Under the pieces are notes generated by a model. The model had not been told where the DNA came from. It did no database searches and was given only the letters and a program-made list of their open reading frames with translations. DNA of 64,000 nt from Streptomyces sp. Edi2 (GTDB lineage: Bacteria > Actinomycetota > Actinomycetes > Streptomycetales > Streptomycetaceae): the NCBI RefSeq assembly GCF_040253635.1, contig NZ_JBEJGX010000003.1, positions 4,489,501 to 4,553,500 of the forward strand, in the 5' to 3' direction. Numbering within the stretch: the stretch's first letter is position 1; each line of letters begins with the position of its first letter. This document shows, piece after piece, positions 1-64,000 of this stretch. The position numbers and the translations under genes are program-made.

Positions 1-44
1 TCGCTCGGCTTCTGCTGAGGCTGGTGGGGCGTAGGTGACGTCAC
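1..44 (-). CDS. 5' end of an unidentified gene coupled to the DUF5819 gene (runs off the left edge)
   Basis: A GTG start overlaps the stop of the DUF5819 gene as GTGA, and only about 14 codons (VTSPTPHQPQQKPS) are inside the window. The tight overlap shows translational coupling. In Streptomyces, DUF5819 genes are often followed by an HTTM-domain membrane protein gene, so that is the likeliest identity. It rests on neighbourhood knowledge, because no domain is visible here. Confidence 0.35.
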   Translation of the reverse strand, partial: MTSPTPHQPQQKPS

Positions 45-736
45 TGGCTGTTCGCTCCCTCGGGCAGGTCGTCTGCGGTGACCTGCCACCAGGGCAGCAC
101 GCGGTACACGGGCTTCACGCTGACCTTCTCGGAGCTCCATGGCGGCGGGCGGACCGCCGTCGTCTGCGAGCGGACCTGGACCTGTTCGACCCGGCCGCCG
201 CCCTTGGTCCACTCGCCGTCCATCCGGAGCAGCACGATCCGCCGGATATAGCGCTCGGACAGCTCTCCGCGCAGGCCGACGGGGCGGCTCTGGGCGTTGT
301 GGGTATTGAGGAAGAGCTCCCAGCCGCGGCGCAGTTGGTTCTGCTGGGTGTGGCTGGGCAGCGGGTTGTGGAGGATGCCCTGGCCGTCGCGTGCGGTCAG
401 ATCGGTCCAGCCGGTGGTCCGCGGGGCGCCTTCCTCGGTGCGCAGCCGGGCACGGACCTGTACCGCGATGTTCTGCTGCAGCGGATTGGGGGCGAACAGC
501 TTCCAGTTCTGTTCGTACTCGGGGTAGACGTAGTCGCTGATCAGTGCGCCCTGCTGTTTGCTGAGCGTGTTCGACGGCGCCACGTGCAAGAACATCATGG
601 CGAGATGAATCGCGACGATGACCGCGAGCGCGCAGGCCGCCACCCCTATGACGATCCGCGAGGGCAGCGAGAGCGCGGACAATGGCCGCGTTTCGTCCCC
701 GTATGACTGCATTCCCGCCCCGTTCCCAGAATCCAT
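41..736 (-). CDS. DUF5819 family membrane-anchored protein
   Basis: A 231-aa protein with one hydrophobic segment near residues 27-52 (IVIGVAACALAVIVAIHLAM), followed by an extracytoplasmic domain containing YPEYEQNWKLFAPNP, which I associate with DUF5819. The function is unknown. It is coupled by a GTGA overlap to the gene leaving the window on the left. The ATG at 736 follows a CGGAG-type ribosome site; a second in-frame ATG lies 8 codons downstream. The family name is from memory of the WKLFAPNP region and is moderately certain. Confidence 0.7.
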   Translation of the reverse strand: MDSGNGAGMQSYGDETRPLSALSLPSRIVIGVAACALAVIVAIHLAMMFLHVAPSNTLSKQQGALISDYVYPEYEQNWKLFAPNPLQQNIAVQVRARLRTEEGAPRTTGWTDLTARDGQGILHNPLPSHTQQNQLRRGWELFLNTHNAQSRPVGLRGELSERYIRRIVLLRMDGEWTKGGGRVEQVQVRSQTTAVRPPPWSSEKVSVKPVYRVLPWWQVTADDLPEGANSQ

Positions 737-796
737 GCGGTCGACTCCGCTTCGGAACCGTACCTACGCAGCCTCGCGGGGCACACCCTTCCCCGG

Positions 797-805
797 TTAT
801 CCACA
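797..805 (+). promoter_or_regulatory. DnaA-box-like 9-mer TTATCCACA
   Basis: TTATCCACA matches the general DnaA-box consensus TTATNCACA. It lies just upstream of the paaA promoter region. A single box proves nothing about function, but similar 9-mers occur elsewhere in this near-origin window. Confidence 0.35.
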
Positions 806-808
806 GGC

Positions 809-814
809 TTGACA
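809..814 (+). promoter_or_regulatory. Candidate -35 element of the paaABCDE promoter
   Basis: A consensus TTGACA lies 65 nt upstream of the chosen paaA ATG. The -10 candidate (ACCATT, 833-838, spacing 18) is weak. The PaaR-like palindrome at 841-858 follows immediately, where a repressor could block initiation. Confidence 0.45.
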
Positions 815-840
815 CCCGCGGTCCGCCCGCTCACCATTGA

Positions 841-858
841 ACCGAACGATCGGTCGGT
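841..858 (+). promoter_or_regulatory. PaaR-like (TetR-type) operator upstream of paaA
   Basis: ACCGAACGATCGGTCGGT contains the imperfect palindrome ACCGnnCGnnCGGT (841-854), as expected for a TetR-family operator. The core resembles the PaaR operator consensus I recall for corynebacterial phenylacetate genes. It sits between the TTGACA element and the paaA start, the right place for substrate-inducible repression. Its assignment to PaaR is inferred; no paaR gene lies in this window. Confidence 0.55.
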
Positions 859-878
859 CGGGAGCGAGGGGGCACCAC

Positions 879-1832
879 ATGACGACGATCGCGCCGGAAG
901 AGACAGCGGCCCGCGAGGCCGTATTCGACGCCACCGTGGCCGCGGACGAACGCATCGAACCGCGGGACTGGATGCCGGACGCCTACCGCTCGACACTCGT
1001 GCGCCAGATCGCACAGCACGCCCACTCCGAGATCATCGGCATGCAGCCGGAGGGCAACTGGATCACCCGGGCGCCGTCCCTGCGGCGCAAGGCGATCCTG
1101 ATGGCGAAGGTGCAGGACGAAGCCGGCCACGGCCTGTATCTGTACAGCGCCGCCGAGACCCTGGGCACCGGCCGCGACGAACTGCTCGACAAGCTGCACT
1201 CCGGCCGCCAGAAGTACTCCTCGATCTTCAACTACCCGACCCTGGCCTGGGCCGACGTCGGAGCCGTCGGCTGGCTGGTGGACGGCGCGGCGATCACCAA
1301 TCAAGTCCCGCTCTGCCGCTGTTCGTACGGCCCCTACGCCCGCGCGATGGTCCGTATCTGCAAGGAGGAGTCCTTCCACCAGCGACAGGGCTACGAGCTC
1401 CTGCTGACCCTCAGCCGCGGCACCGAAGCCCAGCACGCCATGGCGCAGGACGCGGTGAACCGCTGGTGGTGGCCGTCACTGATGATGTTCGGCCCGCCGG
1501 ACGACGAGTCGTCGCACTCCGCGCAGTCCATGGCCTGGAAGATCAAGCGGCACTCCAACGACGAGCTGCGCCAGCGCTTCGTGGACATCTGCGTCCCGCA
1601 GGCCGAAGCCCTCGGGCTCACCCTCCCCGACCCGGATCTGACGTGGAACGACGAGCGCGGCCACTGGGACTTCGGCCCGATCGACTGGGCCGAGTTCCGC
1701 GAGGTCCTCAAGGGCAACGGCCCCTGCAACGAACAGCGGATAAGCTGCCGGCGGCAGGCTCACGAGGACGGCGCCTGGGTGCGCGAGGCAGCCGCCGCAC
1801 ACGCGGCCAAGCACGGGGAGGTCACCCGATGA
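879..1832 (+). CDS. paaA: 1,2-phenylacetyl-CoA epoxidase, catalytic subunit PaaA
   Basis: PaaA is the diiron oxygenase subunit of the PaaABCE multicomponent monooxygenase, which epoxidises the ring of phenylacetyl-CoA in aerobic phenylacetate degradation. The 317-aa protein shows the ferritin-like metal motifs EAGH (81-84) and EESFH (163-167), plus the family-typical [13 protein letters not shown] stretch. I chose the ATG at 879 because it follows a GGGAGCGAGGG purine run. An upstream in-frame ATG (837) lies in the operator region and would add residues unlike the family. It is the first gene of a tightly coupled operon, its stop overlapping the paaB start as ATGA. Confidence 0.96.
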
Positions 1833-2167
1833 CGACACCACGCCCTGCCGAAGCCCCCACGGCCACCGCGACGCCGGCCGCCCGGCCCGCCGACTGGCCC
1901 CTGTGGGAGGTCTTCGTCCGCAGCCGCCGCGGGCTCTCCCACACCCACGCCGGCAGCCTGCACGCACCGGACGCCGAGATGGCGCTGCGCAACGCCCGCG
2001 ACCTCTACACCCGCCGCTCGGAAGGCGTCTCCCTCTGGGTGGTGCCCTCCGCGCAGGTCACCGCCTCCTCGCCGGACGAGAAGGACAGCTTCTTCGAGCC
2101 GGCCGGTGACAAGCCCTACCGCCACCCGACCTTCTACGAGATCCCGGACGGGGTGCATCACCTTTGA
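1829..2167 (+). CDS. paaB: 1,2-phenylacetyl-CoA epoxidase subunit PaaB
   Basis: A 112-aa small subunit of the phenylacetyl-CoA epoxidase, thought to bridge the catalytic PaaAC core. The family features [22 protein letters not shown] and the C-terminal [18 protein letters not shown] are present. An Ala/Pro-rich leader of about 20 residues precedes the conserved domain. The start overlaps the paaA stop by 4 nt and the stop touches the paaC ATG, so translation is coupled on both sides. Confidence 0.96.
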
Positions 2168-2883
2168 TGAACGTCACCGCCACCCCGGCCCTGCCGCTCG
2201 GGGACGACGCCCTGATCCTCTCCCACCGCCTGGGCGAGTGGGCCGGGCACGCCCCGGTCCTGGAGGAGGAGGTCGCACTGGCCAATATCGCCCTGGACCT
2301 GCTCGGCCAGGCCCGTGTGCTGCTCTCCCTCACCGGCGATGAAGACGAACTGGCCTATCTGCGCGAGGAGCGGCAATTCCGCAACCTCCAGCTCGTCGAG
2401 CAGCCCAACGGCGACTTCGCCCACACCATCGCCCGCCAGCTCTACTTCTCCACCTACCAGGAGCTGCTGTTCGACCATCTCGCGACCACCGAGAGCGAGT
2501 TGGCACCGCTGGCCGCGAAAGCCGTCAAGGAGGTCGCCTACCACCGCGACCACGCCCATCAGTGGACGCTGCGCCTGGGCGACGGCACCGACGAGAGCCA
2601 CCTCCGGATGCAACGTGCCCTGGACGCCCTCTGGCGCTTCACCGGCGAACTGTTCGAGCCGGTGGACGGATTGGAAACGGTGCCCTGGCAGGCCCTGCAC
2701 GACAGCTGGACCGCACGCATCACCGCCGGCCTGGAGCAAGCCACCCTCACCGTCCCCGAAGGCCCCCGGCACGGCGCCTGGACGGCCGGCGCGGGCCGCC
2801 AGGGCCTGCACACCGAATCGTTCGGACGCATGCTCGCCGAGATGCAGCACCTCCACCGCAGCCACCCGGGGGCGGCATGGTGA
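2167..2883 (+). CDS. paaC: 1,2-phenylacetyl-CoA epoxidase subunit PaaC
   Basis: A 238-aa structural ferritin-like partner of PaaA. The family stretch WAGHAPVLEEEVALANIALDL is visible near the N-terminus and YHRDHAHQWTLRLGDGT in the middle. PaaC stabilises PaaA and lacks a full diiron site. The ATG at 2167 shares one base with the paaB stop; a TTG three bases upstream is possible but less likely. The 3' end overlaps paaD by 7 nt. Confidence 0.95.
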   Translation: MNVTATPALPLGDDALILSHRLGEWAGHAPVLEEEVALANIALDLLGQARVLLSLTGDEDELAYLREERQFRNLQLVEQPNGDFAHTIARQLYFSTYQELLFDHLATTESELAPLAAKAVKEVAYHRDHAHQWTLRLGDGTDESHLRMQRALDALWRFTGELFEPVDGLETVPWQALHDSWTARITAGLEQATLTVPEGPRHGAWTAGAGRQGLHTESFGRMLAEMQHLHRSHPGAAW

Positions 2884-3374
2884 CCACCACCGCCCTCGAA
2901 GAGGAACTGCTTGCCCTGGCCGGCTCCGTTCCCGACCCCGAGCTGCCGGTGCTCACCCTCGCCGAACTGGGCGTGCTGCGCGGAGTCCAGCTGACCGGCC
3001 CCGGCCGGGCCGAGGTGCGGCTCACCCCCACCTACACCGGCTGCCCCGCCATCGAGACGATGGCGGCCGACATCGAGCGAGTGCTGCACGACCACGGGAT
3101 ACCCGAGGTCGAGGTCCGCACGGTCCTCAGCCCGCCGTGGACCACGGACGCGATCACCGCCGAGGGCCGCCGCAAGCTCAACGAATTCGGTATCGCACCC
3201 CCGCGCCCCACCAGGGAGGCCGGCGGCCCGGTCGCCGTCGACCTCACCCTTCGCTGCCCGCACTGCGGATCGACCGACACCACCCTGCTGAGCCGGTTCT
3301 CCTCCACCGCATGCAAGGCGCTGCGACGCTGTGAGTCCTGCCGCGAACCCTTCGACCACTTCAAGGAGTTGTGA
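2877..3374 (+). CDS. paaD: PaaD, Fe-S assembly factor for the phenylacetyl-CoA epoxidase
   Basis: A 165-aa MIP18/DUF59-family protein. The N-terminal domain shows DPELPVLTLAELGVLRGV and TYTGCPAIETM, and the C-terminus carries a CPHCGS..CESC zinc-ribbon-like pair. PaaD is needed to mature the Fe-S cluster of the PaaE reductase rather than for catalysis. The ATG at 2877 begins inside the end of paaC; the next codon is GTG, so GTG at 2880 is an alternative. It is coupled to paaE through TGATG. Confidence 0.94.
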   Translation: MVTTTALEEELLALAGSVPDPELPVLTLAELGVLRGVQLTGPGRAEVRLTPTYTGCPAIETMAADIERVLHDHGIPEVEVRTVLSPPWTTDAITAEGRRKLNEFGIAPPRPTREAGGPVAVDLTLRCPHCGSTDTTLLSRFSSTACKALRRCESCREPFDHFKEL

Positions 3375-4417
3375 TGTTCCACCCGCTCCAGGTCCGGGAG
3401 ATCGAGCGGCTCACGGACGACGCGGTGGCCGTCACCTTCGCGGTCCCGCCCGAGCTGCGCACGACCTTCCGGCACACTCCCGGACAGCACATCGCCCTGC
3501 GCAGAACGGTCGACGGCCAGGAGATCCGCCGTACGTACTCCATCTGCACCCCGGCCACCGGCCGGACCGACCTCCGCGTAGGCATCCGCCTCGTCGAGGA
3601 CGGCATCTTCTCGACCTACGCGCTCAAGGAACTCACCGTCGGCGACACGGTGGAGGTGATGGCCCCGGCCGGCCGGTTCACCCTCGAACCACGCCCCGGA
3701 CATTTCGTCGCCATCGTCGGCGGCAGTGGCATCACCCCCGTGCTGTCCATCGCCTCCACCCTGCTCGAGCGGCAGCCGGACGCCCACTTCTGCCTCATCC
3801 GCAGCGACCGCACGGCGGCATCGACGATGTTCCTGGAGGAGGTGGCCGACCTCAAGGACCGCTATCCCCAGCGCTTCCAGCTCATCCACACCCTCTCGCG
3901 CGAGGAGCAACAAGCCGGCCTGCCCTCCGGCCGCCTGGACGAGGCCCGGCTCCGCTCCCTCCTGCCCGCGCTCCTGAAGACCGACTCCGTCGACGGCTGG
4001 TACCTCTGCGGCCCCTACGGCCTGGTCCAGGGAGCCGAACGCGCCCTCCACGCCCTCCACGTGCCCCGCACCCGCATCCATGAAGAAATCTTCCACGTCG
4101 ACAACGGCGCCCCGTCCGCCCCGGCCGCCGCCACCCCCGCGCACAGCGCCGTGACCGCCACCCTCGACGGCCGCTCCGGCACCTGGCCGGTCCACGACGG
4201 CGAGTCGCTGCTCGAGGCAGTCCTGCGCAACCGCGGCGACGCGCCGTACGCGTGCAAGGGCGGCGTCTGCGGCACCTGCCGCGCCTTCCTGGTCTCGGGC
4301 GAGATCCGCATGGACCGCAACTTCGCCCTGGAATCCGACGAGGTCGACACGGGGTACGTCCTCGCCTGCCAGTCCCACCCGGTCACGGAGAAGGTCGAGC
4401 TGGACTTCGACCGATGA
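3374..4417 (+). CDS. paaE: PaaE, ferredoxin-NADP reductase-like electron transfer subunit
   Basis: A 347-aa flavo-iron-sulfur reductase that passes NADPH electrons to the PaaA diiron centre. Domains in order are an FAD-binding barrel with RRTYSICTP, an NAD(P)-binding domain with VGGSGITPVLSI, and a C-terminal plant-type [2Fe-2S] ferredoxin with CKGGVCGTC and a final CQ. The ATG overlaps the paaD stop. It is the last gene of the operon in this window; the CoA ligase and downstream paa genes are not here. Confidence 0.95.
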   Translation: MFHPLQVREIERLTDDAVAVTFAVPPELRTTFRHTPGQHIALRRTVDGQEIRRTYSICTPATGRTDLRVGIRLVEDGIFSTYALKELTVGDTVEVMAPAGRFTLEPRPGHFVAIVGGSGITPVLSIASTLLERQPDAHFCLIRSDRTAASTMFLEEVADLKDRYPQRFQLIHTLSREEQQAGLPSGRLDEARLRSLLPALLKTDSVDGWYLCGPYGLVQGAERALHALHVPRTRIHEEIFHVDNGAPSAPAAATPAHSAVTATLDGRSGTWPVHDGESLLEAVLRNRGDAPYACKGGVCGTCRAFLVSGEIRMDRNFALESDEVDTGYVLACQSHPVTEKVELDFDR

Positions 4418-4625
4418 ACCTGATGGCTCCGATGACCTCGATGAGCGCGGCCCGGGCGGGCGCGACCACATAGCGCTCGGCAGCCGCCCTGCCCCCGCCC
4501 CCTCGCCCGTCCACCGCCGCCATCCCTTCCACCGGCTCCAACACTTCCAACGGACCTGCCCCTTCCAGTCCTTCCCGCCCTTCCAGTGGTTCCGCCATTC
4601 CCAATTCCTGGAACATGTTCTACCT

Positions 4626-4638
4626 TGACGCATCGTCA
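4626..4638 (+). promoter_or_regulatory. Inverted repeat TGACG-CAT-CGTCA upstream of the acyl-CoA dehydrogenase
   Basis: A perfect 5-bp inverted repeat with a 3-bp spacer lies 30 nt before the start codon and overlaps a TTGACG that could serve as a -35. Similar TGACGnnnCGTCA elements precede acyl-CoA metabolism genes in actinobacteria, usually as TetR operators. The 250-nt spacer after paaE is otherwise a pyrimidine-rich low-complexity stretch with repeated CTTCCA, suggesting the dehydrogenase has its own promoter. Confidence 0.5.
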
Positions 4639-4668
4639 GTTCGAGGCGGCGCGTGGGAGGACAGTGCA

Positions 4669-5802
4669 ATGGACTTCACCTTCACCGAGGAGCAGCAGGC
4701 CGCCGTCGAAGCGGCCAGGGCCGTCTTCGCGGGGGTCGCTCCGGACGGCGTGCCCAGCCCGGCGCTCACCCCCGGTGCGGTCGCCGACGACTTCGACCGC
4801 GCCCTGTGGCGCAAGCTCGCCGACGCCGACCTGCTGAGCCTGCCGATCGCCCCCGAGCACGGCGGCGCAGGCCTCGACCCCATCGCGCTCTGCCTCGTAC
4901 TCCGCGAGTCGGCCAAGGCGCTGGCGCGAGTGCCGCTGCTGGAGGCCGGCGCCGCCGCGCTCACCCTCCAGCGTTACGCGGCCGACGAGTTGGGTGCGCA
5001 AGTGCTGCCCCGGATGGCTGCCGGGGGCCTCGTCGTGACCGTCGCCGGGAGCGGGCGCACCGGGCACGAACCGGCCGAACTTGCCGTCGACGCCCGCCAG
5101 GAGGGTGCCGACTGGGTCTTCGACGGGGTCCAGACAGCTGTTCCCTGGGCCCAGACCGCGGACCGGATTCTGCTCCCCGCCCACACCCCCGAAGGGCACG
5201 CCGTACTCGCCCTCGTCCCCCGCACCCACCCGGGCGTCTCACTCGACGCCCAGATATCCACCACCGGAGAGCGCCTGGCCGAGGTCCGGCTGGATTCCGT
5301 ACGCCTCAGCGACCAAGAAACGATCACTGACCCGAACGCCTGGGAGTTGCTGCGCAACGTCCTGACCACCGGTACCTGTGCGCTCGCCCTGGGCCTGGGC
5401 GAGTGCGTCCTCGCCATGACCGGCGACTACACGAGCAAGCGTGAGCAGTTCGGATTCCCGGTGGCCACCTTCCAGGCCGTCGCCGTCCAGGCCGCCGACC
5501 GTTACATCGACCTGCGCGCCATGGAGGCCACCCTCTGGCAGGCCGCCTGGCGCATCACCACCGACGCGGCCGGCCCGCTCCCGCCCGCCGGGGATGTCGC
5601 GGTCGCCAAGATCTGGGCCTCGGAGGGCGTACGCCGCGTCGTCCAGACCGCCCAGCACCTTCATGGCGGCTTCGGCGCCGACACCGACTACTCGCTGCAC
5701 CGCTACCACGCCTGGGCCAAACAGCTGGAGCTCTCCCTCGGCCCCGCCGCCGCCCACGAGGAGGCCCTCGGCGACCTGCTCGCAGCACATATGTTGAGCT
5801 GA
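4669..5802 (+). CDS. Acyl-CoA dehydrogenase family protein
   Basis: A 377-aa flavoenzyme of the acyl-CoA dehydrogenase fold. It begins MDFTFTEEQQAAVEAARAVF and has SKREQFGFPVATFQAVAVQAAD in the helical C-terminal domain and QHLHGGFGADTDYSLHRYHAWAK near the end, all typical of the family. The substrate cannot be read from sequence; the actinobacterial members with this start often act in steroid or unusual acyl-CoA degradation. The ATG at 4669 follows GGGAGGA; an in-frame ATG at 4615 would lie upstream of the operator and is rejected. Confidence 0.88.
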   Translation: MDFTFTEEQQAAVEAARAVFAGVAPDGVPSPALTPGAVADDFDRALWRKLADADLLSLPIAPEHGGAGLDPIALCLVLRESAKALARVPLLEAGAAALTLQRYAADELGAQVLPRMAAGGLVVTVAGSGRTGHEPAELAVDARQEGADWVFDGVQTAVPWAQTADRILLPAHTPEGHAVLALVPRTHPGVSLDAQISTTGERLAEVRLDSVRLSDQETITDPNAWELLRNVLTTGTCALALGLGECVLAMTGDYTSKREQFGFPVATFQAVAVQAADRYIDLRAMEATLWQAAWRITTDAAGPLPPAGDVAVAKIWASEGVRRVVQTAQHLHGGFGADTDYSLHRYHAWAKQLELSLGPAAAHEEALGDLLAAHMLS

Positions 5803-5966
5803 GGCGGGAGAAGGGAGGGCGGGCGGAAGGGCGGCAGGCACAGCGAGTGTCCGCGGCGCTGCGCTGAGTTTCAGCTCCCGCTCGGCGTCCGTCTTACAGC
5901 CCGACCGCGGACGGCCGCCCGATAAAGCCTCCGACACCGAGCAGCCCAAACGCGGCCGCAGGCCGT

Positions 5967-6007
5967 CCGGCTCCCGGCTCCCGGCTCCCGGCTCCCGGCT
6001 CCCGGCT
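5967..6007. repeat. Tandem heptamer (CCCGGCT)n running into the rhodanese stop codon
   Basis: Five perfect CCCGGCT units plus one partial unit lie immediately 3' of the rhodanese gene. The final unit supplies the first two bases (on the + strand, CT) of the CTA that is read as the TAG stop on the minus strand. The rest of 5803-5966 shows no gene. Confidence 0.85.
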
Positions 6008-6350
6008 AGATAACCGCCCCGGCGCCGCCCTTGCCATCCGACACGGGGCGGCCGGCGGCCTCCCAGGCCTGCATGCCGCCCGCGACATTCACCGCGTCGA
6101 CGCCCTGCTGGACCAGATACTGCGTCACCTGCGCCGAGCGCCCGCCGACCCGGCACAGCACGTACACCTTGCCGTCCGCGGGGGCCGCTTCGGTCAACTC
6201 TCCGTAGCGAGCGACGAATTCACTCATCGGGATGTGCAGCGCGCCCTCGGCGTGCCCCGCCTCCCACTCGTCGTTCTCACGCACGTCGAGGAGGAAGTCC
6301 TCCGGCGTGAGAGCGTCGACATCGACCGTGGGCACAGAACCAAATTGCAT
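6006..6350 (-). CDS. Rhodanese-like domain protein
   Basis: A 114-aa single-domain rhodanese. The active-site loop CRVGGRSAQ has the catalytic Cys and the Arg of the C-x4-R pattern, and LLDVRENDEWEAGHAEGALHIPMSE is the classic N-terminal rhodanese region. It probably transfers sulfane sulfur; the acceptor is unknown. ATG at 6350 is chosen because it opens the conserved MQFGSVPTVDV stretch; upstream codons are not family-like. It is transcribed with the J-domain gene, whose stop lies 10 nt upstream. Confidence 0.9.
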   Translation of the reverse strand: MQFGSVPTVDVDALTPEDFLLDVRENDEWEAGHAEGALHIPMSEFVARYGELTEAAPADGKVYVLCRVGGRSAQVTQYLVQQGVDAVNVAGGMQAWEAAGRPVSDGKGGAGAVI

Positions 6351-6360
6351 GGTCCCGACG

Positions 6361-7476
6361 CTACCCGACCAGCTGCGCGAGGTACGTCTCGCGTTCCGCG
6401 ACATCGGCGAGCAGCTTCTCGGCGATCTCGTCCAGGAGCGCGTCCGGGTCCTCCGGCGCCATCTTGATCATCGCCCCGATCGCGCTCTCCTCCAGCTCGG
6501 AGGCCGCGGCAGCCAGCAGCTCCTTACGCTCGGCCAGCCACTCCAGCCGGGCGTACAGCTCCTCACTCTCGCTGAGCCGTTCCTCGGCCGGCGCGGGACC
6601 CGCCTCCCATTCCTGCGCCAGCTTCCTCAGCAGAGCCTCGTTACCCTGCCCGTACGCTGCGTTGACCCGCGCGATGAACTCGTCGCGCCGTGCCCGCTCG
6701 GCATCGTCCCGCGCCAGGTCCGGATGGGCCTTGCGCACCAGGTCGCGGTAGACCTTGCGGGCCTCCTCGCTGGGCCGCACCTTCTGCGGCGGCTGCACCG
6801 ACTGCTCGGTGAGCATCGCCTGCGCCTCGGAGAACAGCCCGTCCGAGCCCATCCAGCCGTGGAACAGCTCCTCGACTTCCGGCATCGGCAGCACCGACGC
6901 ACGCGCCTCCTGCGCCTTACGGACATCCTCGGGAGCCCCCGTACGCGCTGCCACAGCCTCGGCGATCTGCGCATCGAGCTCGTCCAGCCGCGCGTACATG
7001 GGGCCGAGCCGCTGGTGGTGCAGGCGGGAGAAGTTCTCCACTTCCACCCGGAAGGTCTCCACCGCGATCTCGAACTCGATCAGCGCCTGCTCCGCGGCCA
7101 GGACCGCCTTCGCCAGCCGCCGGGTCGCCTCGTCCTGGGCCGCGCCGTCCTGAGCAGCCTCGTCCTGGGCGGCCTGCTCATCCGGCCCGCCGCCCGGCTC
7201 GGCCCCCGCCCCGCCCTGAGCGGTAGGCGAATCACCCTGAGCTTCTTGGACGGCGTCCACCTCCTGGGGGGCACCGGTCCGGTCTCCCGAGCCGCCGTCC
7301 TGCCCGGCCTCGGCTCTCTGACCGCCGCCGCGGGCGTCCGGTGCCTGCGGCACGGCCGTGGCGTCCGGGGTACCCGGTACGTCCGGTCGGTGCTGACCGT
7401 CCTGCGTGTTCTCCGCGTGCGAGTTCGTCACCCGGTCAGCGTACGGCCCAAGCCGGGCCCGGCCCTCCACGGCCAT
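6361..7476 (-). CDS. J-domain (DnaJ-like) protein with low-complexity N-terminus
   Basis: A 371-aa protein. The first roughly 125 residues are Gln/Ala/Glu/Gly-rich and probably disordered. A coiled-coil-like helical region follows, then a J-domain with the HPD tripeptide in VRKAHPDLARDD (around residues 240-280), so Hsp70 stimulation is plausible. It has no Cys zinc finger and no DnaJ C-terminal domain, so it is not the main DnaJ. ATG at 7476 has an AGGA about 11 nt upstream; a GTG at 7431 is an alternative start. Confidence 0.8.
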   Translation of the reverse strand: MAVEGRARLGPYADRVTNSHAENTQDGQHRPDVPGTPDATAVPQAPDARGGGQRAEAGQDGGSGDRTGAPQEVDAVQEAQGDSPTAQGGAGAEPGGGPDEQAAQDEAAQDGAAQDEATRRLAKAVLAAEQALIEFEIAVETFRVEVENFSRLHHQRLGPMYARLDELDAQIAEAVAARTGAPEDVRKAQEARASVLPMPEVEELFHGWMGSDGLFSEAQAMLTEQSVQPPQKVRPSEEARKVYRDLVRKAHPDLARDDAERARRDEFIARVNAAYGQGNEALLRKLAQEWEAGPAPAEERLSESEELYARLEWLAERKELLAAAASELEESAIGAMIKMAPEDPDALLDEIAEKLLADVAERETYLAQLVG

Positions 7477-7803
7477 TCACTCGTTTCCTACCGGGGCCCT
7501 TCCCCCCCCATCCCACCCACCCCCTCAGCCGCCCGGCTCCTCAGCAGACCCCTCCGTCGACAGTCCCAGCAGCCCTCGACAGCCCCCGGCAGACCCCAGC
7601 TGCCCTGGCTGCTCTGGCTGCCCCAGCTGCCCTGGCTGCCCCAATACTCCGGGCAGGCCCGAGCAGGCCCAGGAACCCCAGCAAGCCCAGGAGCCCGGGC
7701 AGAGCTCCTGCCCTTCCCGCTACTCCGACCCGAACCCGGCAACAGTGCCCCAAGCGCCCGCACCGACCTCCCGACCCGGCCGGGAGCCCGAACGTCTCCT
7801 CCC
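7477..7803. other. Intergenic low-complexity region
   Basis: No gene is supported here. The centre (about 7597-7650) repeats CAGCTGCCCTGGCTGC-like units. The stretch lies between the J-domain gene start and the DUF2252 gene stop, so it should contain the J-domain/rhodanese promoter, but no clear -35/-10 pair stands out. Confidence 0.6.
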
Positions 7804-9243
7804 TCACACCCCCGTCTCTGCCGCGATCCGACCGTTCTTCACCGCTGTGGCCAGCTCCGCATGGTCTGCTTCCGTGCGGTCCGCGTACGTGACCGCGAAG
7901 TTCGCGATCGCCTCGTCCAGCTCCTCGTTCTTGCCGCAGTAGCCGGCCAGAAGGCGAGGGTCGGCGCTGTGCGCATGGGCCCGGGCCAGGAGAGCGCCGG
8001 TCATACGGGCGTAGTCATCCATCTGGTCGCCTGACAGCTGCGCCGGGTCCACGCTGCCCTTGCGGTTCCTGAACTGGCGGACCTGGAAGGCCGTTCCGTC
8101 CCGCCGGCCGTTCCCCGCGCTCGCGCCACCGCCCGGCGACGCCGCTGCCTCGACCGTCGTCCAGCCCAGCAGAATGTCGCTGACCACCTGCATCCGGCGT
8201 TGCCCGAGCACCACCCGGCGTCCCTCGTGCACCACCTGCGGCACCGGGAAGCCGACCTTCGCCACGAACGGCACCAGCACCGAGGCACGGGCCTCCTTCA
8301 CCTGCAGGACAAGCGGCTCGCCCCGGTGATCCAACAGCAGCACCACATACGACCGCAGCCCCACGCTGCCCGTGCCGACCACACGGAACGCCACGTCGTG
8401 TATCGCGTGCCGCGCCATCAGGGGCAGCAGGTCCTCAGGGAGCGTCTCCAGATAGCCGGTGAGAGATGCGGCCACGGCGGCCGCTTCCGCATCAGGCACC
8501 CGCCGCAACACCGGCTGAGCGTCCACGAACCGGCGGCCACCGTCCGGTGTCTCCTCCGTCGCCTTTGCCGCGAACCGCGCGCTGGTGTTCTTGCGCGCCT
8601 TGTCCGCCACCCGCTCCAGCGTCCCCACGAGATCCTTTGCGTCGGCGTGCGAGACCAGCGCCTCATCGGCGATGGCGTTCCACGCCTCGGTCACCGGCAG
8701 CTTCGCCAGCAACCGCATCGTGCGCCGGTACGCGCCCGCCGCGTCCTGCGCCGCCTTGCGGCAGTCGCCCTCGCCGGCACCCGCCTCCCGGCCCGCCAGC
8801 ACCATCGACGTCGCAAGCCGCTTCACATCCCACTCCCACGGCCCGTACAGGGTCTCGTCGAAGTCGTTGAGATCGATGACCAGCTGACCGCGGGCGTCGC
8901 CGTAGAGTCCGAAGTTGGCGGCGTGGGCGTCCCCGCAGATCTGCGCGCCGATGCCGGTCACGGGGCTGCCCGTCAGGTCGTACGCCATCAGGCCCGCAGA
9001 GCCGCGGAGGAAGGCGAAGGGGCTCGCGGCCATCCGGCCGACCCGTATCGGTGTCAGGTCGGGCAGTCGGCCGGCATTGGACTGCTCAACCGCCGCGACC
9101 GCATCCGGCCGCCCCGCCGTGAACGACAGCGCGGCCTGCTCGGCTCGCGGAACGCTCTCCCGCAGAGCCCGCCCGGCGGCCTTGGGCGACGCCCCCTGCT
9201 TCTCCGCCTTCGCAAACCCCGGTACGTACGGCACACGCGGCAT
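7804..9243 (-). CDS. DUF2252 domain-containing protein
   Basis: A 479-aa protein with the DUF2252 pattern: FLRGSAGLMAYDL, then GDAHAANFGLY, DLNDFDETLYGPWEWDVKRLA and, near the end, QMDDYARMTGALLARAHAHS. The HxxNFG and DxND motifs resemble the catalytic core of aminoglycoside phosphotransferase-type kinases, so a phosphotransferase fold is likely; no substrate is known. ATG at 9243 opens MPRVPYVPGF. It appears monocistronic. Confidence 0.9.
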   Translation of the reverse strand: MPRVPYVPGFAKAEKQGASPKAAGRALRESVPRAEQAALSFTAGRPDAVAAVEQSNAGRLPDLTPIRVGRMAASPFAFLRGSAGLMAYDLTGSPVTGIGAQICGDAHAANFGLYGDARGQLVIDLNDFDETLYGPWEWDVKRLATSMVLAGREAGAGEGDCRKAAQDAAGAYRRTMRLLAKLPVTEAWNAIADEALVSHADAKDLVGTLERVADKARKNTSARFAAKATEETPDGGRRFVDAQPVLRRVPDAEAAAVAASLTGYLETLPEDLLPLMARHAIHDVAFRVVGTGSVGLRSYVVLLLDHRGEPLVLQVKEARASVLVPFVAKVGFPVPQVVHEGRRVVLGQRRMQVVSDILLGWTTVEAAASPGGGASAGNGRRDGTAFQVRQFRNRKGSVDPAQLSGDQMDDYARMTGALLARAHAHSADPRLLAGYCGKNEELDEAIANFAVTYADRTEADHAELATAVKNGRIAAETGV

Positions 9244-9373
9244 AGCGGGCCACCTCCCCCTTCACGACCTGCGTTCTTGTGTCCTTGTCCGCTGCGTCCA
9301 TCAGCCCGCCGAGCGAACCCGGCCTGCCGACGAGCAATGACGTTACCGAGATCCGGTCACACACTGCAGAGCC

Positions 9374-9382
9374 TGTGGATAA
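9374..9382 (-). promoter_or_regulatory. DnaA-box-like 9-mer TTATCCACA (minus strand)
   Basis: TGTGGATAA on the plus strand is TTATCCACA on the minus strand. It is an isolated match between the DUF2252 and membrane-protein genes, upstream of the DUF2252 start. Confidence 0.3.
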
Positions 9383-9462
9383 CTCTCCGGATCCCCGAAC
9401 CACGGAATCTCCGAGCAACGGCTCACCAGCCTTCGCCCTCGGGCCCCACCCCGAATCAACCG

Positions 9463-10845
9463 CTAAACCCCCACCGCCTCCTCCATCTCCGTCTCCACAT
9501 CCAGATCCACATCCAGATCCGCCTCCGCAGCTGCAGCCGCAGCCGTATCCGCGGCCCCAGCGCCCGCTTCCGGCCCGGCTCCCCCTGCCGACCGCACCGT
9601 CCGACCTCCCCGCTTCCGCGTCGGCTCCGGCTCCGGCTCCGGCACAGTTGCCGCCACCGCGGCCGCCGCCACCGCCGCGGCATTGGCCGCGGCTTCTGCC
9701 TCCGCGGTACGCCGCCGCTTCTCGGCCAGCGCCGCCGCTCCGACCATGAGCAGGCCGGCGACCAGCCACCCCGCCAGCGTCCAGATGTGCCCCGGCAGGC
9801 CGTAATCGTCGAAGTAGACGTGGCTGCGGGTGCCCTCCACGAAGCCCGCGCCGTTCCAGAACGAGTGCAGCGCCGCGAAGAAGCCGTTCTGCATCTCCGG
9901 ACGGAAGATCCCGCCGGAGGAGGTGAAGTTGAGCATGACGAAGAGAGCCATCACGCCGAGCGTGGTCCAGCGCTTGAGGAAGGTGTGCAGTCCGGTGCCG
10001 ATCAGCAGAATGCCGGCGGAGTAGAGCCAGGCCATGCCCCACAGGCCCCTGAGACCGTGATCGACGAGGTGGAAGACCGGGCCGGCGAACGCCGCCCCGA
10101 TGAGGCTGACGACGAAGGACGTACCGATCGCCAGCGCCGCCCGCAACCGGACCGGCAGCACGGCCCCGGCACCGCCGATCACCGCGACCGAGGCGTACGA
10201 GCCGATGCTGATCGCGACCAGCAGGAAGAAGATGCCCTGGCCGGTCGGGTCGTTCTCGGCCGTCGGCGCCACGTCCGTGACCTTCAAGGGAGCGCCTTGC
10301 CGCGCCGCGATCGGGGTGAAGACCTTCTGCACGACGGAAGCGCTGGTGTCGGATCCGGCGGTCGCCACCAACAGCTCGGGCGCCGCCTTCGCCGAAGCCG
10401 CCGCCGTCCCGCCGGAACCGGCCCCTCCGGATGCCCCCTTCGCCGGCGCCTTCTCCGTCCCCTTCGCCGAAGTCTTCGTCGCATCCTTCGCCACACCCTG
10501 CGCGTGGATCACATACGCACCGAAGATCTCCTGGTGCTTGAGCCGGTCGACCGCCGCAGCCCGGTCAGCAACGGTCCACACCTCCAGGTCACCGTCCGCC
10601 TTGTCGTTGATCGACTGGGCGAGCAGCTGCGCGCTCCGGCCCTGCCCGACGACCGCGACGGGCAGGTGATGCGGTGCCGGGTTCGCGAAGGCGCCCAGGT
10701 ACGCCAGACCCATCCCGATGCACATCAGCAGCGGGGTGATCAGGTGCGTCAGCACATGACGCAGCCCGGCGGAGTGGGGGGAGCGCGCGGAACGGTGGCT
10801 GCCGTGCTGCTCGCTTCGATGGTCGGGGCGTCGGACCGTACTCAT
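9463..10845 (-). CDS. Multi-pass membrane protein, ABC-2/YhgE-like
   Basis: A 460-aa protein. One TM helix lies near residues 30-55, then an extracytoplasmic domain (PVAVVGQGRSAQLLAQSI) with an Ala/Lys/Gly-rich insert, then about five TM helices (residues 200-385), and finally an Ala/Glu-rich cytoplasmic tail. This is the layout of ABC-2-type or YhgE/Pip-like permeases. No ATPase gene is adjacent. It is divergent from a MarR regulator, which suggests a drug or stress export role under that repressor. The low-complexity tail ends in an acidic DVDLDVETEMEE stretch. Confidence 0.75.
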   Translation of the reverse strand: MSTVRRPDHRSEQHGSHRSARSPHSAGLRHVLTHLITPLLMCIGMGLAYLGAFANPAPHHLPVAVVGQGRSAQLLAQSINDKADGDLEVWTVADRAAAVDRLKHQEIFGAYVIHAQGVAKDATKTSAKGTEKAPAKGASGGAGSGGTAAASAKAAPELLVATAGSDTSASVVQKVFTPIAARQGAPLKVTDVAPTAENDPTGQGIFFLLVAISIGSYASVAVIGGAGAVLPVRLRAALAIGTSFVVSLIGAAFAGPVFHLVDHGLRGLWGMAWLYSAGILLIGTGLHTFLKRWTTLGVMALFVMLNFTSSGGIFRPEMQNGFFAALHSFWNGAGFVEGTRSHVYFDDYGLPGHIWTLAGWLVAGLLMVGAAALAEKRRRTAEAEAAANAAAVAAAAVAATVPEPEPEPTRKRGGRTVRSAGGAGPEAGAGAADTAAAAAAEADLDVDLDVETEMEEAVGV

Positions 10846-10901
10846 GGACAGGCCTTCTCAGCTCGTCGGCTCAGCTGTCGCCACACCTACCGGTGATCAG
10901 T

Positions 10902-10918
10902 AGTTGGCAAATACAACT
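10902..10918 (+). promoter_or_regulatory. MarR-type operator 1 (AGTTG-N7-CAACT)
   Basis: An inverted repeat with 5-bp arms and a 7-bp spacer lies in the divergent intergenic region. It shares the TTG...CAA half-sites with the second palindrome 11 nt downstream, consistent with two MarR dimers controlling both divergent genes. Confidence 0.6.
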
Positions 10919-10928
10919 CTCAATATGC

Positions 10929-10943
10929 GTTGTACTATACAAC
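10929..10943 (+). promoter_or_regulatory. MarR-type operator 2 (GTTGTA-CTA-TACAAC)
   Basis: A perfect inverted repeat with 6-bp arms and a 3-bp centre lies 21 nt before the MarR GTG start, in an unusually AT-rich patch. Its position fits autorepression of the MarR gene and repression of the divergent membrane protein gene. Confidence 0.65.
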
Positions 10944-10964
10944 TACCTCTGCGAAAGGCAACTC

Positions 10965-11399
10965 GTGACTCACCGCGACGACTCCGTCGAGACCATCCAG
11001 CAGGAGATGACCGCGTTCGCCCGCCGGGCCCGTGCGACCGCCGCCCGGATGCACCCCGAGCTGTCACTGGTCTCCTACACCCTGCTGGCGCACCTCGATG
11101 ACCAGCACGGATGCCGCGCCACGGACCTCGCAGCGCACTATCTCCTGGACAAGTCCACGGTCAGCCGGCAGATCGCCGCACTGGAGAAGCTCGACTTCGT
11201 CGAACGCCGCGTCGACCCGGAGGACCACCGGGTCCAGGTGCTGCACCCCACCGAGAAGGGTGCCCAGGTCCTCGCCAACGTCACCGCGAGCCGCCGCAAG
11301 GCGTTCCAGGAGCGGCTGGCCGACTGGGACGAGGGTGATCTCGACCGCTTCGCCACCTACCTGCTGCGCTACAACGCCGCCCAGGAACGACTGGGATAA
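10965..11399 (+). CDS. MarR family transcriptional regulator
   Basis: A 144-aa winged-helix regulator. The recognition helix region LDKSTVSRQIAALEKLDFVERRVDPEDHRVQVLHPTEKG is a standard MarR wHTH. The GTG at 10965 follows GAAAGGC; earlier in-frame starts would place the operator inside the gene. It is divergent from the membrane protein and probably represses it and itself through the two palindromes. Confidence 0.92.
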   Translation: MTHRDDSVETIQQEMTAFARRARATAARMHPELSLVSYTLLAHLDDQHGCRATDLAAHYLLDKSTVSRQIAALEKLDFVERRVDPEDHRVQVLHPTEKGAQVLANVTASRRKAFQERLADWDEGDLDRFATYLLRYNAAQERLG

Positions 11400-11658
11400 G
11401 GGAACCAACGGTCGGGTCAACGACGGGGCCACCGGCCGGAACGCGGCAACTACGGACGCGACCACCCGCGCCCCACTCCAGCCCTACCCGGAAGCACCTA
11501 CCCGCAGACCAAGCTCAGCGCCACAGACCAGCTCAGCACAGACCCGCTCAGCACAGACCCGCGCACCCGCAGGCCCTCTCGCCGGCTCACCCCTGGAACC
11601 GCCCTCCGGAACCACCCCTGGAAACCGGCCCCCTGAAACCGCCCGCTTCCGGGGCCGC

Positions 11659-12021
11659 TCACTTCCGGAAGCGCTCCGGGCACTGCCCGCCATCCGCGAG
11701 ATAGGTCTCCGCCCAGCGCCCCAGTTCCTTGAGCGCGGGTTCCATCGCGAGACCGGCCTCCGTCAGCCGGTAGGAGACGCGCAGCGGCGGGCCCGGATCC
11801 ACCTCGCGCACGAGCAGGCCGGCCGCCGCCAGTTCCACGAGGCGGTCGGAGAGCATCCGCTCACTGATGCCGGGGATGGCCCGCCGCAGGTCGGCGAAGT
11901 GCACCGGCGCCGGCATCAGGGTGGCGACGATCAGCCCCGTCCAGCGCTTCCCCAACAGCTCGAAGACGCGTGTCACACCGTCGTCGACCTGCCTGCACAC
12001 CGCGTCGCCATGATCCGCCAT
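11659..12021 (-). CDS. HxlR family transcriptional regulator
   Basis: A 120-aa HxlR-type winged-helix protein with the typical FELLGKRWTGLIVATLM and FADLRRAIPGISERMLSDRLVELAAAGLLVREV segments. A Cys at residue 9 matches the N-terminal redox-sensing Cys found in YodB/HypR-type members. It is divergent from the azoreductase gene, with a YodB-type operator between them. About 260 nt downstream to the MarR gene hold only short repeats of GCTCAGCACAGACCC. Confidence 0.92.
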   Translation of the reverse strand: MADHGDAVCRQVDDGVTRVFELLGKRWTGLIVATLMPAPVHFADLRRAIPGISERMLSDRLVELAAAGLLVREVDPGPPLRVSYRLTEAGLAMEPALKELGRWAETYLADGGQCPERFRK

Positions 12022-12049
12022 ACAGCCAGGGTACCGCCTTCCCGTTGGC

Positions 12050-12064
12050 TACTGCAGAAAAGTA
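12050..12064 (+). promoter_or_regulatory. HxlR/YodB-type operator TACT-N7-AGTA
   Basis: TACTGCAGAAAAGTA matches the TACT-N7-AGTA consensus known for YodB/HypR-class HxlR repressors. It lies between the HxlR gene and the azoreductase gene, as in the Bacillus quinone/diamide-responsive yodB-azoR1 pair. That suggests induction of the azoreductase by electrophiles. Confidence 0.75.
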
Positions 12065-12147
12065 AGTTCCTGTGTTATTAATAGGGACGTACGGAATTCA
12101 ACCTGTGGTCGCGCATCGCCCGGCCGCCTACCGAAGGACCGATCCCC

Positions 12148-12798
12148 ATGGCCACGCTTCTGCTCATCGACTCCTCCCTCTTCCCCGAGGGCGGCTCCGC
12201 CTCCCGCTCGGTCACCGCGGCCTTCCGCAAGGCCTGGGAGGAGCAGCACCCCGACGGCACCGTGATCCACCGCGACCTGGCCGCCGACCCGCTGCCGCAC
12301 CTCGACGGCACCGGCGCCTCCGCCGGCTTCTCCGACCCGGCCGGCCACACCCCCGAGCAGCAGGCGGCCTTCGCGCTGCGCGTGAAGCTGGCCGAGGAGC
12401 TGGAGCAGGCCGACGCGATCGTCATCGGCGCTCCGATGTACAACTTCACGATTCCTTCCACGCTCAAGGCGTGGCTCGACCAGGTGATCATCATGGGCCG
12501 CACCGCGGGCGAACAGCCGTCGGCCAAGGGCACCCCGGTCACCGTCGTCGCCAGCCGCGGCGGCTCGTACGCGCCGGGCACGCCCCGCGAGCCCTTCGAA
12601 TACGTCCAGAACTACCTGGAGGCCGTGCTCAACGGCGGACTTGGGCTCGAAGTCGACTTCATCGTCCCCGAGCTGACCATGGCCCCCAACAACCCGGCGA
12701 TGGCCGAGCTCATCCCGCTGTACGAGACCTCCCGCGACAAGGCCCACGAGGACGCGGCAGCCAAGGCCAAGACCCTCGTCGCCCGCTTCGCCGCCTGA
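12148..12798 (+). CDS. azoR: FMN-dependent NADH:quinone oxidoreductase / azoreductase
   Basis: A 216-aa flavodoxin-like quinone reductase. The N-terminal IDSSLFPEGGSASRSV is the FMN phosphate-binding loop, and the APMYNFTIPSTLKAWLDQV segment is the AzoR signature. It performs two-electron reduction of quinones and azo compounds, avoiding semiquinone stress. It is regulated with the divergent HxlR gene through the TACT-N7-AGTA site. ATG at 12148 follows GAAGGA. Confidence 0.93.
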   Translation: MATLLLIDSSLFPEGGSASRSVTAAFRKAWEEQHPDGTVIHRDLAADPLPHLDGTGASAGFSDPAGHTPEQQAAFALRVKLAEELEQADAIVIGAPMYNFTIPSTLKAWLDQVIIMGRTAGEQPSAKGTPVTVVASRGGSYAPGTPREPFEYVQNYLEAVLNGGLGLEVDFIVPELTMAPNNPAMAELIPLYETSRDKAHEDAAAKAKTLVARFAA

Positions 12799-13427
12799 GA
12801 CCTCCCGAGAGCCGCCCCTTCCGACCTTCCGGCTCCCGAGGAGAGCCGCTGACGCTGCCTCATACGGCCTTAGCTGCCGCATGCAGGCTTGTACGACCCC
12901 ACAGCAGCCTCCACGGCCTCCCGGCAGCCTCACGCGGACCCGCCGCGACTCCGCCCGGCCCCATCGCCACACGGCCCCACCGCCGCACGACCTCACTGCC
13001 CCACGCAGGCGGGCGCCCCCACCACGGCGCCCGCCTCGCGGCGTAACCCCGCCCCCACTCCCCGACTCGCGACTCCCCGACCCCGACTCCCCGGCCCACT
13101 CGGCTCGTTGGCCCGCACTCCCCGTACGACCACGCCGGAGGTCACGGACCGGAAGGCGCGGACCGGAGGCTGAGGGCCGGAGGCTGAGGACCGGAAGCCG
13201 AGGAAAGAACCACGCGCCCACCACGAAACGTGACCCCTGCACCACAAACGGACACAGAAGTCACCCCCAAAGCCCCCACCAGCCCCGCATGTGACGCACC
13301 CCTCAAGCTGCCCCCGGAGTCACCCCAGGACACCCCCAAGCCACCTCGAGCCGCCAGTCCCCAGCCCGACCTCACCCCGCCGCACCCTCCCCCGTGACGC
13401 ACGCAACACAGTGACGAACACAACGAA
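12799..13427. other. Intergenic region without a supportable gene
   Basis: About 630 nt of C-rich, low-complexity DNA with short repeats of CCGGAGGCTGAGG and CTCCCCGACTC type around 13060-13200. I see no coding signal, RNA gene or clear promoter. Confidence 0.55.
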
Positions 13428-13469
13428 AGACCCCCGGGTCTCCGGATTTCTCCGGAGACCCGGGGGTCT
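13428..13469 (-). terminator. Strong stem-loop terminator of tRNA-Leu
   Basis: A perfect 18-bp stem (13428-13445 with 13452-13469) and a 6-nt loop lie 6 nt downstream of the tRNA-Leu 3' end on the minus strand. The sequence after the stem reads TTTCGTTGTG, a modest U-rich tail. Confidence 0.88.
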
Positions 13470-13475
13470 CATCTG

Positions 13476-13559
13476 TGCGCGAGGGGGGAGTTGAACCCCC
13501 ACGCCCTTTCGGGCACTGGAACCTGAATCCAGCGCGTCTGCCTATTCCGCCACCCGCGC
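13476..13559 (-). tRNA. tRNA-Leu (anticodon CAG)
   Basis: An 84-nt class II tRNA. Acceptor GCGCGGG pairs with CUCGCGC plus discriminator A. The anticodon stem CTGGA/TCCAG encloses loop TTCAGGT, giving anticodon CAG. A long variable arm (TGCCCGAAAGGGCG) and TTCAA T-loop are visible. CCA is not encoded. Confidence 0.95.
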
Positions 13560-14096
13560 ATGGGTGCTGCCGTTTGATGTTCTCACATGATCCGGGTTGT
13601 TCCGTCCGGGTCTTGTGCGAGCGCCTTTCGACATCGAGAACACTAGCACGGTGACGGGGGTGCCTTCACACGCCTTTTCGCCGGTCCCCGCCCTGCGGGG
13701 CCCCCGGGCCGCACCCCGCCGTGCCTCGAACATTCGCCGAGCACTGCCCCGAGGGTTCACACTCGCGGTAGCCGCAACAGGAGCGGGGGCCACCCGGCCC
13801 GCCTCCGGCCGGCCGGAGGCGGGTCGGCGCATGCGTCACGTCCGACTCCGGCACCCGCCCGGCGGGAGTGCCCGGCGGTTGCGGGACACTGTCAGCGGGG
13901 CACATCTACGATCGCAGTGCACGAGCAGTGGGCAAGGAGCAAGCAAGCACCGGGCAACCCTGTGAGGGGCGACACTCGTCCTCAAGGCGGGAAAGGGGAA
14001 CCAGCCGATTTCCCTACGCGTGGATACGATCAGTAAGCAGTATCAGGACGACTCGATCAGGACGACCCCGACGAAGACTGAGGAAGGAGGTGCCCC
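13560..14096. promoter_or_regulatory. Long leader/promoter region of the fhaA-pknB operon, with a 26-bp perfect palindrome
   Basis: About 540 nt separate tRNA-Leu from fhaA. No gene is supported. At 13798-13823 there is a perfect palindrome with 13-bp arms CCCGCCTCCGGCC, able to form a very stable hairpin. The ribosome-binding site AGGAAGGAGG (14081-14090) precedes the fhaA GTG. The operon promoter must lie here, but I cannot place it. Confidence 0.5.
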
Positions 14097-14927
14097 GTGG
14101 GAGTGCTGAAGCGTTTCGAGCAGCGTCTCGAAGGTCTCGTCAACGGCACCTTCGCCAAGGTGTTCAAGTCCGAGGTGCAGCCCGTTGAGATCGCCGGCGC
14201 GCTGCAGCGCGAGTGCGACAACAACGCCACCATCTGGAACCGCGACCGCACGGTCGTCCCCAACGACTTCATCGTCGAGCTGAGCACCCCGGACTACGAG
14301 CGGCTGAGCCCCTACAGCGGGCAGCTCGGCGACGAGCTCTCCAGCATGGTCCGCGACTACGCCAAGCAGCAGCGCTACACCTTCATGGGCTCGATCAAGG
14401 TCCATCTGGAGAAGGCCGACGATCTCGACACCGGCCTGTACCGCGTCCGCAGCCGTACGCTCGCCTCCAGCTCGTCCCAGGACCAGCCGGGCCCGGCCGG
14501 CGCGCAGCGCCCCGCGGCACCCCGCGGCGGCCGTCCCGGCGGCGGCCACGTGAGCCCGCCCCCCATGCCTTCGTCCCCGCCTCCCGGCGGCGCACAGCCC
14601 GCACCCCGTGCGGCACCGCCCGGTGCAGGACCGCAGCCCCACGCGCAGACCAGGCGCTGGATCGAGATCAACGGCACCCGCCACCAGATCTCGCGCCCGA
14701 CGCTCGTGATGGGCCGCAGCACCGACGCTGACGTACGGATCGACGACCCGGGTGTCTCCCGGCGTCATTGTGAGATCCGGGTCGGAACGCCCCCCACGAT
14801 CCAGGATCTGGGCTCCACGAACGGCATCGTGGTAGACGGGCAGCACACCACTCACGCTAATCTCCGCGACGGCTCGCGGATTGTCGTGGGCAGTACCACC
14901 ATCGTTTACCGGCAAGCCGAAGGGTGA
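14097..14927 (+). CDS. fhaA: FhaA, FHA-domain protein with N-terminal DUF3662
   Basis: A 276-aa cytoplasmic protein. DUF3662 spans about residues 1-125 (begins MGVLKRFEQRLEGLVNGTFAK), followed by a Pro/Gly linker and a C-terminal FHA domain (about 195-275) with MGRSTDADVRIDDPGVSRRHCEI and LGSTNGIVVDG. In mycobacteria FhaA binds phosphorylated MviN and regulates peptidoglycan precursor flipping. Here it heads a conserved growth operon with a Ser/Thr phosphatase and kinase, so it likely reads PknB phosphorylation. GTG start after AGGAAGGAGG. Confidence 0.95.
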   Translation: MGVLKRFEQRLEGLVNGTFAKVFKSEVQPVEIAGALQRECDNNATIWNRDRTVVPNDFIVELSTPDYERLSPYSGQLGDELSSMVRDYAKQQRYTFMGSIKVHLEKADDLDTGLYRVRSRTLASSSSQDQPGPAGAQRPAAPRGGRPGGGHVSPPPMPSSPPPGGAQPAPRAAPPGAGPQPHAQTRRWIEINGTRHQISRPTLVMGRSTDADVRIDDPGVSRRHCEIRVGTPPTIQDLGSTNGIVVDGQHTTHANLRDGSRIVVGSTTIVYRQAEG

Positions 14928-14937
14928 AGCGGGGGCA

Positions 14938-15465
14938 ATGTCAGAGCTGACCCTCACGGTCATGCGGTTGGGTTTCCTCGCCGTACTGTGGCTGTTCGTC
15001 ATCGTGGCCGTTCAGGTCATCCGCAGCGATCTGTTCGGCACGCGCGTCACACAGCGCGGTGCCGCCCGGCGCGGCGGGCAAGAAGCGCGTACGCAGCGGC
15101 AGGCCGCTGCGCCACCGCAGCAGCAGCGCCGCCAGGAAGGCGGTCGCGGCAACAACCGTCAGCGCCGCGGAGCACCCACCAAGCTGGTGGTCTCCGAGGG
15201 CTCGCTGACCGGCACCACCGTCGCCCTCCAGGGCCAGACCATCTCTCTGGGCCGTGCGCACGACTCCACCATCGTGCTGGACGACGACTACGCGTCCAGC
15301 AGGCATGCCAGGATCTACCCGGACCGTGACGGCCAGTGGATCGTCGAGGATCTGGGTTCCACCAACGGCACGTACCTGGACCGGACCCGACTGACGACCC
15401 CGACACCGATTCCGCTGGGAGCCCCGATCCGCATCGGCAAGACCGTCATCGAGCTGCGGAAGTAG
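14938..15465 (+). CDS. fhaB: FhaB/FipA-type FHA-domain membrane protein
   Basis: A 175-aa protein with one N-terminal TM helix (about residues 7-26, RLGFLAVLWLFVIVAVQVI), a Gln/Arg-rich linker and a C-terminal FHA domain with SLGRAHDSTIVLDDDYASSRHARI and DLGSTNGTYLD. It corresponds to mycobacterial FhaB/FipA, a phosphothreonine-binding divisome factor. It begins 10 nt after fhaA; the ATG at 14938 has a GGGGGCA ribosome site. Confidence 0.94.
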   Translation: MSELTLTVMRLGFLAVLWLFVIVAVQVIRSDLFGTRVTQRGAARRGGQEARTQRQAAAPPQQQRRQEGGRGNNRQRRGAPTKLVVSEGSLTGTTVALQGQTISLGRAHDSTIVLDDDYASSRHARIYPDRDGQWIVEDLGSTNGTYLDRTRLTTPTPIPLGAPIRIGKTVIELRK

Positions 15466-15597
15466 TACGACAATGAGCGAGCGGAGCGAGCGAGCCGCGA
15501 CGGTCCACTCGGCGGACCCGGGCGTGCTCCCGACCGGAGGGTGGGCAGTGTGGCTCGACGAGACCGGCTGTACCCCGAGCCGACGGGTGAGGTGCAC

Positions 15598-17178
15598 ATG
15601 AGCTTGTCTCTGCGCTTCGCCGCCGGATCGCACAAGGGCATGATCCGCGAGGGCAACGAGGACTCCGGCTATGCCGGTCCACGGCTGCTCGCCATCGCCG
15701 ACGGCATGGGCGGTCAGGCCGCCGGTGAGGTCGCCTCCTCCGAGGTGATCTCCACGCTCGTCCAGCTCGACGACGACGTCCCCGGCTCCGACCTCCTCAC
15801 CTCGCTGGGCACGGCCGTCACGCGCGCCAATGACCAGCTGCGGGTGATGGTCGAGGAGGACCCCCAGCTGGAGGGCATGGGCACGACCCTGACCGCCCTG
15901 CTGTGGACCGGACAGCGGCTCGGCCTCGTCCACGTCGGTGACTCGCGGGCGTATCTGCTGCGCGACGGCGTGCTGACCCAGATCACCCAGGACCACACCT
16001 GGGTGCAGCGGCTGGTCGACGAGGGCCGGATCACCGAAGAGGAAGCCACCACCCATCCGCAGCGGTCGCTGCTGATGCGGGCGCTGGGCAGCGGCGATCA
16101 TGTCGAGCCCGATCTGTCGATCCGCGAGGTGCGGGCCGGCGACCGGTATCTGATCTGCTCGGACGGACTGTCCGGGGTCGTCAGCCACCAGACGCTGGAG
16201 GAGACCCTCGCCAGCTACCACGGGCCGCACGAGACCGTGCAGGAGCTGATCCAGCTCGCCCTGCGCGGTGGCGGACCCGACAACATCACCTGCATCGTCG
16301 CCGACGTCCTGGACGTGGACGGCAACGACGCGATGGCCGCCCAGCTCAACGACACCCCGGTCATCGTCGGCGCCGTCGCGGAGAACCAGCACCAGCTCAG
16401 CGACCCGAGCACGCTGCAGACCCCCGCGGCGCGGGCCGCCGAGCTCGGCCGGCCGGGCGGGCAGCCGTCCGGCCCCGGGGGTGCCTTCGGGCCGCCCGGC
16501 AGCGGTGAGCACGAGGTCGGCGGCCCGCCGCAGGGCTCGTTCGGCGCGTTCATCGACGAGGACTTCGTCAAGCCGCGCCGGCGTGGGCGGTGGCTGAAGC
16601 GGTCGCTGTTCATCGCGCTGGTGCTGGGCCTCGTGGGCGGCGGGTGCTACGCGGGCTACAACTGGACGCAGACCCAGTACTTCGTCGGAGCCAAGGACGA
16701 CCACGTCGCGCTCTACCGGGGCATCAGCCAGGACCTCGCGTGGATAAAGCTCAACGACGTGGACGAGGACCATCCCGAGATCGAACTCAAGTACCTGCCG
16801 CTGTACCAGCGCAACCAGGTCAAGGAGACGATCGCGGTCGACAGCCGCACCCAGGCCGGCGAAAAAGTCACCGAACTGAACAGCCAGGCCAATGCCTGCC
16901 GTAATAAGGAGCAGCGGGAGGCGGCCGAGCGCGAGGCGGCACGGCACCCGGCCAACAAGGGAAAGGCCGGCACGCCGTCGAAGCCCGGCAGCCCGTCCCG
17001 GTCCGGTTCGCCGAGCGCCAAGCCCGGTTCCACCGGCAAGGCGGGCAACGACAGCGGCACCGGCACGGCCGGCACGCTGGCGGCGAGCACGACTCCGAAA
17101 CCCACACCCAGCACCAGCCAGGCCGCGCCCTCCGAGGAGCAGAAGCAGCTGGAAAAAAATTGCAGCACCCAGCAGTGA
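15598..17178 (+). CDS. pstP: PP2C-type Ser/Thr protein phosphatase PstP
   Basis: A 526-aa membrane phosphatase that reverses PknB-family phosphorylation. The cytoplasmic PP2C domain (residues 1-240) has metal-binding motifs GNEDSGY, DGMGGQAAGE, GDSRAYLLRDG and GPDNITCIV. A linker, one TM helix (around 335-355) and an extracytoplasmic domain follow, with a Lys/Pro/Ser-rich C-terminal tail. The ATG at 15598 opens the conserved MSLSLRFAAGSHKGMIREGNED. The 130-nt gap after fhaB has no gene. Confidence 0.95.
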   Translation: MSLSLRFAAGSHKGMIREGNEDSGYAGPRLLAIADGMGGQAAGEVASSEVISTLVQLDDDVPGSDLLTSLGTAVTRANDQLRVMVEEDPQLEGMGTTLTALLWTGQRLGLVHVGDSRAYLLRDGVLTQITQDHTWVQRLVDEGRITEEEATTHPQRSLLMRALGSGDHVEPDLSIREVRAGDRYLICSDGLSGVVSHQTLEETLASYHGPHETVQELIQLALRGGGPDNITCIVADVLDVDGNDAMAAQLNDTPVIVGAVAENQHQLSDPSTLQTPAARAAELGRPGGQPSGPGGAFGPPGSGEHEVGGPPQGSFGAFIDEDFVKPRRRGRWLKRSLFIALVLGLVGGGCYAGYNWTQTQYFVGAKDDHVALYRGISQDLAWIKLNDVDEDHPEIELKYLPLYQRNQVKETIAVDSRTQAGEKVTELNSQANACRNKEQREAAEREAARHPANKGKAGTPSKPGSPSRSGSPSAKPGSTGKAGNDSGTGTAGTLAASTTPKPTPSTSQAAPSEEQKQLEKNCSTQQ

Positions 17179-17201
17179 GGGCCTAGGGGGCCGTAGATCT
17201 C

Positions 17202-18587
17202 ATGAGCAGCAGCACCACCAACACCACCACCATCGGCACCATCGGAGCCCCGAGCCGCCGCAACACCGAGCTGGCGATGCTCGTCTTCGCGGTGCTGATT
17301 CCGGTGTTCGCGTACATCAACGTCGGTCTGGCCAAGGAGGGTTCGGTCCCCGCCGGCGTGCTGGGCTACAGCCTGGGCCTGGGCCTGCTGGCGGGCGTCG
17401 CGCATCTCGTCGTCCGCAAGTGGGCCCCGTACGCGGACCCGCTGATGCTGCCCATCGGCACCCTGCTCAACGGGATGGGCCTGATCTTCATCTGGCGGCT
17501 GGACCAGGAGCCCTCGCTGGGCAAGGCGATGGCGCCCAACCAGCTGATGTGGTCGACGCTCGGCGTCGCCTTCTTCCTGGCCATCCTGATCTTCCTCAAG
17601 GACCACCGCGTCCTGCAGCGCTACACCTACATCTCGATGGTGGTGGCGCTGGTCCTGCTGGTCGCGCCGGTGTTCTTCCCGGGCGTGAACGGCGCGAAGA
17701 TCTGGATCACGATTCCGGGTCTCGGCTCGCTGCAGCCCGGCGAGTTCGCGAAGATCATCATCGCGATCTTCTTCGCCGGCTACCTGATGGTGAAGCGGGA
17801 TGCGCTGGCGCTGGCCAGCCGCCGCTTCATGGGGCTCTACCTCCCGCGCGGCCGTGACCTCGGCCCCATTCTCGTCATCTGGGCGCTCAGCCTGATGATC
17901 CTGGTCTTCGAGACCGACCTGGGCACCTCGCTGCTGTTCTTCGGCCTGTTCGTCGTGATGCTGTACGTGGCCACCGAGCGCACCAGCTGGATCGTGTTCG
18001 GTCTGCTGCTCAGCGCCGGCGGCGCGGTCGCGGTGGCGACGTTCGAGTCGCACGTCCAGACGCGTGTCCACAACTGGCTCAACCCGCTGGAGCTGGCCAA
18101 CGGCGGTGTCACCGAGACCGCCCAGGCGATGTACTCCTTCGGCTCCGGCGGCATCCTCGGCTCCGGTCTGGGACAGGGCTACTCCCGCCTCATCCTGGGT
18201 ATCGCGCCGAAGAGTGACTACATTCTCGCCACGGTCGGCGAGGAGGTCGGGCTCGCCGGGCTGATGGCGATCCTGCTGCTGTACGGCCTGCTGATCGAGC
18301 GCGGTATCCGTACGGCGCTGGCCGCCCGCGACCCGTTCGGCAAGCTGCTGTCGATCGGCCTGTCCGGCGCCTTCGCGCTGCAGGTCTTCGTCGTCGCCGG
18401 TGGTGTGACGGGCCTGATCCCCCTGACGGGTATGACGATGCCGTTCCTCGCCCAGGGTGGCTCGTCCGTGATCGCCAACTGGGCACTGATCGCGATCCTG
18501 CTCCGGATCAGCGACACCGCGCGCCGTCCGGCGCCGGCCCCCGCCCCGTCCACCGACGCCGAAATGACCCAGGTGGTCCGCCCGTGA
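17202..18587 (+). CDS. rodA: RodA/FtsW-family SEDS peptidoglycan polymerase
   Basis: A 461-aa polytopic membrane protein of the SEDS family (about 10-12 TM helices), with the conserved FETDLGTSLLFFG stretch and AQGGSSVIANWALIAILLRISD near the end. SEDS proteins are glycosyltransferases that work with a class B PBP; its partner pbpA follows with a 4-nt GTGA overlap. The operon context matches mycobacterial rodA-pbpA rather than the dcw-cluster ftsW. Confidence 0.95.
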   Translation: MSSSTTNTTTIGTIGAPSRRNTELAMLVFAVLIPVFAYINVGLAKEGSVPAGVLGYSLGLGLLAGVAHLVVRKWAPYADPLMLPIGTLLNGMGLIFIWRLDQEPSLGKAMAPNQLMWSTLGVAFFLAILIFLKDHRVLQRYTYISMVVALVLLVAPVFFPGVNGAKIWITIPGLGSLQPGEFAKIIIAIFFAGYLMVKRDALALASRRFMGLYLPRGRDLGPILVIWALSLMILVFETDLGTSLLFFGLFVVMLYVATERTSWIVFGLLLSAGGAVAVATFESHVQTRVHNWLNPLELANGGVTETAQAMYSFGSGGILGSGLGQGYSRLILGIAPKSDYILATVGEEVGLAGLMAILLLYGLLIERGIRTALAARDPFGKLLSIGLSGAFALQVFVVAGGVTGLIPLTGMTMPFLAQGGSSVIANWALIAILLRISDTARRPAPAPAPSTDAEMTQVVRP

Positions 18588-20053
18588 ACAAGCCCCTGCG
18601 CCGGGTCGCGATCTTCTGCGGCCTGCTCGTCCTCGCTCTGCTCGTCCGCGTCAACTGGGTGCAGTTCGTCCAGGGTGACGCGCTCAAGAACGACCCGCAC
18701 AACCGCCGGGTCGCCATCGAGCGCTACAGCACACCGCGCGGCAACATCATCGTCGACGGCAAGGCCATCACCGGCTCCACGACCACCGACAGCGGCGACT
18801 TCAAGTACAAGCGCACGTACAAGAACGGCAAGATGTGGGCGCCGGTCACCGGCTACGCCTCGCAGGCCTTCGACGCCAACCAGCTCGAGAAGCTGAACGA
18901 CGAAATCCTCAGCGGCACCGACGACAGGCTCTTCTTCAGCCGCACGGTCGACATGTTCACCGGCGGCAAGCAGAAGGGCGGCAATGTGGTGACCACCCTC
19001 GACGCCAAGGCCCAGAAGGCCGCCTACGACGGCCTGGGCAAGCAGAAGGGCGCGGTCGCCGCGATCAACCCGGAGACCGGGGCGATCCTGGCCCTGGCCA
19101 GCACCCCGTCGTACGACCCGTCCACCTTCGCGGGGATGAGCAACAAGGACGCCGAGGCGTACAGCGCGCTGCAGAAGAAGAGCGACGCCGACGAGCCGAT
19201 GCTCAACCGGGCGCTGCGCCAGACCTACCCGCCCGGCTCCACCTTCAAGGTCGTCACGGCCTCGGCAGCGCTGCAGAACGGCCTCTACAACAACGTCGAC
19301 GCCCACACCGACTCGCCGCTGCCCTACACGCTCCCCGACACCTCGGGCCTCCCGCTGAAGAACGAGGGCAACATCCCGTGCAAGGACGCTTCCCTGCGTG
19401 AGGCGCTGCGCTGGTCCTGCAACACGGTGTTCGGCAAGATCAGCGCGGACCTCGGCAACAAGAAGATGAAGGCCGAGGCGGAGAAGTTCGGCTTCAACGA
19501 CCCGGGGATCAACACTCCGGTCCGCGCCGCGGAGAGCATCTACCCCGAGGACAACCGGCCGCAGAACGCCATGGCGGGCATCGGCCAGGCCTCCAACCGC
19601 GCCACGCCGCTGCAGATGGCCATGGTCGCCTCGGCGGTCGCCAACGGCGGCAAGCTGATGAAGCCGTACATGGTCGACCAGCTGGTCGCGCCGAACCTCA
19701 ATGTGGTCCAGCAGCACACGCCGCAGGAGATGAGCCGGCCGCTGAGCGCGGAGAACGCCCAGAAGGTCCAGAGCATCATGGAGACCGTGGTCAAGCAGGG
19801 CACGGGAACCAGCGCCCAGATCCCGGGCGTCACAGTCGGCGGAAAGACCGGTACCGCCCAGCACGGCGAGAACAACAAGGACAATCCGTACGCCTGGTTC
19901 ATCTCCTACGCGAAAACCGACAAGGGCACCCCCGTCGCGGTCGCGGTCGTCATTGAGGGATCCGACACTCTTCGCGACGACATCGCCGGCGGAAAGCTTG
20001 CAGCTCCGGTCGCGAAGCGCGTCATGCAGGCGGTACTCGAAGGCGAGAAGTGA
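18584..20053 (+). CDS. pbpA: Class B penicillin-binding protein PbpA
   Basis: A 489-aa transpeptidase with an N-terminal TM anchor (residues 6-25), a short pedestal domain and a catalytic domain. Active-site motifs are STFK (S219-K222), SCN (S278-N280) and KTG (K421-G423). It cross-links peptidoglycan made by the SEDS partner encoded immediately upstream. GTG start overlaps the rodA stop. Confidence 0.96.
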   Translation: MNKPLRRVAIFCGLLVLALLVRVNWVQFVQGDALKNDPHNRRVAIERYSTPRGNIIVDGKAITGSTTTDSGDFKYKRTYKNGKMWAPVTGYASQAFDANQLEKLNDEILSGTDDRLFFSRTVDMFTGGKQKGGNVVTTLDAKAQKAAYDGLGKQKGAVAAINPETGAILALASTPSYDPSTFAGMSNKDAEAYSALQKKSDADEPMLNRALRQTYPPGSTFKVVTASAALQNGLYNNVDAHTDSPLPYTLPDTSGLPLKNEGNIPCKDASLREALRWSCNTVFGKISADLGNKKMKAEAEKFGFNDPGINTPVRAAESIYPEDNRPQNAMAGIGQASNRATPLQMAMVASAVANGGKLMKPYMVDQLVAPNLNVVQQHTPQEMSRPLSAENAQKVQSIMETVVKQGTGTSAQIPGVTVGGKTGTAQHGENNKDNPYAWFISYAKTDKGTPVAVAVVIEGSDTLRDDIAGGKLAAPVAKRVMQAVLEGEK

Positions 20054-20199
20054 CCCGGGTCATGCCCATACCGGTCACGTATCAGGTTGCGGCTCCGGCC
20101 CGGTCCGCTACGGCGTGCCGGGTACGGTATGCCCGGACAGCACACCGCCGGACCACACACCGGTGCGGTCGGGACTGACGGAGAGGGCTGGAGAAGCTT

Positions 20200-22200
<2,001 letters not shown>

Positions 22201-22224
22201 CGGTCCCTGCGACGAGAAGCACGG

Positions 22225-22256
22225 AGCCCCGGCACCTGGGAAGGGTGCCGGGGCTT
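22225..22256 (+). terminator. Terminator of the fhaA-pknB operon, shared with the convergent sortase gene
   Basis: Stem AGCCCCGGCACC (22225-22236) pairs perfectly with GGTGCCGGGGCT (22244-22255) across a 7-nt loop. It lies 24 nt after pknB and 85 nt beyond the 3' end of the convergent sortase gene, so it may serve both. Confidence 0.88.
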
Positions 22257-22340
22257 CTGCGTTGTCCGTGTCTCGGGTGTGCGTGCCTCGGGGTGCGTTC
22301 CTCGGGGCGCCTGGGGCCTGTCCTGTCCCGTCCCGTCCGG

Positions 22341-23081
22341 CTAGCGGAGTTCCTTCGGGGGTGTGCGGTCCGCGTCGACCTTCTCGGTGCGTTCCAGCTC
22401 GCCCCAGACGATGAAGCGGTAGTTCGAGGTGTAGACCGGGGTGCAGGTCGTGAGGGTGATGAAGCGCCCCGCCTTGTGCTTGCCGGATTCCTTCGGGATG
22501 TCGTCGAGGACGTCCACGTTGTACTTCGAGGTCTCGGGCAGCGTCGCGAACACCTTGTAGACGTACCAGGTGTCCTTCGTCTCGAAGACGATCGGGTCGC
22601 CGTCCTTGAGTTTGTCGATGTTGTGGAACTTCGCGCCGTGGCCGTCACGGTGCGCGGCGAGGGTGAAGTTGCCCTTCTTGTCCTCCGGCAGCTCCGACTT
22701 GACCGGCTTGGTGTAGTAACCGGCCACGCCCTCGTTGAGGATCTCGGAGTCGGTGCCCTTCTTGACCAGGACCTCGCCGTTGTCCATCGCCGGTACGTGC
22801 AGAAAGCCGATGCCGTCCTTGGTGTCCAGCTTCCCCGGGCCCTTGGGGCCGCTGCTCGCCCAGTGCTGGCGGACCTGGTCGCCCTGCTGGTGCGCGGCAC
22901 GGTCGGCGAGGACGTTGGTCCACCACAGCGAGTAGGCGACGAACAGGCCCAGGATCACCCCGGCCGTGATCAGCAGCTCACCGATAAGGCTGATGACGGC
23001 GGCGATGGCCCTGCGCACCCGGCGCGGCTCGGGCGGCGGCGCGGACCGGTCGCATTCCTCGTCGGTTCCGGTTGCAGTCAC
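22341..23081 (-). CDS. srtE: Class E sortase
   Basis: A 246-aa membrane transpeptidase that anchors surface proteins to peptidoglycan (class E, usually LAXTG substrates). It has an N-terminal TM helix (about residues 25-50), the catalytic His in AAHRDGHGAKF, Cys in TLTTCTP and Arg in SNYRFIVWGEL. It is one of three class E sortases in 4 kb. GTG start at 23081. Confidence 0.94.
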   Translation of the reverse strand: MTATGTDEECDRSAPPPEPRRVRRAIAAVISLIGELLITAGVILGLFVAYSLWWTNVLADRAAHQQGDQVRQHWASSGPKGPGKLDTKDGIGFLHVPAMDNGEVLVKKGTDSEILNEGVAGYYTKPVKSELPEDKKGNFTLAAHRDGHGAKFHNIDKLKDGDPIVFETKDTWYVYKVFATLPETSKYNVDVLDDIPKESGKHKAGRFITLTTCTPVYTSNYRFIVWGELERTEKVDADRTPPKELR

Positions 23082-23106
23082 CGCGCAGCACCCCTCTTAT
23101 GTTCAC

Positions 23107-24663
23107 TCAGCCGGCGAGCGCATCCGGTTTGCCCTTGCTCCGCGGCCGCTCGTCGACCATCTTGCCCCAGACGATCATCCGATAGGTACTGGTGAACTCC
23201 GGGGTACAGGTCGTCAGGGTGATGTAGCGGCCGGGTCCGGTGAATCCCGACCCGGGCGGCACGGGGCCGATCACGCTGGTGTTGCTCGGAGACGTCTGCG
23301 GGAGGATGCTCACCATCTCGTAGGTGTAGTACGAGCTCTTCGTCTCGACGATGATCTTGTCGCCCTTGGTGAGCCTGTTGACGTAGCGGAACGGCTCGCC
23401 GTGTGTGTTGCGATGCGCCGCCACCGCGAAGTTGCCCTTCTTGTCCCAGGGCATCGCCGTCTTGGTCCCGCTGTTCTTGTCGTAGTGGCCGATCATGCCG
23501 TGGTCCAGCACACGGTGCTTGTCGATGCCCTCGGCTATCGGCGCCTTCACATCGAGCTTCGGGATGTACATGATCCCGAAGCGCTCACCGTCCGCGAGGT
23601 TCTTCTTCTCGCCGCCGCCCTTGTCCCACTCGTGCTGCAGGTTGCTGGCGGCGCCGCCCGCCTCCTGCTCGGCCATCACATTGGTCCACCAGAGCTGATA
23701 GGTGACGAACAGCAGCATCAGCACGCCGAGGGTGATGAACACTTCGCCCAGCGCGCGGCTGGCGATCAGGCTGGGGCTGTCTTTGGCTGCGCGCGCGGCC
23801 TGCCGGGCCTCCAGCCGGGACAGCGGGGCGGGCGCCGCTTCAGAGGCGGTCGCAGCGGCTGTTGTGGCGGCGGCCGTGCCGCTGTGGCGCCCGCGCCGCC
23901 CTCCTCGCTTGGCAGCCTCCTGGGCGGCCTTCCGCCGGGCCGCGCGGCCGCCGGACGACGGGGTGGATGCCGAGGTCTCGGTTTCACGTGAAACCGAGGT
24001 ATCCGTTTCACGTGAAACGGACACGTCGTCGGGCTTCTCCGCCTGACGCAGCGCCATGGTCTCGTTGTCGCCCTGCCATGGTGTGGCGGCGGCAGGCGCG
24101 GCCGGTGCGGGGCCCGCGGCAGGCGTGGAGGCGGCGGTCGGCGCGGGGCGCCCGGCCGGTGCGGGGGCGGGCGGTACCGACGCCTCCGGTGCCCCCGGTG
24201 ACTGCGGTGCCTCCGGTGTGGCATATGGCCGGGATATCGAGTCGGGCGCCGCGGGGCGGGGGGCGTAGCCGGGGCCGGGGCCCTGGCCGTGGGGGGACGT
24301 CTCGGCGCCGTACGACTGCCCGTCCGGCCGGGACGGCCTTTCCGGCTCCAGATGCGGGCGGAACCACGGTGAGCCCTGGCTCCCGCCCTCCTGAGCCGCC
24401 TTGCCCCGCCGTCGCCCCCGGCCCGGCTGCCCGTACGGAGCGGGCGCGGGCGCGGGCGCCGATGATGCCGCCTGGCCCGGCAGCGGATCGTTCAGCGGGT
24501 CGTCCAGCTGCTCCACCGCCGCCTCGAACGCATCGGGGTACCCGTACGGATCCGGTGATCCCTGCGGTTCCTGCGGCCCGTACGACTGCTGCGGCCCGTT
24601 GGACCGCTGCGAACCGTCCGGCTCGTAGGGTCTCCCTTCACGCCCGGGGCGCAGGTCGGTCAC
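23107..24663 (-). CDS. srtE: Class E sortase with a long N-terminal extension that carries two parS sites
   Basis: A 518-aa sortase. The first 280 residues are Pro/Gly/Ala/Gln-rich and cytoplasmic. A TM helix follows (about 290-312, LGEVFITLGVLMLLFVTYQLWW), then the catalytic domain with AAHRNTHGEPF, TLTTCTPEF and STYRMIVWGKM. Within the extension a duplicated SVSRETxT peptide is encoded by two parS palindromes, so the DNA signal dictates the protein there. GTG start overlaps the preceding amidotransferase stop (GTGA). Confidence 0.93.
   Translation of the reverse strand: MTDLRPGREGRPYEPDGSQRSNGPQQSYGPQEPQGSPDPYGYPDAFEAAVEQLDDPLNDPLPGQAASSAPAPAPAPYGQPGRGRRRGKAAQEGGSQGSPWFRPHLEPERPSRPDGQSYGAETSPHGQGPGPGYAPRPAAPDSISRPYATPEAPQSPGAPEASVPPAPAPAGRPAPTAASTPAAGPAPAAPAAATPWQGDNETMALRQAEKPDDVSVSRETDTSVSRETETSASTPSSGGRAARRKAAQEAAKRGGRRGRHSGTAAATTAAATASEAAPAPLSRLEARQAARAAKDSPSLIASRALGEVFITLGVLMLLFVTYQLWWTNVMAEQEAGGAASNLQHEWDKGGGEKKNLADGERFGIMYIPKLDVKAPIAEGIDKHRVLDHGMIGHYDKNSGTKTAMPWDKKGNFAVAAHRNTHGEPFRYVNRLTKGDKIIVETKSSYYTYEMVSILPQTSPSNTSVIGPVPPGSGFTGPGRYITLTTCTPEFTSTYRMIVWGKMVDERPRSKGKPDALAG
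23981..23994. promoter_or_regulatory. parS site (perfect)
   Basis: GTTTCACGTGAAAC is the 14-bp core of the ParB centromere site used in Streptomyces chromosomes, where many copies cluster around oriC. It lies inside the sortase coding sequence and is read there as Val-Ser-Arg-Glu-Thr. Confidence 0.93.
24005..24018. promoter_or_regulatory. parS site (perfect), second copy
   Basis: An identical GTTTCACGTGAAAC lies 24 bp (start to start) from the first copy, also in frame in the sortase gene. The 24-bp spacing keeps both the reading frame and nearly the same DNA face. ParB should load here and spread. Confidence 0.93.
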
Positions 24664-25316
24664 GCGCCGGCCTTGCCGACCACCGGGGCCAGCCCCGTGG
24701 AGCGCGCCACCGCCCCCTTGTCACCGCATTCGACGAGCCAGTTGGCCAGCATCCGGTGCCCCCACTCCGTCAGCACCGATTCGGGGTGGAACTGCACCCC
24801 CTCGACCGGCAGTTCACGGTGCCGCAGACCCATCACGATCCGCCCGCCGGGGACGTCCTCGGCCTCCGTCCAGGAGGTGACGACCAGTTCGTCGGGGACC
24901 GTGTCCGGTTCGACGGCCAGGGAGTGGTAGCGGGTGGCGGTGAACGGGGAGGGCAGGCCGGCGAACACCCCGGCGCCCTCGTGGAGGACGGGCGAGGTCT
25001 TGCCGTGCAGCAGCTCGGGCGCCCGGTCCACCACACCGCCGTACGCGACCGCCATCGACTGCATGCCCAGGCACACACCGAAGACCGGGACACCGGTGTC
25101 CGCGCAGTGCCGGACCATGTCGACGCAGACGCCGGCCTGCTCGGGGGTGCCGGGACCGGGCGACAGCAGCACGCCGTCGAAGCCGTCCCGCGCATGGCGC
25201 GGCTCGACCTCGTCGTTGCGCAGCACCTCGCATTCGGCACCCAGTTGGTAGAGGTACTGGACGAGGTTGAAGACGAAGCTGTCGTAGTTGTCGACGACGA
25301 GAATCCGTGCGGTCAT
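24660..25316 (-). CDS. pabA: Glutamine amidotransferase, aminodeoxychorismate/anthranilate synthase component II type
   Basis: A 218-aa class I glutaminase subunit. The start ILVVDNYDSFVFNLVQYL is diagnostic, the catalytic Cys is in GVCLGMQS and the catalytic His-Glu in FHPES. It supplies ammonia to a PabB or TrpE partner, which is not in the window. TrpG and PabA cannot be told apart here; the isolated position favours an amphibolic or folate role. It is coupled to the small membrane peptide gene (ATGA) and to the sortase (GTGA). Confidence 0.85.
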   Translation of the reverse strand: MTARILVVDNYDSFVFNLVQYLYQLGAECEVLRNDEVEPRHARDGFDGVLLSPGPGTPEQAGVCVDMVRHCADTGVPVFGVCLGMQSMAVAYGGVVDRAPELLHGKTSPVLHEGAGVFAGLPSPFTATRYHSLAVEPDTVPDELVVTSWTEAEDVPGGRIVMGLRHRELPVEGVQFHPESVLTEWGHRMLANWLVECGDKGAVARSTGLAPVVGKAGA

Positions 25317-25489
25317 CGGACGGCTGCCATCCCTTGGTCGACAGTGACGTCATTGAAGGGGAGCAGCGGCTCCGCCCACGGAAAGACGTACTGGAAGAGT
25401 ACGAAGACGACCGCCAGCGCGAGCACCAGGGAAATCAGTGCCTTCACCCAGGTGTTGCCCGGCAGATGCCGCCAGATCCAGCCGTACAT
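25313..25489 (-). CDS. 58-aa single-span membrane protein
   Basis: A short gene starting ATG at 25489. The product begins MYGWIWRHLPGNTWVKAL, has one strongly hydrophobic helix (about residues 18-38) and ends in a polar tail with FNDVTVDQGMAAVR. Its TGA overlaps the ATG of the amidotransferase gene (ATGA), which supports real translation. No family is recognised; the Trp-rich N-terminus followed by one helix suggests a membrane-anchored accessory peptide. Confidence 0.8.
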   Translation of the reverse strand: MYGWIWRHLPGNTWVKALISLVLALAVVFVLFQYVFPWAEPLLPFNDVTVDQGMAAVR

Positions 25490-25570
25490 GCTGTCGCTGT
25501 CCCCTTGCCGATGCCGATGACGATGACGATTGCGACACCAGAGTAAGGGGCGAGGGCGGGCACAGGTGGG

Positions 25571-26311
25571 TCAGCCGGTCAAAGCCGATGGCCTTCCCTG
25601 TGCCACGGGTTGGGTGGAATCGAGGTGTCCCCAGGCGATCAGCCGGTGGCTGTGGCCCCATTCCGGCTCGCAGGTCGTGAGCGTGAGATAGCGGCCGGGG
25701 CCGTGGAATCCGGACTTCGGCGGTACGGGGTCGATCACCCCGATGTCGCCGGGCAGCGTCGTATAGGGCCTGCGGTCGATGCGGTAGGTGTACCAGGTCG
25801 CGCCGTCGGTCAGGACCACGGCATCGCCGGGGCGCAGCCGCGGGAAGTCCTTGAAAGGGTCGCCGTACGTGCGGCGGTGACCGGCGACGGAGAAGTTGCC
25901 GGTCTCCCCGGGGTGCGCGGTGCGGTCGTAGTGGCCCAGGCCGCGCTTGAGGACGTCGGTCGCGGTGCCTTCGAGCACGGGCTTGGCCCAGTCGGCGCCC
26001 AGGCGCGGGATGTACATCACGGCGAAGGAGGCGCCCGGTGCGTAGCGGCGGGGCCGCGCGTCGGGGGCGCCTGTCCGGCCGGGGTCCGGCTTCCCGCCGG
26101 GAGCCGGTGTGCCGCCGGGTCCGGTGACCGGGTCCGTGGACCACTGCTGCCGGAGCTTGCCGATCTCGCTGTCCATGGCGCTGTCGGCCCGTACCCCGGT
26201 CCAGAAGAGGACGTAGACCACGAACAGCACGATCAGCGCGCCGGCGGTGACACAGATTTCGCTGAGCGTCCACACGATCCACCGCACCGCCGTCCGGCCC
26301 CGCAGCGTCAT
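25571..26311 (-). CDS. srtE: Class E sortase (third copy)
   Basis: A 246-aa sortase with a TM helix at about residues 12-37 (VWTLSEICVTAGALIVLFVV), catalytic His in AGHRRTYGDPF, Cys in LTTCEPEWG and Arg in HSHRLIAWGHL. The residue after TC is Glu rather than the Thr of the other two copies, a possible substrate difference. ATG at 26311 is chosen because GGGAGGGG precedes it. A Pro/Gly-rich insert (about 62-95) separates membrane and catalytic parts. Confidence 0.93.
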   Translation of the reverse strand: MTLRGRTAVRWIVWTLSEICVTAGALIVLFVVYVLFWTGVRADSAMDSEIGKLRQQWSTDPVTGPGGTPAPGGKPDPGRTGAPDARPRRYAPGASFAVMYIPRLGADWAKPVLEGTATDVLKRGLGHYDRTAHPGETGNFSVAGHRRTYGDPFKDFPRLRPGDAVVLTDGATWYTYRIDRRPYTTLPGDIGVIDPVPPKSGFHGPGRYLTLTTCEPEWGHSHRLIAWGHLDSTQPVAQGRPSALTG

Positions 26312-26349
26312 CCGGCCCCCGCCCCTCCCGCCGCCCCGCGGCGTGCGGG

Positions 26350-27120
26350 CTACGGCTTCACAGGCTGTGCGTAGTGCAGATCCACTGTGCCGGAGTAGCC
26401 GGGAAGAGTCACCGCCTCGTGCTGGTCGACTTTCCAGCCCAGGCCGTAGGCGTTCACGTACTGGAGGTAGTTCTGGATGGCGGGGGAGGCGGTCAGCGCG
26501 TTGGTGAGGGCTTCGCGGTTGCCGACGGCGGTGACCTTGTACGGCGGGGAGTAGACCCGGCCCTGGAGGATCAGGGTGTTGCCGACGCAGCGCACCGCGC
26601 TGGTGGAGATCAGCCGCTGGTCCATGACCTTGATGCCCTTGGCGCCGCCGTGCCACAGGGCGTTCACCACGGCCTGCAGGTCCTGCTGGTGGATGACCAG
26701 GTCGTTGGGCTGCGGCTGCGGCACGCCGGGGATCTTGGCGGTGGCGTTCGGCGGGGCGTCGGTCAGGGTGACCGTTACGCCCTGGCCCTTCAGCGGCTTG
26801 GTGCCGGCGTTCTTCTCCAGCGCCTTGACCTTGGCTTCCTCTGCCTTGGAGCTGCCGTTGTCGCGCCGTGCGAGGGCGTCGACCTCCGCGCGCAGGGTGG
26901 CGTTGCGGTCGTCCTGGGCGCCGTTCTTGTGGCTGCGCTCCTGGATGAGGTCGGAGAGCCGCAGCATCGAGTCGTCCGAGCGCAGATTCGTGCCGCGGGC
27001 GGTGTCGAAGCTCAGCCAGAACAGCAGTCCGGCGAGCGCGAACACCAGCAGGGTGAGAAACCGCACGGGCCGCAGGCGGGAGCGAGGGGGGCGGTGGGGG
27101 GAGTCAGCGGAATTGCTCAA
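26350..27120 (-). CDS. DUF881 family protein
   Basis: A 256-aa protein with an N-terminal TM helix (about residues 20-40), a coiled-coil-like region (45-105) and a DUF881 domain with [41 protein letters not shown] and [24 protein letters not shown]881 proteins are often encoded near division genes such as sepF/ftsQ or, as here, crgA. TTG start at 27120 behind AAGGAG; an ATG is not available at the family start. Confidence 0.9.
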
Positions 27121-27301
27121 CGTACCCTTACTCCTTACGGCGCCGCGGAAGCACTACGCTAACGGACGCCCGGGAAAAGGAATCCGCTCCCCACCGCGTC
27201 CGTGCCCCGGCGCACCCCTCGTACCCTCCCCCGCGGATGGGGGCACCGCCCTGGCGCCCAGCAGAGAGCGGGGGAGCAGCGCATCGACAGGAGAGTTCCT
27301 C

Positions 27302-27559
27302 GTGCCGAAGTCACGGATCCGCAAGAAGAAGGACGATTTCACGCCGCCGCCGGCGAAGACCACCAACCTGAAGATGAACTCAGGGCGCGGTTGGGTGGCG
27401 CCACTGATGCTGGCGATGTTCCTCATCGGGCTGGTGTGGATCGTGATGTTCTACGTGTCCGAGGGCGATCTGCCGATCGCCGCCATGGGCAACTGGAACA
27501 TCGTGTGCGGCTTCGGTTTCATCGCGGTGGGCTTCGGCGTATCCACGCAGTGGAAGTAG
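27302..27559 (+). CDS. crgA: CrgA, septation inhibitor / divisome coordinator
   Basis: An 85-aa protein with two TM helices (about residues 31-53 and 62-82) after a basic N-terminus [17 protein letters not shown], the hallmark of CrgA. In Streptomyces CrgA coordinates growth and sporulation septation and influences FtsZ levels. GTG start behind AGGAG. The 3' flank carries a cluster of DnaA-box-like 9-mers. Confidence 0.96.
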
Positions 27560-27577
27560 CGCAAGCCCTGCCCAAGG

Positions 27578-27776
27578 CCATCCACACGGTTATCCACAGC
27601 CGGGGAAAACTTCAGAAGATCTGTGGATAACCCTCCGGAGGTTGACGCCGGTGTGATCGGCGGCACCCTCCCCCGGTCTGCGTCTCCCCGCATCCTTACT
27701 GGGGAAACGCAGGTCAGGCGGGCCGGAATACGGGTTTCGCACAGCATGCACAAGATCGGCCACGCACTGTGGACAA
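27578..27776. promoter_or_regulatory. Cluster of four DnaA-box-like 9-mers between crgA and rhomboid
   Basis: CCATCCACA (27578-27586, +), TTATCCACA (27590-27598, +), TTATCCACA (27622-27630, -) and TTGTCCACA (27768-27776, -) lie within 200 bp. The last is the preferred Streptomyces DnaA box as I recall it, and the middle two form an inverted pair. No gene occupies this 235-nt interval. The role (DnaA titration or gene regulation) is inferred. Confidence 0.6.
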
Positions 27777-27794
27777 CGTGACGGGGCGGGCGCT

Positions 27795-28700
27795 TCAGCC
27801 CAGCAGCTGAAGGGTCCGTACCCACACCACCGCGACGATCACGAGCAGGGCGGCCACACAGGTCGCGGTGTGCACCAGGGTCCGGCGGTTCCGCGGCGCA
27901 TGCACCATCCCGAACGCCACCGCGGCACCCACCACCAGGCCGCCGACATGGGCCTGCCAGGCGATGTTCGGCCAGAGGAACGTGAAGACCAGGTTGAGGC
28001 CGAGCAGGATCAGCACCGGCTTCATGTCGTAATTCAGCCGCCGCAGCAGTACCGCGGTCGCACCGAGCAGCCCGAAGATCGCGCCGGACGCACCCAGCGA
28101 GGGCTGGTTCTGCGCGGCGAGGAGATACGACAGGGCGCTGCCGCCCAGGCCGGCGAGCAGATAGAGCGCGGTGAACCGCAGCCGCCCGAGGGCCGCCTCC
28201 AGCGGGGGCCCCAGCCACCACAGCGAGAGCATGTTGAACGCGATGTGGGCGATCTGCTGGTGCAGGAACATCGCGGTCAGCAGGCGGTACCACTGGCCCT
28301 CCGCGACTCCGACCAGCTGGAACTGCCCCGGGTCGGCGGCGAGCCCCACCAGGTCGAGACTGCCGACCAGCGAGCCGTTCGCGTAGACGGCGAGGAAGAC
28401 CGCGACGTTCAGGCCCAGCAGGATCTTGGTGATCAGGCGCGGATCGGCCGCGATGGTGCTGCCGGAGAGGGTGCGCGGAGCCGTGGCGCCCGGCGGGTGG
28501 CCGGTGCCGCTGCCGCCGCGGACACAGGCCGGGCACTGGAAGCCGACCGAGGCACTGACCATGCACTCCGGGCATATCGGCTGGTCACAGCGGGTGCAGC
28601 GGACGCCGGTCGGGCGGTCGGGGTGGCGGGAGCAGCCGGGCAGGCCGCCGTCGCCCTGCGCGTCCTGCGGCGTGTGCGGGCTGCCTGGCACCTGGGTCAT
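27795..28700 (-). CDS. Rhomboid family intramembrane serine protease with N-terminal zinc finger
   Basis: A 301-aa protein. The N-terminal B-box-like zinc finger has CSRHPDRPTGVRCTRC..CPEC..CPAC (about residues 20-60). The six-TM rhomboid domain follows, with the catalytic Ser in GASGAIFG and the His in QAHVGGLVVG. It cleaves TM substrates within the membrane; the target is unknown. ATG at 28700 is chosen as the conserved start MTQVPGSPHTP; upstream in-frame codons are low complexity. Confidence 0.93.
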   Translation of the reverse strand: MTQVPGSPHTPQDAQGDGGLPGCSRHPDRPTGVRCTRCDQPICPECMVSASVGFQCPACVRGGSGTGHPPGATAPRTLSGSTIAADPRLITKILLGLNVAVFLAVYANGSLVGSLDLVGLAADPGQFQLVGVAEGQWYRLLTAMFLHQQIAHIAFNMLSLWWLGPPLEAALGRLRFTALYLLAGLGGSALSYLLAAQNQPSLGASGAIFGLLGATAVLLRRLNYDMKPVLILLGLNLVFTFLWPNIAWQAHVGGLVVGAAVAFGMVHAPRNRRTLVHTATCVAALLVIVAVVWVRTLQLLG

Positions 28701-28773
28701 CCGTCCCTCGTCCTCTTCTGCGTCCGGGCGCATCCGCGCTTCACCCCGCCCGGACCCGTCCCGGACGAGCCGC

Positions 28774-28806
28774 GCGCCCCGCCTGATGTACGACCGGGCG
28801 GGGCGC
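28774..28806 (-). terminator. Stem-loop downstream of the cyclophilin gene
   Basis: GCGCCCCGCC (28774-28783) pairs with GGCGGGGCGC (28797-28806) across a 13-nt loop, 38 nt beyond the cyclophilin stop. There is no U-tract, which is common in Streptomyces. Confidence 0.7.
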
Positions 28807-28844
28807 AATGGTTCCCCGGAACCGGCCGGGGCGCACGACGCGGC

Positions 28845-29372
28845 TCAGCGGGTCTCGACGACCACCGACTCGATGACGACGTCCTTGACGGGACGGTCGG
28901 TGCTCGGGTTGGTCTGGGTGCCGGCGATGGCGTCGACGACCTTCTTGCCCGCCTCGTTGCTGACCTCACCGAAGATGGTGTGCTTGCCGGTCAGCCACGC
29001 CGTCGAGCCGACGGTGATGAAGAACTGCGAGCCGTTGGTGCCCGGACCGGCGTTGGCCATGGCCAGCAGGTACGGCTTGTTGAAGGCCAGGTCGGGGTGG
29101 AACTCGTCCCCGAACTCGTAACCGGGGCCACCGGTGCCGTTGCCCAGCGGGTCGCCGCCCTGGATCATGAAACCGCTGATCACCCGGTGGAAGACGGTGC
29201 CGTCGTACAGCCGGTCCGTGGACTTCTTGCCGGTCGCCGGGTGGGTCCACTCCCGCTCGCCCTTGGCGAGTTCGACGAAGTTCTTGACCGTTTTGGGGGC
29301 ATGGTTCGGCAGGAGCCGAATCTCGATGTCGCCCTGGTTGGTCTTCAGGGTGGCGTAGAGCTGCTCAGCCAC
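28845..29372 (-). CDS. Cyclophilin-type peptidyl-prolyl cis-trans isomerase
   Basis: A 175-aa cytoplasmic cyclophilin. Typical segments are YDGTVFHRVISGFMIQGGDPLGNGTGGPGY, NKPYLLAMANAGPGTNGSQFFIT and HTIFGEV. The active-site Arg (FHRVI), Phe/Gln (SQFFI) and His of the family are present. No signal peptide is seen. GTG start at 29372 behind AAGG. Confidence 0.95.
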   Translation of the reverse strand: MAEQLYATLKTNQGDIEIRLLPNHAPKTVKNFVELAKGEREWTHPATGKKSTDRLYDGTVFHRVISGFMIQGGDPLGNGTGGPGYEFGDEFHPDLAFNKPYLLAMANAGPGTNGSQFFITVGSTAWLTGKHTIFGEVSNEAGKKVVDAIAGTQTNPSTDRPVKDVVIESVVVETR

Positions 29373-29760
29373 GATCTACCTTCCATAAGTCTTCGCTGAC
29401 GGTTCCCGATCCTCCCATGGACCGGCCCTCCCAGGGCTGGAGCGCGGCCGCTCACCGCGCTGCGCGCCGCGGTGCGCCACCGCCCGGGCGCGGCCCCTCC
29501 AACGGCCCCCTCGCCGCACCGTGCGTGCCGTCCGGCCGTCGCCGCTGACGCTCTTCGTGCGGATTTCCTGCGCCCGGCGGGGAAATTCGTGGCATTGTCG
29601 TCCACAAGGCTCCGGAAGGTCTGCAATGACCCGGATGCCCGCTCGCACATGCCGTACGACGCATGAGCGGGCATGATCTTCAAACGGGTGGACAGGCGAT
29701 ACAGCAGACACGGGGGACCAGCCCCCAAGCCCCGGATACGCCACCGAGGAGGAGGATCCC
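29373..29760. promoter_or_regulatory. Divergent promoter region between cyclophilin and DUF5324 genes
   Basis: 388 nt without a supportable gene. A 10-bp inverted repeat, ATGCCCGCTC (29635-29644) and GAGCGGGCAT (29665-29674), lies 87 nt before the DUF5324 start and could be an operator or leader hairpin. GAGGAGGAT at 29749-29757 is the DUF5324 ribosome site. Confidence 0.45.
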
Positions 29761-30474
29761 GTGACCCGCAAGGACAGCGTGCGCGCCGCGACCGGTACGG
29801 CCAAGGACAGCGTGCGGCACGCCGCGGAGGTGGTAGCTCCTTATGCCGGTACGGCCAAGGACGCCGCCGTGCACTTCGCTCACGAGGCCCGGACGCGAGC
29901 GGCTCCCAAGGTGGCCGAGGCCGCCCACCAGGCACGTACGCAGTACGACGCCCATCTGCACCCGCGTATCGAGCACGCCCGTGGCACCCTGCCGCCCAAG
30001 GTGGACGCGGCGGCCACCCGGGCGGCCTGCCGGACCCGCAAGGCGGCCCGCCAGGCGGCCGATTACACCGCGCCGCGGCTGGAGAACGCCGTGACCCACG
30101 CGCGTGCCGCGGCCGAACCGGTGCGCGACGAAGCCCTCGCCCGTGGCACCGCCGCGCTCGCCGCCCTCCGCGGCCAGGTGACGGCCGCCGAGATCGCCAA
30201 GCTCCAGAAGAAGCACAGCCGGCGGGCCAAGTGCGGCAAGCTCGCCAAGCGCCTGACCGTGCTGGGCATCCTGGCCGGCGGCGCGGTCGCCGCCTGGAAG
30301 TGGTGGGACAAGCAGGCCAACCCGGACTGGCTGGTCGAGCCGCCGGCCCCCACCGAGGTCAGCGACCGCGAACGGCTGAGCTCGGTCGACGGCAGCGAGG
30401 GCTCCTCGCTCGACCCGGAGATCCAGGCCAAGCAGGCCGAGGCCGACGAACACGGCGGCGGCGACACGGCCTGA
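29761..30474 (+). CDS. DUF5324 family protein
   Basis: A 237-aa Ala/Lys/Arg/His-rich protein with degenerate helical repeats (RKDSVRAATGTAKDSVRHAAE), a single hydrophobic segment near residues 163-180 (LTVLGILAGGAVAAWKWW) and an acidic C-terminus. The family is known in Streptomyces but has no assigned function. It probably associates with the membrane. GTG start. It marks the conserved left border of the accessory region. Confidence 0.85.
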   Translation: MTRKDSVRAATGTAKDSVRHAAEVVAPYAGTAKDAAVHFAHEARTRAAPKVAEAAHQARTQYDAHLHPRIEHARGTLPPKVDAAATRAACRTRKAARQAADYTAPRLENAVTHARAAAEPVRDEALARGTAALAALRGQVTAAEIAKLQKKHSRRAKCGKLAKRLTVLGILAGGAVAAWKWWDKQANPDWLVEPPAPTEVSDRERLSSVDGSEGSSLDPEIQAKQAEADEHGGGDTA

Positions 30475-30556
30475 CCCACCGGTCCTCACCACCGGCCTGC
30501 CCTGACCCACCGGCCCGGCCACCCCGGCCCGACCACCCCGGCCACGGGCACCTCAC

Positions 30557-30598
30557 CGGGCCGTGTCCTGCCCCGTACGAGGCGGCGGACACGGCCCG
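30557..30598. terminator. Convergent stem-loop terminator
   Basis: CGGGCCGTGTCC (30557-30568) pairs perfectly with GGACACGGCCCG (30587-30598) across an 18-nt loop, in the gap between the convergent DUF5324 and MFS genes. Confidence 0.75.
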
Positions 30599-30654
30599 TT
30601 GGCGTACGGCCCGTTCGCGTACACCGTGCAGGAGCCCCGGCCCGGCCCCGGCCG

Positions 30655-31950
30655 TCAGGTCAGGTCGCGCATCCGCCGGATGGGGCTGCTCCACAAGGCC
30701 AGCGGCGCCAGGAAGGCCAGCGCGCACATCACCCAGACGGCGCCTCGGTTGCCCAGTGCGGTGGCCGCCGCGCCGGCGACCAGGGCGCCGACCGGGATGG
30801 CTCCCCAGGAGATGAAGCGCACGGTGGCCATGACACGGGGCAGCAGTTCGATGGGGGTCACCGTCTGCCGGTGGGTACGGGTCAGGATGCTCATGATCAC
30901 TGCCGCGGCCCCGAAGCCCATGCTGCCCAGGGCGAAGAGGAGCAGCCCCCATCCCGTCTGCGCCAGCGGCATCAGCAGGGCGCACGCCGCCCCGGCGAAC
31001 GTGCCGCAGACCAGGGTGCGGGCACTGCCGAGCCGGTTCGCGAGGCGGGTGGTGAGCGTCGCCCCGATCAGGCTGCCCAGGCCCTCGGCGGCTATCAGCA
31101 GGCCGACGAGGCTCGCGGGGGCGTGCAGGGTCCGCATGAGGAAGACGGGTGTGAGCGCCATGAGGCCGCCGAGGATGAAGTTGGTCAGGGTCGCGGCCGC
31201 CGCACAGGGACGGATCACCGTGTGGTGGGCCACGAAACGCCAGCCCTCCTTGATCAGCGCCACGGTCGACTCGCGCTCCGCCGGCGCCTCCGGAGGGGCG
31301 GCCCTGGGCAGGCTCCACAACAGAAGGGCCGAGACCAGGTAGCTGACGGCGTCGACGACGAGGCTCAGGGCCGCGCCGCAGAACTGCACGAGCACGCCGC
31401 CGAGCGAGGGGCCACCGAGCTGGGTCGCCGAAGTGGAGGCGGAGGAGAGGGAGTTACGCGCGGTCAGCTCGTCCTTGCTGACGATGGTGGGGAGGAACGT
31501 CGAGTTGCCGACGTCGAAGACCACCGTCGCCAGGCCGATGACCAGCGCGACGACCACGAGCTGTGCCAGGTGCAGGACGCCCAGCGCGTAGGCCACCGGC
31601 ACCGAGACGATGGCGGCCGCCCGCAGGAGGTCCATCACCACCTGGGTGCCGCGCAGCGGGAGGCGCTGCACGATGACGCCGGCCGGCAGGCCGATCGCGA
31701 TCCAGGCGGCGTACTGGGCGGCCGGCAGCAGGCTCACCTCGAACGCCGAGGCCTGCAGCGCCCCCACGGCCAGCAGCGGCAGGGCGACGGTGGTGACCGC
31801 GTCACCGGCCTGGCTGACCGTGGACGCGGTCCAGTAGCGCCAGAAGACGGAAAGGCCCCTGCGGCGGGGGGCGGGCGCCACGGTGGAAGCGGACCGGGCC
31901 GCCTCGTCCGTCGCGGCGTCCGTCCCGGCGTCCTCGTGCTGCGCCGTCAT
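30655..31950 (-). CDS. MFS transporter, probable product exporter
   Basis: A 431-aa MFS protein of the enterobactin/drug exporter type with about 12 TM helices (first ones at residues 35-100) and FWRYWTASTVSQAGDAVTTVALPLLAV at the start. It is the last gene of the leftward cluster operon and is separated from the AurF-like gene by an sbnB-like remnant. Export of the cluster product is inferred. Confidence 0.85.
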   Translation of the reverse strand: MTAQHEDAGTDAATDEAARSASTVAPAPRRRGLSVFWRYWTASTVSQAGDAVTTVALPLLAVGALQASAFEVSLLPAAQYAAWIAIGLPAGVIVQRLPLRGTQVVMDLLRAAAIVSVPVAYALGVLHLAQLVVVALVIGLATVVFDVGNSTFLPTIVSKDELTARNSLSSASTSATQLGGPSLGGVLVQFCGAALSLVVDAVSYLVSALLLWSLPRAAPPEAPAERESTVALIKEGWRFVAHHTVIRPCAAAATLTNFILGGLMALTPVFLMRTLHAPASLVGLLIAAEGLGSLIGATLTTRLANRLGSARTLVCGTFAGAACALLMPLAQTGWGLLLFALGSMGFGAAAVIMSILTRTHRQTVTPIELLPRVMATVRFISWGAIPVGALVAGAAATALGNRGAVWVMCALAFLAPLALWSSPIRRMRDLT

Positions 31951-32073
31951 CGGATACCCGCTTCCGTGGCGGGGGCCTTGCGGCGCGGTTCGCCGGCCTC
32001 GTTCGCGCTCATTCCTTCTGCCTCCTGAGGGGGAACGTCCGTGATCTGCTGAACGGGACGGACTGCTGACGGG

Positions 32074-32284
32074 CTAACGGGCTAGGGCTAGGGGCTGACG
32101 GGACCAGCGTTCGGTCTCGCCGAAGAAGTCGGGGATCTCCCCTGCTGAAGAGGATTCCTTCGCGGAGGTGTACACATGCATGCCGACCGCGAGATCGAGA
32201 ACCCCGAGGCCGAAGGGCGAGAAGATCCTGGGCCTGTCGTGGCCGAGGCGCACCTCGCCGGTCGGCACACCGGCGAGCGTGCCG
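32074..32284 (-). pseudogene. Remnant of a SbnB-like (ornithine cyclodeaminase family) gene
   Basis: The minus strand encodes only the C-terminal end of a 2,3-diaminopropionate biosynthesis SbnB-type protein. The segment RIFSPFGLGVLDLAVGMHVY is the family's C-terminal signature, followed by IPDFFGE. Homology starts abruptly at SDGTLAG, right where the AurF-like gene stops, and no start codon or NAD-binding domain remains. A GTG could in principle open a small peptide of about 65 residues, but a truncated gene is more likely. It implies that an ancestor of the cluster made 2,3-diaminopropionate. Confidence 0.75.
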
Positions 32285-33208
32285 TCAGACCAGGCCCGCT
32301 GACGCGAAGGCCTCCTCGGCTCCGGGCATCTCCAGCACGCCCACCGATTCGAAGAGCCGGACGGTGTGCCGGGCCGAGTGGCGGATCTGCTCGCGGACCT
32401 GCCCGGGCGCGAACGCATCGGCGACGACCTGCTCCACACCGTCCTTGTCCAGACCCGCGAGGCGCAGCGAGTCGCGCACCGGCGCCAGGTCCGGGGCCAG
32501 GCTGCGCAGGACCAGTTCCGGCAGACAGCGGGCGGAGCGCTCGCGCAGCCCCGGGTCCAGGTCGGTCCACAACTCCTTGAAGAACCCGGAGAAGCAGGCG
32601 TGGTGCCTGCCCTCGTCCTCGGCGTGATCGCGCACCACGTCCCGCACGGTGGTCACGACCCGGGGGTCCTTGGGGACGTCCTTGAGGATGGAGGTGACCA
32701 GCGTTTCGAAGACGACGACCTGCAGCAGCTGGGTCAGCAGCGGCTCGCCCGGCATGACCTGTGCGCCGATGCCGTCCAGTTGGCTCAGGAAGGGGCTGAA
32801 GTCATAGGCGGGCACGTCGATGCCGGTGGCGCCGCGCACCTGGTCGATGATGTCGAGGCTGTACAGGGCGTGGTACGCCTCGTCGCAGTAGATCTTGTAT
32901 GCGTCCAGCCGCATCCCGGTCGTCACCCCCAGGCCCGAGGTGCCGTTGGCGATGCGCTCGGTGGCACGGTTCACCACGCTCGTCTCGAAGTGCATGGTGA
33001 AGTGGAGGTACTGGTAGAGGTGCCGGGCGACGATGCGGAAGCGCTCGTCGGGCCCCAGTGCCCGCACCAGCGGATGGTCCACGTACGGGATCATCGCCTC
33101 CGGGAAGAGCGTCTTTCCCGATTCCAGGTCCTGGCCGATGACGCGCCGCGGGTCTCTTCGGACCCCTGCCTTCTCGTACCACTGGTTCAGCGGGGACTTC
33201 ATGGACAT
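32285..33208 (-). CDS. AurF-like diiron oxygenase 1
   Basis: A 307-aa ferritin-like diiron protein of the AurF (p-aminobenzoate N-oxygenase) family. Predicted metal ligands are E75, E110-x-x-H113 (CDEAYH), E169, and H195-xxx-E199-xx-H202 (DHAEDEGRHH), the complete AurF set. AurF-type enzymes oxidise amines to hydroxylamines or nitro groups; others hydroxylate amino-acid carbons. It is paralogous to the second copy at 41.8-42.9 kb. ATG at 33208 has GAGAGGA; an in-frame ATG lies two codons later. Tandem 19-bp repeats lie just upstream. Confidence 0.88.
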   Translation of the reverse strand: MSMKSPLNQWYEKAGVRRDPRRVIGQDLESGKTLFPEAMIPYVDHPLVRALGPDERFRIVARHLYQYLHFTMHFETSVVNRATERIANGTSGLGVTTGMRLDAYKIYCDEAYHALYSLDIIDQVRGATGIDVPAYDFSPFLSQLDGIGAQVMPGEPLLTQLLQVVVFETLVTSILKDVPKDPRVVTTVRDVVRDHAEDEGRHHACFSGFFKELWTDLDPGLRERSARCLPELVLRSLAPDLAPVRDSLRLAGLDKDGVEQVVADAFAPGQVREQIRHSARHTVRLFESVGVLEMPGAEEAFASAGLV

Positions 33209-33220
33209 TCCTCTCGTGCC

Positions 33221-33315
33221 TGTCAGGTCGTTCCTGTCCTGTCAGGTCGTTCCTGTCCTGTCAGGTCGTTCCTGTCCTGTCAGGTCGTTCCTGTCCTGTC
33301 AGGTCGTTCCTGTCA
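33221..33315. repeat. Five tandem copies of a 19-bp repeat upstream of AurF-like gene 1
   Basis: The unit TGTCAGGTCGTTCCTGTCC is repeated five times head to tail (33221-33315); the last unit differs by one base. It lies in the 157-nt gap between the LysE-type exporter and the AurF-like gene, ending 12 nt before the ribosome site. Confidence 0.95.
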
Positions 33316-33365
33316 GGGGTGGTGCCGCGCCGGGCGGGGGCAGCAGGCCCGGGGCTGCTGCGGTA

Positions 33366-33971
33366 CTAGGCCACGGCCGAGACCACCAGCCAGGTGCCGA
33401 TGGCGCACAGGGCCCCGCCGCCCACGGTCTCCAGCACGCGGCGCCAGCCGTCCCGCTTGAAGATGTTTCCGAGCCGCAGCACCAACAGGGCATAGCCGCA
33501 CAGGCACAGGAAGCTGAGGGCGACGTGGATACCGGCCAGGGTGAGGGAGACGGGCAGGGAACCGTTTCCGGCCGGGATGAACTGCGGCAGGAACGAGGTG
33601 TAGAAGACGCCGACCTTGGGGTTGCCCAGGCTGGTGACCGCCCCTTGACGCCAGTTCAGCTGGGTGGGTGTGTCCACGTCGCCGAGCGGTCTGCGGGCTG
33701 CGAGGAGGGCACGGATGCCCAGGAAGACCAGGTAGGCGGCCCCGGCGATCTTGATGGCGGTGAAGAGGGCGGGCGAGGCGGCCAGCACGGCCGAGAGCCC
33801 CGCCACCGAGGCCACCGCCCAGGCGACCAGCCCGGTGCACACCCCCGCGGCGGTCTGCACGGCGGCCCTGGCGCCGCCGTGCAGTGCGTTTCTGATGACC
33901 ACCAGAGTGTCCGCGCCGGGGGACACCACGATCAGCCCGGCGACGGCGATGTATCCGATGAAGTTGGTCAT
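33366..33971 (-). CDS. LysE/RhtB family amino-acid exporter
   Basis: A 201-aa membrane protein with about six TM helices. It has the family patterns VVSPGADTLVVIRNALHGGARAAVQTAAGVCTG near the N-terminus and LGNPKVGVFYTSFLPQF in the middle. LysE/RhtB proteins export amino acids and analogues, fitting a cluster whose product or intermediates are amino-acid-like. It lies between the carbamoyltransferase and AurF-like genes in the leftward operon. Confidence 0.93.
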   Translation of the reverse strand: MTNFIGYIAVAGLIVVSPGADTLVVIRNALHGGARAAVQTAAGVCTGLVAWAVASVAGLSAVLAASPALFTAIKIAGAAYLVFLGIRALLAARRPLGDVDTPTQLNWRQGAVTSLGNPKVGVFYTSFLPQFIPAGNGSLPVSLTLAGIHVALSFLCLCGYALLVLRLGNIFKRDGWRRVLETVGGGALCAIGTWLVVSAVA

Positions 33972-34087
33972 CTGGGGCGTTTTTCCTGTTCTCTGCGCTC
34001 TGTTCTCTGTGTTCTGTGCTCAGGTGCTGTGGTGCTCGGGGCGGCCGGCGCCGGGCGGCAGGCCTCGCGCCGGGCGGCCGGCGCCGG

Positions 34088-35047
34088 TCAGAGCCGGCCG
34101 GCCAGCCATTCCAGCGTGGACATGGCGCTGGTGAGCTTCATCCGGGCCTGTCCCCAGGCCACGGACCGGTCGCCGTCGAGCACGCTGCCGGCCACCTCCT
34201 CGCCGCGGTGGGCGGGCAGGTCGTGCAGGAACCGGGCCTGCGGCCAGCGGTCCATCAGGGCGTCGTCGACGTAGAACGGCAGGAATTTCTCCCGCCAGTC
34301 GGCGTCCGGCTTGGCGGTTCCGGTGGTCTGCCAGCGGGTGGTGTAGACGAAGTCGGCCTCGTGGGGGAGTTCGCGGGTCGAGTGCACCTGGGTGAGCGTG
34401 GTGCCGAGCTCGGCCGCCCGCTTGGCGGCGGACTCCAGGGCAGCGGCCGGCAGGCCGTACCCCTCGGGGGTGGCGAAGGTGACCTGGCAGCCGGAGAAAT
34501 GGGCGATGCCCTGCGCGAGGGCGGTGGCGGTGTTGTTGCCCTCGCCGAGGTAGACGATGCGTGCGCCGTCCACCCCGCCGCGGCACATGCTGATCGTCGC
34601 CAGGTCGCAGATCCCCTGCGTCGGGTGCTCCTCCGCCGCCATCGCGTTGACCACCGGTATGCCGCCGTGCCGGGAGAGCTCGCGCAGCTCGTCCAGCGGG
34701 CCTGCCGTCCTGGCGACCAGCAGGTCCAGCATGCTGCCCAGGATGCGGCCGGTGTCGGTGATCGACTCGCCGGTGTTCGTCTGCAGGTCGTGGGGGCCGA
34801 AGGTGACAGGGGAGGCGCCCAGGCGGATGGCGGCGGTGGTGAACGCCGTACGGGTGCGGGTGGAGGTCTTGGTGAAGAGGATGCCGGCCACCCGGCCGCT
34901 CAGCGGGCTGCGGTGCGCGCCGATGTCCCGGTAGAAGTCGGCGCTCCGGCGGACCAGTTGGCGCACCTCGCTCCGGGACAGCTCGCCCAGGGAGAACACA
35001 CCCTGCTCCGGCGTCACGGGCGGCAGCCCCGTCATGAGTTCGGTCAT
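34088..35047 (-). CDS. Ornithine carbamoyltransferase-like enzyme with altered substrate motif
   Basis: A 319-aa OTCase-fold protein. The carbamoyl-phosphate loop S62TRTRT67 and H141PTQ144 are intact. The ornithine-binding HCLP motif of true OTCases is HDLP here (275-278), and the usual DVWxSMG region reads YTTRW. A specialised carbamoyltransferase acting on another amine is therefore likely, comparable in concept to the carbamoyltransferases of tuberactinomycin pathways. ATG at 35047 follows AAGGAAGAG. Confidence 0.85.
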   Translation of the reverse strand: MTELMTGLPPVTPEQGVFSLGELSRSEVRQLVRRSADFYRDIGAHRSPLSGRVAGILFTKTSTRTRTAFTTAAIRLGASPVTFGPHDLQTNTGESITDTGRILGSMLDLLVARTAGPLDELRELSRHGGIPVVNAMAAEEHPTQGICDLATISMCRGGVDGARIVYLGEGNNTATALAQGIAHFSGCQVTFATPEGYGLPAAALESAAKRAAELGTTLTQVHSTRELPHEADFVYTTRWQTTGTAKPDADWREKFLPFYVDDALMDRWPQARFLHDLPAHRGEEVAGSVLDGDRSVAWGQARMKLTSAMSTLEWLAGRL

Positions 35048-35109
35048 CGGTGCTCTTCCTTCGGGTGGTCGGGTCCGGCGGGACCGGGGCGTTGCCCCGG
35101 TGCAGCGGT

Positions 35110-35170
35110 GCGGGGTGCGGCTTCAGGGGCGCGGGGTGCGGCTCAGGAGCGCGGGGTGCCGCTCAGGGGC
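35110..35170. repeat. Three tandem copies of a 20-bp repeat overlapping the BFD-like gene's 3' end
   Basis: Units of the form GCGGGGTGCGGCTCAGGRGC at 35110-35130 (one extra T), 35131-35150 and 35151-35170. The BFD-like stop codon (35143-35145) lies in the middle copy, so the last codons are repeat-derived. Confidence 0.85.
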
Positions 35171-35346
35171 GCGGCGTACGCCAGAAGTTCCTCGACGTCC
35201 TCGGCGCAGTCCCCGCAGCCCGTGTTGGCCGAGGTCTCCTCGCGCACGGCCGCCAGGTCGCGGCAGCCGCGGGCGGCCGCGGCGAGGATTTCGCTCTCCC
35301 TGACATGGGCGCACATACAGATCAGGGGGTCAAAGTCGTCGCTCAT
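35143..35346 (-). CDS. BFD-like [2Fe-2S] protein
   Basis: A 67-aa protein with the bacterioferritin-associated ferredoxin pattern: CMC near residues 10-12 and CGDC at 44-47 (C-x-C ... C-x2-C), followed by a helix VEELLAYAA. It probably binds one [2Fe-2S] cluster and could pass electrons to the AurF-like or other diiron enzymes of the cluster. The ATG overlaps the aminotransferase stop (ATGA). Confidence 0.9.
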   Translation of the reverse strand: MSDDFDPLICMCAHVRESEILAAAARGCRDLAAVREETSANTGCGDCAEDVEELLAYAAPLSGTPRS

Positions 35347-36707
35347 GGCGCGCCGTTCCCCGGGCCGTCCGCGGTCTCCCGGTCCAGCGCGCCGAAGGCC
35401 AGACCGAGGATTTCGGCGAGCAGGTCGAGCTCGGCCCCGCCGGTCACCAGCGGCGGGTGGATGTTGAGGACGTCCGGTGCCATGCCGGTTGAGGCCACGA
35501 GCAGGCCGTAATCGGGGTGGACCTGGGCACCCAACTCCCTGATGCGGGCGGCGTGGTGGCCGCTCAGCACGATCCGCGCGGTGGCTCCCATGGCATCGGT
35601 CCGGCTGATGAGCCGGGGGTACCGGTCCGCGAGCTGCCGCAGCCGGGTGCGCAGACCGTCCTCCAGGGCGAGGACGTCCTTGTCCACGTCCTTCCACGCC
35701 TCCCAGCGGTCCAGCACGGTCTCCGTGACGGCGAGCGCGTGCGGGATCCCGACGAAGGTGGAGGAGTGGCTGCCCGGCCGGTAGTGCTCGGGGTCGGCCA
35801 GCGGTTCGCGCGCCCACACGGCGCTGAGCGCGGCCGCGCCGTTGGTGAGCGCCTTGCTCGTCACGATGACGTCCGGGCTGACGCCCGCGCGCTGGAAGCC
35901 CCAGCGGGGGCCGACCCGGTGCATGCCCGTGAAGATCTCGTCGGCGATGACCACGGCGCCCTGGGCACGGGCGTGGTCGACGGCCGCGCGCAGCAGCGCG
36001 GGGTCGGGCGTCACCATGCCGCCCACGTTCTGCACCGATTCGAAGATGAAGGCGGAGACCTTGCGGCCGTGGTGGCGGCCGCCGACCCCGCTGAGCTCCG
36101 AGCCCCAGCGGGCGACGGCCTGTGTGCAGCCGCCGGAGCAGCCGCCGGCGGGCCGGGCGTGCGGGCAGCGCAGACAGTCGGGGCTGGGCAGCCGTACGAC
36201 CTCCAGGCCCCAGGCGGCGAGCAGTTCGCGGTAGCGCGGGCTGCTGCTGAGCATGCTCGTCACCCCGGAGCGGCCGTGGAAGGCGCCCTCGAAGACCACG
36301 ACCGTGCCGGGCCCGTTGTTGCTGAAGGCGATGCGCAGCGCGGTCTCCATGCCCTGGGCGCCGCCCAGGTCCAGCTCGACCCGGCCGGGCGCCCCCACGG
36401 CCTCGGAGCACAGCCGCTCGATGCGCTCCAGGACGGCCAGCCGCAGCTCCGACTCGCAGAACGACGGGAGGGCCGGCAGCTCCATGCAGCGGTTCAGCGC
36501 CTCGCGCAGGATCTCGCTGTCGTACCCCCAGGAGAGGGTGCCGTTGGCGGCCTCGGCGTCCAGATACCGCCGCCCGTCGGCCGCCTGGAGGAAACAGCCC
36601 TCGCCGCCGACGAAGCGGGGGACGTGCGCGGACCGGTAGATCAGGTTGCCCGCGCCCGCGAAGGGCGGTATCTGCGTGTGCTGCGCGCCGGTGTTCAGGA
36701 CAGGCAC
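35343..36707 (-). CDS. Class III PLP-dependent aminotransferase
   Basis: A 454-aa omega-aminotransferase-fold enzyme of the diaminobutyrate/acetylornithine group. Visible are GAQGMETALRIAFSNNGPG, FEGAFHGRSG, ADEIFTGMHRVGPRWGFQ and the PLP lysine in VTSKALTNG. An insertion rich in Cys (CLRCPHARPAGGCSGGC, about residues 160-176) could bind metal, unusual for the class. GTG at 36707 follows AGGAGACCG; the start lies inside the 3' end of the upstream gene (13-nt overlap). Confidence 0.88.
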   Translation of the reverse strand: MPVLNTGAQHTQIPPFAGAGNLIYRSAHVPRFVGGEGCFLQAADGRRYLDAEAANGTLSWGYDSEILREALNRCMELPALPSFCESELRLAVLERIERLCSEAVGAPGRVELDLGGAQGMETALRIAFSNNGPGTVVVFEGAFHGRSGVTSMLSSSPRYRELLAAWGLEVVRLPSPDCLRCPHARPAGGCSGGCTQAVARWGSELSGVGGRHHGRKVSAFIFESVQNVGGMVTPDPALLRAAVDHARAQGAVVIADEIFTGMHRVGPRWGFQRAGVSPDVIVTSKALTNGAAALSAVWAREPLADPEHYRPGSHSSTFVGIPHALAVTETVLDRWEAWKDVDKDVLALEDGLRTRLRQLADRYPRLISRTDAMGATARIVLSGHHAARIRELGAQVHPDYGLLVASTGMAPDVLNIHPPLVTGGAELDLLAEILGLAFGALDRETADGPGNGAP

Positions 36708-37699
36708 CGTTCGGTCTCCTTCGCGGTCGGGTTCCCGCCGGGTGCGGCGGGCTGCCAGGCGGCGGCCGACGAGGTGGGCAGCAGGGGCGCCACGCCCGGT
36801 TCGTTGCAGTCGATCCAGCCGGTGACCACCGACAGCACATCCCAGCGGGCGCTGCCGTACGGGAGCGGGGTACGGGCCAGTTCCGCCAGCCAGGCGCCGA
36901 TGTGCTCGGGGGCGGCGGCGGTCGCGGCCAGGTGGGCCCAGGCGTCGGTGCCGCGCTCCAGGCGGCGCAGGGACAGGGCCAGGTCCAGGTCGTGCTGGGG
37001 GATGGCGGCCTCCAGCTCGGGCAGCAGGTCGTGCGCGGGGCCGCTGCCCGGTGCGGGCGGCTGCCCGGGGCCCTCGCAGGTCAGCGCCTGGCGGCACCAC
37101 TGCCAGCCGGTCTGGTAGGAGAACAGCTGCAGCTCGCGGACCACGTCGGCCGGGTCGTCCGCGGTGTGCATGAAGTTGAACAGGCCGTTCACCCGGCCGA
37201 TCCGGGTCCGCAGATCCCGGCCGCGCGCGGCCTCGGGGTCCGCGCTGCCCTTGGCGGCCGTCAGCCGGACGCTGGCGGGCATCCACGCGGGGCGCCGGGC
37301 GTCGCCCAGCAGCACCAGGAGGGAGGGGCCCGAGCCGAGCAGGTGGTCGACGACGGCGATGCGCTGCTGCGAGGCGGCGTTGAACTGGTAGCGCCACAGC
37401 TCCCGGGTCAGCAGCGGATCGAAGCGCACCGTGGTCGCCGCCAGCGGGAACCAGCCCTCCTCGTACAGCACGTTCAGGAGCTGACGGCAGCGCCGCCCGG
37501 CGACCGCGTCGGGCTTGAGCGCGACGAACGTCACGCCCCGGGAGCGCTCCAGCGCCCCCATCGCGGCGAAGGAGTCCAGTCCCTCGCGGGCGTAGGTGTC
37601 GTAGCGGTACAGCTCGCGCTTGTCGGGGTCGGCCGTCAGTGCGTCGAGCGCGTCGGCCGCGACCGCCGAGCGGCATGCCGCGTCAGTCGTCAGTGTCAT
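36695..37699 (-). CDS. Nucleoside-diphosphate-kinase-like protein with extra C-terminal domain
   Basis: A 334-aa protein. Residues about 56-193 resemble NDP kinase: FVALKPDAV (K62) at the N-terminal strand and RIGRVNGLFNFMHTADDPADVVRELQLF, in which N175, H178 and E189 fit the catalytic Asn/His/Glu. An insertion separates these parts, and about 140 C-terminal residues are not recognised. A phosphotransfer role in product assembly is possible; the classical NDPK signature HGSDS is changed to HTADD. ATG at 37699 overlaps the upstream gene by 17 nt. Confidence 0.75.
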   Translation of the reverse strand: MTLTTDAACRSAVAADALDALTADPDKRELYRYDTYAREGLDSFAAMGALERSRGVTFVALKPDAVAGRRCRQLLNVLYEEGWFPLAATTVRFDPLLTRELWRYQFNAASQQRIAVVDHLLGSGPSLLVLLGDARRPAWMPASVRLTAAKGSADPEAARGRDLRTRIGRVNGLFNFMHTADDPADVVRELQLFSYQTGWQWCRQALTCEGPGQPPAPGSGPAHDLLPELEAAIPQHDLDLALSLRRLERGTDAWAHLAATAAAPEHIGAWLAELARTPLPYGSARWDVLSVVTGWIDCNEPGVAPLLPTSSAAAWQPAAPGGNPTAKETERCLS

Positions 37700-38519
37700 C
37701 GAGTCTCTTTCCTCCGAGCGGGGTGACCTCCCCGTCGACCAGCACCACCCGGCTGCCGTCGGCGTGGCATGCGCCGTCCACGGCCAGGCGCCCGGCGGCG
37801 AAGGCGCGCACCGTCCACTCCAGGCAGGGGCGGTCGCTCCGTTCCTTCTGGAGCAGTTCCTGCTGCCAGGCGTCCTCGGTGGTGGGGCGGCGGTCGCCGA
37901 CCGGCACCGGGGGGCCCATGCACAGCACGGCGCCGCCGTCGTGGGTCCCGTCGACGAGGAAGCAGGACGTCCGGGTCGCGCGGTGTCCCCGGCTCATGGC
38001 GAGCCGGACCGGGTCCTTGCCGGTCAGCGCCCGGCTGCCGTCGTCCGCCAGCACGCTCAGGTCGCCCGGATGCTGGTTGATCATCCGGTGGGCGTAGCGG
38101 TCCAGCAGCGCCCCCTCGATCCAGCGGTGGTAGGCCAGGACCACCAGGTCCAGGGGGCCGTTGTCCGCTTCCCAGGACGCCATACGGGAGTTGAGCCCGT
38201 CGTGCCAGGAGCGGGCCCGCTCGCGGTAGCGGCGTACGGCGTCCGGACCATCGGCGGCCGCCTGCGACGCCGGGCCGCAGTGCGCGTCGAAGTCGCCGGT
38301 CCACGCCTCCACGCCCGCCTCGCGCGCCACGTCCAGCGCGGTGACCCGCTGCCCGTGCGAGGCGACCAGGCAGACCTGGAAGCGGTCCGGCGCGGTGTGC
38401 TGCAGCGCCAGCAGCGTGCGCAGGTTCCCGCCGGTCGCCGAGGCCAGCACGCCGATCCGCAGCGGGCGCCCGGGCCCGGACGGGCCGAGCACCCGCGCCC
38501 GGCGCGCCGTCCGGGTCAT
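37683..38519 (-). CDS. PurN-like formyltransferase
   Basis: A 278-aa protein with the glycinamide-ribonucleotide formyltransferase fold pattern: IGVLASATGGNLRTLLAL, the INQHPG catalytic Asn-His region, and GTHDGGAVL carrying the catalytic Asp. The usual long loop before the Asp is altered. Transfer of a formyl group from 10-formyl-tetrahydrofolate to an amine of the pathway is the likely role. The ATG overlaps the alpha/beta hydrolase stop (ATGA). Confidence 0.85.
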   Translation of the reverse strand: MTRTARRARVLGPSGPGRPLRIGVLASATGGNLRTLLALQHTAPDRFQVCLVASHGQRVTALDVAREAGVEAWTGDFDAHCGPASQAAADGPDAVRRYRERARSWHDGLNSRMASWEADNGPLDLVVLAYHRWIEGALLDRYAHRMINQHPGDLSVLADDGSRALTGKDPVRLAMSRGHRATRTSCFLVDGTHDGGAVLCMGPPVPVGDRRPTTEDAWQQELLQKERSDRPCLEWTVRAFAAGRLAVDGACHADGSRVVLVDGEVTPLGGKRLDDTDD

Positions 38520-39259
38520 GACGCGCTCCCCTCGGCGGCCGCCGGGTCACCGGCCAGCAGCGCCAGTACCGCGGCGCAGCCGTCCCGCTCCGGATTGACC
38601 AGGTGCATATGGCGGGCGCCGGGAACGGTGCGGTGGTCCACGGCGAGCCCGCCGCCTTGCCACTGCTCGATCTGGTACTTCGTCAGCTCGGTGGGCACCG
38701 CCTGGTCGCCGGCCGCCTCGACGACGGTCAGCGACGCCAGATCGGCCCGCGAGGGCCGGGGCGTCGCCTCGTCGGCGGTGCCGCCGGCCGCCAGATGACC
38801 GGCGAGGAAGTGCCCGACGGCCGGCCCGCCGGTACCGGTCGCAACGGCCTGCGCCAGGTCGACGACCGGTGCCAGCAACACCGCACGCCGGCCCTCGCCC
38901 CGCCCGGCGACGGCGGCCAGCGCCAGGTGCGCCCCGGCGGAGTGCCCCACCAGCGTCGCCTCCCGCCACGGCGCACCCGCGGCATCCAGCCGCGCCAGTG
39001 CCTCGGCGGCGTCCTCGGCGGCCGCAGGCCACTGCCCGCCGTCCCAGGCCGGGCGGTACTCCACCGCGGCGGTGGCGCACCCGCGCCGCACCAGCGCGAC
39101 GGCCAGCGGCTCCAGGTCGCGGGCGATGCGGTCGTGCCGCCAGAACCCGCCGTGGAAGATCACGGCCGCACAGCGGACCGGACCCCGCACGGGGGTGTAC
39201 AGATCGATCCGCTGCCACGGCGAGTCGCCGTAGCGCAGAACCCCTTCCTGGACCGTCAC
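38516..39259 (-). CDS. Alpha/beta hydrolase
   Basis: A 247-aa alpha/beta hydrolase of the esterase/carboxylesterase (BD-FAE) type. Oxyanion segment FHGGFWRHDR (HGG), nucleophile elbow GHSAGAHLAL and a late GARHMHLVNP His are all visible, so it looks catalytically complete. It may act as a formylkynurenine-formamidase-like or ester hydrolase; no signal peptide. GTG start overlaps the cupin gene stop (GTGA). Confidence 0.9.
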   Translation of the reverse strand: MTVQEGVLRYGDSPWQRIDLYTPVRGPVRCAAVIFHGGFWRHDRIARDLEPLAVALVRRGCATAAVEYRPAWDGGQWPAAAEDAAEALARLDAAGAPWREATLVGHSAGAHLALAAVAGRGEGRRAVLLAPVVDLAQAVATGTGGPAVGHFLAGHLAAGGTADEATPRPSRADLASLTVVEAAGDQAVPTELTKYQIEQWQGGGLAVDHRTVPGARHMHLVNPERDGCAAVLALLAGDPAAAEGSAS

Positions 39260-39936
39260 AGGACGCCCATCGTCCTCAGGCGCCCGGCCCAGTGCTCGAA
39301 CCGCTCATCGGACATACGGACCTCACGGCGCCGCTCCGCGCTCTCCTCCGCGGCACCCAGCCGGTACCACACCTGGCCGTCGGACCGGCGGATCATGAAC
39401 GCCCGGTCCTTGCGCGCCGGACTCTGGATCATCAGCGAGATCGTCTCGGGCTCGGTGATCGTGGTGTGCAGCTGCTCGTGATCGAGCGTGATGCAGCGGC
39501 CCTCGGCCTCCTCGCGCACGAAGTACGGCCAGAAGCGGTCGACGTCGGCCCTCTCGTCCAGCGGCTGGTCGGTGGCGTAGAGGGTGTGCCGGTAGGCGCC
39601 GCGCAGGATGTAGGCGGTGAAGCTGTAGCGGTGGTTGTGCACCCGCTCGTACTGGTCGGTGTTGGCCAGCCGCAGCCTGATACGCAGGCCCTTCTCCTGG
39701 TCGTCCCACAGGACGATCTTGTCGTCCAGGGCGTGGCACTCACACTTCTCCCGCAGCGCCGGTGTGCGCCGGACCCGCTCCAGGAGGGTGCCCAGCAGCT
39801 CGGGGTCGTCACCGAGACGGCGGGCGATCCGCTCGGTGACCTCGGCCGCGGACTCGATGTCGTCCCAGCGCACCGTCGGCAGGGATTCCATCAGGGAGAC
39901 CGCGGCCTGGGTGCGGTCGGCTGTCGCGCTGGTCAT
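39256..39936 (-). CDS. Cupin-like protein 1
   Basis: A 226-aa protein with a cupin-type core: HNHRYSFTAYILRGAYRHTLY then HEQLHTTITEP, offering three to four His ligands for a metal. It is clearly paralogous to the next upstream gene (HDHRFTFTSLILRGHYRH and HSEIHTTYTTP). Function unknown; a non-heme Fe dioxygenase or metal-binding role is possible. ATG at 39936 follows GGAGGTCCTGTG and shares a base with the cupin 2 stop. Confidence 0.8.
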   Translation of the reverse strand: MTSATADRTQAAVSLMESLPTVRWDDIESAAEVTERIARRLGDDPELLGTLLERVRRTPALREKCECHALDDKIVLWDDQEKGLRIRLRLANTDQYERVHNHRYSFTAYILRGAYRHTLYATDQPLDERADVDRFWPYFVREEAEGRCITLDHEQLHTTITEPETISLMIQSPARKDRAFMIRRSDGQVWYRLGAAEESAERRREVRMSDERFEHWAGRLRTMGVL

Positions 39937-40613
39937 CACAGGACCTCCATTCCCCGCAGCCGCGCGGTGAGTTCGTCGTAGTACGCCTTGCTGATGCGCT
40001 TGCTGCCCTTGCGGGCCGCCTTCTCCTTGTCCTCACCGAAGCGCCACCACACCCGGCCGGTCTCCCGCTCGGTGATCAGCGAGCGCTCCTTCTCCGCGGG
40101 GCCGCGCAGGAAGAGGGAGACGGTGTTGGGGGTGGTGTAGGTGGTGTGGATCTCGGAGTGGTGCAGCGTGTAGCAGTTGCCGGCGACCTCGTTGGTCACG
40201 AACCGGGGGATCACCCGCAGGTCGGAGTCCTGGGCGTCGAAGTCGTCCTGGGCATCCTCCGGGACCCCCTCGGGGCGCCCCACCAGCTGGTGGCGGACGT
40301 GGCGGTAGTGACCGCGCAGGATGAGGGAGGTGAAGGTGAAGCGGTGGTCGTGCGGACGGTCCCGGTGATCCTCGGTCGAGACGTGCACCCGGATACGGAA
40401 CCCGCGGTCCAGTGCGTCGTAGACCACCAGCTTGTCCAGCAGCCGGTGGTGCTCGCACTTGTCGAAAAGGTCCTCCTCCTCACGAGCCCGCTCCAGCAGA
40501 TGCGTCATCGCCTGCTTGTCCTCGGCCAGGGCCGTGAGGATCTCGTTCGTCTGGGCCCGCGCCTTGTGCAGGTCCGACCAGTCGACGGTCAACCGGTCCA
40601 GTTCATCAAGCAT
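39936..40613 (-). CDS. Cupin-like protein 2 (paralogue of the neighbouring gene)
   Basis: A 225-aa protein sharing layout and motifs with cupin-like protein 1, including ILRG.YRH, the IHTT motif and a C-terminal GRVWWRFGEDKEK-type segment. The two adjacent genes arose by duplication and may form a heterodimer. ATG at 40613 follows AGGAGAAAG. Confidence 0.8.
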   Translation of the reverse strand: MLDELDRLTVDWSDLHKARAQTNEILTALAEDKQAMTHLLERAREEEDLFDKCEHHRLLDKLVVYDALDRGFRIRVHVSTEDHRDRPHDHRFTFTSLILRGHYRHVRHQLVGRPEGVPEDAQDDFDAQDSDLRVIPRFVTNEVAGNCYTLHHSEIHTTYTTPNTVSLFLRGPAEKERSLITERETGRVWWRFGEDKEKAARKGSKRISKAYYDELTARLRGMEVL

Positions 40614-40682
40614 CGCTTTCTCCTGTGTTCGCCGTGAGGGTGCTGTGCCAAGGAAGCGCCGGCGCCCGGGCGGGTAGGGCGC

Positions 40683-41798
40683 TCACTGCTGCGCGGACAG
40701 GGCGGCGGGCCGCAGCCCCGGGCCGTCCGCCTGGGTTCCGAAGGCGCGGTGCGCCGTGCCGCCGACCAGTTGCCACAGCGGGTCGGCAGCCACGCCCTGC
40801 CCCTGGGCGTTGCGGGTCTGCCGGGCCAGGGGCTGCGAGCCGGCCGCGACGATGCCGCCGTCCTGGTACCAGAGGCCGTTGTCATCGGTCTGGTGCAGGG
40901 CCTGCCCGCCGATCCGCGCGGAGTCGCAGCGGTCGGTCATCAGCATGGTGTTGGCGTGGCCCATCAGCTCGGCGGCGCGGGCGGCGATGGCCAGGTCGAC
41001 ATGTTCGCCGTCGAAGTTGATGCAGGCCGCGATCCGTCCGGCGGCCGCCTCGTTCATGATCGCGGCAGGCACCGGACCGGCGATCTGGTCCATGTCGGCC
41101 AGCGTCCAGTTCGGCAGGTCGTACGCGGTCAGGGTGCTCTCCCGCCTGGCCCGCGCGGCGGAGGTGCGGAAGGCGTGCTTGATGTTCAGCGGCATGTCGT
41201 TGAACAGGTGGTCGGTGATCACCCGGGCACCGCTGCCCGTCCACTCGCTCTGCCAGGCGATGTCGACGATGTCCCGGACGAGCTCGGCGCTCGCGGCGGG
41301 GTCCTGCCGGGTGAAGTGCCCCAGCGCGGGCCGCACCCCGTGGGCCAGCAGCTGCGGGACGATCCAGTCGAGGCGCGGGTGGCGGTCGTCGAGGTTGTCG
41401 TACAGGCCCGAGGCGGTGGTGAACGCGTCGGGCGACATCACGGTGTAGACCAGCCCGAGGTCGCCGAGCCTGGCCAGGCGCTCCCACTCGTGGCGGGTGG
41501 GGGCCCAGACGGTCGCCTCGGGGGTGCCGCCGTGGCTGGCGAGCAGCGGCCCCTCCAGCGCGATGCCGGGGATGTGCGGCAGCTTGCCGTTGCGGCGCAG
41601 GTCGGCGTAGCGCTGCATGAACCACTCGAACTTCTCGAGCGCGGACCGGTGGAGATAGAGCGTGGGGATGCACACCACGCCTTCCTCGGCTGATCTGCGA
41701 TCGAGCAGGACGAGATCCAAATTGGCGAACTCCGAGAAGTCCACCTCGCCAAATCCGTGGCAATGCACCTCGACCGGGAGGGCTGGCGTCTCATTCAT
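40683..41798 (-). CDS. NagA-like amidohydrolase
   Basis: A 371-aa metal-dependent amidohydrolase resembling N-acetylglucosamine-6-phosphate deacetylase. HCHGFGEVDF (residues 12-21), IALEGPLLASHGG, GHFTR, TDHLFNDMPLNIKH and LMTDRCDS correspond to the NagA metal and substrate elements. It probably removes an acyl group from an amine of the pathway. ATG at 41798 is the start of the family-like region; the upstream frame overlaps the AurF-like gene. Confidence 0.85.
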   Translation of the reverse strand: MNETPALPVEVHCHGFGEVDFSEFANLDLVLLDRRSAEEGVVCIPTLYLHRSALEKFEWFMQRYADLRRNGKLPHIPGIALEGPLLASHGGTPEATVWAPTRHEWERLARLGDLGLVYTVMSPDAFTTASGLYDNLDDRHPRLDWIVPQLLAHGVRPALGHFTRQDPAASAELVRDIVDIAWQSEWTGSGARVITDHLFNDMPLNIKHAFRTSAARARRESTLTAYDLPNWTLADMDQIAGPVPAAIMNEAAAGRIAACINFDGEHVDLAIAARAAELMGHANTMLMTDRCDSARIGGQALHQTDDNGLWYQDGGIVAAGSQPLARQTRNAQGQGVAADPLWQLVGGTAHRAFGTQADGPGLRPAALSAQQ

Positions 41799-41817
41799 GG
41801 GCTGTGAAATCTCTCTT

Positions 41818-42855
41818 TCATTTCCTGATCCCGTGGACGTGCAGTTCCTCGAGGGCTCGCGCGTCGTCGAATGCGCCGAGGGACTCGAAGTAGCGCACGG
41901 TCTGCCGGGACATGGCGGCAAGGTGCTGGCTGAGGATCTCCGGCGGGTAGGTCTCCGCCACGACGCAGTGCGCGTCGTCCTCGCCCAGCCCGTAGCGGAT
42001 CAGTTCCTCCCGGATCGCGGGCAGGTCCGGGTGGAGGAACGTCGTGATGAGCCGGGGCACCAGCCGTGCCGCGGCACGCCGCTCCGCCGGCGAGAGCTGG
42101 CCCCACATTTGCCGCAGGAACATGGCGAAGTACGCGTGGTGGCGCCCCTCGTCACCGGCGTGGTCGCGTACGGTCCCGGAGACCGCGGCCACCACCTCGG
42201 AGCTGTCGGGGACCTCGGCGAGGCTCGCGGAGATCAGGGTCTCCGACACCACCACGAAAAGGAGCTCGGCCAGCGCGCCGTCTGCGGGCGGGAGTTCGTC
42301 GAGGAGCCGGTGGAGCCGGTCCAGGAAGAACGGCTGGCGCGGCAGCCGCGGCGCGATCCCGGTCCGCTGCTCCACCTGTCGCGCCAGGTCGATGGAGAAC
42401 AGCGTGTGGTACGCCTCGTCGCAATAGATCTTGTACGCGTCGAAGCGCATCTCTTCCGGGAGTTGCACGCCGACGGTGTTCTGCGCGATGGACAGGACCG
42501 TGCGGTTGACCACCAGGGACTCCAGCCGTGCCGTGAAGTCCAGGTAGCGGTAGAGGTGTTGGACCAGTAATTCCTCGTGCACCGCCGCGGGCAGCTCCTT
42601 CACCAGCGGGTGCTGGGTGATGGGGACGAGCTCCGGCGGGAAGTAGTGGCGGCCGGACTCGTCCTCGCGCAGGGTCCGGCGCGGTGCCTGCCGTACGGCG
42701 GCGCGCTCGTACCAATTGCGGAACGGGCTGCGGTAGTCACCGGGAGTCGAGGGCGGCTCGGGGGCGTCGTCGGCGGCCACCCGGTGCAGCAGCAGCTGCT
42801 TGGGGCACTGGGTCAGCGCCGCGCAGCCCACGAACATGCCCGCGGTTCCGCACAT
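41818..42855 (-). CDS. AurF-like diiron oxygenase 2, with Cys-rich N-terminal extension and a TTA codon
   Basis: A 345-aa paralogue of AurF-like enzyme 1. Predicted ligands are E112, E147 and H150 (CDEAYH), E205, and H232, E236, H239 (DHAGDEGRHH). A 40-residue extension starts MCGTAGMFVGC and contains Cys at 2, 11 and 17. Leu96 is encoded by TTA (complement of 42568-42570), the bldA codon that makes translation growth-phase dependent in Streptomyces. ATG at 42855 follows GGGAG with 7-nt spacing. Confidence 0.88.
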   Translation of the reverse strand: MCGTAGMFVGCAALTQCPKQLLLHRVAADDAPEPPSTPGDYRSPFRNWYERAAVRQAPRRTLREDESGRHYFPPELVPITQHPLVKELPAAVHEELLVQHLYRYLDFTARLESLVVNRTVLSIAQNTVGVQLPEEMRFDAYKIYCDEAYHTLFSIDLARQVEQRTGIAPRLPRQPFFLDRLHRLLDELPPADGALAELLFVVVSETLISASLAEVPDSSEVVAAVSGTVRDHAGDEGRHHAYFAMFLRQMWGQLSPAERRAAARLVPRLITTFLHPDLPAIREELIRYGLGEDDAHCVVAETYPPEILSQHLAAMSRQTVRYFESLGAFDDARALEELHVHGIRK

Positions 42856-42928
42856 ATGAGATCTCCCTTCGCCACTACGGTCCGGACCTACGCACACCCG
42901 GCACGGCACCGGTCCTGACCGGTGACGG

Positions 42929-43219
42929 TCACGGCGCGGTCGCTTCCACCACGCCGCTGCCGGCCAGGTCGGCGAGCAGTTCGCCGATGTCCTCGGCGGC
43001 CACCTGCACGGAGACGTCGTACTCGGCGGCCAGCTGCTCGGCGATGCCCTGGACGCTGGTCGAGCCGTCGACCCGCTTGAACACGAACGTCCCGATCTCG
43101 TCGAGCTCGACGGCGTGCGGGCCGTTGGCGACGATGAGCTTGCCGCGGAACTTGCGCATCCGGGCGGTCATGCTGCGCCGCGGCACCGCTTCGGGGCCGA
43201 AGGGATGAGGTGCTGTCAT
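42929..43219 (-). CDS. PqqD-family RiPP recognition element protein
   Basis: A 96-aa protein with the PqqD fold: RKFRGKLIVANGPHAVELDEIGTFVFKRVDG, then a helix-rich half SVQGIAEQLAAEYDVSVQVAAEDIGELLADLAGSGVVE. Such proteins bind precursor leaders; in lasso systems the B1 protein recognises a Tyr-x-x-Pro motif. The short peptide gene at 47.2 kb encodes YTKP. The ATG shares one base with the nucleotidyltransferase stop. Confidence 0.92.
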   Translation of the reverse strand: MTAPHPFGPEAVPRRSMTARMRKFRGKLIVANGPHAVELDEIGTFVFKRVDGSTSVQGIAEQLAAEYDVSVQVAAEDIGELLADLAGSGVVEATAP

Positions 43220-44001
43220 CAGATCTCCACCTCCAGGGACAGGTCCTTGCAGAACCCGACGGTCCGGCGCACCCAGTCCTCGGGGTGCTGCGGGTCGAAG
43301 TCGGCCATGGTCTCCAGGGCCCAGTACCGCTCGAAGGGCAGGACGTCGAGACCGGCGTCCCGCACCCGGCGGGCCCGCCACTTGGGCGTGTGGGTGCCGT
43401 AGACGCCGTGGCTGTCCAGGAGGGCGTCGGTGGCCTGCTGGAAGGCGACCTTGGCGGCGAGAACGGCGCTGTGGGTGTCGCCGCTCTCCAGCATGCCGAG
43501 CGCCTGCTCGACCTTGCCGTCCGCCTCGGAGAGGGAGCGGGTCGCGACGAACGCCCGGTAGGCGGAGTCGTGCAGCTGCTCCGCGCGCCGCTTGAGCCAG
43601 TCCGCGCCGGTCAGTGCCACCCCGCCGGACAGGCGCTCCAGGAACAGTTCCTCGTTCGAGGTGAGGATGCGCAGCGAGGACTCATCGGAGTCGAAGGCGT
43701 CCCAGGTGACCTTGTCCAGCATCTGGCCGACCTGGGCGTCGGTCCAGTAGGTGACCTCGTACCGCCGGCCGCCGTCGGTGAAGTCCACCGAGGTGACGGT
43801 GTCCGGGGTGAGCGGCACCGCCACCGTCCGGGCGCCCGGCATCCGGCAGGGGGCGCCGGTGAGGACGTAGAGGTCGAAGTCGCTCGCGGCGTGTGCCCAG
43901 CCCCGGGTGACCGAGCCGACCACCACGACGGCGACCGGGTCGTCGGGGGCCAGGTCCTTGCGCCTGAGTGCGTCCAGGCACCCGTCCAAGTCCGGTTTCA
44001 C
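43219..44001 (-). CDS. Nucleotidyltransferase-fold protein
   Basis: A 260-aa protein with the pol-beta-type nucleotidyltransferase motif GSVTRGWAHAASDFDLYV (G29, S30, D41, D43) followed by a helical HEPN-like second half. Nucleotidyltransferases of this type accompany some Gram-positive lasso-type clusters. It may adenylylate a pathway intermediate or a tRNA/peptide; the target is unknown. GTG start overlaps the CPBP stop (GTGA). Confidence 0.85.
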   Translation of the reverse strand: MKPDLDGCLDALRRKDLAPDDPVAVVVVGSVTRGWAHAASDFDLYVLTGAPCRMPGARTVAVPLTPDTVTSVDFTDGGRRYEVTYWTDAQVGQMLDKVTWDAFDSDESSLRILTSNEELFLERLSGGVALTGADWLKRRAEQLHDSAYRAFVATRSLSEADGKVEQALGMLESGDTHSAVLAAKVAFQQATDALLDSHGVYGTHTPKWRARRVRDAGLDVLPFERYWALETMADFDPQHPEDWVRRTVGFCKDLSLEVEI

Positions 44002-44795
44002 GACCAGCTCCTGTCCTCGTTCTCGCGCTGTAGTTCGATGACGATCTGAGGGATGTTGTTGACGAGGTGGGCGAGCAGGGCCGGGTAGACCGACTGCGAG
44101 GCCAGGGTCAGTGCGAGCAGCGCCACGGCCCCGGCGATCTCCACCGCGGTGGAGCGGACCGTGCCGCGCCGGTTGGCGCCCGGCTGGATGTGGTGCTGCG
44201 CCACGAAGGCCGTCGCCGCCAGCAGCCCCAGCAGCGCCGGGTCCGCCACCATCAGCACGGGAGCGCGGAAAAGGATCTCCTCCCCGACGGCGCCCACCGC
44301 GCCCGCGAAGGCGCGGGCGCTGCCGTGGGAGCGCGGAGTGGGCCCCAGCACGAAGGCGAGTTCACCGGTGAACAGCCCGGCCGGACGCAGCCCGCTCAGC
44401 ACGACCAGCCCGGCGCCGACGGCGAGCGCCACGGCGAACCACCACCACTCCCCGGTCCGGGTGAGCCACTGGGGAGCCGTGTACGCGGTGAGCGCCAGCG
44501 CGCCCAGCGGGGCCACCAGTCCGGCCAGCGTCTCCGCCCAGATGCTCGCGCCGCTGCGCCCGCCCCGCGGCACCCGCCACGGCAGGCCCATCAGCACGGC
44601 TTCGGCCACCAGCAGGACGGCCACCACCCGCAGGGCACCCGAGCCCACGGTCCACAGCCCAACGGCAAAGGCCGCCACCGTGGCGGCGGCCATCAGTTGC
44701 CGGGGCTCGGGCCGCCAGCCGACCGGTGTGAAGGTGGAGACGGAGCGGCGTTGCCGGCTCCCGTCGGGCACCGCCCGGCCGGCAGCCGTGGTCAT
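43998..44795 (-). CDS. CPBP family intramembrane metalloprotease-like protein
   Basis: A 265-aa polytopic membrane protein with about seven TM helices. The CPBP/Abi motifs EE172-173..R177 (GEEILFR), H201/H202 and H243-xxx-N247 (AHLVNN) are complete. CPBP proteases process CAAX proteins or bacteriocin/RiPP precursors. Here it is the best candidate for peptide release, because the cluster has no transglutaminase-like leader peptidase. The ATG overlaps the amidotransferase stop (ATGA). Confidence 0.9.
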   Translation of the reverse strand: MTTAAGRAVPDGSRQRRSVSTFTPVGWRPEPRQLMAAATVAAFAVGLWTVGSGALRVVAVLLVAEAVLMGLPWRVPRGGRSGASIWAETLAGLVAPLGALALTAYTAPQWLTRTGEWWWFAVALAVGAGLVVLSGLRPAGLFTGELAFVLGPTPRSHGSARAFAGAVGAVGEEILFRAPVLMVADPALLGLLAATAFVAQHHIQPGANRRGTVRSTAVEIAGAVALLALTLASQSVYPALLAHLVNNIPQIVIELQRENEDRSWS

Positions 44796-46990
44796 GGCGC
44801 CGCCTCCACGGTCACCACGATCCCCAGGTCGATGGCGTCGGCGAGCTCTTCGTGCACGGTCTCCAGGCTGTGCCCGAGCCCGTCGAGGACCTCGCCGATC
44901 GTGCGCTCACCGTCCAGCGCCCGCAGCACGGCGGACCACTCGGGCAGCTCGTCCTCGTCCAGGACGTACTCGATCTCGCCGTCGATGATCACGTACCACA
45001 CCGACGGTTCGGCGGGGTCCTTGAGCAGCAGCACGTTCTCCGCGACCGCCGCGCGGGTCCGCGGGTCGACGGGAGGCCGCCGTACGACCTCCGCCTCGAT
45101 CTTCTCCGCGTCGGTGTCCCAGTCGCCCACCGGCACCGACTGCGGCACGGGCGCCTTGGCCACCTGGACGTGCGGGGCGGGCAGCGAGGCGGCCATCTGC
45201 TCCAACAGGCCGAGGTTGACCGCCGAGAGCAGGAACTCCACGTGCCCGGAGGAGGGATTGGCCTGCAGCTGACGCAGCGTGGCCCGCAGGTTGTCCGCGT
45301 CCAGGAACTCCCGGGCGCCGGGTCCGCTCAGCGCCTCCTCCAGCAGCCGGCCGCCGTCCTGGGCGAGCATGGCGCCGAACGCGCGGTAGGTGTGCCGGAC
45401 GCCCTCCCCGTAGAAGAAGGGGCCCTTGGGGCGGTGCACCAGCTCGTCGGGAAGGTGGCCGACCAGGGAACGCCGCAGAATCTGCTTGTCCCAGATCAGG
45501 CGGGGGCGCAGCGCCCGGGGCACCGCGGCCACCAGCTCGATGAGGCGGTGGTCCAGGAACGGCACCCGGGCCTCGATGCCGTTGCCGGCCGCCGACCGGT
45601 CCTCGTGCCAGCAGTTGTACTGCTGCACATCGCGGTACTTCCAGCGGAACAGCGCCTCGTACGGCTCGTGGGCCGGGCGGCCGGCGGCGTCGCGCAGCAC
45701 CGAGGACTTGACCAGCGGCAGGCCGGGGACGTCCCACCAGGCACCCAGTTCGGGGCTGCGGTACTGGTCCCGGCGGACCGCCATACGGTCCAGGTTGTCC
45801 AGGAAATCGGGCCATTCACCGCCGCCCGCGATGCCCTTGGAGTAACCGCCGTTGAATTCATCGGCCCCGCCGCCCAGCAGCATGGCTTTGATATGCGGCG
45901 TCCGGTCACGGACGTAGCGATACATCTCGTGCTTGTAGAACGCCTCGGGACCGGCCAGCGGCGTCTGCATCAGCCACAGGAACCGCTTCCACTCCTCCGC
46001 ACCGGGGACGGAATCGGTGCGGAAAAGGATCTGATGATTCGTCAGTCCCAGAATCCCGGCCGTGCGGTGCCCCCATTCGGAGTCGCCGTTGGCGAGGGTG
46101 CTGCCGTTCAGCGCGGTGAAGGTCTGGGGCTTGCCGGAGGCCAGTGCGGCCACCGCGGCGGAGTCGATTCCGCCGCTGAGGAAGAGGCCGATCTCGACGT
46201 CGGCCATCTCGCAGTCGGCCACCGCGGAGGACAGCAGCTCGCCGTAGCGGCGCACCAGCTCTTCCTCGGACGCGCCGCCGGTGGAGTCGAATTCGGGGAA
46301 CGACCAGTAGCGGTGGGTCGAGCGCTCGCCGGAACGCAGGTCGAAGGAGACCACACAGCCGGCCGGGGCGAGCTCGATGTCCTTGAACCAGGAGTGGGCC
46401 GGGCTCTCGTCGAACGCCGGCGCACGCGTCATGGCCTGGTCGCGCAGCGCGCGCCCCCAGTCCAGCTCACGGGGGCAGGCGGGGTCCTCGAAGAGCGCCT
46501 TGACCTCCGAGCCGAAGACGACCCGCTCGGCGTTCTGGTGGTAGAAGACGGGCTTGATGCCGAACCGGTCGCGGGCCAGCAGCAGCCGGCCCCGGGTGCG
46601 GTCGTAGAGGGCGAGGGAGAACATCCCGCGCACCTTGTCCAGGAAGCGCAGCCCGTCACGGCGGTAGAGGTGGAGCAGCACCTCGCAGTCCGAGCGGGTC
46701 CGCAGCCGCGTGCCGCTCGGGAGCGTGGCGGCCAGTTCCTCGTGGTTGTAGATCTCGCCGTTGGCGATCAGAACCAGGTCGTCGTCCTCGGTCCGCAGCG
46801 GCTGGTCACCGCCGGCCACGTCGACCAACGACAACCGTACGAAGCCGAATCCGACCGGGCCCGAACGGTAGGAGGCCTCACCGTCGGGGCCGCGGTGCGC
46901 TATGGCCTGAACCATTCGCTGGAGCTGGGAGTCCGCGGCGCCGGTCAGCGCCCTTCCGTCCACGCGAGCGATTCCGCTCAGCCCACACAT
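44792..46990 (-). CDS. Asparagine-synthetase-like amidotransferase with C-terminal PqqD-like domain
   Basis: A 732-aa enzyme. The N-terminal glutaminase domain begins MCGLSG with nucleophile Cys2 and keeps RLSLVDVAGGDQP, NGEIYNHEEL and SDCEVLLH. The ATP-pyrophosphatase domain has LSGGIDSAAV (271-280), GGGADEFNGGY and EARVPFLDHRL. The final about 90 residues (from TRAAVAENVLLL) look like a PqqD/winged-helix domain. Lasso cyclases are related but usually have a degraded glutaminase, so this enzyme probably uses Gln-derived ammonia. ATG at 46990 is fixed by Cys2. Confidence 0.92.
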   Translation of the reverse strand: MCGLSGIARVDGRALTGAADSQLQRMVQAIAHRGPDGEASYRSGPVGFGFVRLSLVDVAGGDQPLRTEDDDLVLIANGEIYNHEELAATLPSGTRLRTRSDCEVLLHLYRRDGLRFLDKVRGMFSLALYDRTRGRLLLARDRFGIKPVFYHQNAERVVFGSEVKALFEDPACPRELDWGRALRDQAMTRAPAFDESPAHSWFKDIELAPAGCVVSFDLRSGERSTHRYWSFPEFDSTGGASEEELVRRYGELLSSAVADCEMADVEIGLFLSGGIDSAAVAALASGKPQTFTALNGSTLANGDSEWGHRTAGILGLTNHQILFRTDSVPGAEEWKRFLWLMQTPLAGPEAFYKHEMYRYVRDRTPHIKAMLLGGGADEFNGGYSKGIAGGGEWPDFLDNLDRMAVRRDQYRSPELGAWWDVPGLPLVKSSVLRDAAGRPAHEPYEALFRWKYRDVQQYNCWHEDRSAAGNGIEARVPFLDHRLIELVAAVPRALRPRLIWDKQILRRSLVGHLPDELVHRPKGPFFYGEGVRHTYRAFGAMLAQDGGRLLEEALSGPGAREFLDADNLRATLRQLQANPSSGHVEFLLSAVNLGLLEQMAASLPAPHVQVAKAPVPQSVPVGDWDTDAEKIEAEVVRRPPVDPRTRAAVAENVLLLKDPAEPSVWYVIIDGEIEYVLDEDELPEWSAVLRALDGERTIGEVLDGLGHSLETVHEELADAIDLGIVVTVEAAP

Positions 46991-47104
46991 CGTTACCTCG
47001 CTCGTTTCATGTGCTGGTTCCTCCGCCACAAGGCGGAAACGCCGTGCAAAGCGGCGCGACTCCCACGGAAGTGAAGGAGAAAGACGGTCGGCACCGGGAA
47101 GGGG

Positions 47105-47135
47105 CCACACCTCAAGGCACAACCTTGAGGTGTGG
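47105..47135 (-). terminator. Hairpin between the short peptide gene and the amidotransferase gene
   Basis: A perfect 13-bp stem CCACACCTCAAGG/CCTTGAGGTGTGG with a 5-nt loop lies 27 nt after the 22-codon gene. Such hairpins in RiPP operons let the precursor be made in excess of enzymes by partial termination and by protecting the 3' end. Two GGTTCAGACC copies (in 47143-47172) lie between it and the peptide gene. Confidence 0.75.
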
Positions 47136-47162
47136 CGCCTTTGCGGTTCAGACCGCCGTGGT

Positions 47163-47231
47163 TCAGACCACGGAGCCCAGAACGGTGCCCTGGTTGACCT
47201 TCTTGGCCTCCGGCTTGGTGTACTTACGCAT
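47163..47231 (-). CDS. 22-residue candidate precursor/carrier peptide
   Basis: A 23-codon gene with a strong ribosome site (GGGGGGGTG, 7-nt spacing) and an ATG at 47231. The peptide begins MRKYTKPEAKKV and ends GTVLGSVV. The YTKP tetrapeptide fits the Tyr-x-x-Pro motif read by PqqD-type recognition elements in lasso leaders, and two PqqD domains are encoded downstream. The last ten residues contain no Asp, Glu, Cys or Lys, so neither lasso macrolactam nor thioether rings can form. It is the first gene of the leftward operon. Real expression is inferred from the ribosome site, position and hairpin. Confidence 0.75.
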   Translation of the reverse strand: MRKYTKPEAKKVNQGTVLGSVV

Positions 47232-47793
47232 GGTGATTCACCCCCCCTTTGGGATCTTGCGGATATCCCCGGAATCCAGTGATCCAGAATTGCCCTTGCG
47301 GACCAACGCGGTGCCCGAAAGCACCACGCCTTTGCCCTTACGGGCTGAAGTCCCCCCGGACAACATCAGTTTTGAAAACCGGATGGATTCCCGACTTCCG
47401 GTGTTGGCTCGAATAGAACAGCGGATCTTGCTTGGATATGTCAATCACCGGTGATTGTGACGCACGCCACACAGCATTTCTTTCCCAAAACCGGATACTC
47501 TGTCTTGAGTTAGCGACATCAACTGCCCGGAGTTCCTTGCGGCTTCACACCCGCGAACAGGGGCGGTGACTGTCCCCAACGGCCGCGCGAACGGCCTCCG
47601 TTCGCGCGTCCCGATGCCGGGGGCCGCTGCACGGGGGGATCCATTGGGAGGCTGTAATTCCGCTTTTCCGCGGGAATCTTTGATTCCACTTTCCTCACGC
47701 TGCGCGTGGTGGCTTGATTTCGGCCATCACTGGCTGTCCCATGCTCGAAAACCGGTAGAGCGCCACCTCGGAACGGCACCACATGGAGGAATT
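47232..47793. promoter_or_regulatory. Divergent control region of the biosynthetic cluster
   Basis: 560 nt without a supportable gene, separating the two cluster operons. It is AT-richer than its surroundings. It contains the TTGACA/palindrome element (47439-47457) serving the leftward operon and ends in GGAGGA (47785-47790), the ribosome site of the rightward operon. The rightward promoter is not evident. Confidence 0.6.
47439..47457 (-). promoter_or_regulatory. Candidate promoter -35 (TTGACA) overlapped by a 16-bp perfect palindrome
   Basis: On the minus strand TTGACA (47439-47444) overlaps the palindrome CAATCACCGGTGATTG (47442-47457). A weak -10 such as TGTTCT lies 18 nt downstream. A palindrome on the -35 is a typical operator, yet no regulator gene lies in the cluster, so control is probably by an outside protein. 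The mRNA leader to the peptide gene would be about 180 nt. Confidence 0.55.
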
Positions 47794-48513
47794 TTGGCCA
47801 GCAACCCGGCTCTTTCGGCCGCTTTTCCGCTGCCCATCGAGCTCGAAGCGATCGTATTCGACTGCGACGGGCTTCTTTTGGACACGGAAACCTGCTGGTC
47901 ACGCGCGGAGGGCGCGCTCTTCCGTGCGCACGGGCGCGAATTCGGCCTGGCCGAAAAGCAACTTGTCATCGGCAAGACCGTGGAGGGCGTCGGCGAGGTG
48001 ATGGCCGATTACTTCGGGCGTCCCGGCGAGGGTGAGCTGCTCTCCGCCGAGCTGCTGGAGGGCGTGCGCCGGGAGCTGGCCGACGGGGTGGCCGCGCTGC
48101 CCGGGGCCGCTGACCTGGTACGGGCCTGTGCCGAGCGGCTGCCCGTCGCCGTCGCCAGCAATAGCCCCCGGTCGCTGCTGGAGACCGCGCTGGGGAGCTC
48201 CGGCCTGGCCGATCTGCTGCCGCTCTCGTTCGCGGCCGACGAGGTGGCGGCTCCCAAACCCGCCCCCGACCTCTATCTCACCGCCTGCCGGGCGCTCGGC
48301 GCCGACCCCGCCTCCTGTGTCGCCTTCGAGGACTCCCACACGGGCATCCGCGCGGCCCGCGCCGCGGGGCTCCACCTGGTCACCGTGCCCTCGCTGGCCG
48401 GCCAGGAGCTGGACCACGACTGGCTGCTGGACTCCCTGGCCGACCCCCAACTCCAGGCGTGGGCCCGTGCCCTGCGACCGGCGGTCGCCCCCGCCGCCCA
48501 CCGACCATCCTGA
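47794..48513 (+). CDS. HAD-superfamily phosphatase
   Basis: A 239-aa HAD hydrolase of the beta-phosphoglucomutase/phosphatase subfamily. Motif I is DCDGLLLDT (D23, D25), motif II VASNSPRS, the Lys is in APKPAPDLY and the acidic motif is FEDSHTGIRAARAAG, all intact. Dephosphorylation of a pathway intermediate is likely. No ATG fits; TTG at 47794 follows GGAGG with 4-nt spacing. It is the first gene of the rightward operon. Confidence 0.87.
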   Translation: MASNPALSAAFPLPIELEAIVFDCDGLLLDTETCWSRAEGALFRAHGREFGLAEKQLVIGKTVEGVGEVMADYFGRPGEGELLSAELLEGVRRELADGVAALPGAADLVRACAERLPVAVASNSPRSLLETALGSSGLADLLPLSFAADEVAAPKPAPDLYLTACRALGADPASCVAFEDSHTGIRAARAAGLHLVTVPSLAGQELDHDWLLDSLADPQLQAWARALRPAVAPAAHRPS

Positions 48514-48708
48514 CCACCTGCCCCGTGACCACCTGACCACCTGCTCCGTGACCAGCTGACCGCTCGTCACCACCCGTCCGTCCACGCCGAGAAGCGCTGC
48601 CCGGACGAAGCACCGGGCCGCGCTCGCCCACCCACACCGAGCACCGCCCACGAACACCGAACCCGGCCCACCCACAAGGACTCCCTCCTCCTCACAAAGG
48701 AGCACGTC

Positions 48709-49401
48709 ATGCCGATCGGCACCCAGGGATTCACCGTCTTCGATCTGCCCGCCGTCCCCACGGAACTCCTGGACAGCTACGACGACCTTCCGGTCGACGA
48801 CTACATGGGCAACGGCACACGCTTCAAACGGTTCTCGCAGTACCGGCTGTCCCCCGCCGAGGGCGACGCCTGGAACTTCGCGCTGCTGCCGCACCGGGAC
48901 TACACGGCGCTCAAGAAGTTCAACAAGGCCGCCGGCGGCATCCGCCGGACCTATGAGCCCGTCAAGGCCGACTTCACCGGCCTGATCTCCCGGGGCATCG
49001 CCGGTATCGGCCTCGACCGCGGCGAGGACTGGCAGATCAATGTGCACCAGAACCGCACCCGGGCCGAGGCCGGCCGCCCCGGGCCGCTGACGCCCGAGGG
49101 CGTGCACCACGACGGCCACGAGTTCGTGATGATCGCCGTACTGCGCCGGCAGGACGTGGGCGGCGGCGAGACCCGGCTGTGGAAGCCCGGCGCCGACGAG
49201 CCCTTCTGGAGCGGGACGCTCGAGGCGGGCCAGGCCGTACTCCTCGACGACAAGGCCATCGCCCACGACGTGACCGACGTCGTGGCGGCCGGTGACCGGC
49301 CCGGACACCGGGACATCGTGATCGTCGCGTTCTCGCGCTGGCAGCACAAGTGGTACGGCGACGAGCACGACTCCGTCGCGCTGTCCGAGGACGCCGGCTG
49401 A
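48709..49401 (+). CDS. 2-oxoglutarate/Fe(II) dioxygenase (free amino acid hydroxylase type)
   Basis: A 230-aa protein of the 2OG-Fe dioxygenase family that includes isoleucine 4-hydroxylase. The facial triad is H133-x-D135 (EGVHHDGHEF) and H186 (AHDV), with R201 to bind 2-oxoglutarate. Family members hydroxylate free amino acids, so it probably makes a hydroxylated amino-acid building block. AAAGGAG precedes the ATG. The 195-nt gap upstream has repeats of GTGACCACCTGACC type and no gene. Confidence 0.88.
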   Translation: MPIGTQGFTVFDLPAVPTELLDSYDDLPVDDYMGNGTRFKRFSQYRLSPAEGDAWNFALLPHRDYTALKKFNKAAGGIRRTYEPVKADFTGLISRGIAGIGLDRGEDWQINVHQNRTRAEAGRPGPLTPEGVHHDGHEFVMIAVLRRQDVGGGETRLWKPGADEPFWSGTLEAGQAVLLDDKAIAHDVTDVVAAGDRPGHRDIVIVAFSRWQHKWYGDEHDSVALSEDAG

Positions 49402-49456
49402 GCCCGGCCGCCGCCTCCCCTCACCACCCATACCTAGAAGATTGTGCTGATTCCCC

Positions 49457-50527
49457 ATGCCTGAGAACTGGAAAGCCCGGCTCGCCGAGGGTCCGCTGTC
49501 CGCGGTGCGCGCCCTGGAGTCCTGTACCGCCGGCGAACTGACCCTGCTCACCGAGAACTACGCCTTCCGCGGCGCGCTGGCCGCCGCCTGCAAGGAGCTC
49601 ACCGGGCGCGCCTACGCCGGCAAGGACCGCGCCGCGCTCGCCGACATGCACGAACTCCTCGCCCTCATCTACGACCGGGACTTCTCCGGCGTGGTCATCG
49701 CCGAGGTCGACCACGAACGCACGCCCCTTCTGCGCGATGTCGCCGCGATCCTGGAAGCGGCCATGCTGGGTGAGGAAACCGCCCGCATCGACGAGGAGAC
49801 CGTCACCGGCTACCCGCGGTCCGGCACGGACTACGTCCGCTGGCTGAAGAACCTCGTCAACGACCACCCGGCCGGCCGGCACCCGCTCTACCACGAGCAC
49901 ATCGAGCAGCGGGGCTCGCGGGAGGACCTGCGGCTGCTGCTCGCCCAGGAGACCAGCCTCGACCCGCGCTTCGACGACATCCTCGCCTCGATGCAGATGG
50001 GCCGGACCGGCGGCGAGAAGATGGAGATAGCCGCCAACTACTGGGACGAGATGGGTAACGGCGACGCCGAGCAGGTCCACACCAGCCTCTTCTCCCAGGC
50101 CCTGGACTCCATCGGCGCCGACCCGGCCTTCATCCGGGACAGCTTCATGCTGGAGGCCGGGATCTGCGGAAACCTCTCCGCCTGCCTCGGTCTCGCCCGC
50201 CGGCACTACTTCAAGGCCGTGGGCTACTTCGGCGTGACGGAGTACCTGGCGCCCCGCCGCTTCCGCTGCGTGGTCGACACCTGGCGCAGACTGGGCCTGC
50301 ACGAGGTCGGCATCACCTACCACGACCTGCACATCGGCATCGACGCCGGGCACGCCTCCGGCTGGTTCAAGAACGTCGTGGCGCCGCTGGTGGACGGCGA
50401 CGCCCTGATCGGCCGGGACATCGCCCTGGGTGCCATGATCAGGCTCAACACCTCACAGGACTACCTCGACGAACTGCTGCGGCGGATGCAGGACCGGTCC
50501 CCCGTCGCGGTCGGCGCCAAAGCCTGA
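49457..50527 (+). CDS. Iron-containing redox enzyme, heme-oxygenase-like diiron oxidase (HDO)
   Basis: A 356-aa protein of the iron-containing redox enzyme family. The core carries QETSLDPRFDDIL, then NYWDEMGNGDAEQVHTSLF (acidic pair and H208) and, later, GITYHDLHIGIDAGHASGW. Known HDOs include N-oxygenases and C-C cleaving oxidases that make nitro, N-N or alkene groups in natural products. With two AurF-like enzymes it points to N-oxidation chemistry. ATG at 49457 lies 55 nt after the dioxygenase gene. Confidence 0.88.
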   Translation: MPENWKARLAEGPLSAVRALESCTAGELTLLTENYAFRGALAAACKELTGRAYAGKDRAALADMHELLALIYDRDFSGVVIAEVDHERTPLLRDVAAILEAAMLGEETARIDEETVTGYPRSGTDYVRWLKNLVNDHPAGRHPLYHEHIEQRGSREDLRLLLAQETSLDPRFDDILASMQMGRTGGEKMEIAANYWDEMGNGDAEQVHTSLFSQALDSIGADPAFIRDSFMLEAGICGNLSACLGLARRHYFKAVGYFGVTEYLAPRRFRCVVDTWRRLGLHEVGITYHDLHIGIDAGHASGWFKNVVAPLVDGDALIGRDIALGAMIRLNTSQDYLDELLRRMQDRSPVAVGAKA

Positions 50528-50537
50528 GGGGGAGGAC

Positions 50538-51491
50538 GTGCCACCACCCCTTCCGCCCCCTCGCCGCGACATGGCGGACGGCCATGACTTCGTGAAGTAC
50601 GAGGCCCTGGGCAACGACTACTTGGTGATCGCGCCGGCCGCCGGCCAGGTGGCGCCGACACCGGAGAACATCCGGCTGATCTGCGACCGCCACTACGGTC
50701 CCGGTGCCGACGGAGTCCTCTACGGCCCGCTCCCCGAGGAGCACGGTTTCGGGCTGCGCACCTTCAACTCCGACGGCACCGAATGCGAGCAGAGCGGCAA
50801 CGGGCTGCGCATTTTCGGCCGTTACCTCCACGACCACGGCTGGACCGGGGAACCGGAGTTCACCGTCCGCACCCCGGCCGGGCCGGTCACCGTGCAACTG
50901 GTGGACCAGGCCCCGGGCCCGGACGCACCGGCCGCCGCCTCCTCCGGCCCGGACCACACCGCAGGCGGTGCCCCCGTACGCGTCTCCATGGGGCGGGCGT
51001 CGCTGGACAGCGAGCTGATCGGTGCCACCGGTCCGCGCCGGGAGATGCTGCGCGAAACCCTCCCGGCGGCGGGCCGCGAGTGGACGGCCACCTGTGTCTT
51101 CCTGGGCAACCCGCACTGCGTCCTCCCGCTGGACGGCACCGAGGTGACCGAGGAGCTGGCCCGGCACGTGGGCCCCGTGCTCGCCGGCCACGACCGCTTC
51201 CCCGGGCGCATCAACGTCCAGCTCATGGAGGTAGGCGCCGCCGACCGCATCCGCATCGAGACCTACGAGCGGGGCGCCGGCTACACGCTCGCCTCGGGCA
51301 GCAGCGCCTGTGCGGCGGCCGTCGCCGCCCACACCCTCGGGCTGACCGGCCCCGAGGTCACCGTCGAGATGCCCGGCGGCCGGCTCGCCGTCGGCATCTC
51401 CGACGCCGGCGAGGTCACCCTCACCGGTCCGGCCCGGCCCGTCGTGGCCGGCCGGTGGACCCCGGCATTCCGCAGGCGGCTGGCCTCATGA
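50538..51491 (+). CDS. Diaminopimelate epimerase (DapF)-fold protein lacking both catalytic cysteines
   Basis: A 317-aa DapF homologue. The family motifs FNSDGTECEQSGNGLR and ERGAGYTLASGSSACA are present, but the two active-site Cys of DapF (in CGNG and ACGTG/S) are Ser86 and Ser253. Codons AGC at 50793 and TCG at 51294 confirm this. It may be a Ser-based isomerase, a non-racemising isomerase or a binding protein. GTG start at 50538 follows a GAGGGGGAGGA run; ATG at 50571 is an alternative. Coupled to the aminotransferase (ATGA). Confidence 0.9.
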   Translation: MPPPLPPPRRDMADGHDFVKYEALGNDYLVIAPAAGQVAPTPENIRLICDRHYGPGADGVLYGPLPEEHGFGLRTFNSDGTECEQSGNGLRIFGRYLHDHGWTGEPEFTVRTPAGPVTVQLVDQAPGPDAPAAASSGPDHTAGGAPVRVSMGRASLDSELIGATGPRREMLRETLPAAGREWTATCVFLGNPHCVLPLDGTEVTEELARHVGPVLAGHDRFPGRINVQLMEVGAADRIRIETYERGAGYTLASGSSACAAAVAAHTLGLTGPEVTVEMPGGRLAVGISDAGEVTLTGPARPVVAGRWTPAFRRRLAS

Positions 51492-52597
51492 CCACGATCA
51501 CCATGCGCCAGTGGTACTTCGACGAGGCCCACGGCCACTACGACATCGACCTCGGCGACAGCTATGTGGGCGGCAGCCGCCTGTCCGACCACGCCCTGCC
51601 CGCCGACTGCCTCCTCGACTACGGCAACAACCGGGGGACCGCCCCGCTGCGCCACCTCGTGGCCGGCCTCTACGGCCGCGACGTGTCCCACATAGGCATC
51701 ACCCACGGCGGGCAGGAAGCCCTCTACCTCCTCTACCGCACCCTGCTGTCCGCAGGCGACCACGCCGTGATCTTCACCCCCGGCTGGCAGCAGGCGGAGC
51801 CGGTGCTGACCCGCGCCGGATGCCGGGTGGACGCCGTCGGCACCACCGCCGACGGCCGCCCGGACATCGCCGCGGCGCTGCGCAGGATCGGCCCCCGCAC
51901 GAGGGCCGTGGTGCTCAACTCGCCCTGCAATCCGACCGGCCGGAAGGTCACCGCCGACGGCATCAAGGAGTTGGCCGAGGCGCTGCGGGGGCACGGCGGC
52001 CATCTGATCCTCGACGAGGAGTACGTCGCCGATCTCGGCGCCGACTCCTGGGTCGGGGCGTACGAACACGCCGTCTCCGTGTCCAGCGTCTCCAAGGTCT
52101 ACGGGGTCCCGGGCCTGCGCGTCGGCTGGATGTGCGGCCCGCCCGAGGTCGTGGACGCGGCCATGCAGTACAAGCACTTCACCACCGTCACCAACTCGGT
52201 GGTCCTGGAGCAGCTGGCCACCGGGATCCTGGAGCGCCGCGAGGAGCATGTGCGGCGCTACCGGCAGCTGATCACCGATGGCCAACAGATGCTGGAGCGC
52301 TGGGCCGCCCGGCACCGCGGCACGCTGCGGATGTGGCAGCCGGAGGGCACCCCGTACGCCTGGCTGCACACCCCCGGCCTGCCGTCCTCGCTGGAGTTCT
52401 GCCGCGAGGTGCTGCGCCGGGAGCGCGTGCTGCTGATGCCGGCCGAGGTGTTCGGCACCGAGCACGGCCTCCGCCTCACCTTCGCCCGGCAGCCGGACGT
52501 CCTGGCCGAGGGCCTGCGGCGCATCGACGCCGTACTGGCCGGCCACCCCACCGCCGCCGGGAGCGGCACCCACACCGAGAGCAGGGAGCAACAATGA
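51488..52597 (+). CDS. Fold-type I aminotransferase, capreomycidine synthase-like
   Basis: A 369-aa class I/II PLP enzyme with NSPCNPTGRKV, LDEEYVADLG and the PLP lysine in SVSSVSKVYGVPGLRVGWM. The N-terminus MRQWYFDEAHGHYDIDLGDSYV resembles the LxDWMRxxYF start of capreomycidine synthases (VioD/OrfR), so it might cyclise or beta/gamma-replace rather than transaminate. That comparison is from memory and tentative. It is coupled on both sides by ATGA overlaps. Confidence 0.82.
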   Translation: MTTITMRQWYFDEAHGHYDIDLGDSYVGGSRLSDHALPADCLLDYGNNRGTAPLRHLVAGLYGRDVSHIGITHGGQEALYLLYRTLLSAGDHAVIFTPGWQQAEPVLTRAGCRVDAVGTTADGRPDIAAALRRIGPRTRAVVLNSPCNPTGRKVTADGIKELAEALRGHGGHLILDEEYVADLGADSWVGAYEHAVSVSSVSKVYGVPGLRVGWMCGPPEVVDAAMQYKHFTTVTNSVVLEQLATGILERREEHVRRYRQLITDGQQMLERWAARHRGTLRMWQPEGTPYAWLHTPGLPSSLEFCREVLRRERVLLMPAEVFGTEHGLRLTFARQPDVLAEGLRRIDAVLAGHPTAAGSGTHTESREQQ

Positions 52598-53355
52598 CGG
52601 CACCGCTCGAGGAGATGCCCACCGACTGGTCGCGCGGACTGGCGCTGGTGGCACACCCCGACGACATCGAATACGCCATGGGTCCGGCGGTGATCACCTG
52701 GACCGGCAGCGGCAAGGAGATCGCCTACGTCCTGGCCAGCCGCGGCGAGGCCGGCATCGACGGCTGCGACCCGGAGAAGGCCAGGCCGCTGCGGGAACGG
52801 GAGCAGCGCGCGAGCTCGGCGGTCGCCGGGGTGACCTCGGTCGACTTCCTGGACCACCCGGACGGGCTGATCACGGACTCGGTGGCGCTGCGCCGGGAGT
52901 TCGCCACCGCCATCCGCCGCCACCGGCCCGAAGTGGTGCTCACGGTCAACCACCACGAGCACTGGCGCGGCGTCTCCTGGAACACCTCGGACCACCGGGT
53001 CGTCGGCCGGGCCGCGCTGGACGCCGTCGTCGACGCCGGCAACCGCTATGTCTTCACCGAGGACGGCCTCGACCCCTGGGAAGGCGTGCGGTGGATGGCC
53101 GTCGCCGGCTCCCCGTACCCCACGCACGCCGTGGAGGTCGCGGGCGCCGAGGACCGCGCCGTCGAGGCGGTGCTCCAGCACCGGGCCTATCTGGAAGCGC
53201 TCACCGACGAGGACCCGGAGAGCTACGCCCGGGGGCTCCTGCGGCGCAACATGGCCAGGGCGGGCGCGCTCTTCCACGACCGTGACGCGGTCGCGTTCCA
53301 GCTCTTCGAGCGCGACGCCTACCGCGTCAAGGACGGAGTCACCCACTACCGCTGA
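52594..53355 (+). CDS. PIG-L family deacetylase
   Basis: A 253-aa zinc-dependent deacetylase-like protein. The AHPDD motif (20-24) supplies metal ligands and catalytic Asp, and NTSDHRVVGRAALDAV supplies the third His. The family removes N-acetyl groups from sugars, cysteine conjugates and some antibiotics. With the NagA-like protein it suggests that acetyl protection is used in the pathway. ATG at 52594 overlaps the aminotransferase stop. Confidence 0.9.
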   Translation: MTAPLEEMPTDWSRGLALVAHPDDIEYAMGPAVITWTGSGKEIAYVLASRGEAGIDGCDPEKARPLREREQRASSAVAGVTSVDFLDHPDGLITDSVALRREFATAIRRHRPEVVLTVNHHEHWRGVSWNTSDHRVVGRAALDAVVDAGNRYVFTEDGLDPWEGVRWMAVAGSPYPTHAVEVAGAEDRAVEAVLQHRAYLEALTDEDPESYARGLLRRNMARAGALFHDRDAVAFQLFERDAYRVKDGVTHYR

Positions 53356-53396
53356 CCGCCCGCGCCCCTCGCCCCTACAGCCCCACCGGGAATGGC

Positions 53397-54704
53397 ATGC
53401 ACCTGGCCTTCGTCGACTCCAACCCCCCTGCCCTGCAAGCCATCAGGCTGGCCAAGAGCGCGGGACACCGGGTCACCTATCTGCAGTCCGCACACACCCA
53501 GTACCCGCTCACCGACGCCAACCTGGCCCTGGTCTCGTCCGTGGACCGGCTCGTCGACGGGCTGGTCACCACCGATCACGAGGTGGTGACCGCGGCGCTG
53601 GCCGAATGCCACGCCGCACACCCCATCGACTTCGTCACCACGCAGCACGAGATGTCCGCCGAGGCGGTGGCGGCGGCCTGCCGCGCACTGGGGCTGCGGG
53701 GCACCTCACCACAGGCAGTGCTCATCGCCCGGCGCAAGGACCGCACCCGGGCGGCGCTGCAGGCCGCGGGCCTGGCCTCGGCACACTTCGCGACCGCCAC
53801 CGACGAGGCGGCGGCGCTGGCCGCGGCGGAGCGGATCGGCTACCCCGTGGTGTTCAAGCCACCGTCCGGGGCGGCCGGGCTGCTCGCCTGTGTGGTCCAC
53901 GACGCGGCGGAGGCCAGGTCGGCCTGGCAGCGGCTGCAGCGCGGCCTCGATGCGGTGCCCGAGGACTGGCGCGGCCAGTTCCGGCGCGGCGTCCTCATCG
54001 AGGAGTTCCTGGTGGGGGAGCTGGTGTCGGTGGAGATCGGCGCCCGCGACGGCCGGTTCTTCCCGCTGTGCATCAGCGGCCGCTACCGCTGGGCGGGCGA
54101 CGGGGTCACCGCCCTGGGGTCCTTCATCCCGGCCGGCCTGGAAGCGCAGCAGGCCACCGCGTGCTGGGAGTACGCCCGCCGGGTCTGCGGGGCGATCGGT
54201 GCCGACATCGGCGTCTTCCACCTGGAGATCATGGTCACCCCGCGGGGGCCCGTCCTGGTCGAGTTCAACCCCCGGGTGATGGGCGGCGGCCTGCCCGCCG
54301 CCTACCGCCACGCCACCGGGCAGGAGGTCTACGCCGCGCTGCTGGACGTCCTCGCCGGGGCCGACGACGTCGCCGCGCCGCCCTTCCGGGCCGGCTGCAC
54401 CGCGGTCCGCGTCGTCATCCCCCGCGAGGCCGGCCGGCTCGGCCCCGACGCGACCCTGGCGCCCCTGGACGGGCACCCCGCTGTCAAGGAGGTCATCGGC
54501 TTCGGCGAGTACCGCACCGGCCCCGGCAGCGAGGTGGCCAGAGGCCAGGCGCTGGCCCGGTTCATCGTCCAGGATGACGACCCGGCGGCCGTCGAGCGGA
54601 CCTCCGAGCTCCTGCTCAGCCGCCTGGAACCGCTGCTCGGCGTCCCCCTGATGACCGGCAGCTACCATCCCGGCAGCCCGGAGCGCCCGGGGAGCGCACG
54701 GTGA
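53397..54704 (+). CDS. ATP-grasp ligase
   Basis: A 435-aa ATP-grasp protein of the carboxylate-amine ligase/L-amino acid ligase group: RRKDRTRAALQAAGLASAHF, YPVVFKPPSGAAGLLACVV, LIEEFLVGELVSVEI and VEFNPRVMGGGLPAAYRHATG. It should activate a carboxylate as acyl phosphate and join it to an amine, making a peptide-like bond. It could couple pathway amino acids to each other or to the short peptide. ATG at 53397. Confidence 0.9.
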   Translation: MHLAFVDSNPPALQAIRLAKSAGHRVTYLQSAHTQYPLTDANLALVSSVDRLVDGLVTTDHEVVTAALAECHAAHPIDFVTTQHEMSAEAVAAACRALGLRGTSPQAVLIARRKDRTRAALQAAGLASAHFATATDEAAALAAAERIGYPVVFKPPSGAAGLLACVVHDAAEARSAWQRLQRGLDAVPEDWRGQFRRGVLIEEFLVGELVSVEIGARDGRFFPLCISGRYRWAGDGVTALGSFIPAGLEAQQATACWEYARRVCGAIGADIGVFHLEIMVTPRGPVLVEFNPRVMGGGLPAAYRHATGQEVYAALLDVLAGADDVAAPPFRAGCTAVRVVIPREAGRLGPDATLAPLDGHPAVKEVIGFGEYRTGPGSEVARGQALARFIVQDDDPAAVERTSELLLSRLEPLLGVPLMTGSYHPGSPERPGSAR

Positions 54705-56233
54705 GCCGGCCCGGAGGACCCCGCACCGCCGACCCGCAACACACCGCGGACCGCCCGGCCGCACCGCCCGGCCGCCGTGCCCTCGTCTTCGCCCTGATGA
54801 TGGCGATGGCGCTGGCGGCCCTGGACAGCGCGGTGGTGGCCACGGCCGTTCCGCAGATCGTCGGCGACCTCGGCGGGTTCTCGTACTTCTCCTGGCTCTT
54901 CTCCGGGTATCTGCTCGCCGGCACGGTGTCCCTGCCGGTCTACGGCAAGCTCAGCGACACCCTGGGGCGCAAGCCGGTCCTGCTGTTCGGCATCGGCCTC
55001 TTCCTGGCGGGCTCCGCGCTGTGCGCGGCCTCCTGGAACATGGCCGCGCTGATCGTCTTCCGCATCGTCCAGGGCTTCGGCGGAGGCGCGATCCAGAGCA
55101 CCGTCCAGACCCTCGCCGCCGACCTGTACCCCCTGAAGGAACGCCCGCGGATCCAGGCCGCCATCTCCTCCGTGTGGGCCGGCTCCGCCGTTCTCGGCCC
55201 CGCCGTCGGCGGCCTGATCACCACCTGGGCCGACTGGCGCCTCATCTTCCTGCTCAACGTCCCGCTCGGGCTGGTCTCGCTCGTCCTGCTGGCCCGCCGC
55301 CTGAGCGAGCCGCACCGAGAGCGCGCCGCCGGGCGCCTGCGGGTCGACTGGGCCGGCGCGCTGGCCCTCTTCCTCACCGGCTGCGCCCTGCTGACCGCCA
55401 TCATCCAGGGCGGACACGCCTGGCCCTGGCTCTCCGCGCCGTCCCTCGGCCTCTTCGGCACCGGCGCCGTCCTGCTGGCCCTCACGGTCGTGGTGGAGCG
55501 GCGCGCGGCAGATCCCATCCTCCCGGGCTGGGTATGGCGCCGCCGCACCATCGCCGCCGCCAATCTGGCCATGGGGGCGCTCGGCGTGATGACCATCGCC
55601 CCGACCGTCTTCCTCCCCACCTACGCCCAGTCCGTGCTCGGCCTCGATCCGCTGCGGGCGGGCTTCGTGCTGGCCGTCATGTCGGTGGCCTGGCCCCTCT
55701 CGGCGGCCTTCAGCCAGCACGTCTACCGGCGCATCGGATTCCGCCAGTCGGCGATGACCGGTATGGCCGTCGCCTGCCCCGTCCTGCTGGCCTTCCCCGC
55801 CCTCTCCGGCACCCACAGCCCCTGGTACCCCGCCCTCATCTCGCTGGCCCTCGGCGCCTGCCTCGGCATCACCCAGCTGCCCCTGCTCGTCGGGGTCCAG
55901 TCGACGGTGACCGTCTCGGAACGCGGTACGGCGACGGCCTCGCTCCTCTTCTGCCGCCAGCTCGGCTCCAGCATCGGCGCCGCCGTCTTCGGCGCCCTGG
56001 CCAATGCGATCCTCAACTCCCGTCTGCAGGGCACCTCTTCCGCCCTCCCGTCCACCGGGGGCAGCATCCTCGACTCGCTCTCCTCCGGCGCCACCTCCGG
56101 CGCCGCCGCGGGCCCGCTGCGCGACGCCCTCGCCACGGCGGTCGACTGGGTCTACGTCGGCGCCGCAACGGCCGCCGCCCTCGCCGTCCTCGCCCTCTTC
56201 CTGGCCCCGCGCCGCTTTCCGGTGCTCGATTGA
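54701..56233 (+). CDS. MFS drug:H+ antiporter (DHA2, 14-TM type)
   Basis: A 510-aa EmrB/QacA-type exporter: LDSAVVATAVPQIVGDLGG in TM1, GRKPVLLFGIGLFLAGSALCAAS, and GGAIQSTVQTLAADLYP in motif C surroundings. About 14 TM helices are predicted. It is the last gene of the rightward operon (GTGA overlap with the ATP-grasp gene) and is the second exporter of the cluster, likely for export or self-resistance. Confidence 0.92.
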   Translation: MSRPGGPRTADPQHTADRPAAPPGRRALVFALMMAMALAALDSAVVATAVPQIVGDLGGFSYFSWLFSGYLLAGTVSLPVYGKLSDTLGRKPVLLFGIGLFLAGSALCAASWNMAALIVFRIVQGFGGGAIQSTVQTLAADLYPLKERPRIQAAISSVWAGSAVLGPAVGGLITTWADWRLIFLLNVPLGLVSLVLLARRLSEPHRERAAGRLRVDWAGALALFLTGCALLTAIIQGGHAWPWLSAPSLGLFGTGAVLLALTVVVERRAADPILPGWVWRRRTIAAANLAMGALGVMTIAPTVFLPTYAQSVLGLDPLRAGFVLAVMSVAWPLSAAFSQHVYRRIGFRQSAMTGMAVACPVLLAFPALSGTHSPWYPALISLALGACLGITQLPLLVGVQSTVTVSERGTATASLLFCRQLGSSIGAAVFGALANAILNSRLQGTSSALPSTGGSILDSLSSGATSGAAAGPLRDALATAVDWVYVGAATAAALAVLALFLAPRRFPVLD

Positions 56234-56252
56234 GGCACGAAGGCACGAAAAA

Positions 56253-56293
56253 GCACCCCCTCCGACTACGTTTCCGCAGGTCGGAGGGGGTGC
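56253..56293. terminator. Bidirectional terminator between the MFS gene and tRNA-Ala
   Basis: GCACCCCCTCCGAC (56253-56266) pairs perfectly with GTCGGAGGGGGTGC (56280-56293) across a 13-nt loop. A run of A on the left gives a U-tract for tRNA-Ala transcription on the minus strand. Confidence 0.88.
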
Positions 56294-56299
56294 AAAGAG

Positions 56300-56372
56300 T
56301 GGAGCCTAGGGGAGTCGAACCCCTGACATCTGCCATGCAAAGACAGCGCTCTACCAACTGAGCTAAGGCCCC
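56300..56372 (-). tRNA. tRNA-Ala (anticodon TGC)
   Basis: A 73-nt tRNA. Acceptor GGGGCCT pairs with AGGCTCC plus discriminator A. Anticodon arm CTGTC-TTTGCAT-GGCAG gives TGC. GGTTCGACTCC is the T-arm. CCA is not encoded. Its 3' end faces the biosynthetic cluster. Confidence 0.96.
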
Positions 56373-56499
56373 TTCGCGCACCAGGGTACCTGGTGTCCGG
56401 CCGCTTTCCCGACCGGGTATCGCCGCGCACCGTCGCTCTCCGTAGGATGCTTCGCGAGATTCGCGGCAGCGAAGCGACCGGGGAGACAGGGGAGACGGT

Positions 56500-57048
56500 A
56501 TGGACACAGCACAGCAGGAAGCCACCGCACGGGCCCGGGAACTTCAGCGCAGTTGGTACGGGGAGCCGCTGGGGGCGCTGTTCCGTCGTCTCATCGACGA
56601 TCTCGGCCTCAACCAGGCCCGGCTCGCCGCGGTGCTCGGTCTGTCGGCGCCGATGCTGTCCCAGCTGATGAGCGGGCAGCGCGCGAAGATAGGCAACCCG
56701 GCCGTGGTGCAGCGGGTGCAGGCGCTGCAGGATCTGGCCGGCCAGGTCGCCGACGGCAGCGTCAGCGCCGCCGAGGCCACCGACCGCATGGAAGAGATCA
56801 AGAAGACGGCAGGGGGTTCAGTGCTCAACAACACCGCACAGCAGACGTCGTCGACGGGGGCGACCACCGTCCGGCGCGTGGTGCGGGAGATCCAGTCGCT
56901 GCTGCGGTCGGTCTCCGACGCCGGGGACATCATCGATGCGGCGAACACCCTCGCCCCCGCTCACCCCGAACTGGCAGAGTTCCTGCGGGTCTACGGTGCC
57001 GGTCGTACCGCGGACGCGGTCGCCCACTACGAGGCGCACCAGAGTTAG
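56500..57048 (+). CDS. Helix-turn-helix DNA-binding protein
   Basis: A 182-aa protein with an XRE-like HTH (about residues 37-60, LNQARLAAVLGLSAPMLSQLMSGQR) and a helical C-terminal half. It precedes a Ser/Thr kinase gene by 48 nt, and the pair is conserved next to tRNA-Ala in Streptomyces as far as I recall. It may be the kinase's substrate or regulator; target genes are unknown. Confidence 0.85.
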   Translation: MDTAQQEATARARELQRSWYGEPLGALFRRLIDDLGLNQARLAAVLGLSAPMLSQLMSGQRAKIGNPAVVQRVQALQDLAGQVADGSVSAAEATDRMEEIKKTAGGSVLNNTAQQTSSTGATTVRRVVREIQSLLRSVSDAGDIIDAANTLAPAHPELAEFLRVYGAGRTADAVAHYEAHQS

Positions 57049-57096
57049 CCACAGCCACTGGGGACATGGCGAGTTCAGAAGCGGACGGGGCGGGCA

Positions 57097-58662
57097 ATGG
57101 GTGAGGTCTTCGCCGGTCGGTATGAGCTGATCGACCCGATCGGGCGGGGCGGGGTGGGCGCGGTCTGGCGCGCCTGGGACGCCCGGCGCCGCCGCTACGT
57201 TGCCGCCAAGGTGTTGCAGCAGAGCGACGCACACACCCTGCTGCGCTTCGTCCGCGAACAGGCACTGCGGATCGACCATCCGCATGTGCTGGCCCCGGCG
57301 AGCTGGGCCGCGGACGACGACAAGGTCCTGTTCACCATGGACCTGGTGAACGGCGGCTCGCTGGCACATCTGATCGGCGATTACGGCCCGCTGCCACCGC
57401 GGTACGTCTGCCTGCTCCTGGACCAGTTGCTGGCCGGGCTGACCGCGGTGCACGCGGAGGGGGTGGTGCACCGTGACATCAAGCCGGCGAACATCCTGCT
57501 GGAGGCCACCGGCACCGGCCGCCCGCATCTGCGGCTGTCGGACTTCGGCATCGCGATGCGCAAGGGCGAGCCGCGGCTGACCGAGGCCAACCTCGTGGTG
57601 GGGACGCCCGGATACTTCGCCCCGGAGCAACTGCAGGGCGCCGAACCGGACTTCCCCGCCGATCTGTTCGCGGTCGGTCTGGTCGCGCTCTATCTGATCA
57701 CCGGCACCAAGCCGGACGCCGACGCCCTGGTCGGGCACTTCGGCCGGCACGGCATCCCGAACGCGCCCGAGGGGGTGCCGGAGCCGCTGTGGCAGGTGCT
57801 GGCGTCCTTGGTGCACCCCGACCCGGAATCGCGGTTCAGGACGGCCACGGGGGCACGCAAGGCGATCATCTCGACGGTGGAGCTGCTGCCCGACGCGGCG
57901 CTCGAGGAAGAGGTCGTCGAAGTCTTCGACCACATCGGCCCGCTCCCGGCAGGTTTCGGGGCGGAGGGGCCGCTGCGGACCAGGGAGGCCGACGGGCCCG
58001 CGACGGCCGGTGCCACCGCGGGCACCACCGCCGCCGGCCAGGTGTCCATGTCGGACACCGGAAGCTTCCATATCGCCCCGCCGGGGCCGAGCGCCCCGCA
58101 GACGCCAACGCCGACGCCCACGCCGATGCCGGGCGGCCCGCCTACGGGGCACGGTGAGAGGCCTACGGGGCACGGTGAGAGGCCTACGGGGCGCGGTGAG
58201 AGGCCCACGGGTCACGGTGAGACGTCCACCGGGCAGGGCATGACGTCCACCGGGCACGGAACTACGTCGACCGGCCAGAGCGCTGCGCCCATGGGGCACG
58301 GCGGTCCTGCTACCGGCCACACCCCTGCCCCCGCAGGCCATGGTGTTCCGACCGGCCAGGGCGTCCCGACCGGGCCCGGCACGGTCTCGGGCGGCCTGCC
58401 CCTGACGCCGTCCGCGCCGCCGGCACCCGCGTACCGGCCCACGGCCGCCGTCCACCACGCACACTCCGCGACCCGCCCCTATACGGCGGGCCCGCATCCG
58501 GTCCCCGGTCGGCACCGGGCCGGTACCCCCGTCGCCGGCCCGGTCACCGCGCCTGCCGTCCCGTACCGGAAGCCGGGACCGCCCCCGAAGGTCGCGATCC
58601 CGGTGCTGGTCGTGGCGCTGCTGTGCATCGCGGTCGGCGTCTGGGCTCTGCTGGCCGCCTGA
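57097..58662 (+). CDS. Ser/Thr protein kinase with Pro/Thr/Gly-rich repeats and C-terminal membrane anchor
   Basis: A 521-aa kinase. The catalytic domain (about 8-265) has GRGGVGAVWRAWD, AAKVLQ (Lys), VVHRDIKPANILLE and DFGIAMRKGE. A low-complexity segment follows with imperfect PTGHGER repeats encoded by four 21-bp DNA repeats at 58140-58223. One TM helix (IPVLVVALLCIAVGVWALLA) ends the protein, leaving almost nothing outside, so it is not a PASTA-type receptor. ATG at 57097. Confidence 0.92.
   Translation: MGEVFAGRYELIDPIGRGGVGAVWRAWDARRRRYVAAKVLQQSDAHTLLRFVREQALRIDHPHVLAPASWAADDDKVLFTMDLVNGGSLAHLIGDYGPLPPRYVCLLLDQLLAGLTAVHAEGVVHRDIKPANILLEATGTGRPHLRLSDFGIAMRKGEPRLTEANLVVGTPGYFAPEQLQGAEPDFPADLFAVGLVALYLITGTKPDADALVGHFGRHGIPNAPEGVPEPLWQVLASLVHPDPESRFRTATGARKAIISTVELLPDAALEEEVVEVFDHIGPLPAGFGAEGPLRTREADGPATAGATAGTTAAGQVSMSDTGSFHIAPPGPSAPQTPTPTPTPMPGGPPTGHGERPTGHGERPTGRGERPTGHGETSTGQGMTSTGHGTTSTGQSAAPMGHGGPATGHTPAPAGHGVPTGQGVPTGPGTVSGGLPLTPSAPPAPAYRPTAAVHHAHSATRPYTAGPHPVPGRHRAGTPVAGPVTAPAVPYRKPGPPPKVAIPVLVVALLCIAVGVWALLAA
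58140..58223. repeat. Four tandem 21-bp repeats in the kinase gene
   Basis: Units begin at 58140, 58161, 58182 and 58203; the first two are identical and the others differ by a few bases. In frame they encode PTGHGER heptapeptides; the array decays further downstream. Confidence 0.9.
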
Positions 58663-58716
58663 GGCCACGCCGCGGGCCGGTGCCCGGCCGGGCCCGCCGG
58701 TCCTCTGGAACCCCCG

Positions 58717-60198
58717 CTACCAGCCCTGTGGAGGCCTGAACTGCGTATTCTGCCGCGCCTGTTGGGTCGATTGCGTCGGCTGCCCCGGCTGTCCTGGTGG
58801 TGACGGCTGTGACGGCTGCCCCGGCAGTGACGGCTGCTCTCCAGGGCCACCAGGACTACCAGGTCCACCCGAGCCGCCCGGGCCGCCACGGCCCACCGCC
58901 ACGGCCGGTGCACCGGCCTGGGACCGCCTCGCCACCAGCGTCCACGCGCCCAATCCCACCAGCAGCACCACCCCCGTGCCGATCCCCGCGTAGGCCACCG
59001 TCATCAGGGTGCCGCTCTTCGCCGCCTGCTGTGCGGTCTGCCCCTTCCGCGCCGACTCCCGGTCCCCGGACGTGACGGAGAAGGTGTCGGTCGGCTCGGC
59101 GTAGCCGGGCCCGGCCGTGGCGGTGCCGCGGACATCCACCCGGAGAGTGAGTTCCGCGCCCTTGGGGAAGTACCGCGCGGCATCGGGGTGGAGGCTGACC
59201 TCGAGGTAGTACCAGCCGGCGAACCGCATCGCGCTGACCGCGCGGGTCGGCTGGAAGCGGTTGCCGTACGCCACCGGCGCGGTGAACTCCTTCGCAGCGG
59301 CCGGCTTGCCGGTGTACGCGACGAAGGAGAGGTCGTCGACCGCGCCGCGCGCCGGGTTGTAGACCCCCAGCCCGAGCATCCGGGCGAGGAAACCGGAGGT
59401 GCCGGAGGGCGCATTCGGCAGCTCCGCGCTCAGGTTGAGCCGCTGTCCCCAGTCCACCGGTACGCGGTAGAAGCGGGTCTCGCCCGGCGTGATCCGGTCC
59501 TTCCACACACCCGAGTCGACCGAGCCCGCGTCGTTGAAGCCGGTGCCTCCCTTGGCGCTGCGCTTGGTGGTGTCCGTGCGCGGTGCGGGCGTGACGGTGC
59601 TCCAGCTGCCCAGGCCCGGCCGGGCGGGGGTGGTGCCCTTGAGCGGCGGCTCGTCGAGGTAGTCCAGTTCGAGCGGCCAGGTGTCGGAGCCGGAGGCCGC
59701 CGAACCCTCGCGGGTGATCACCAGGTAGTACGGGCCGGCCTTCTGGCACCCCGTGCGGTCGGCGCCGATCCGGCGGGTGGCGTAGTCGGCGACCGGATAG
59801 GCCATACCGCCGCCGTGGAAGGACGGATGCGCGCCCGCGTCGCAGGTCGTGCCGTCGCTGTCCTGGACCGTGACGGTCAGCTTGTCGCCGTAGTCCGCGA
59901 CCTTGGTCCCGGGCCGGGGCGCGGCGACGGCCGAGAAATACGCGCTGGTCCTGTCATCCAGGGTGACGGCGTAGTACTTCTGCTCACCGCGCTTGATGGA
60001 GTCGGTGTGCAGTCCGGGCTTGAGCTGCGGGGCATCCGTGGTGCTGGTGCTGCCCTTGACCGCCGTGGCGCCGTCCCCCGTCCGGTAGCCGGGAACGGTG
60101 TCGGCCGAGGCCACGCCCACCGCCCCCGGCAGGATCACCACCACGGCGAGCGCCGCCAGCACGGCTATGCCCCTGTTCGTCGTGCGCCCCGTCACCAC
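58717..60198 (-). CDS. Secreted, C-terminally membrane-anchored protein of unknown function
   Basis: A 493-aa protein. It has a signal peptide (about residues 8-35, hydrophobic core AVLAALAVVVILPGAVGVASA), a large extracellular beta-rich region with two similar modules (KRGEQKYYAVTLDD and TPGETRFYRVPVDWG), a TM helix near residues 405-428 and a Pro/Gln/Gly-rich cytoplasmic tail. The domain is not recognised by name. GTG at 60198 follows GAGGGGTGG; the next codon is also GTG. The upstream open frame is not family-like. Confidence 0.8.
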   Translation of the reverse strand: MVTGRTTNRGIAVLAALAVVVILPGAVGVASADTVPGYRTGDGATAVKGSTSTTDAPQLKPGLHTDSIKRGEQKYYAVTLDDRTSAYFSAVAAPRPGTKVADYGDKLTVTVQDSDGTTCDAGAHPSFHGGGMAYPVADYATRRIGADRTGCQKAGPYYLVITREGSAASGSDTWPLELDYLDEPPLKGTTPARPGLGSWSTVTPAPRTDTTKRSAKGGTGFNDAGSVDSGVWKDRITPGETRFYRVPVDWGQRLNLSAELPNAPSGTSGFLARMLGLGVYNPARGAVDDLSFVAYTGKPAAAKEFTAPVAYGNRFQPTRAVSAMRFAGWYYLEVSLHPDAARYFPKGAELTLRVDVRGTATAGPGYAEPTDTFSVTSGDRESARKGQTAQQAAKSGTLMTVAYAGIGTGVVLLVGLGAWTLVARRSQAGAPAVAVGRGGPGGSGGPGSPGGPGEQPSLPGQPSQPSPPGQPGQPTQSTQQARQNTQFRPPQGW

Positions 60199-60898
60199 GA
60201 GCCACCCCTCATCGGATCGGAATTCCCCGGCGCCGGCCCGCGGCTTCCTGCGGGCCCGTCCACAGGCCGCCGCGAGTCCGGCCGGCGGCAGCACGCCCAC
60301 GCGCCGACGGCCACCACACGTCCTGTGGGCCATCTTCCACCGCCGCCCCGCGCGCCGTCCGCCGAGGCGGGGGAATCGCCCCGGCAGCATCGGTCCGGCT
60401 CCGACCGCGCCGGCGTGACGCCCTTCTTCAGCGGATACTCCACGTGCTTCAGCGGATGTTCCACGTGAAACATCCGCTTCCCCGGCCACCGTGCGGCATC
60501 CGATCCCTGGACGGCCTTGCACTCGACGACCAGCCGGTACGCCCGGCGCGCTCCCAGTCCTGCCCCCTCCAAGCGGTAACCACCCACGGAGAGTTGGCCG
60601 ACCCGCCGGAGCGGGCCGGCAAGCCCCCTCACCACCCCACCACCCTCGGCAGCCGACGCCCGCCCGCCGAAGCCCGCACACTTTGCTTCTGCAAGCAAAT
60701 GCTGTGCTATAGCAAACCCAAAGGAGAGCCCCGCCGCGGCCTGGCAACGACATCCAGCCACCGCCCGACAGCCACCACCCCCACCACAGACCGCCCCACC
60801 TGCCACACGCACCCCAGCCGCCCCAAGACGCACGAAACCCCGATCACCCAGGGGCAATCGGGGTCCGTACGAACGTGTGGTGCTGTGCTGTGGGGGTC
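60199..60898. other. Intergenic region with a parS site and AT-rich inverted repeats
   Basis: About 700 nt without a supportable gene. It holds the parS site at 60457-60472 and its degenerate partner. At 60682-60713 lies an AT-rich patch with TTTGCT-N6-AGCAAA (60682-60699) and the palindrome GCTATAGC (60706-60713), possible regulator sites of unknown ownership. Confidence 0.55.
60457..60472. promoter_or_regulatory. parS site (one-base variant)
   Basis: TGTTCCACGTGAAACA fits the general ParB site TGTTNCACGTGAAACA and differs by one base from the perfect core seen in the sortase gene. It lies in non-coding DNA. A degenerate copy with CTCCACGTGCTT lies about 25 nt to the left, in a direct repeat sharing TTCAGCGGAT. 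Confidence 0.88.
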
Positions 60899-61033
60899 TC
60901 AGACACCCGAACCTGCGGGCACGGAGTCGGTCGCCTCCGTCCACAGATCCTGCTCGGCGCGATCCGCCTGGATCTGGCGGTACACGAGGAGCCCGCCGAT
61001 GGCGGCCAGTGCGACCAGGAGAAGCTTCTTCAC
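60899..61033 (-). CDS. DLW-39 family small protein
   Basis: A 44-aa peptide: a short hydrophobic N-terminal helix (KKLLLVALAAIGGLLVYRQI) and a polar tail containing the DLW tripeptide (residues 29-31). This matches the DLW-39 family found near gyrA and tRNA genes in actinobacteria. Function unknown, probably membrane-associated. GTG start behind GAGG. Confidence 0.9.
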   Translation of the reverse strand: MKKLLLVALAAIGGLLVYRQIQADRAEQDLWTEATDSVPAGSGV

Positions 61034-61180
61034 CGCGCGACCTCGTCTTTCGTTGACGTAGGGGACCTATGTCGGCCGATGATACACACCGGCCGATACC
61101 GATTGGTTACCTAGCCCGCGGTCGGCAACACCTCGTCCGAGGCCGCCGCCGCGAGCCAACTTCGGCCTCCGTACAACGAA

Positions 61181-61214
61181 TCGGCCCGGCCGGGGAGTTC
61201 CCCGGCCGGGCCGA
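61181..61214 (-). terminator. Terminator of tRNA-Ile
   Basis: TCGGCCCGGCCGGGGA (61181-61196) pairs with TCCCCGGCCGGGCCGA (61199-61214) with almost no loop, 9 nt after the tRNA 3' end. TTCGTTG follows on the minus strand. Confidence 0.85.
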
Positions 61215-61223
61215 TCGGTGCGG

Positions 61224-61297
61224 TGCGGCTACCAGGACTTGAACCTGGGGCCTCTTCCTTATCAGGGAAGCGCTCTAACCGTCTGAGCTATAGCCGC
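61224..61297 (-). tRNA. tRNA-Ile (anticodon GAT)
   Basis: A 74-nt tRNA. Acceptor GCGGCTA pairs perfectly with TAGCCGC plus discriminator A. The anticodon loop CTGATAA gives GAT. T-arm CCAGGTTCAAGTCCTGG is complete. CCA is not encoded. It lies downstream of gyrA as usual in Streptomyces. Confidence 0.96.
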
Positions 61298-61385
61298 GCG
61301 TTCGCTGCACCGAAAGATTAGCGCACTTCAGAGGCGTTCCCAAAATCGGTTCCGGGAGCCTCCCGAACGCCCTCCCATGAGGGGG

Positions 61386-62066
61386 TCACTCATCCTCGGC
61401 GAGGGTGAGCTCCACCCCGCCGACGAAGCCCGCCGACAGGTTGTAGATGAACGCGCCGAGCGTGGCCAGCGCGGTCGCCAGGACCACGTCGATCACCGCG
61501 ATGACCGACGTGAACAGCAGCACCCGCGGCAGCGACAGGAACGACTGCAGATCGAAGCCGGCGCCGTCGCTGGAGCCGGTGGCCTCGCTGATCGTCCCGC
61601 CGACCGTGGAGAAGACGCCCATCGCGTTCATGACCATCCACAGCACGGCGGCGGCCACGACCGTGCAGATGCCCAGCGCGATGGAGAGCAGAAAGCTGAC
61701 CTTCATGACCGACCACGGATCGGCGCGCGCCACCCGCAGCCGGGCCTTGCGGGTGCGCGGGACCGTGCCGGCGCCCGTACGCGGCCGGCGCACCGCCTGT
61801 CCAGCGCCCTGGCCGCCGCCGGTGGGGTACGCCTGAGGCGGCTGATACGGCTGCTGGGAGCCGCCCTCAGGAGCATCCCCCTGGGGCTTCGGCTGCGGCT
61901 GACGGGTATCGGTCACGGGTCCCCCCTGGTGTGAGCCCTCGTCGCGGGGGCCGGTGTCAGAAACGGCAGAGCCACGGGCGCTGTCCTCCGTCACGGTTGC
62001 GGGTCCGGACGGGGAGTCCTTCTTCGCTCCCGATCCACCCGCCGCAGCGCCCGTGGCTCCACTCAC
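61386..62066 (-). CDS. DUF3566 family membrane protein
   Basis: A 226-aa protein. The first about 105 residues are Pro/Gly/Gln-rich and cytoplasmic. The DUF3566 domain starts at ARLRVARADPWSVMKVSFLLSIALGI and has two TM helices (about 120-145 and 185-210) flanking a loop. It always follows gyrA in actinobacteria; function unknown. GTG start at 62066 behind AGGAG, 15 nt after the gyrA stop. Confidence 0.93.
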   Translation of the reverse strand: MSGATGAAAGGSGAKKDSPSGPATVTEDSARGSAVSDTGPRDEGSHQGGPVTDTRQPQPKPQGDAPEGGSQQPYQPPQAYPTGGGQGAGQAVRRPRTGAGTVPRTRKARLRVARADPWSVMKVSFLLSIALGICTVVAAAVLWMVMNAMGVFSTVGGTISEATGSSDGAGFDLQSFLSLPRVLLFTSVIAVIDVVLATALATLGAFIYNLSAGFVGGVELTLAEDE

Positions 62067-62081
62067 GACCTACTCCTCGTG

Positions 62082-64000
62082 CTACTCCGCCGCGGGCTGC
62101 TCGCCCTCGGCCGCCGTGGCCACGGTCTCCTCGGCCGCGTCGGCCTCGTCGGGCGCCTCGCCCCCGTCGACCTCTTCGGCTTCACGACCGGCCTCGGCGT
62201 TCCATGCGATACCGACGACGGCATCACGCTTGCCCAGGTTGATCAGTTGGACGCCCATGGTGTCACGGCCGGTCTCCCGGACTCCGCTGACCCGCGTACG
62301 GATCACGCCACCGCCGAGCGTCACCGCAAGGATCTCGTCGCTCTCCTCGACGACCAGCGCTCCGACCAGCGAACCCCGGTCCTCCACGATCTTGGCGGCC
62401 TTGATCCCCAGGCCGCCGCGGCCCTGGACGCGGTACTCGTCGACCGCGGTGCGCTTGGCGTAGCCGCCGTCCGTGGCGGTGAAGACGAACGTACCCGCGC
62501 GGACCACGTTCATCGAGAGCAGTTCGTCGTCCTCGCGGAAGCTCATGCCCTTCACACCGGAGGTGGCCCGGCCCATCGGGCGCAGCGCCTCGTCCGTCGC
62601 GGTGAACCGGATCGACTGCGCCTTCTTGCTGATCAGCAGCAGGTCGTCGTGCTCCGAGACCAGCTCGGCGCCGATCAGCTCGTCGTCCGTGCCGTCCTCC
62701 TGCTCGCGCAGGTTGATCGCGATGACACCGCCGGAGCGCGGCGAGTCGTAGTCCTTGAGCGGCGTCTTCTTCACCAGGCCGGCCTTGGTGGCGAGCACCA
62801 GATACGGCGCGGCCTCGTAGTCGCGGATCGCCAGGATCTGCGCGATCTGCTCGTCCGGCTGGAAGGCGAGGAGATTGGCCACATGCTGCCCGCGCGCGTC
62901 CCGCCCGGCGTCGGGGAGCTCGTAGGCCTTGGCGCGGTAGACCCGGCCCTTGTTCGTGAAGAACAGCAGCCAGTGGTGGGTGGTGGAGACGAAGAAGTGG
63001 TCGACGATGTCGTCTTCCTTGAGCTTCGTGCCCCGCACGCCCTTGCCGCCGCGCTTCTGCGAGCGGTAGTCGTCGGTCTTCGTCCGCTTCACATAGCCGC
63101 CACGGCTGATCGTGACGACGATGTCCTCCTCGGCGATCAGGTCCTCGATGGACATGTCGCCCTCGAAGGGCACCAGCTTGGAGCGCCGGTCGTCGCCGAA
63201 CTTGTCGACGATCGCGGCCAGTTCCTCGCTGATGATCTGGCGCTGCCGCTCCGGGGAGGCCAGGATCGCGTTGTACTCGCTGATCTTGCGCTGCAGCTCG
63301 TCGTGCTCGGCGGTGATCTTCTGGCGCTCCAGGGCGGCCAGCCGGCGCAGCTGCATCTCCAGGATCGCGTTCGCCTGGATCTCGTCGATGGTCAGCAGGC
63401 CCATCAGGCCCTCGCGCGCCTCCTCGACCGTCTCACTGCGCCGGATCAGCGCGATGACCTCGTCGATCGCGTCCAGCGCCTTGAGCAGACCGCGCAGGAT
63501 GTGCGCCCGCTCCTCGGCCTTGCGCAGCCGGAACTTCGTCCGGCGGACGATGACCTCGACCTGGTGCGTCACCCAGTTGCGGATGAACGCGTCCAGCGAG
63601 AGCGTGCGCGGCACGCCGTCGACCAGCGCCAGCATGTTCGCGCCGAAGTTGGTCTGCAGATCGGTGTGCTTGTAGAGGTTGTTGAGGACGACCTTGGCGA
63701 CCGCGTCCCGCTTGAGGACAATGACCAGGCGCTGGCCCGTACGCGAGGAGGTCTCGTCGCGGACGTCCGCGATGCCGCCGATCTTGCCGTCCTTCACCAG
63801 GTCGGCGATCTTCTGCGCGAGGTTGTCCGGGTTGGTCTGGTAGGGCAGCTCGGTGACGACCAGGCACTGGCGGTTCTGGATCTCCTCGACCGCCACCACG
63901 GCACGCATGGTGATCGAACCGCGGCCCGTGCGGTAGGCCTCCTCGATGCCCTTGCGGCCCACGACCAGTGCGCCGGTGGGGAAGTCGGGACCCTTGATGC
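62082..64000 (-). CDS. gyrA: DNA gyrase subunit A (C-terminal about 640 residues; 5' end outside the window)
   Basis: GyrA cuts and rejoins DNA to introduce negative supercoils together with GyrB. Visible are the tower and coiled-coil parts ([46 protein letters not shown] region) and the complete C-terminal beta-pinwheel, including the GyrA box QKRGGKG. An acidic Glu/Ala tail ends the protein. The active-site Tyr and the quinolone-determining region lie beyond the right edge. The frame stays open to position 64000. Confidence 0.97.

Follow-up and report, generated by a model that had tools for sequence, protein, structure and literature searches.

What does a biosynthetic cluster make when its centre is a peptide of only 22 residues, and does any of that peptide end up in the product? 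An earlier note on the stretch of 64,000 nucleotides analysed here (the window) had described about 26 genes without known relatives and had suggested a peptide-carrier pathway to a probably N-oxygenated, amino-acid-like product. Our own gene calls, trained on the window, likewise gave 26 ORFs, from one MFS gene (31950-30655) to another (54701-56233). The cluster is flanked on the left by DUF5324 and cyclophilin genes and on the right by a tRNA-Ala gene, a weak HTH match and a protein-kinase gene (Table 1).

Gene content of the cluster

The Pfam scan covered 25 of the 26 ORFs, the 22-mer being left out. Above their cut-offs were two AurF proteins, PqqD, AsnB, the Rce1/CPBP-like protein, HDO (PF14518), the 2OG oxygenase (PF10014), DAP epimerase, class-III and class-I/II PLP enzymes, ATP-grasp, the OTC-type carbamoyltransferase, LysE and PIG-L. 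The NDK-like protein, the formyltransferase and the nucleotidyltransferase (NTase) fell slightly short, and no Pfam match was obtained for the two paralogues of 225 and 226 aa (39256-40613) or the NagA-like protein of 353 aa. The RiPP parts that had been listed before (a 22-aa YxKP peptide, AsnB, PqqD, a CPBP-like protein and the NTase) were all identified, and the second of two claimed PqqD domains is the AsnB C-terminus. The former list of tailoring enzymes stood for the two AurF, HDO, 2OG, PLP, ATP-grasp, DapF and OTC genes, less firmly for the sub-threshold NDK-like and formyltransferase genes, and did not include the HAD gene at ~47.8-48.5 kb. The true start of the latter is probably upstream, at ~47.8 kb; an in-frame ORF opens at 47566.

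Table 1. Features of the cluster, with window positions, strand and basis of assignment
Feature	Position	Strand	Basis
MFS exporter	30655..31950	-	Pfam
AurF1, second diiron enzyme	32285..33202	-	Pfam; tree
LysE-type exporter	33366..33971	-	Pfam
Ornithine-carbamoyltransferase-like (OTC) enzyme	34088..35047	-	Pfam; TIGR00658 221.6 bits, under cut-off 280.85
BFD-like [2Fe-2S] protein	35143..35346	-	Pfam
Class-III aminotransferase	35343..36707	-	Pfam
NDP-kinase-like protein, NFMH (H178) motif	36695..37699	-	Pfam 24.4 bits, cut-off 27
PurN-like formyltransferase	37683..38519	-	Pfam 25.9, cut-off 26.1; TIGR00639 39 bits, cut-off 150.1
Alpha/beta hydrolase	38516..39259	-	Pfam
Paralogous cupin (cup39)	39256..39936	-	
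Cupin, thiol-dioxygenase fold (cup40)	39936..40613	-	
NagA-like protein, named by eye	40683..41744	-	without Pfam match
AurF2, diiron enzyme	41818..42855	-	diiron ligands; tree
Free-standing PqqD/RRE	42929..43171	-	Pfam 55.1 bits
Nucleotidyltransferase (NTase), ANT/kanamycin-NTase fold	43219..44001	-	NTP_transf_2 20.8 bits, cut-off 21; model ANT-like
CPBP/Rce1-like membrane protease	43998..44795	-	Pfam 24.1 bits, cut-off 22.4
AsnB-RRE (FzmA-type), Gln-type amidotransferase/synthetase with C-terminal PqqD-like domain	44792..46990	-	Pfam; tree
Hairpin, 14-bp perfect stem, between peptide gene and AsnB	47104..47136	-	
22-aa precursor peptide MRKYTKPEAKKVNQGTVLGSVV	47163..47231	-	
HAD hydrolase	47878..48513	+	Pfam
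2OG oxygenase	48709..49401	+	405 bits to PDB 9dq0
HDO, HrmI/BelK-type lysine N-oxygenase	49505..50527	+	388 bits to PDB HrmI 9n1a
DapF, probable BelM/HrmT counterpart	50571..51491	+	TIGR00652 199 bits, over cut-off 114.65
PLP enzyme closest to GntC/VioD models	51488..52597	+	NF041364 216.4 bits, below cut-off 415
PIG-L deacetylase	52594..53355	+	Pfam
ATP-grasp ligase, BacD-like	53397..54704	+	
MFS exporter	54701..56233	+	Pfam

The fold searches, including that for the NTase, indicate fold and not function. In the NDP-kinase-like protein N175 and H178 are kept in all five aligned sequences, the BFD-like protein could possibly serve as electron donor to the diiron enzymes, and the CPBP/Rce1-like protein is a candidate leader peptidase. 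Homologues of the latter were found only in L151 and L155 among the relative loci scanned (tblastn, E 1e-8); those of the NagA-like protein occur in 10 of 32 loci, the window counted.

The peptide and the AsnB-RRE enzyme

Across 32 AsnB-RRE loci from Streptomyces and its kin, the length of the peptide is fixed beyond chance: 30 of 31 M..Y..P ORFs have exactly 22 aa, against 119 of 3585 ATG ORFs of 15-60 aa. Tyr4 and Pro7 were required by the search pattern and are therefore invariant by construction. The 30 peptides are spread over 29 of the 32 loci (window and L151 counted), and G252 has one further 22-mer. L060 encodes a 21-mer and has no AurF or NTase in the stretch examined, and no peptide was found in L058 and L164 although AurF and AsnB-RRE are present. 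The window peptide ends in Val-Val and has no Asp or Glu acceptor beyond Glu8. The last residue differs across related clusters, with Cys in L155, Ala against Val in L036/L056, and Lys against Arg in L053/L154.

AsnB starts at ATG 46990 (MCGLSG...) and has 732 aa. Its C-terminal PqqD domain gave no Pfam match in the window protein; a single-pair hhalign comparison with PqqD gave E 4e-5 at 69% probability, and the homologue P0079 scored 43 bits. With AsnB as query in the named genomes, six of at least 80 loci matched past residue 700, and the others stopped by residue 624. M1, C2 and G3 are kept in at least 90% of 25 aligned sequences. Cys2, NGE and SGG[IV]DS are intact in all 18 AsnB ORFs caught by a motif scan (one locus counted twice), so that hydrolysis of a Gln-type donor is expected. 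The protein exceeds the threshold of the NCBIfam model of plain asparagine synthase (TIGR01536, 315.5 against 267.1 bits) and stays below the lasso and macrolactam cyclase cut-offs (174.5 against 525 and 52.6 against 300 bits).

Relatives in fosfazinomycin-type clusters

The core of peptide, AsnB-RRE, PqqD and NTase recurs in Streptomyces and kin. In three genomes it lies inside fosfazinomycin-type (fzm-type) clusters (L158+L223, L159+L225 and L160+L227), which hold the 22-aa YxKP peptide, AsnB-RRE, PqqD, the NTase and a nucleotide-kinase-like gene of the thymidylate-kinase type; a fourth locus, seen in part, appears similar, and the four are too close to count as independent. By its position, the AsnB-RRE in these clusters is FzmA. 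The window enzyme, with its C-terminal RRE, belongs to the clade of the fzm-type AsnB, the AsnBs of L158, L160 and L059 nesting with it in the tree (fork support 100/99). However, fzm clusters also have the hydrazine genes FzmL-R and a phosphonate branch with PEP mutase. Neither was found in the window, the PEP-mutase-family matches in G000 falling outside it. The window in turn has AurF, an NDK-like kinase and a peptide ending in -VV instead of -VR. Among 18 fzm-type queries only PqqD (32%) and the NTase (39% identity) matched the window.

The fzm-type 22-mers end in Val-Arg, as does the peptide of a divergent hydrazine-type cluster (L051+L230); this ending is found in 5 of 5 hydrazine-type loci versus 0 of 26 AurF-type 22-mers. 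In what we take to be the structure of fosfazinomycin A, Val was the sole fit by mass to X-Arg among 18 residues tried. FzmA reportedly fails to use free arginine: hydrazine is said to be released, but free arginine not ligated.

The hydrazine-type clusters carry a FemAB/GNAT-like gene, assigned by eye, that could supply Val from tRNA. A role of NTase and kinase in forming a phosphonate P-N bond, attractive for fzm, was considered and rejected, as G252 has the NTase without a PEP mutase match. Words beginning with "peptide" occur 0 times in PMC6133997, as does "RiPP" in PMC11705231.

AurF2 and the hydroxamate comparison

At least 90% of 21 sequences share each of the seven diiron ligands of AurF2 (E112, E147, H150, E205, H232, E236 and H239). 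The identity of AurF2 is 38.7% with the AurF encoded at L218 and ~25% with CmlI and AurF. L218, a trichostatin-like locus of the window genome, also encodes PKS, methyltransferase, AsnB, a chorismate enzyme and AMP-ligase. In the tree AurF2 and the L218 enzyme split from the CmlI/AurF group with 100/100 support, L218 being a long branch and a stand-in for TsnB7. TsnB7 and TsnB9, of the AurF and AsnB types, are described as a hydroxamate-forming pair in PMC5719088 and PMC13418202, the latter naming trichostatic acid, not a peptide, as the TsnB9 acceptor. By sequence, AurF2 and AsnB of the window resemble such a pair: as in the trichostatin (TsnB6/7/9), matlystatin and actinonin systems, a same-clade AurF accompanies an AsnB homologue with intact Cys2. 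The TsnB9-like AsnB of L218, in contrast, falls outside the AsnB-RRE clade and gave no match to an RRE.

The plus-strand cassette

The 2OG, HDO and DapF genes are the nitrocyclopropylalanine cassette of belactosin and hormaomycin (BelL/HrmJ, BelK/HrmI and BelM/HrmT), the 2OG and DapF members being probable counterparts. Residues 1-228 of the 2OG oxygenase account for its match to 9dq0, a record titled merely "BsmA domain containing protein", and the label of HrmJ/BelL-type nitrocyclopropane synthase is a probable one; belM pairs with hrmT in PMC10764440. The three homologues are adjacent and accompanied by an ATP-grasp ligase in the known systems as here, but in the window they adjoin a peptide module. 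No NRPS-type Pfam match was obtained among the 25 scanned ORFs. A capreomycidine-type reading of the PLP enzyme was rejected, its closest models, GntC and VioD, both being well below cut-off, and a D-cycloserine-like reading of DapF and ATP-grasp was abandoned given the HrmI match.

The set is therefore not without relatives, as had been claimed, since this cassette, the trichostatin-type pair and the fosfazinomycin-type core are all recognisable. The view that an RRE-dependent ribosomal peptide is its centre was borne out, and an N-oxygenated product is probable.

Distribution of related loci

With a strict profile (E <= 1e-160, a threshold at which divergent members are lost), matches were obtained in 3 of 394 genomes across the class and in 13 of 394 across the family, the window genome being counted in both. 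The NTase occurs in 23 of 295 genomes of the genus, its own counted, four of these being weak matches (27-30% identity). Protein searches considered the best 120 of ~8000 scored candidates and, in another case, the best 120 of 169. AurF and PqqD accompany the NTase in 25 of 25 positive loci; L036-L055 were chosen by NTase matches, which inflates NTase frequencies, whereas AurF and PqqD were not selection criteria. L057, L061 and L162 were merged before counting with L055, L041 and L060 (same contigs), and L037 and L045 were treated as extensions of L036 and L046. L050 and L051, with an NTase but no AsnB in the stretch examined, stand outside the 32, L051 being later completed by L230. The 20 kb examined at L059 and at L158-L160 contained no NTase; for L158-L160 the genes are located beyond that stretch.

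The earlier note had proposed a search for clusters sharing the peptide, the 44.8-47.0 kb enzyme and DapF. Two such clusters, L048+L166 and L052+L169, combine AurF1, OTC, 2OG, HDO, DapF, PLP, PIG-L and ATP-grasp genes with the peptide module in other orders, and G932 has all 25 proteins at 91-99% identity together with an identical 22-mer. An OTC homologue lies alongside an AurF1-type gene in the same stretch in 5 of 12 loci (L207-L218).

Proposed pathway and alternatives

From gene content, motif integrity, family placement and peptide conservation we infer, at a probability of roughly 0.6, a RiPP module in which AsnB-RRE joins H2N-X to the C-terminus of the 22-mer, from which Val or Val-Val is then released. 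The YxKP segment would dock on the C-terminal RRE of AsnB and the free PqqD, and the constant length of 22 residues would position the C-terminus in the AsnB active site. There the enzyme would amidate the C-terminal carboxylate with H2N-X freed from a gamma-glutamyl donor, X being OH in the window, via AurF2, and NH2 in fzm. The substrate of AurF2 may be the amide of glutamine or that of the peptide; either way a C-terminal peptide hydroxamate would result. The least certain step is that of the NTase/PqqD and the NDP-kinase-like partner, which might act on the N-X group by nucleotidylation or by forming a P-N or P-O bond. A protease, with CPBP as candidate, would free the short C-terminal piece into the product, while the plus-strand genes would convert lysine to nitrocyclopropylalanine and the ATP-grasp ligase would couple the building blocks.

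Several observations count against this proposal. Free argininylhydrazine is treated as the FzmH substrate in PMC6133997, which fits a peptide-free route. The FemAB/GNAT-like gene, the plain asparagine-synthase score, the peptide-less L058 and L164, the L060 21-mer and the variable last residue must be added, as must G252 where a phosphonate-specific role of the NTase is concerned.

The 22-mer could instead be a pure carrier, as in the pearlin pathway, with a nitrogen group (NH2OH or hydrazine) or an amino acid assembled on its C-terminus and later hydrolysed off, so that none of the peptide's own residues would reach the product. Such a carrier-peptide pathway has reportedly been published. 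The constant length and a last residue that varies even within related clusters agree with it, as does the use of glutamate as hydrazine carrier in fzm/kin (PMC6133997). We at first preferred this reading for the C-terminal variability, but now consider it unlikely because the -VR ending of all five hydrazine-type loci matches the Val-Arg of fosfazinomycin A; the ribosomal peptide of the earlier carrier claim remains central, though it is probably not a carrier alone. No LanB-type peptide aminoacyl-tRNA ligase (pearlin, PEARL) was matched by Pfam among the 25 scanned ORFs. An improbable alternative is that the product of AsnB-RRE is a simple C-terminal amide, or a nitrile in the manner of PesC, with AurF2 acting on another, non-peptide substrate. 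The asparagine-synthase score would suit such an enzyme, and in PMC13060819 the AS-like enzymes TsrC, ScdTA and PesC amidate or nitrilate peptide C-termini. The window resembles these systems in having an AsnB homologue for a peptide C-terminus, but differs in its fixed-length 22-mer, in the RRE fused to AsnB and in the N-oxygenase partner; moreover, the constant company of AurF and PqqD, the adjacency of AurF2 to PqqD and its grouping with the trichostatin-like enzyme speak against an unrelated AurF2.

It is also doubtful that two or three unrelated clusters merely adjoin here, such as a plus-strand nitrocyclopropylalanine operon and a minus-strand peptide module with AurF1/OTC. Transcription does diverge at ~47.2-47.9 kb, and in L207-L210 and L215 an AurF1-type gene is accompanied by an OTC gene, the stretch examined there having yielded neither AsnB nor a peptide; however, L048+L166 and L052+L169 combine the same sets reordered and G932 keeps all 25 proteins. 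A lasso-peptide-like or otherwise macrocyclising RiPP is very improbable. A YxxP leader, PqqD-type RRE, AsnB homologue and NTase occur in lasso clusters too, but the 22-mer has no acceptor after Glu8, the lasso cyclase models stay below cut-off and AsnB keeps Cys2. Lasso cyclases are not expected to hydrolyse a Gln-type donor.

We lean slightly towards a broader reading: fosfazinomycin and the window product would belong to one unrecognised RiPP class of C-terminal N-X peptides (hydrazides and hydroxamates), whose last one or two residues enter a tiny product, and FzmA would find its missing acceptor in the C-terminal arginine of a peptide rather than in free arginine. Fosfazinomycin, a characterised antibiotic, would then become a RiPP, and hydrazine release by FzmA without ligation of free arginine would be explained. 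A 22-codon M..Y.KP gene adjoining AsnB-RRE would offer a genome-mining handle for hydroxamates and hydrazides, pharmacophores difficult to detect by sequence, and the final residues of each 22-mer would forecast part of the product.

An enolase beside the module (L036/L056) was considered for self-resistance and kept as a lead only, both genomes having two enolases, as does G000. The hairpin between the peptide gene and AsnB is possibly an attenuating terminator: its fold z is -5.6, none of 200 shuffles was equally stable, and a perfect stem of at least 11 bp lies 3' of 19 of 31 peptide genes.

Organization of the cluster

Our own gene calls with Pfam and NCBIfam scans bore out the gene list of the earlier note, with 26 ORFs of the 9.8 Mb genome flanked by DUF5324/cyclophilin genes on one side and a tRNA-Ala/kinase region on the other. 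The minus-strand operon runs peptide, AsnB-RRE (an amidotransferase/synthetase with a C-terminal PqqD-like domain), CPBP, nucleotidyltransferase (NTase), PqqD, AurF2, NagA-like, two cupin-like paralogues, hydrolase, PurN-like, NDK-like, AT-III, BFD protein, OTC-like, LysE, AurF1 and MFS; the plus strand runs HAD, 2OG, HDO, DapF, PLP, PIG-L, ATP-grasp and MFS. A second genome keeps all 25 proteins at 91–99% identity, with an identical 22-mer. AsnB-RRE starts at ATG 46990 (N-terminus MCGLSG) and is 97% identical to a protein of Streptomyces sp. DSM 41527, in keeping with a genome that seems to be of Streptomyces. Its NCBIfam name would be asparagine synthase, while its C-terminus resembles PqqD in a single-pair hhalign comparison (E 4e-5, probability 69%) and its homologue P0079 has a Pfam PqqD match. 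Directly 3' of the peptide gene is a hairpin whose stem spans 14 bp (fold z -5.6), and perfect stems of at least 11 bp follow 19 of the 31 peptide genes examined.

Coordinates of features in the window and compared loci
Feature	Location	Strand
AurF1	32285..33202	-
OTC-like	34088..35047	-
AurF2	41818..42855	-
AsnB-RRE	44792..46990	-
22-mer, ending Val-Val	47163..47231	-
Trichostatin-like locus	G000:C3:504000-519900	
Tandem 22-aa peptides	L038:3659-3836	
Divergent 21-mer	L060:6297-6362	
Enolase	L036:12995-14275	
Enolase	L056:8139-9419	
NTase, degraded catalytic Asp motif	L045:16408-17226	
NTase, degraded catalytic Asp motif	L050:6008-6826	

One part of the cluster is very probably devoted to nitrocyclopropylalanine, since the HDO gene matches PDB HrmI (388 bits), the 2OG gene matches 9dq0 (405 bits; record title "BsmA domain containing protein"), and a BacD-like ATP-grasp gene is present, ATP-grasp ligases forming the peptide bonds of belactosin according to a published review. 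The same review also credits a BelL homologue from Streptomyces rimosus subsp. paromomycinus with a cis isomer.

The peptide module across genomes

The comparison set comprised 32 distinct AsnB-RRE loci; origin labels place all but L058, L163 and L164 in the window's family (29 loci). One or two 22-aa peptides were found in each of 29 loci (30 in total), whereas L060 has a 21-mer and no peptide was found in L058 or L164. With a search pattern requiring Y4 and P7 and allowing K or A at position 6, K6 is kept in 30/30, V12 in 29/30 and K10 in 28/30, positions 19–22 being variable. The loci contain 3585 ATG ORFs of 15–60 aa, 119 of them 22 aa long; M..Y..P opens 31 of the 3585, and 30 of these 31 have exactly 22 residues. 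The peptide lies 5–6 kb from AsnB in L038 and L163; in L038 it is a tandem pair, ending -NA and -GA, at ~5 kb. The 21-mer of L060 (Streptantibioticus silvisoli), MKKYVAPRVVEVRQATVLGGH, accompanies AsnB-RRE and PqqD, with no AurF or NTase in the stretch examined.

AurF is present in 27 loci, PqqD in 26 and NTase in 25, the last frequency being inflated by the choice of L036–L055 through NTase hits. All 25 NTase loci have both AurF and PqqD, and 20 have a thymidylate-kinase-like or an NDK-like gene, none both. Cys2, the NGE motif and SGG[IV]DS are all kept in 18/18 AsnB ORFs caught by a motif scan, in which L060 and L162 are one locus and the window's copy was examined separately. The degraded NTase copies occur in clusters with three NTases. 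Enolase genes lie near the module in two genomes, each carrying two enolases, as does the window's genome.

Proposed transfer of a nucleophile to the peptide C-terminus

We favour, at a probability of roughly 0.6, a reading in which AsnB-RRE puts H2N-X on the C-terminus of the 22-mer, X being OH via AurF in the window and NH2 in fosfazinomycin (fzm) clusters. The seven diiron ligand positions of AurF2, assigned through spacing against AurF numbering, are each conserved in 90% or more of 21 sequences. AurF2 is 38.7% identical to the AurF of a locus in the window's own genome (L218) and ~25% to AurF (3chh) and 5hyg, which we take to be CmlI; a 53-row tree splits module, AurF1-type and L218 sequences (45 rows, L218 on a long branch) from an 8-row CmlI/AurF group at 100/100. 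L218 also encodes a PKS with KR/DH/AT/ACP, a methyltransferase, a chorismate enzyme, an AMP-ligase, DAHP synthase and an AsnB with no RRE match. Its gene order agrees with the TsnB7/8/9 order in PMC13418202, a likeness to trichostatin judged from the described order. TsnB7 converts glutamine to glutamyl hydroxamate and TsnB9 hands hydroxylamine to an acid (PMC5719088, PMC13418202). Because AurF2 groups with this trichostatin-like enzyme, the TsnB7/TsnB9 chemistry points by analogy to a hydroxamate that AurF2 and AsnB-RRE would form at the peptide C-terminus.

AurF was not found in four peptide loci (L059, L158–L160), whose peptides all end -Val-Arg (4/4). Once extended, three are fzm-type clusters, and L059 (Streptomyces sp. 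CB01201) matches their layout in the part examined. PEP mutase, a TPP decarboxylase and what by eye is a methyltransferase adjoin peptide and AsnB. Further along are five genes in the N-O-P-Q-R order named in PMC6133997, coding for glutamine synthetase, amidase, a protein with no match, GNAT and a homologue of adenylosuccinate lyase. PqqD, NTase and thymidylate-kinase-like genes of the module families also occur there, and two of the three add an FzmL-like lyase and FzmM-like flavoenzyme. By annotation and place, their AsnB is probably FzmA; in the AsnB tree, L158, L160 and L059 group with the window's enzyme inside the AsnB-RRE clade, trichostatin-like and L220 AsnBs falling outside. According to the 2018 paper (PMC6133997), where the word "peptide" is absent, FzmA releases hydrazine from glutamylhydrazine, with no ligation to arginine or arginine adenylation seen.

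We take fosfazinomycin A to be the Val-Arg N-methylhydrazide of hydroxyphosphonoacetate methyl ester (C15H32N7O7P); for X-Arg, Val was the sole fit by mass among 18 residues tried on this structure. For seven, six or five 15N atoms the structure gives masses of 461.1966, 460.1996 and 459.2025, equal to the calculated values printed in PMC6133997. The G252 cluster was looked at as a test that could have failed: one stretch has NTase and PqqD beside FzmN/O/R-like genes and no AsnB, and the neighbouring stretch holds AsnB-RRE and a 22-mer, MKAYTKPTAKPVSQPDIVAVVR, ending -Val-Arg. This cluster also has an NDK-like gene and a lysine/ornithine monooxygenase, cupin and class-I tRNA-synthetase-like protein, the last three being parts of MetRS/cupin hydrazine synthesis according to PMC11705231. 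AurF was found neither there nor in L059 or the three extended fzm-type loci. The -VR ending thus marks 5/5 hydrazine-type peptides (two lineages, four being close relatives) versus 0/26 AurF-type 22-mers.

Several points count against a peptide route. PMC6133997 terms free argininylhydrazine an FzmH substrate, and valine could be added from tRNA by the product of a gene that by eye is FemAB/GNAT-like. The two loci with no visible peptide and the one with a 21-mer also weigh against it, as does the difference in last residue between related clusters. For the window organism, we infer all of the chemistry.

Related arrangements

One stretch (L220) combines PEP mutase, TPP decarboxylase, an AurF 50% identical to AurF2, and an AsnB with no RRE match; the 22-mer was not found in it. 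In L039, homologues of PEP mutase (50% identical to its fzm-type counterpart) and phosphonopyruvate decarboxylase (42%) lie beside an AurF-type module, and a phosphonate hydroxamate is a possible product; the related locus L040 encodes an iron-dependent alcohol dehydrogenase together with a homologue of pantoate ligase. Of the 12 loci L207–L218, five (L207–L210 and L215) pair an AurF1-type gene with an OTC-like one, with neither AsnB nor 22-mer found in those stretches. The pair is followed by a PALP enzyme in L209 and by PALP and an ornithine-cyclodeaminase-family gene in L166, neighbours that suggest a diaminopropionate-derived branch.
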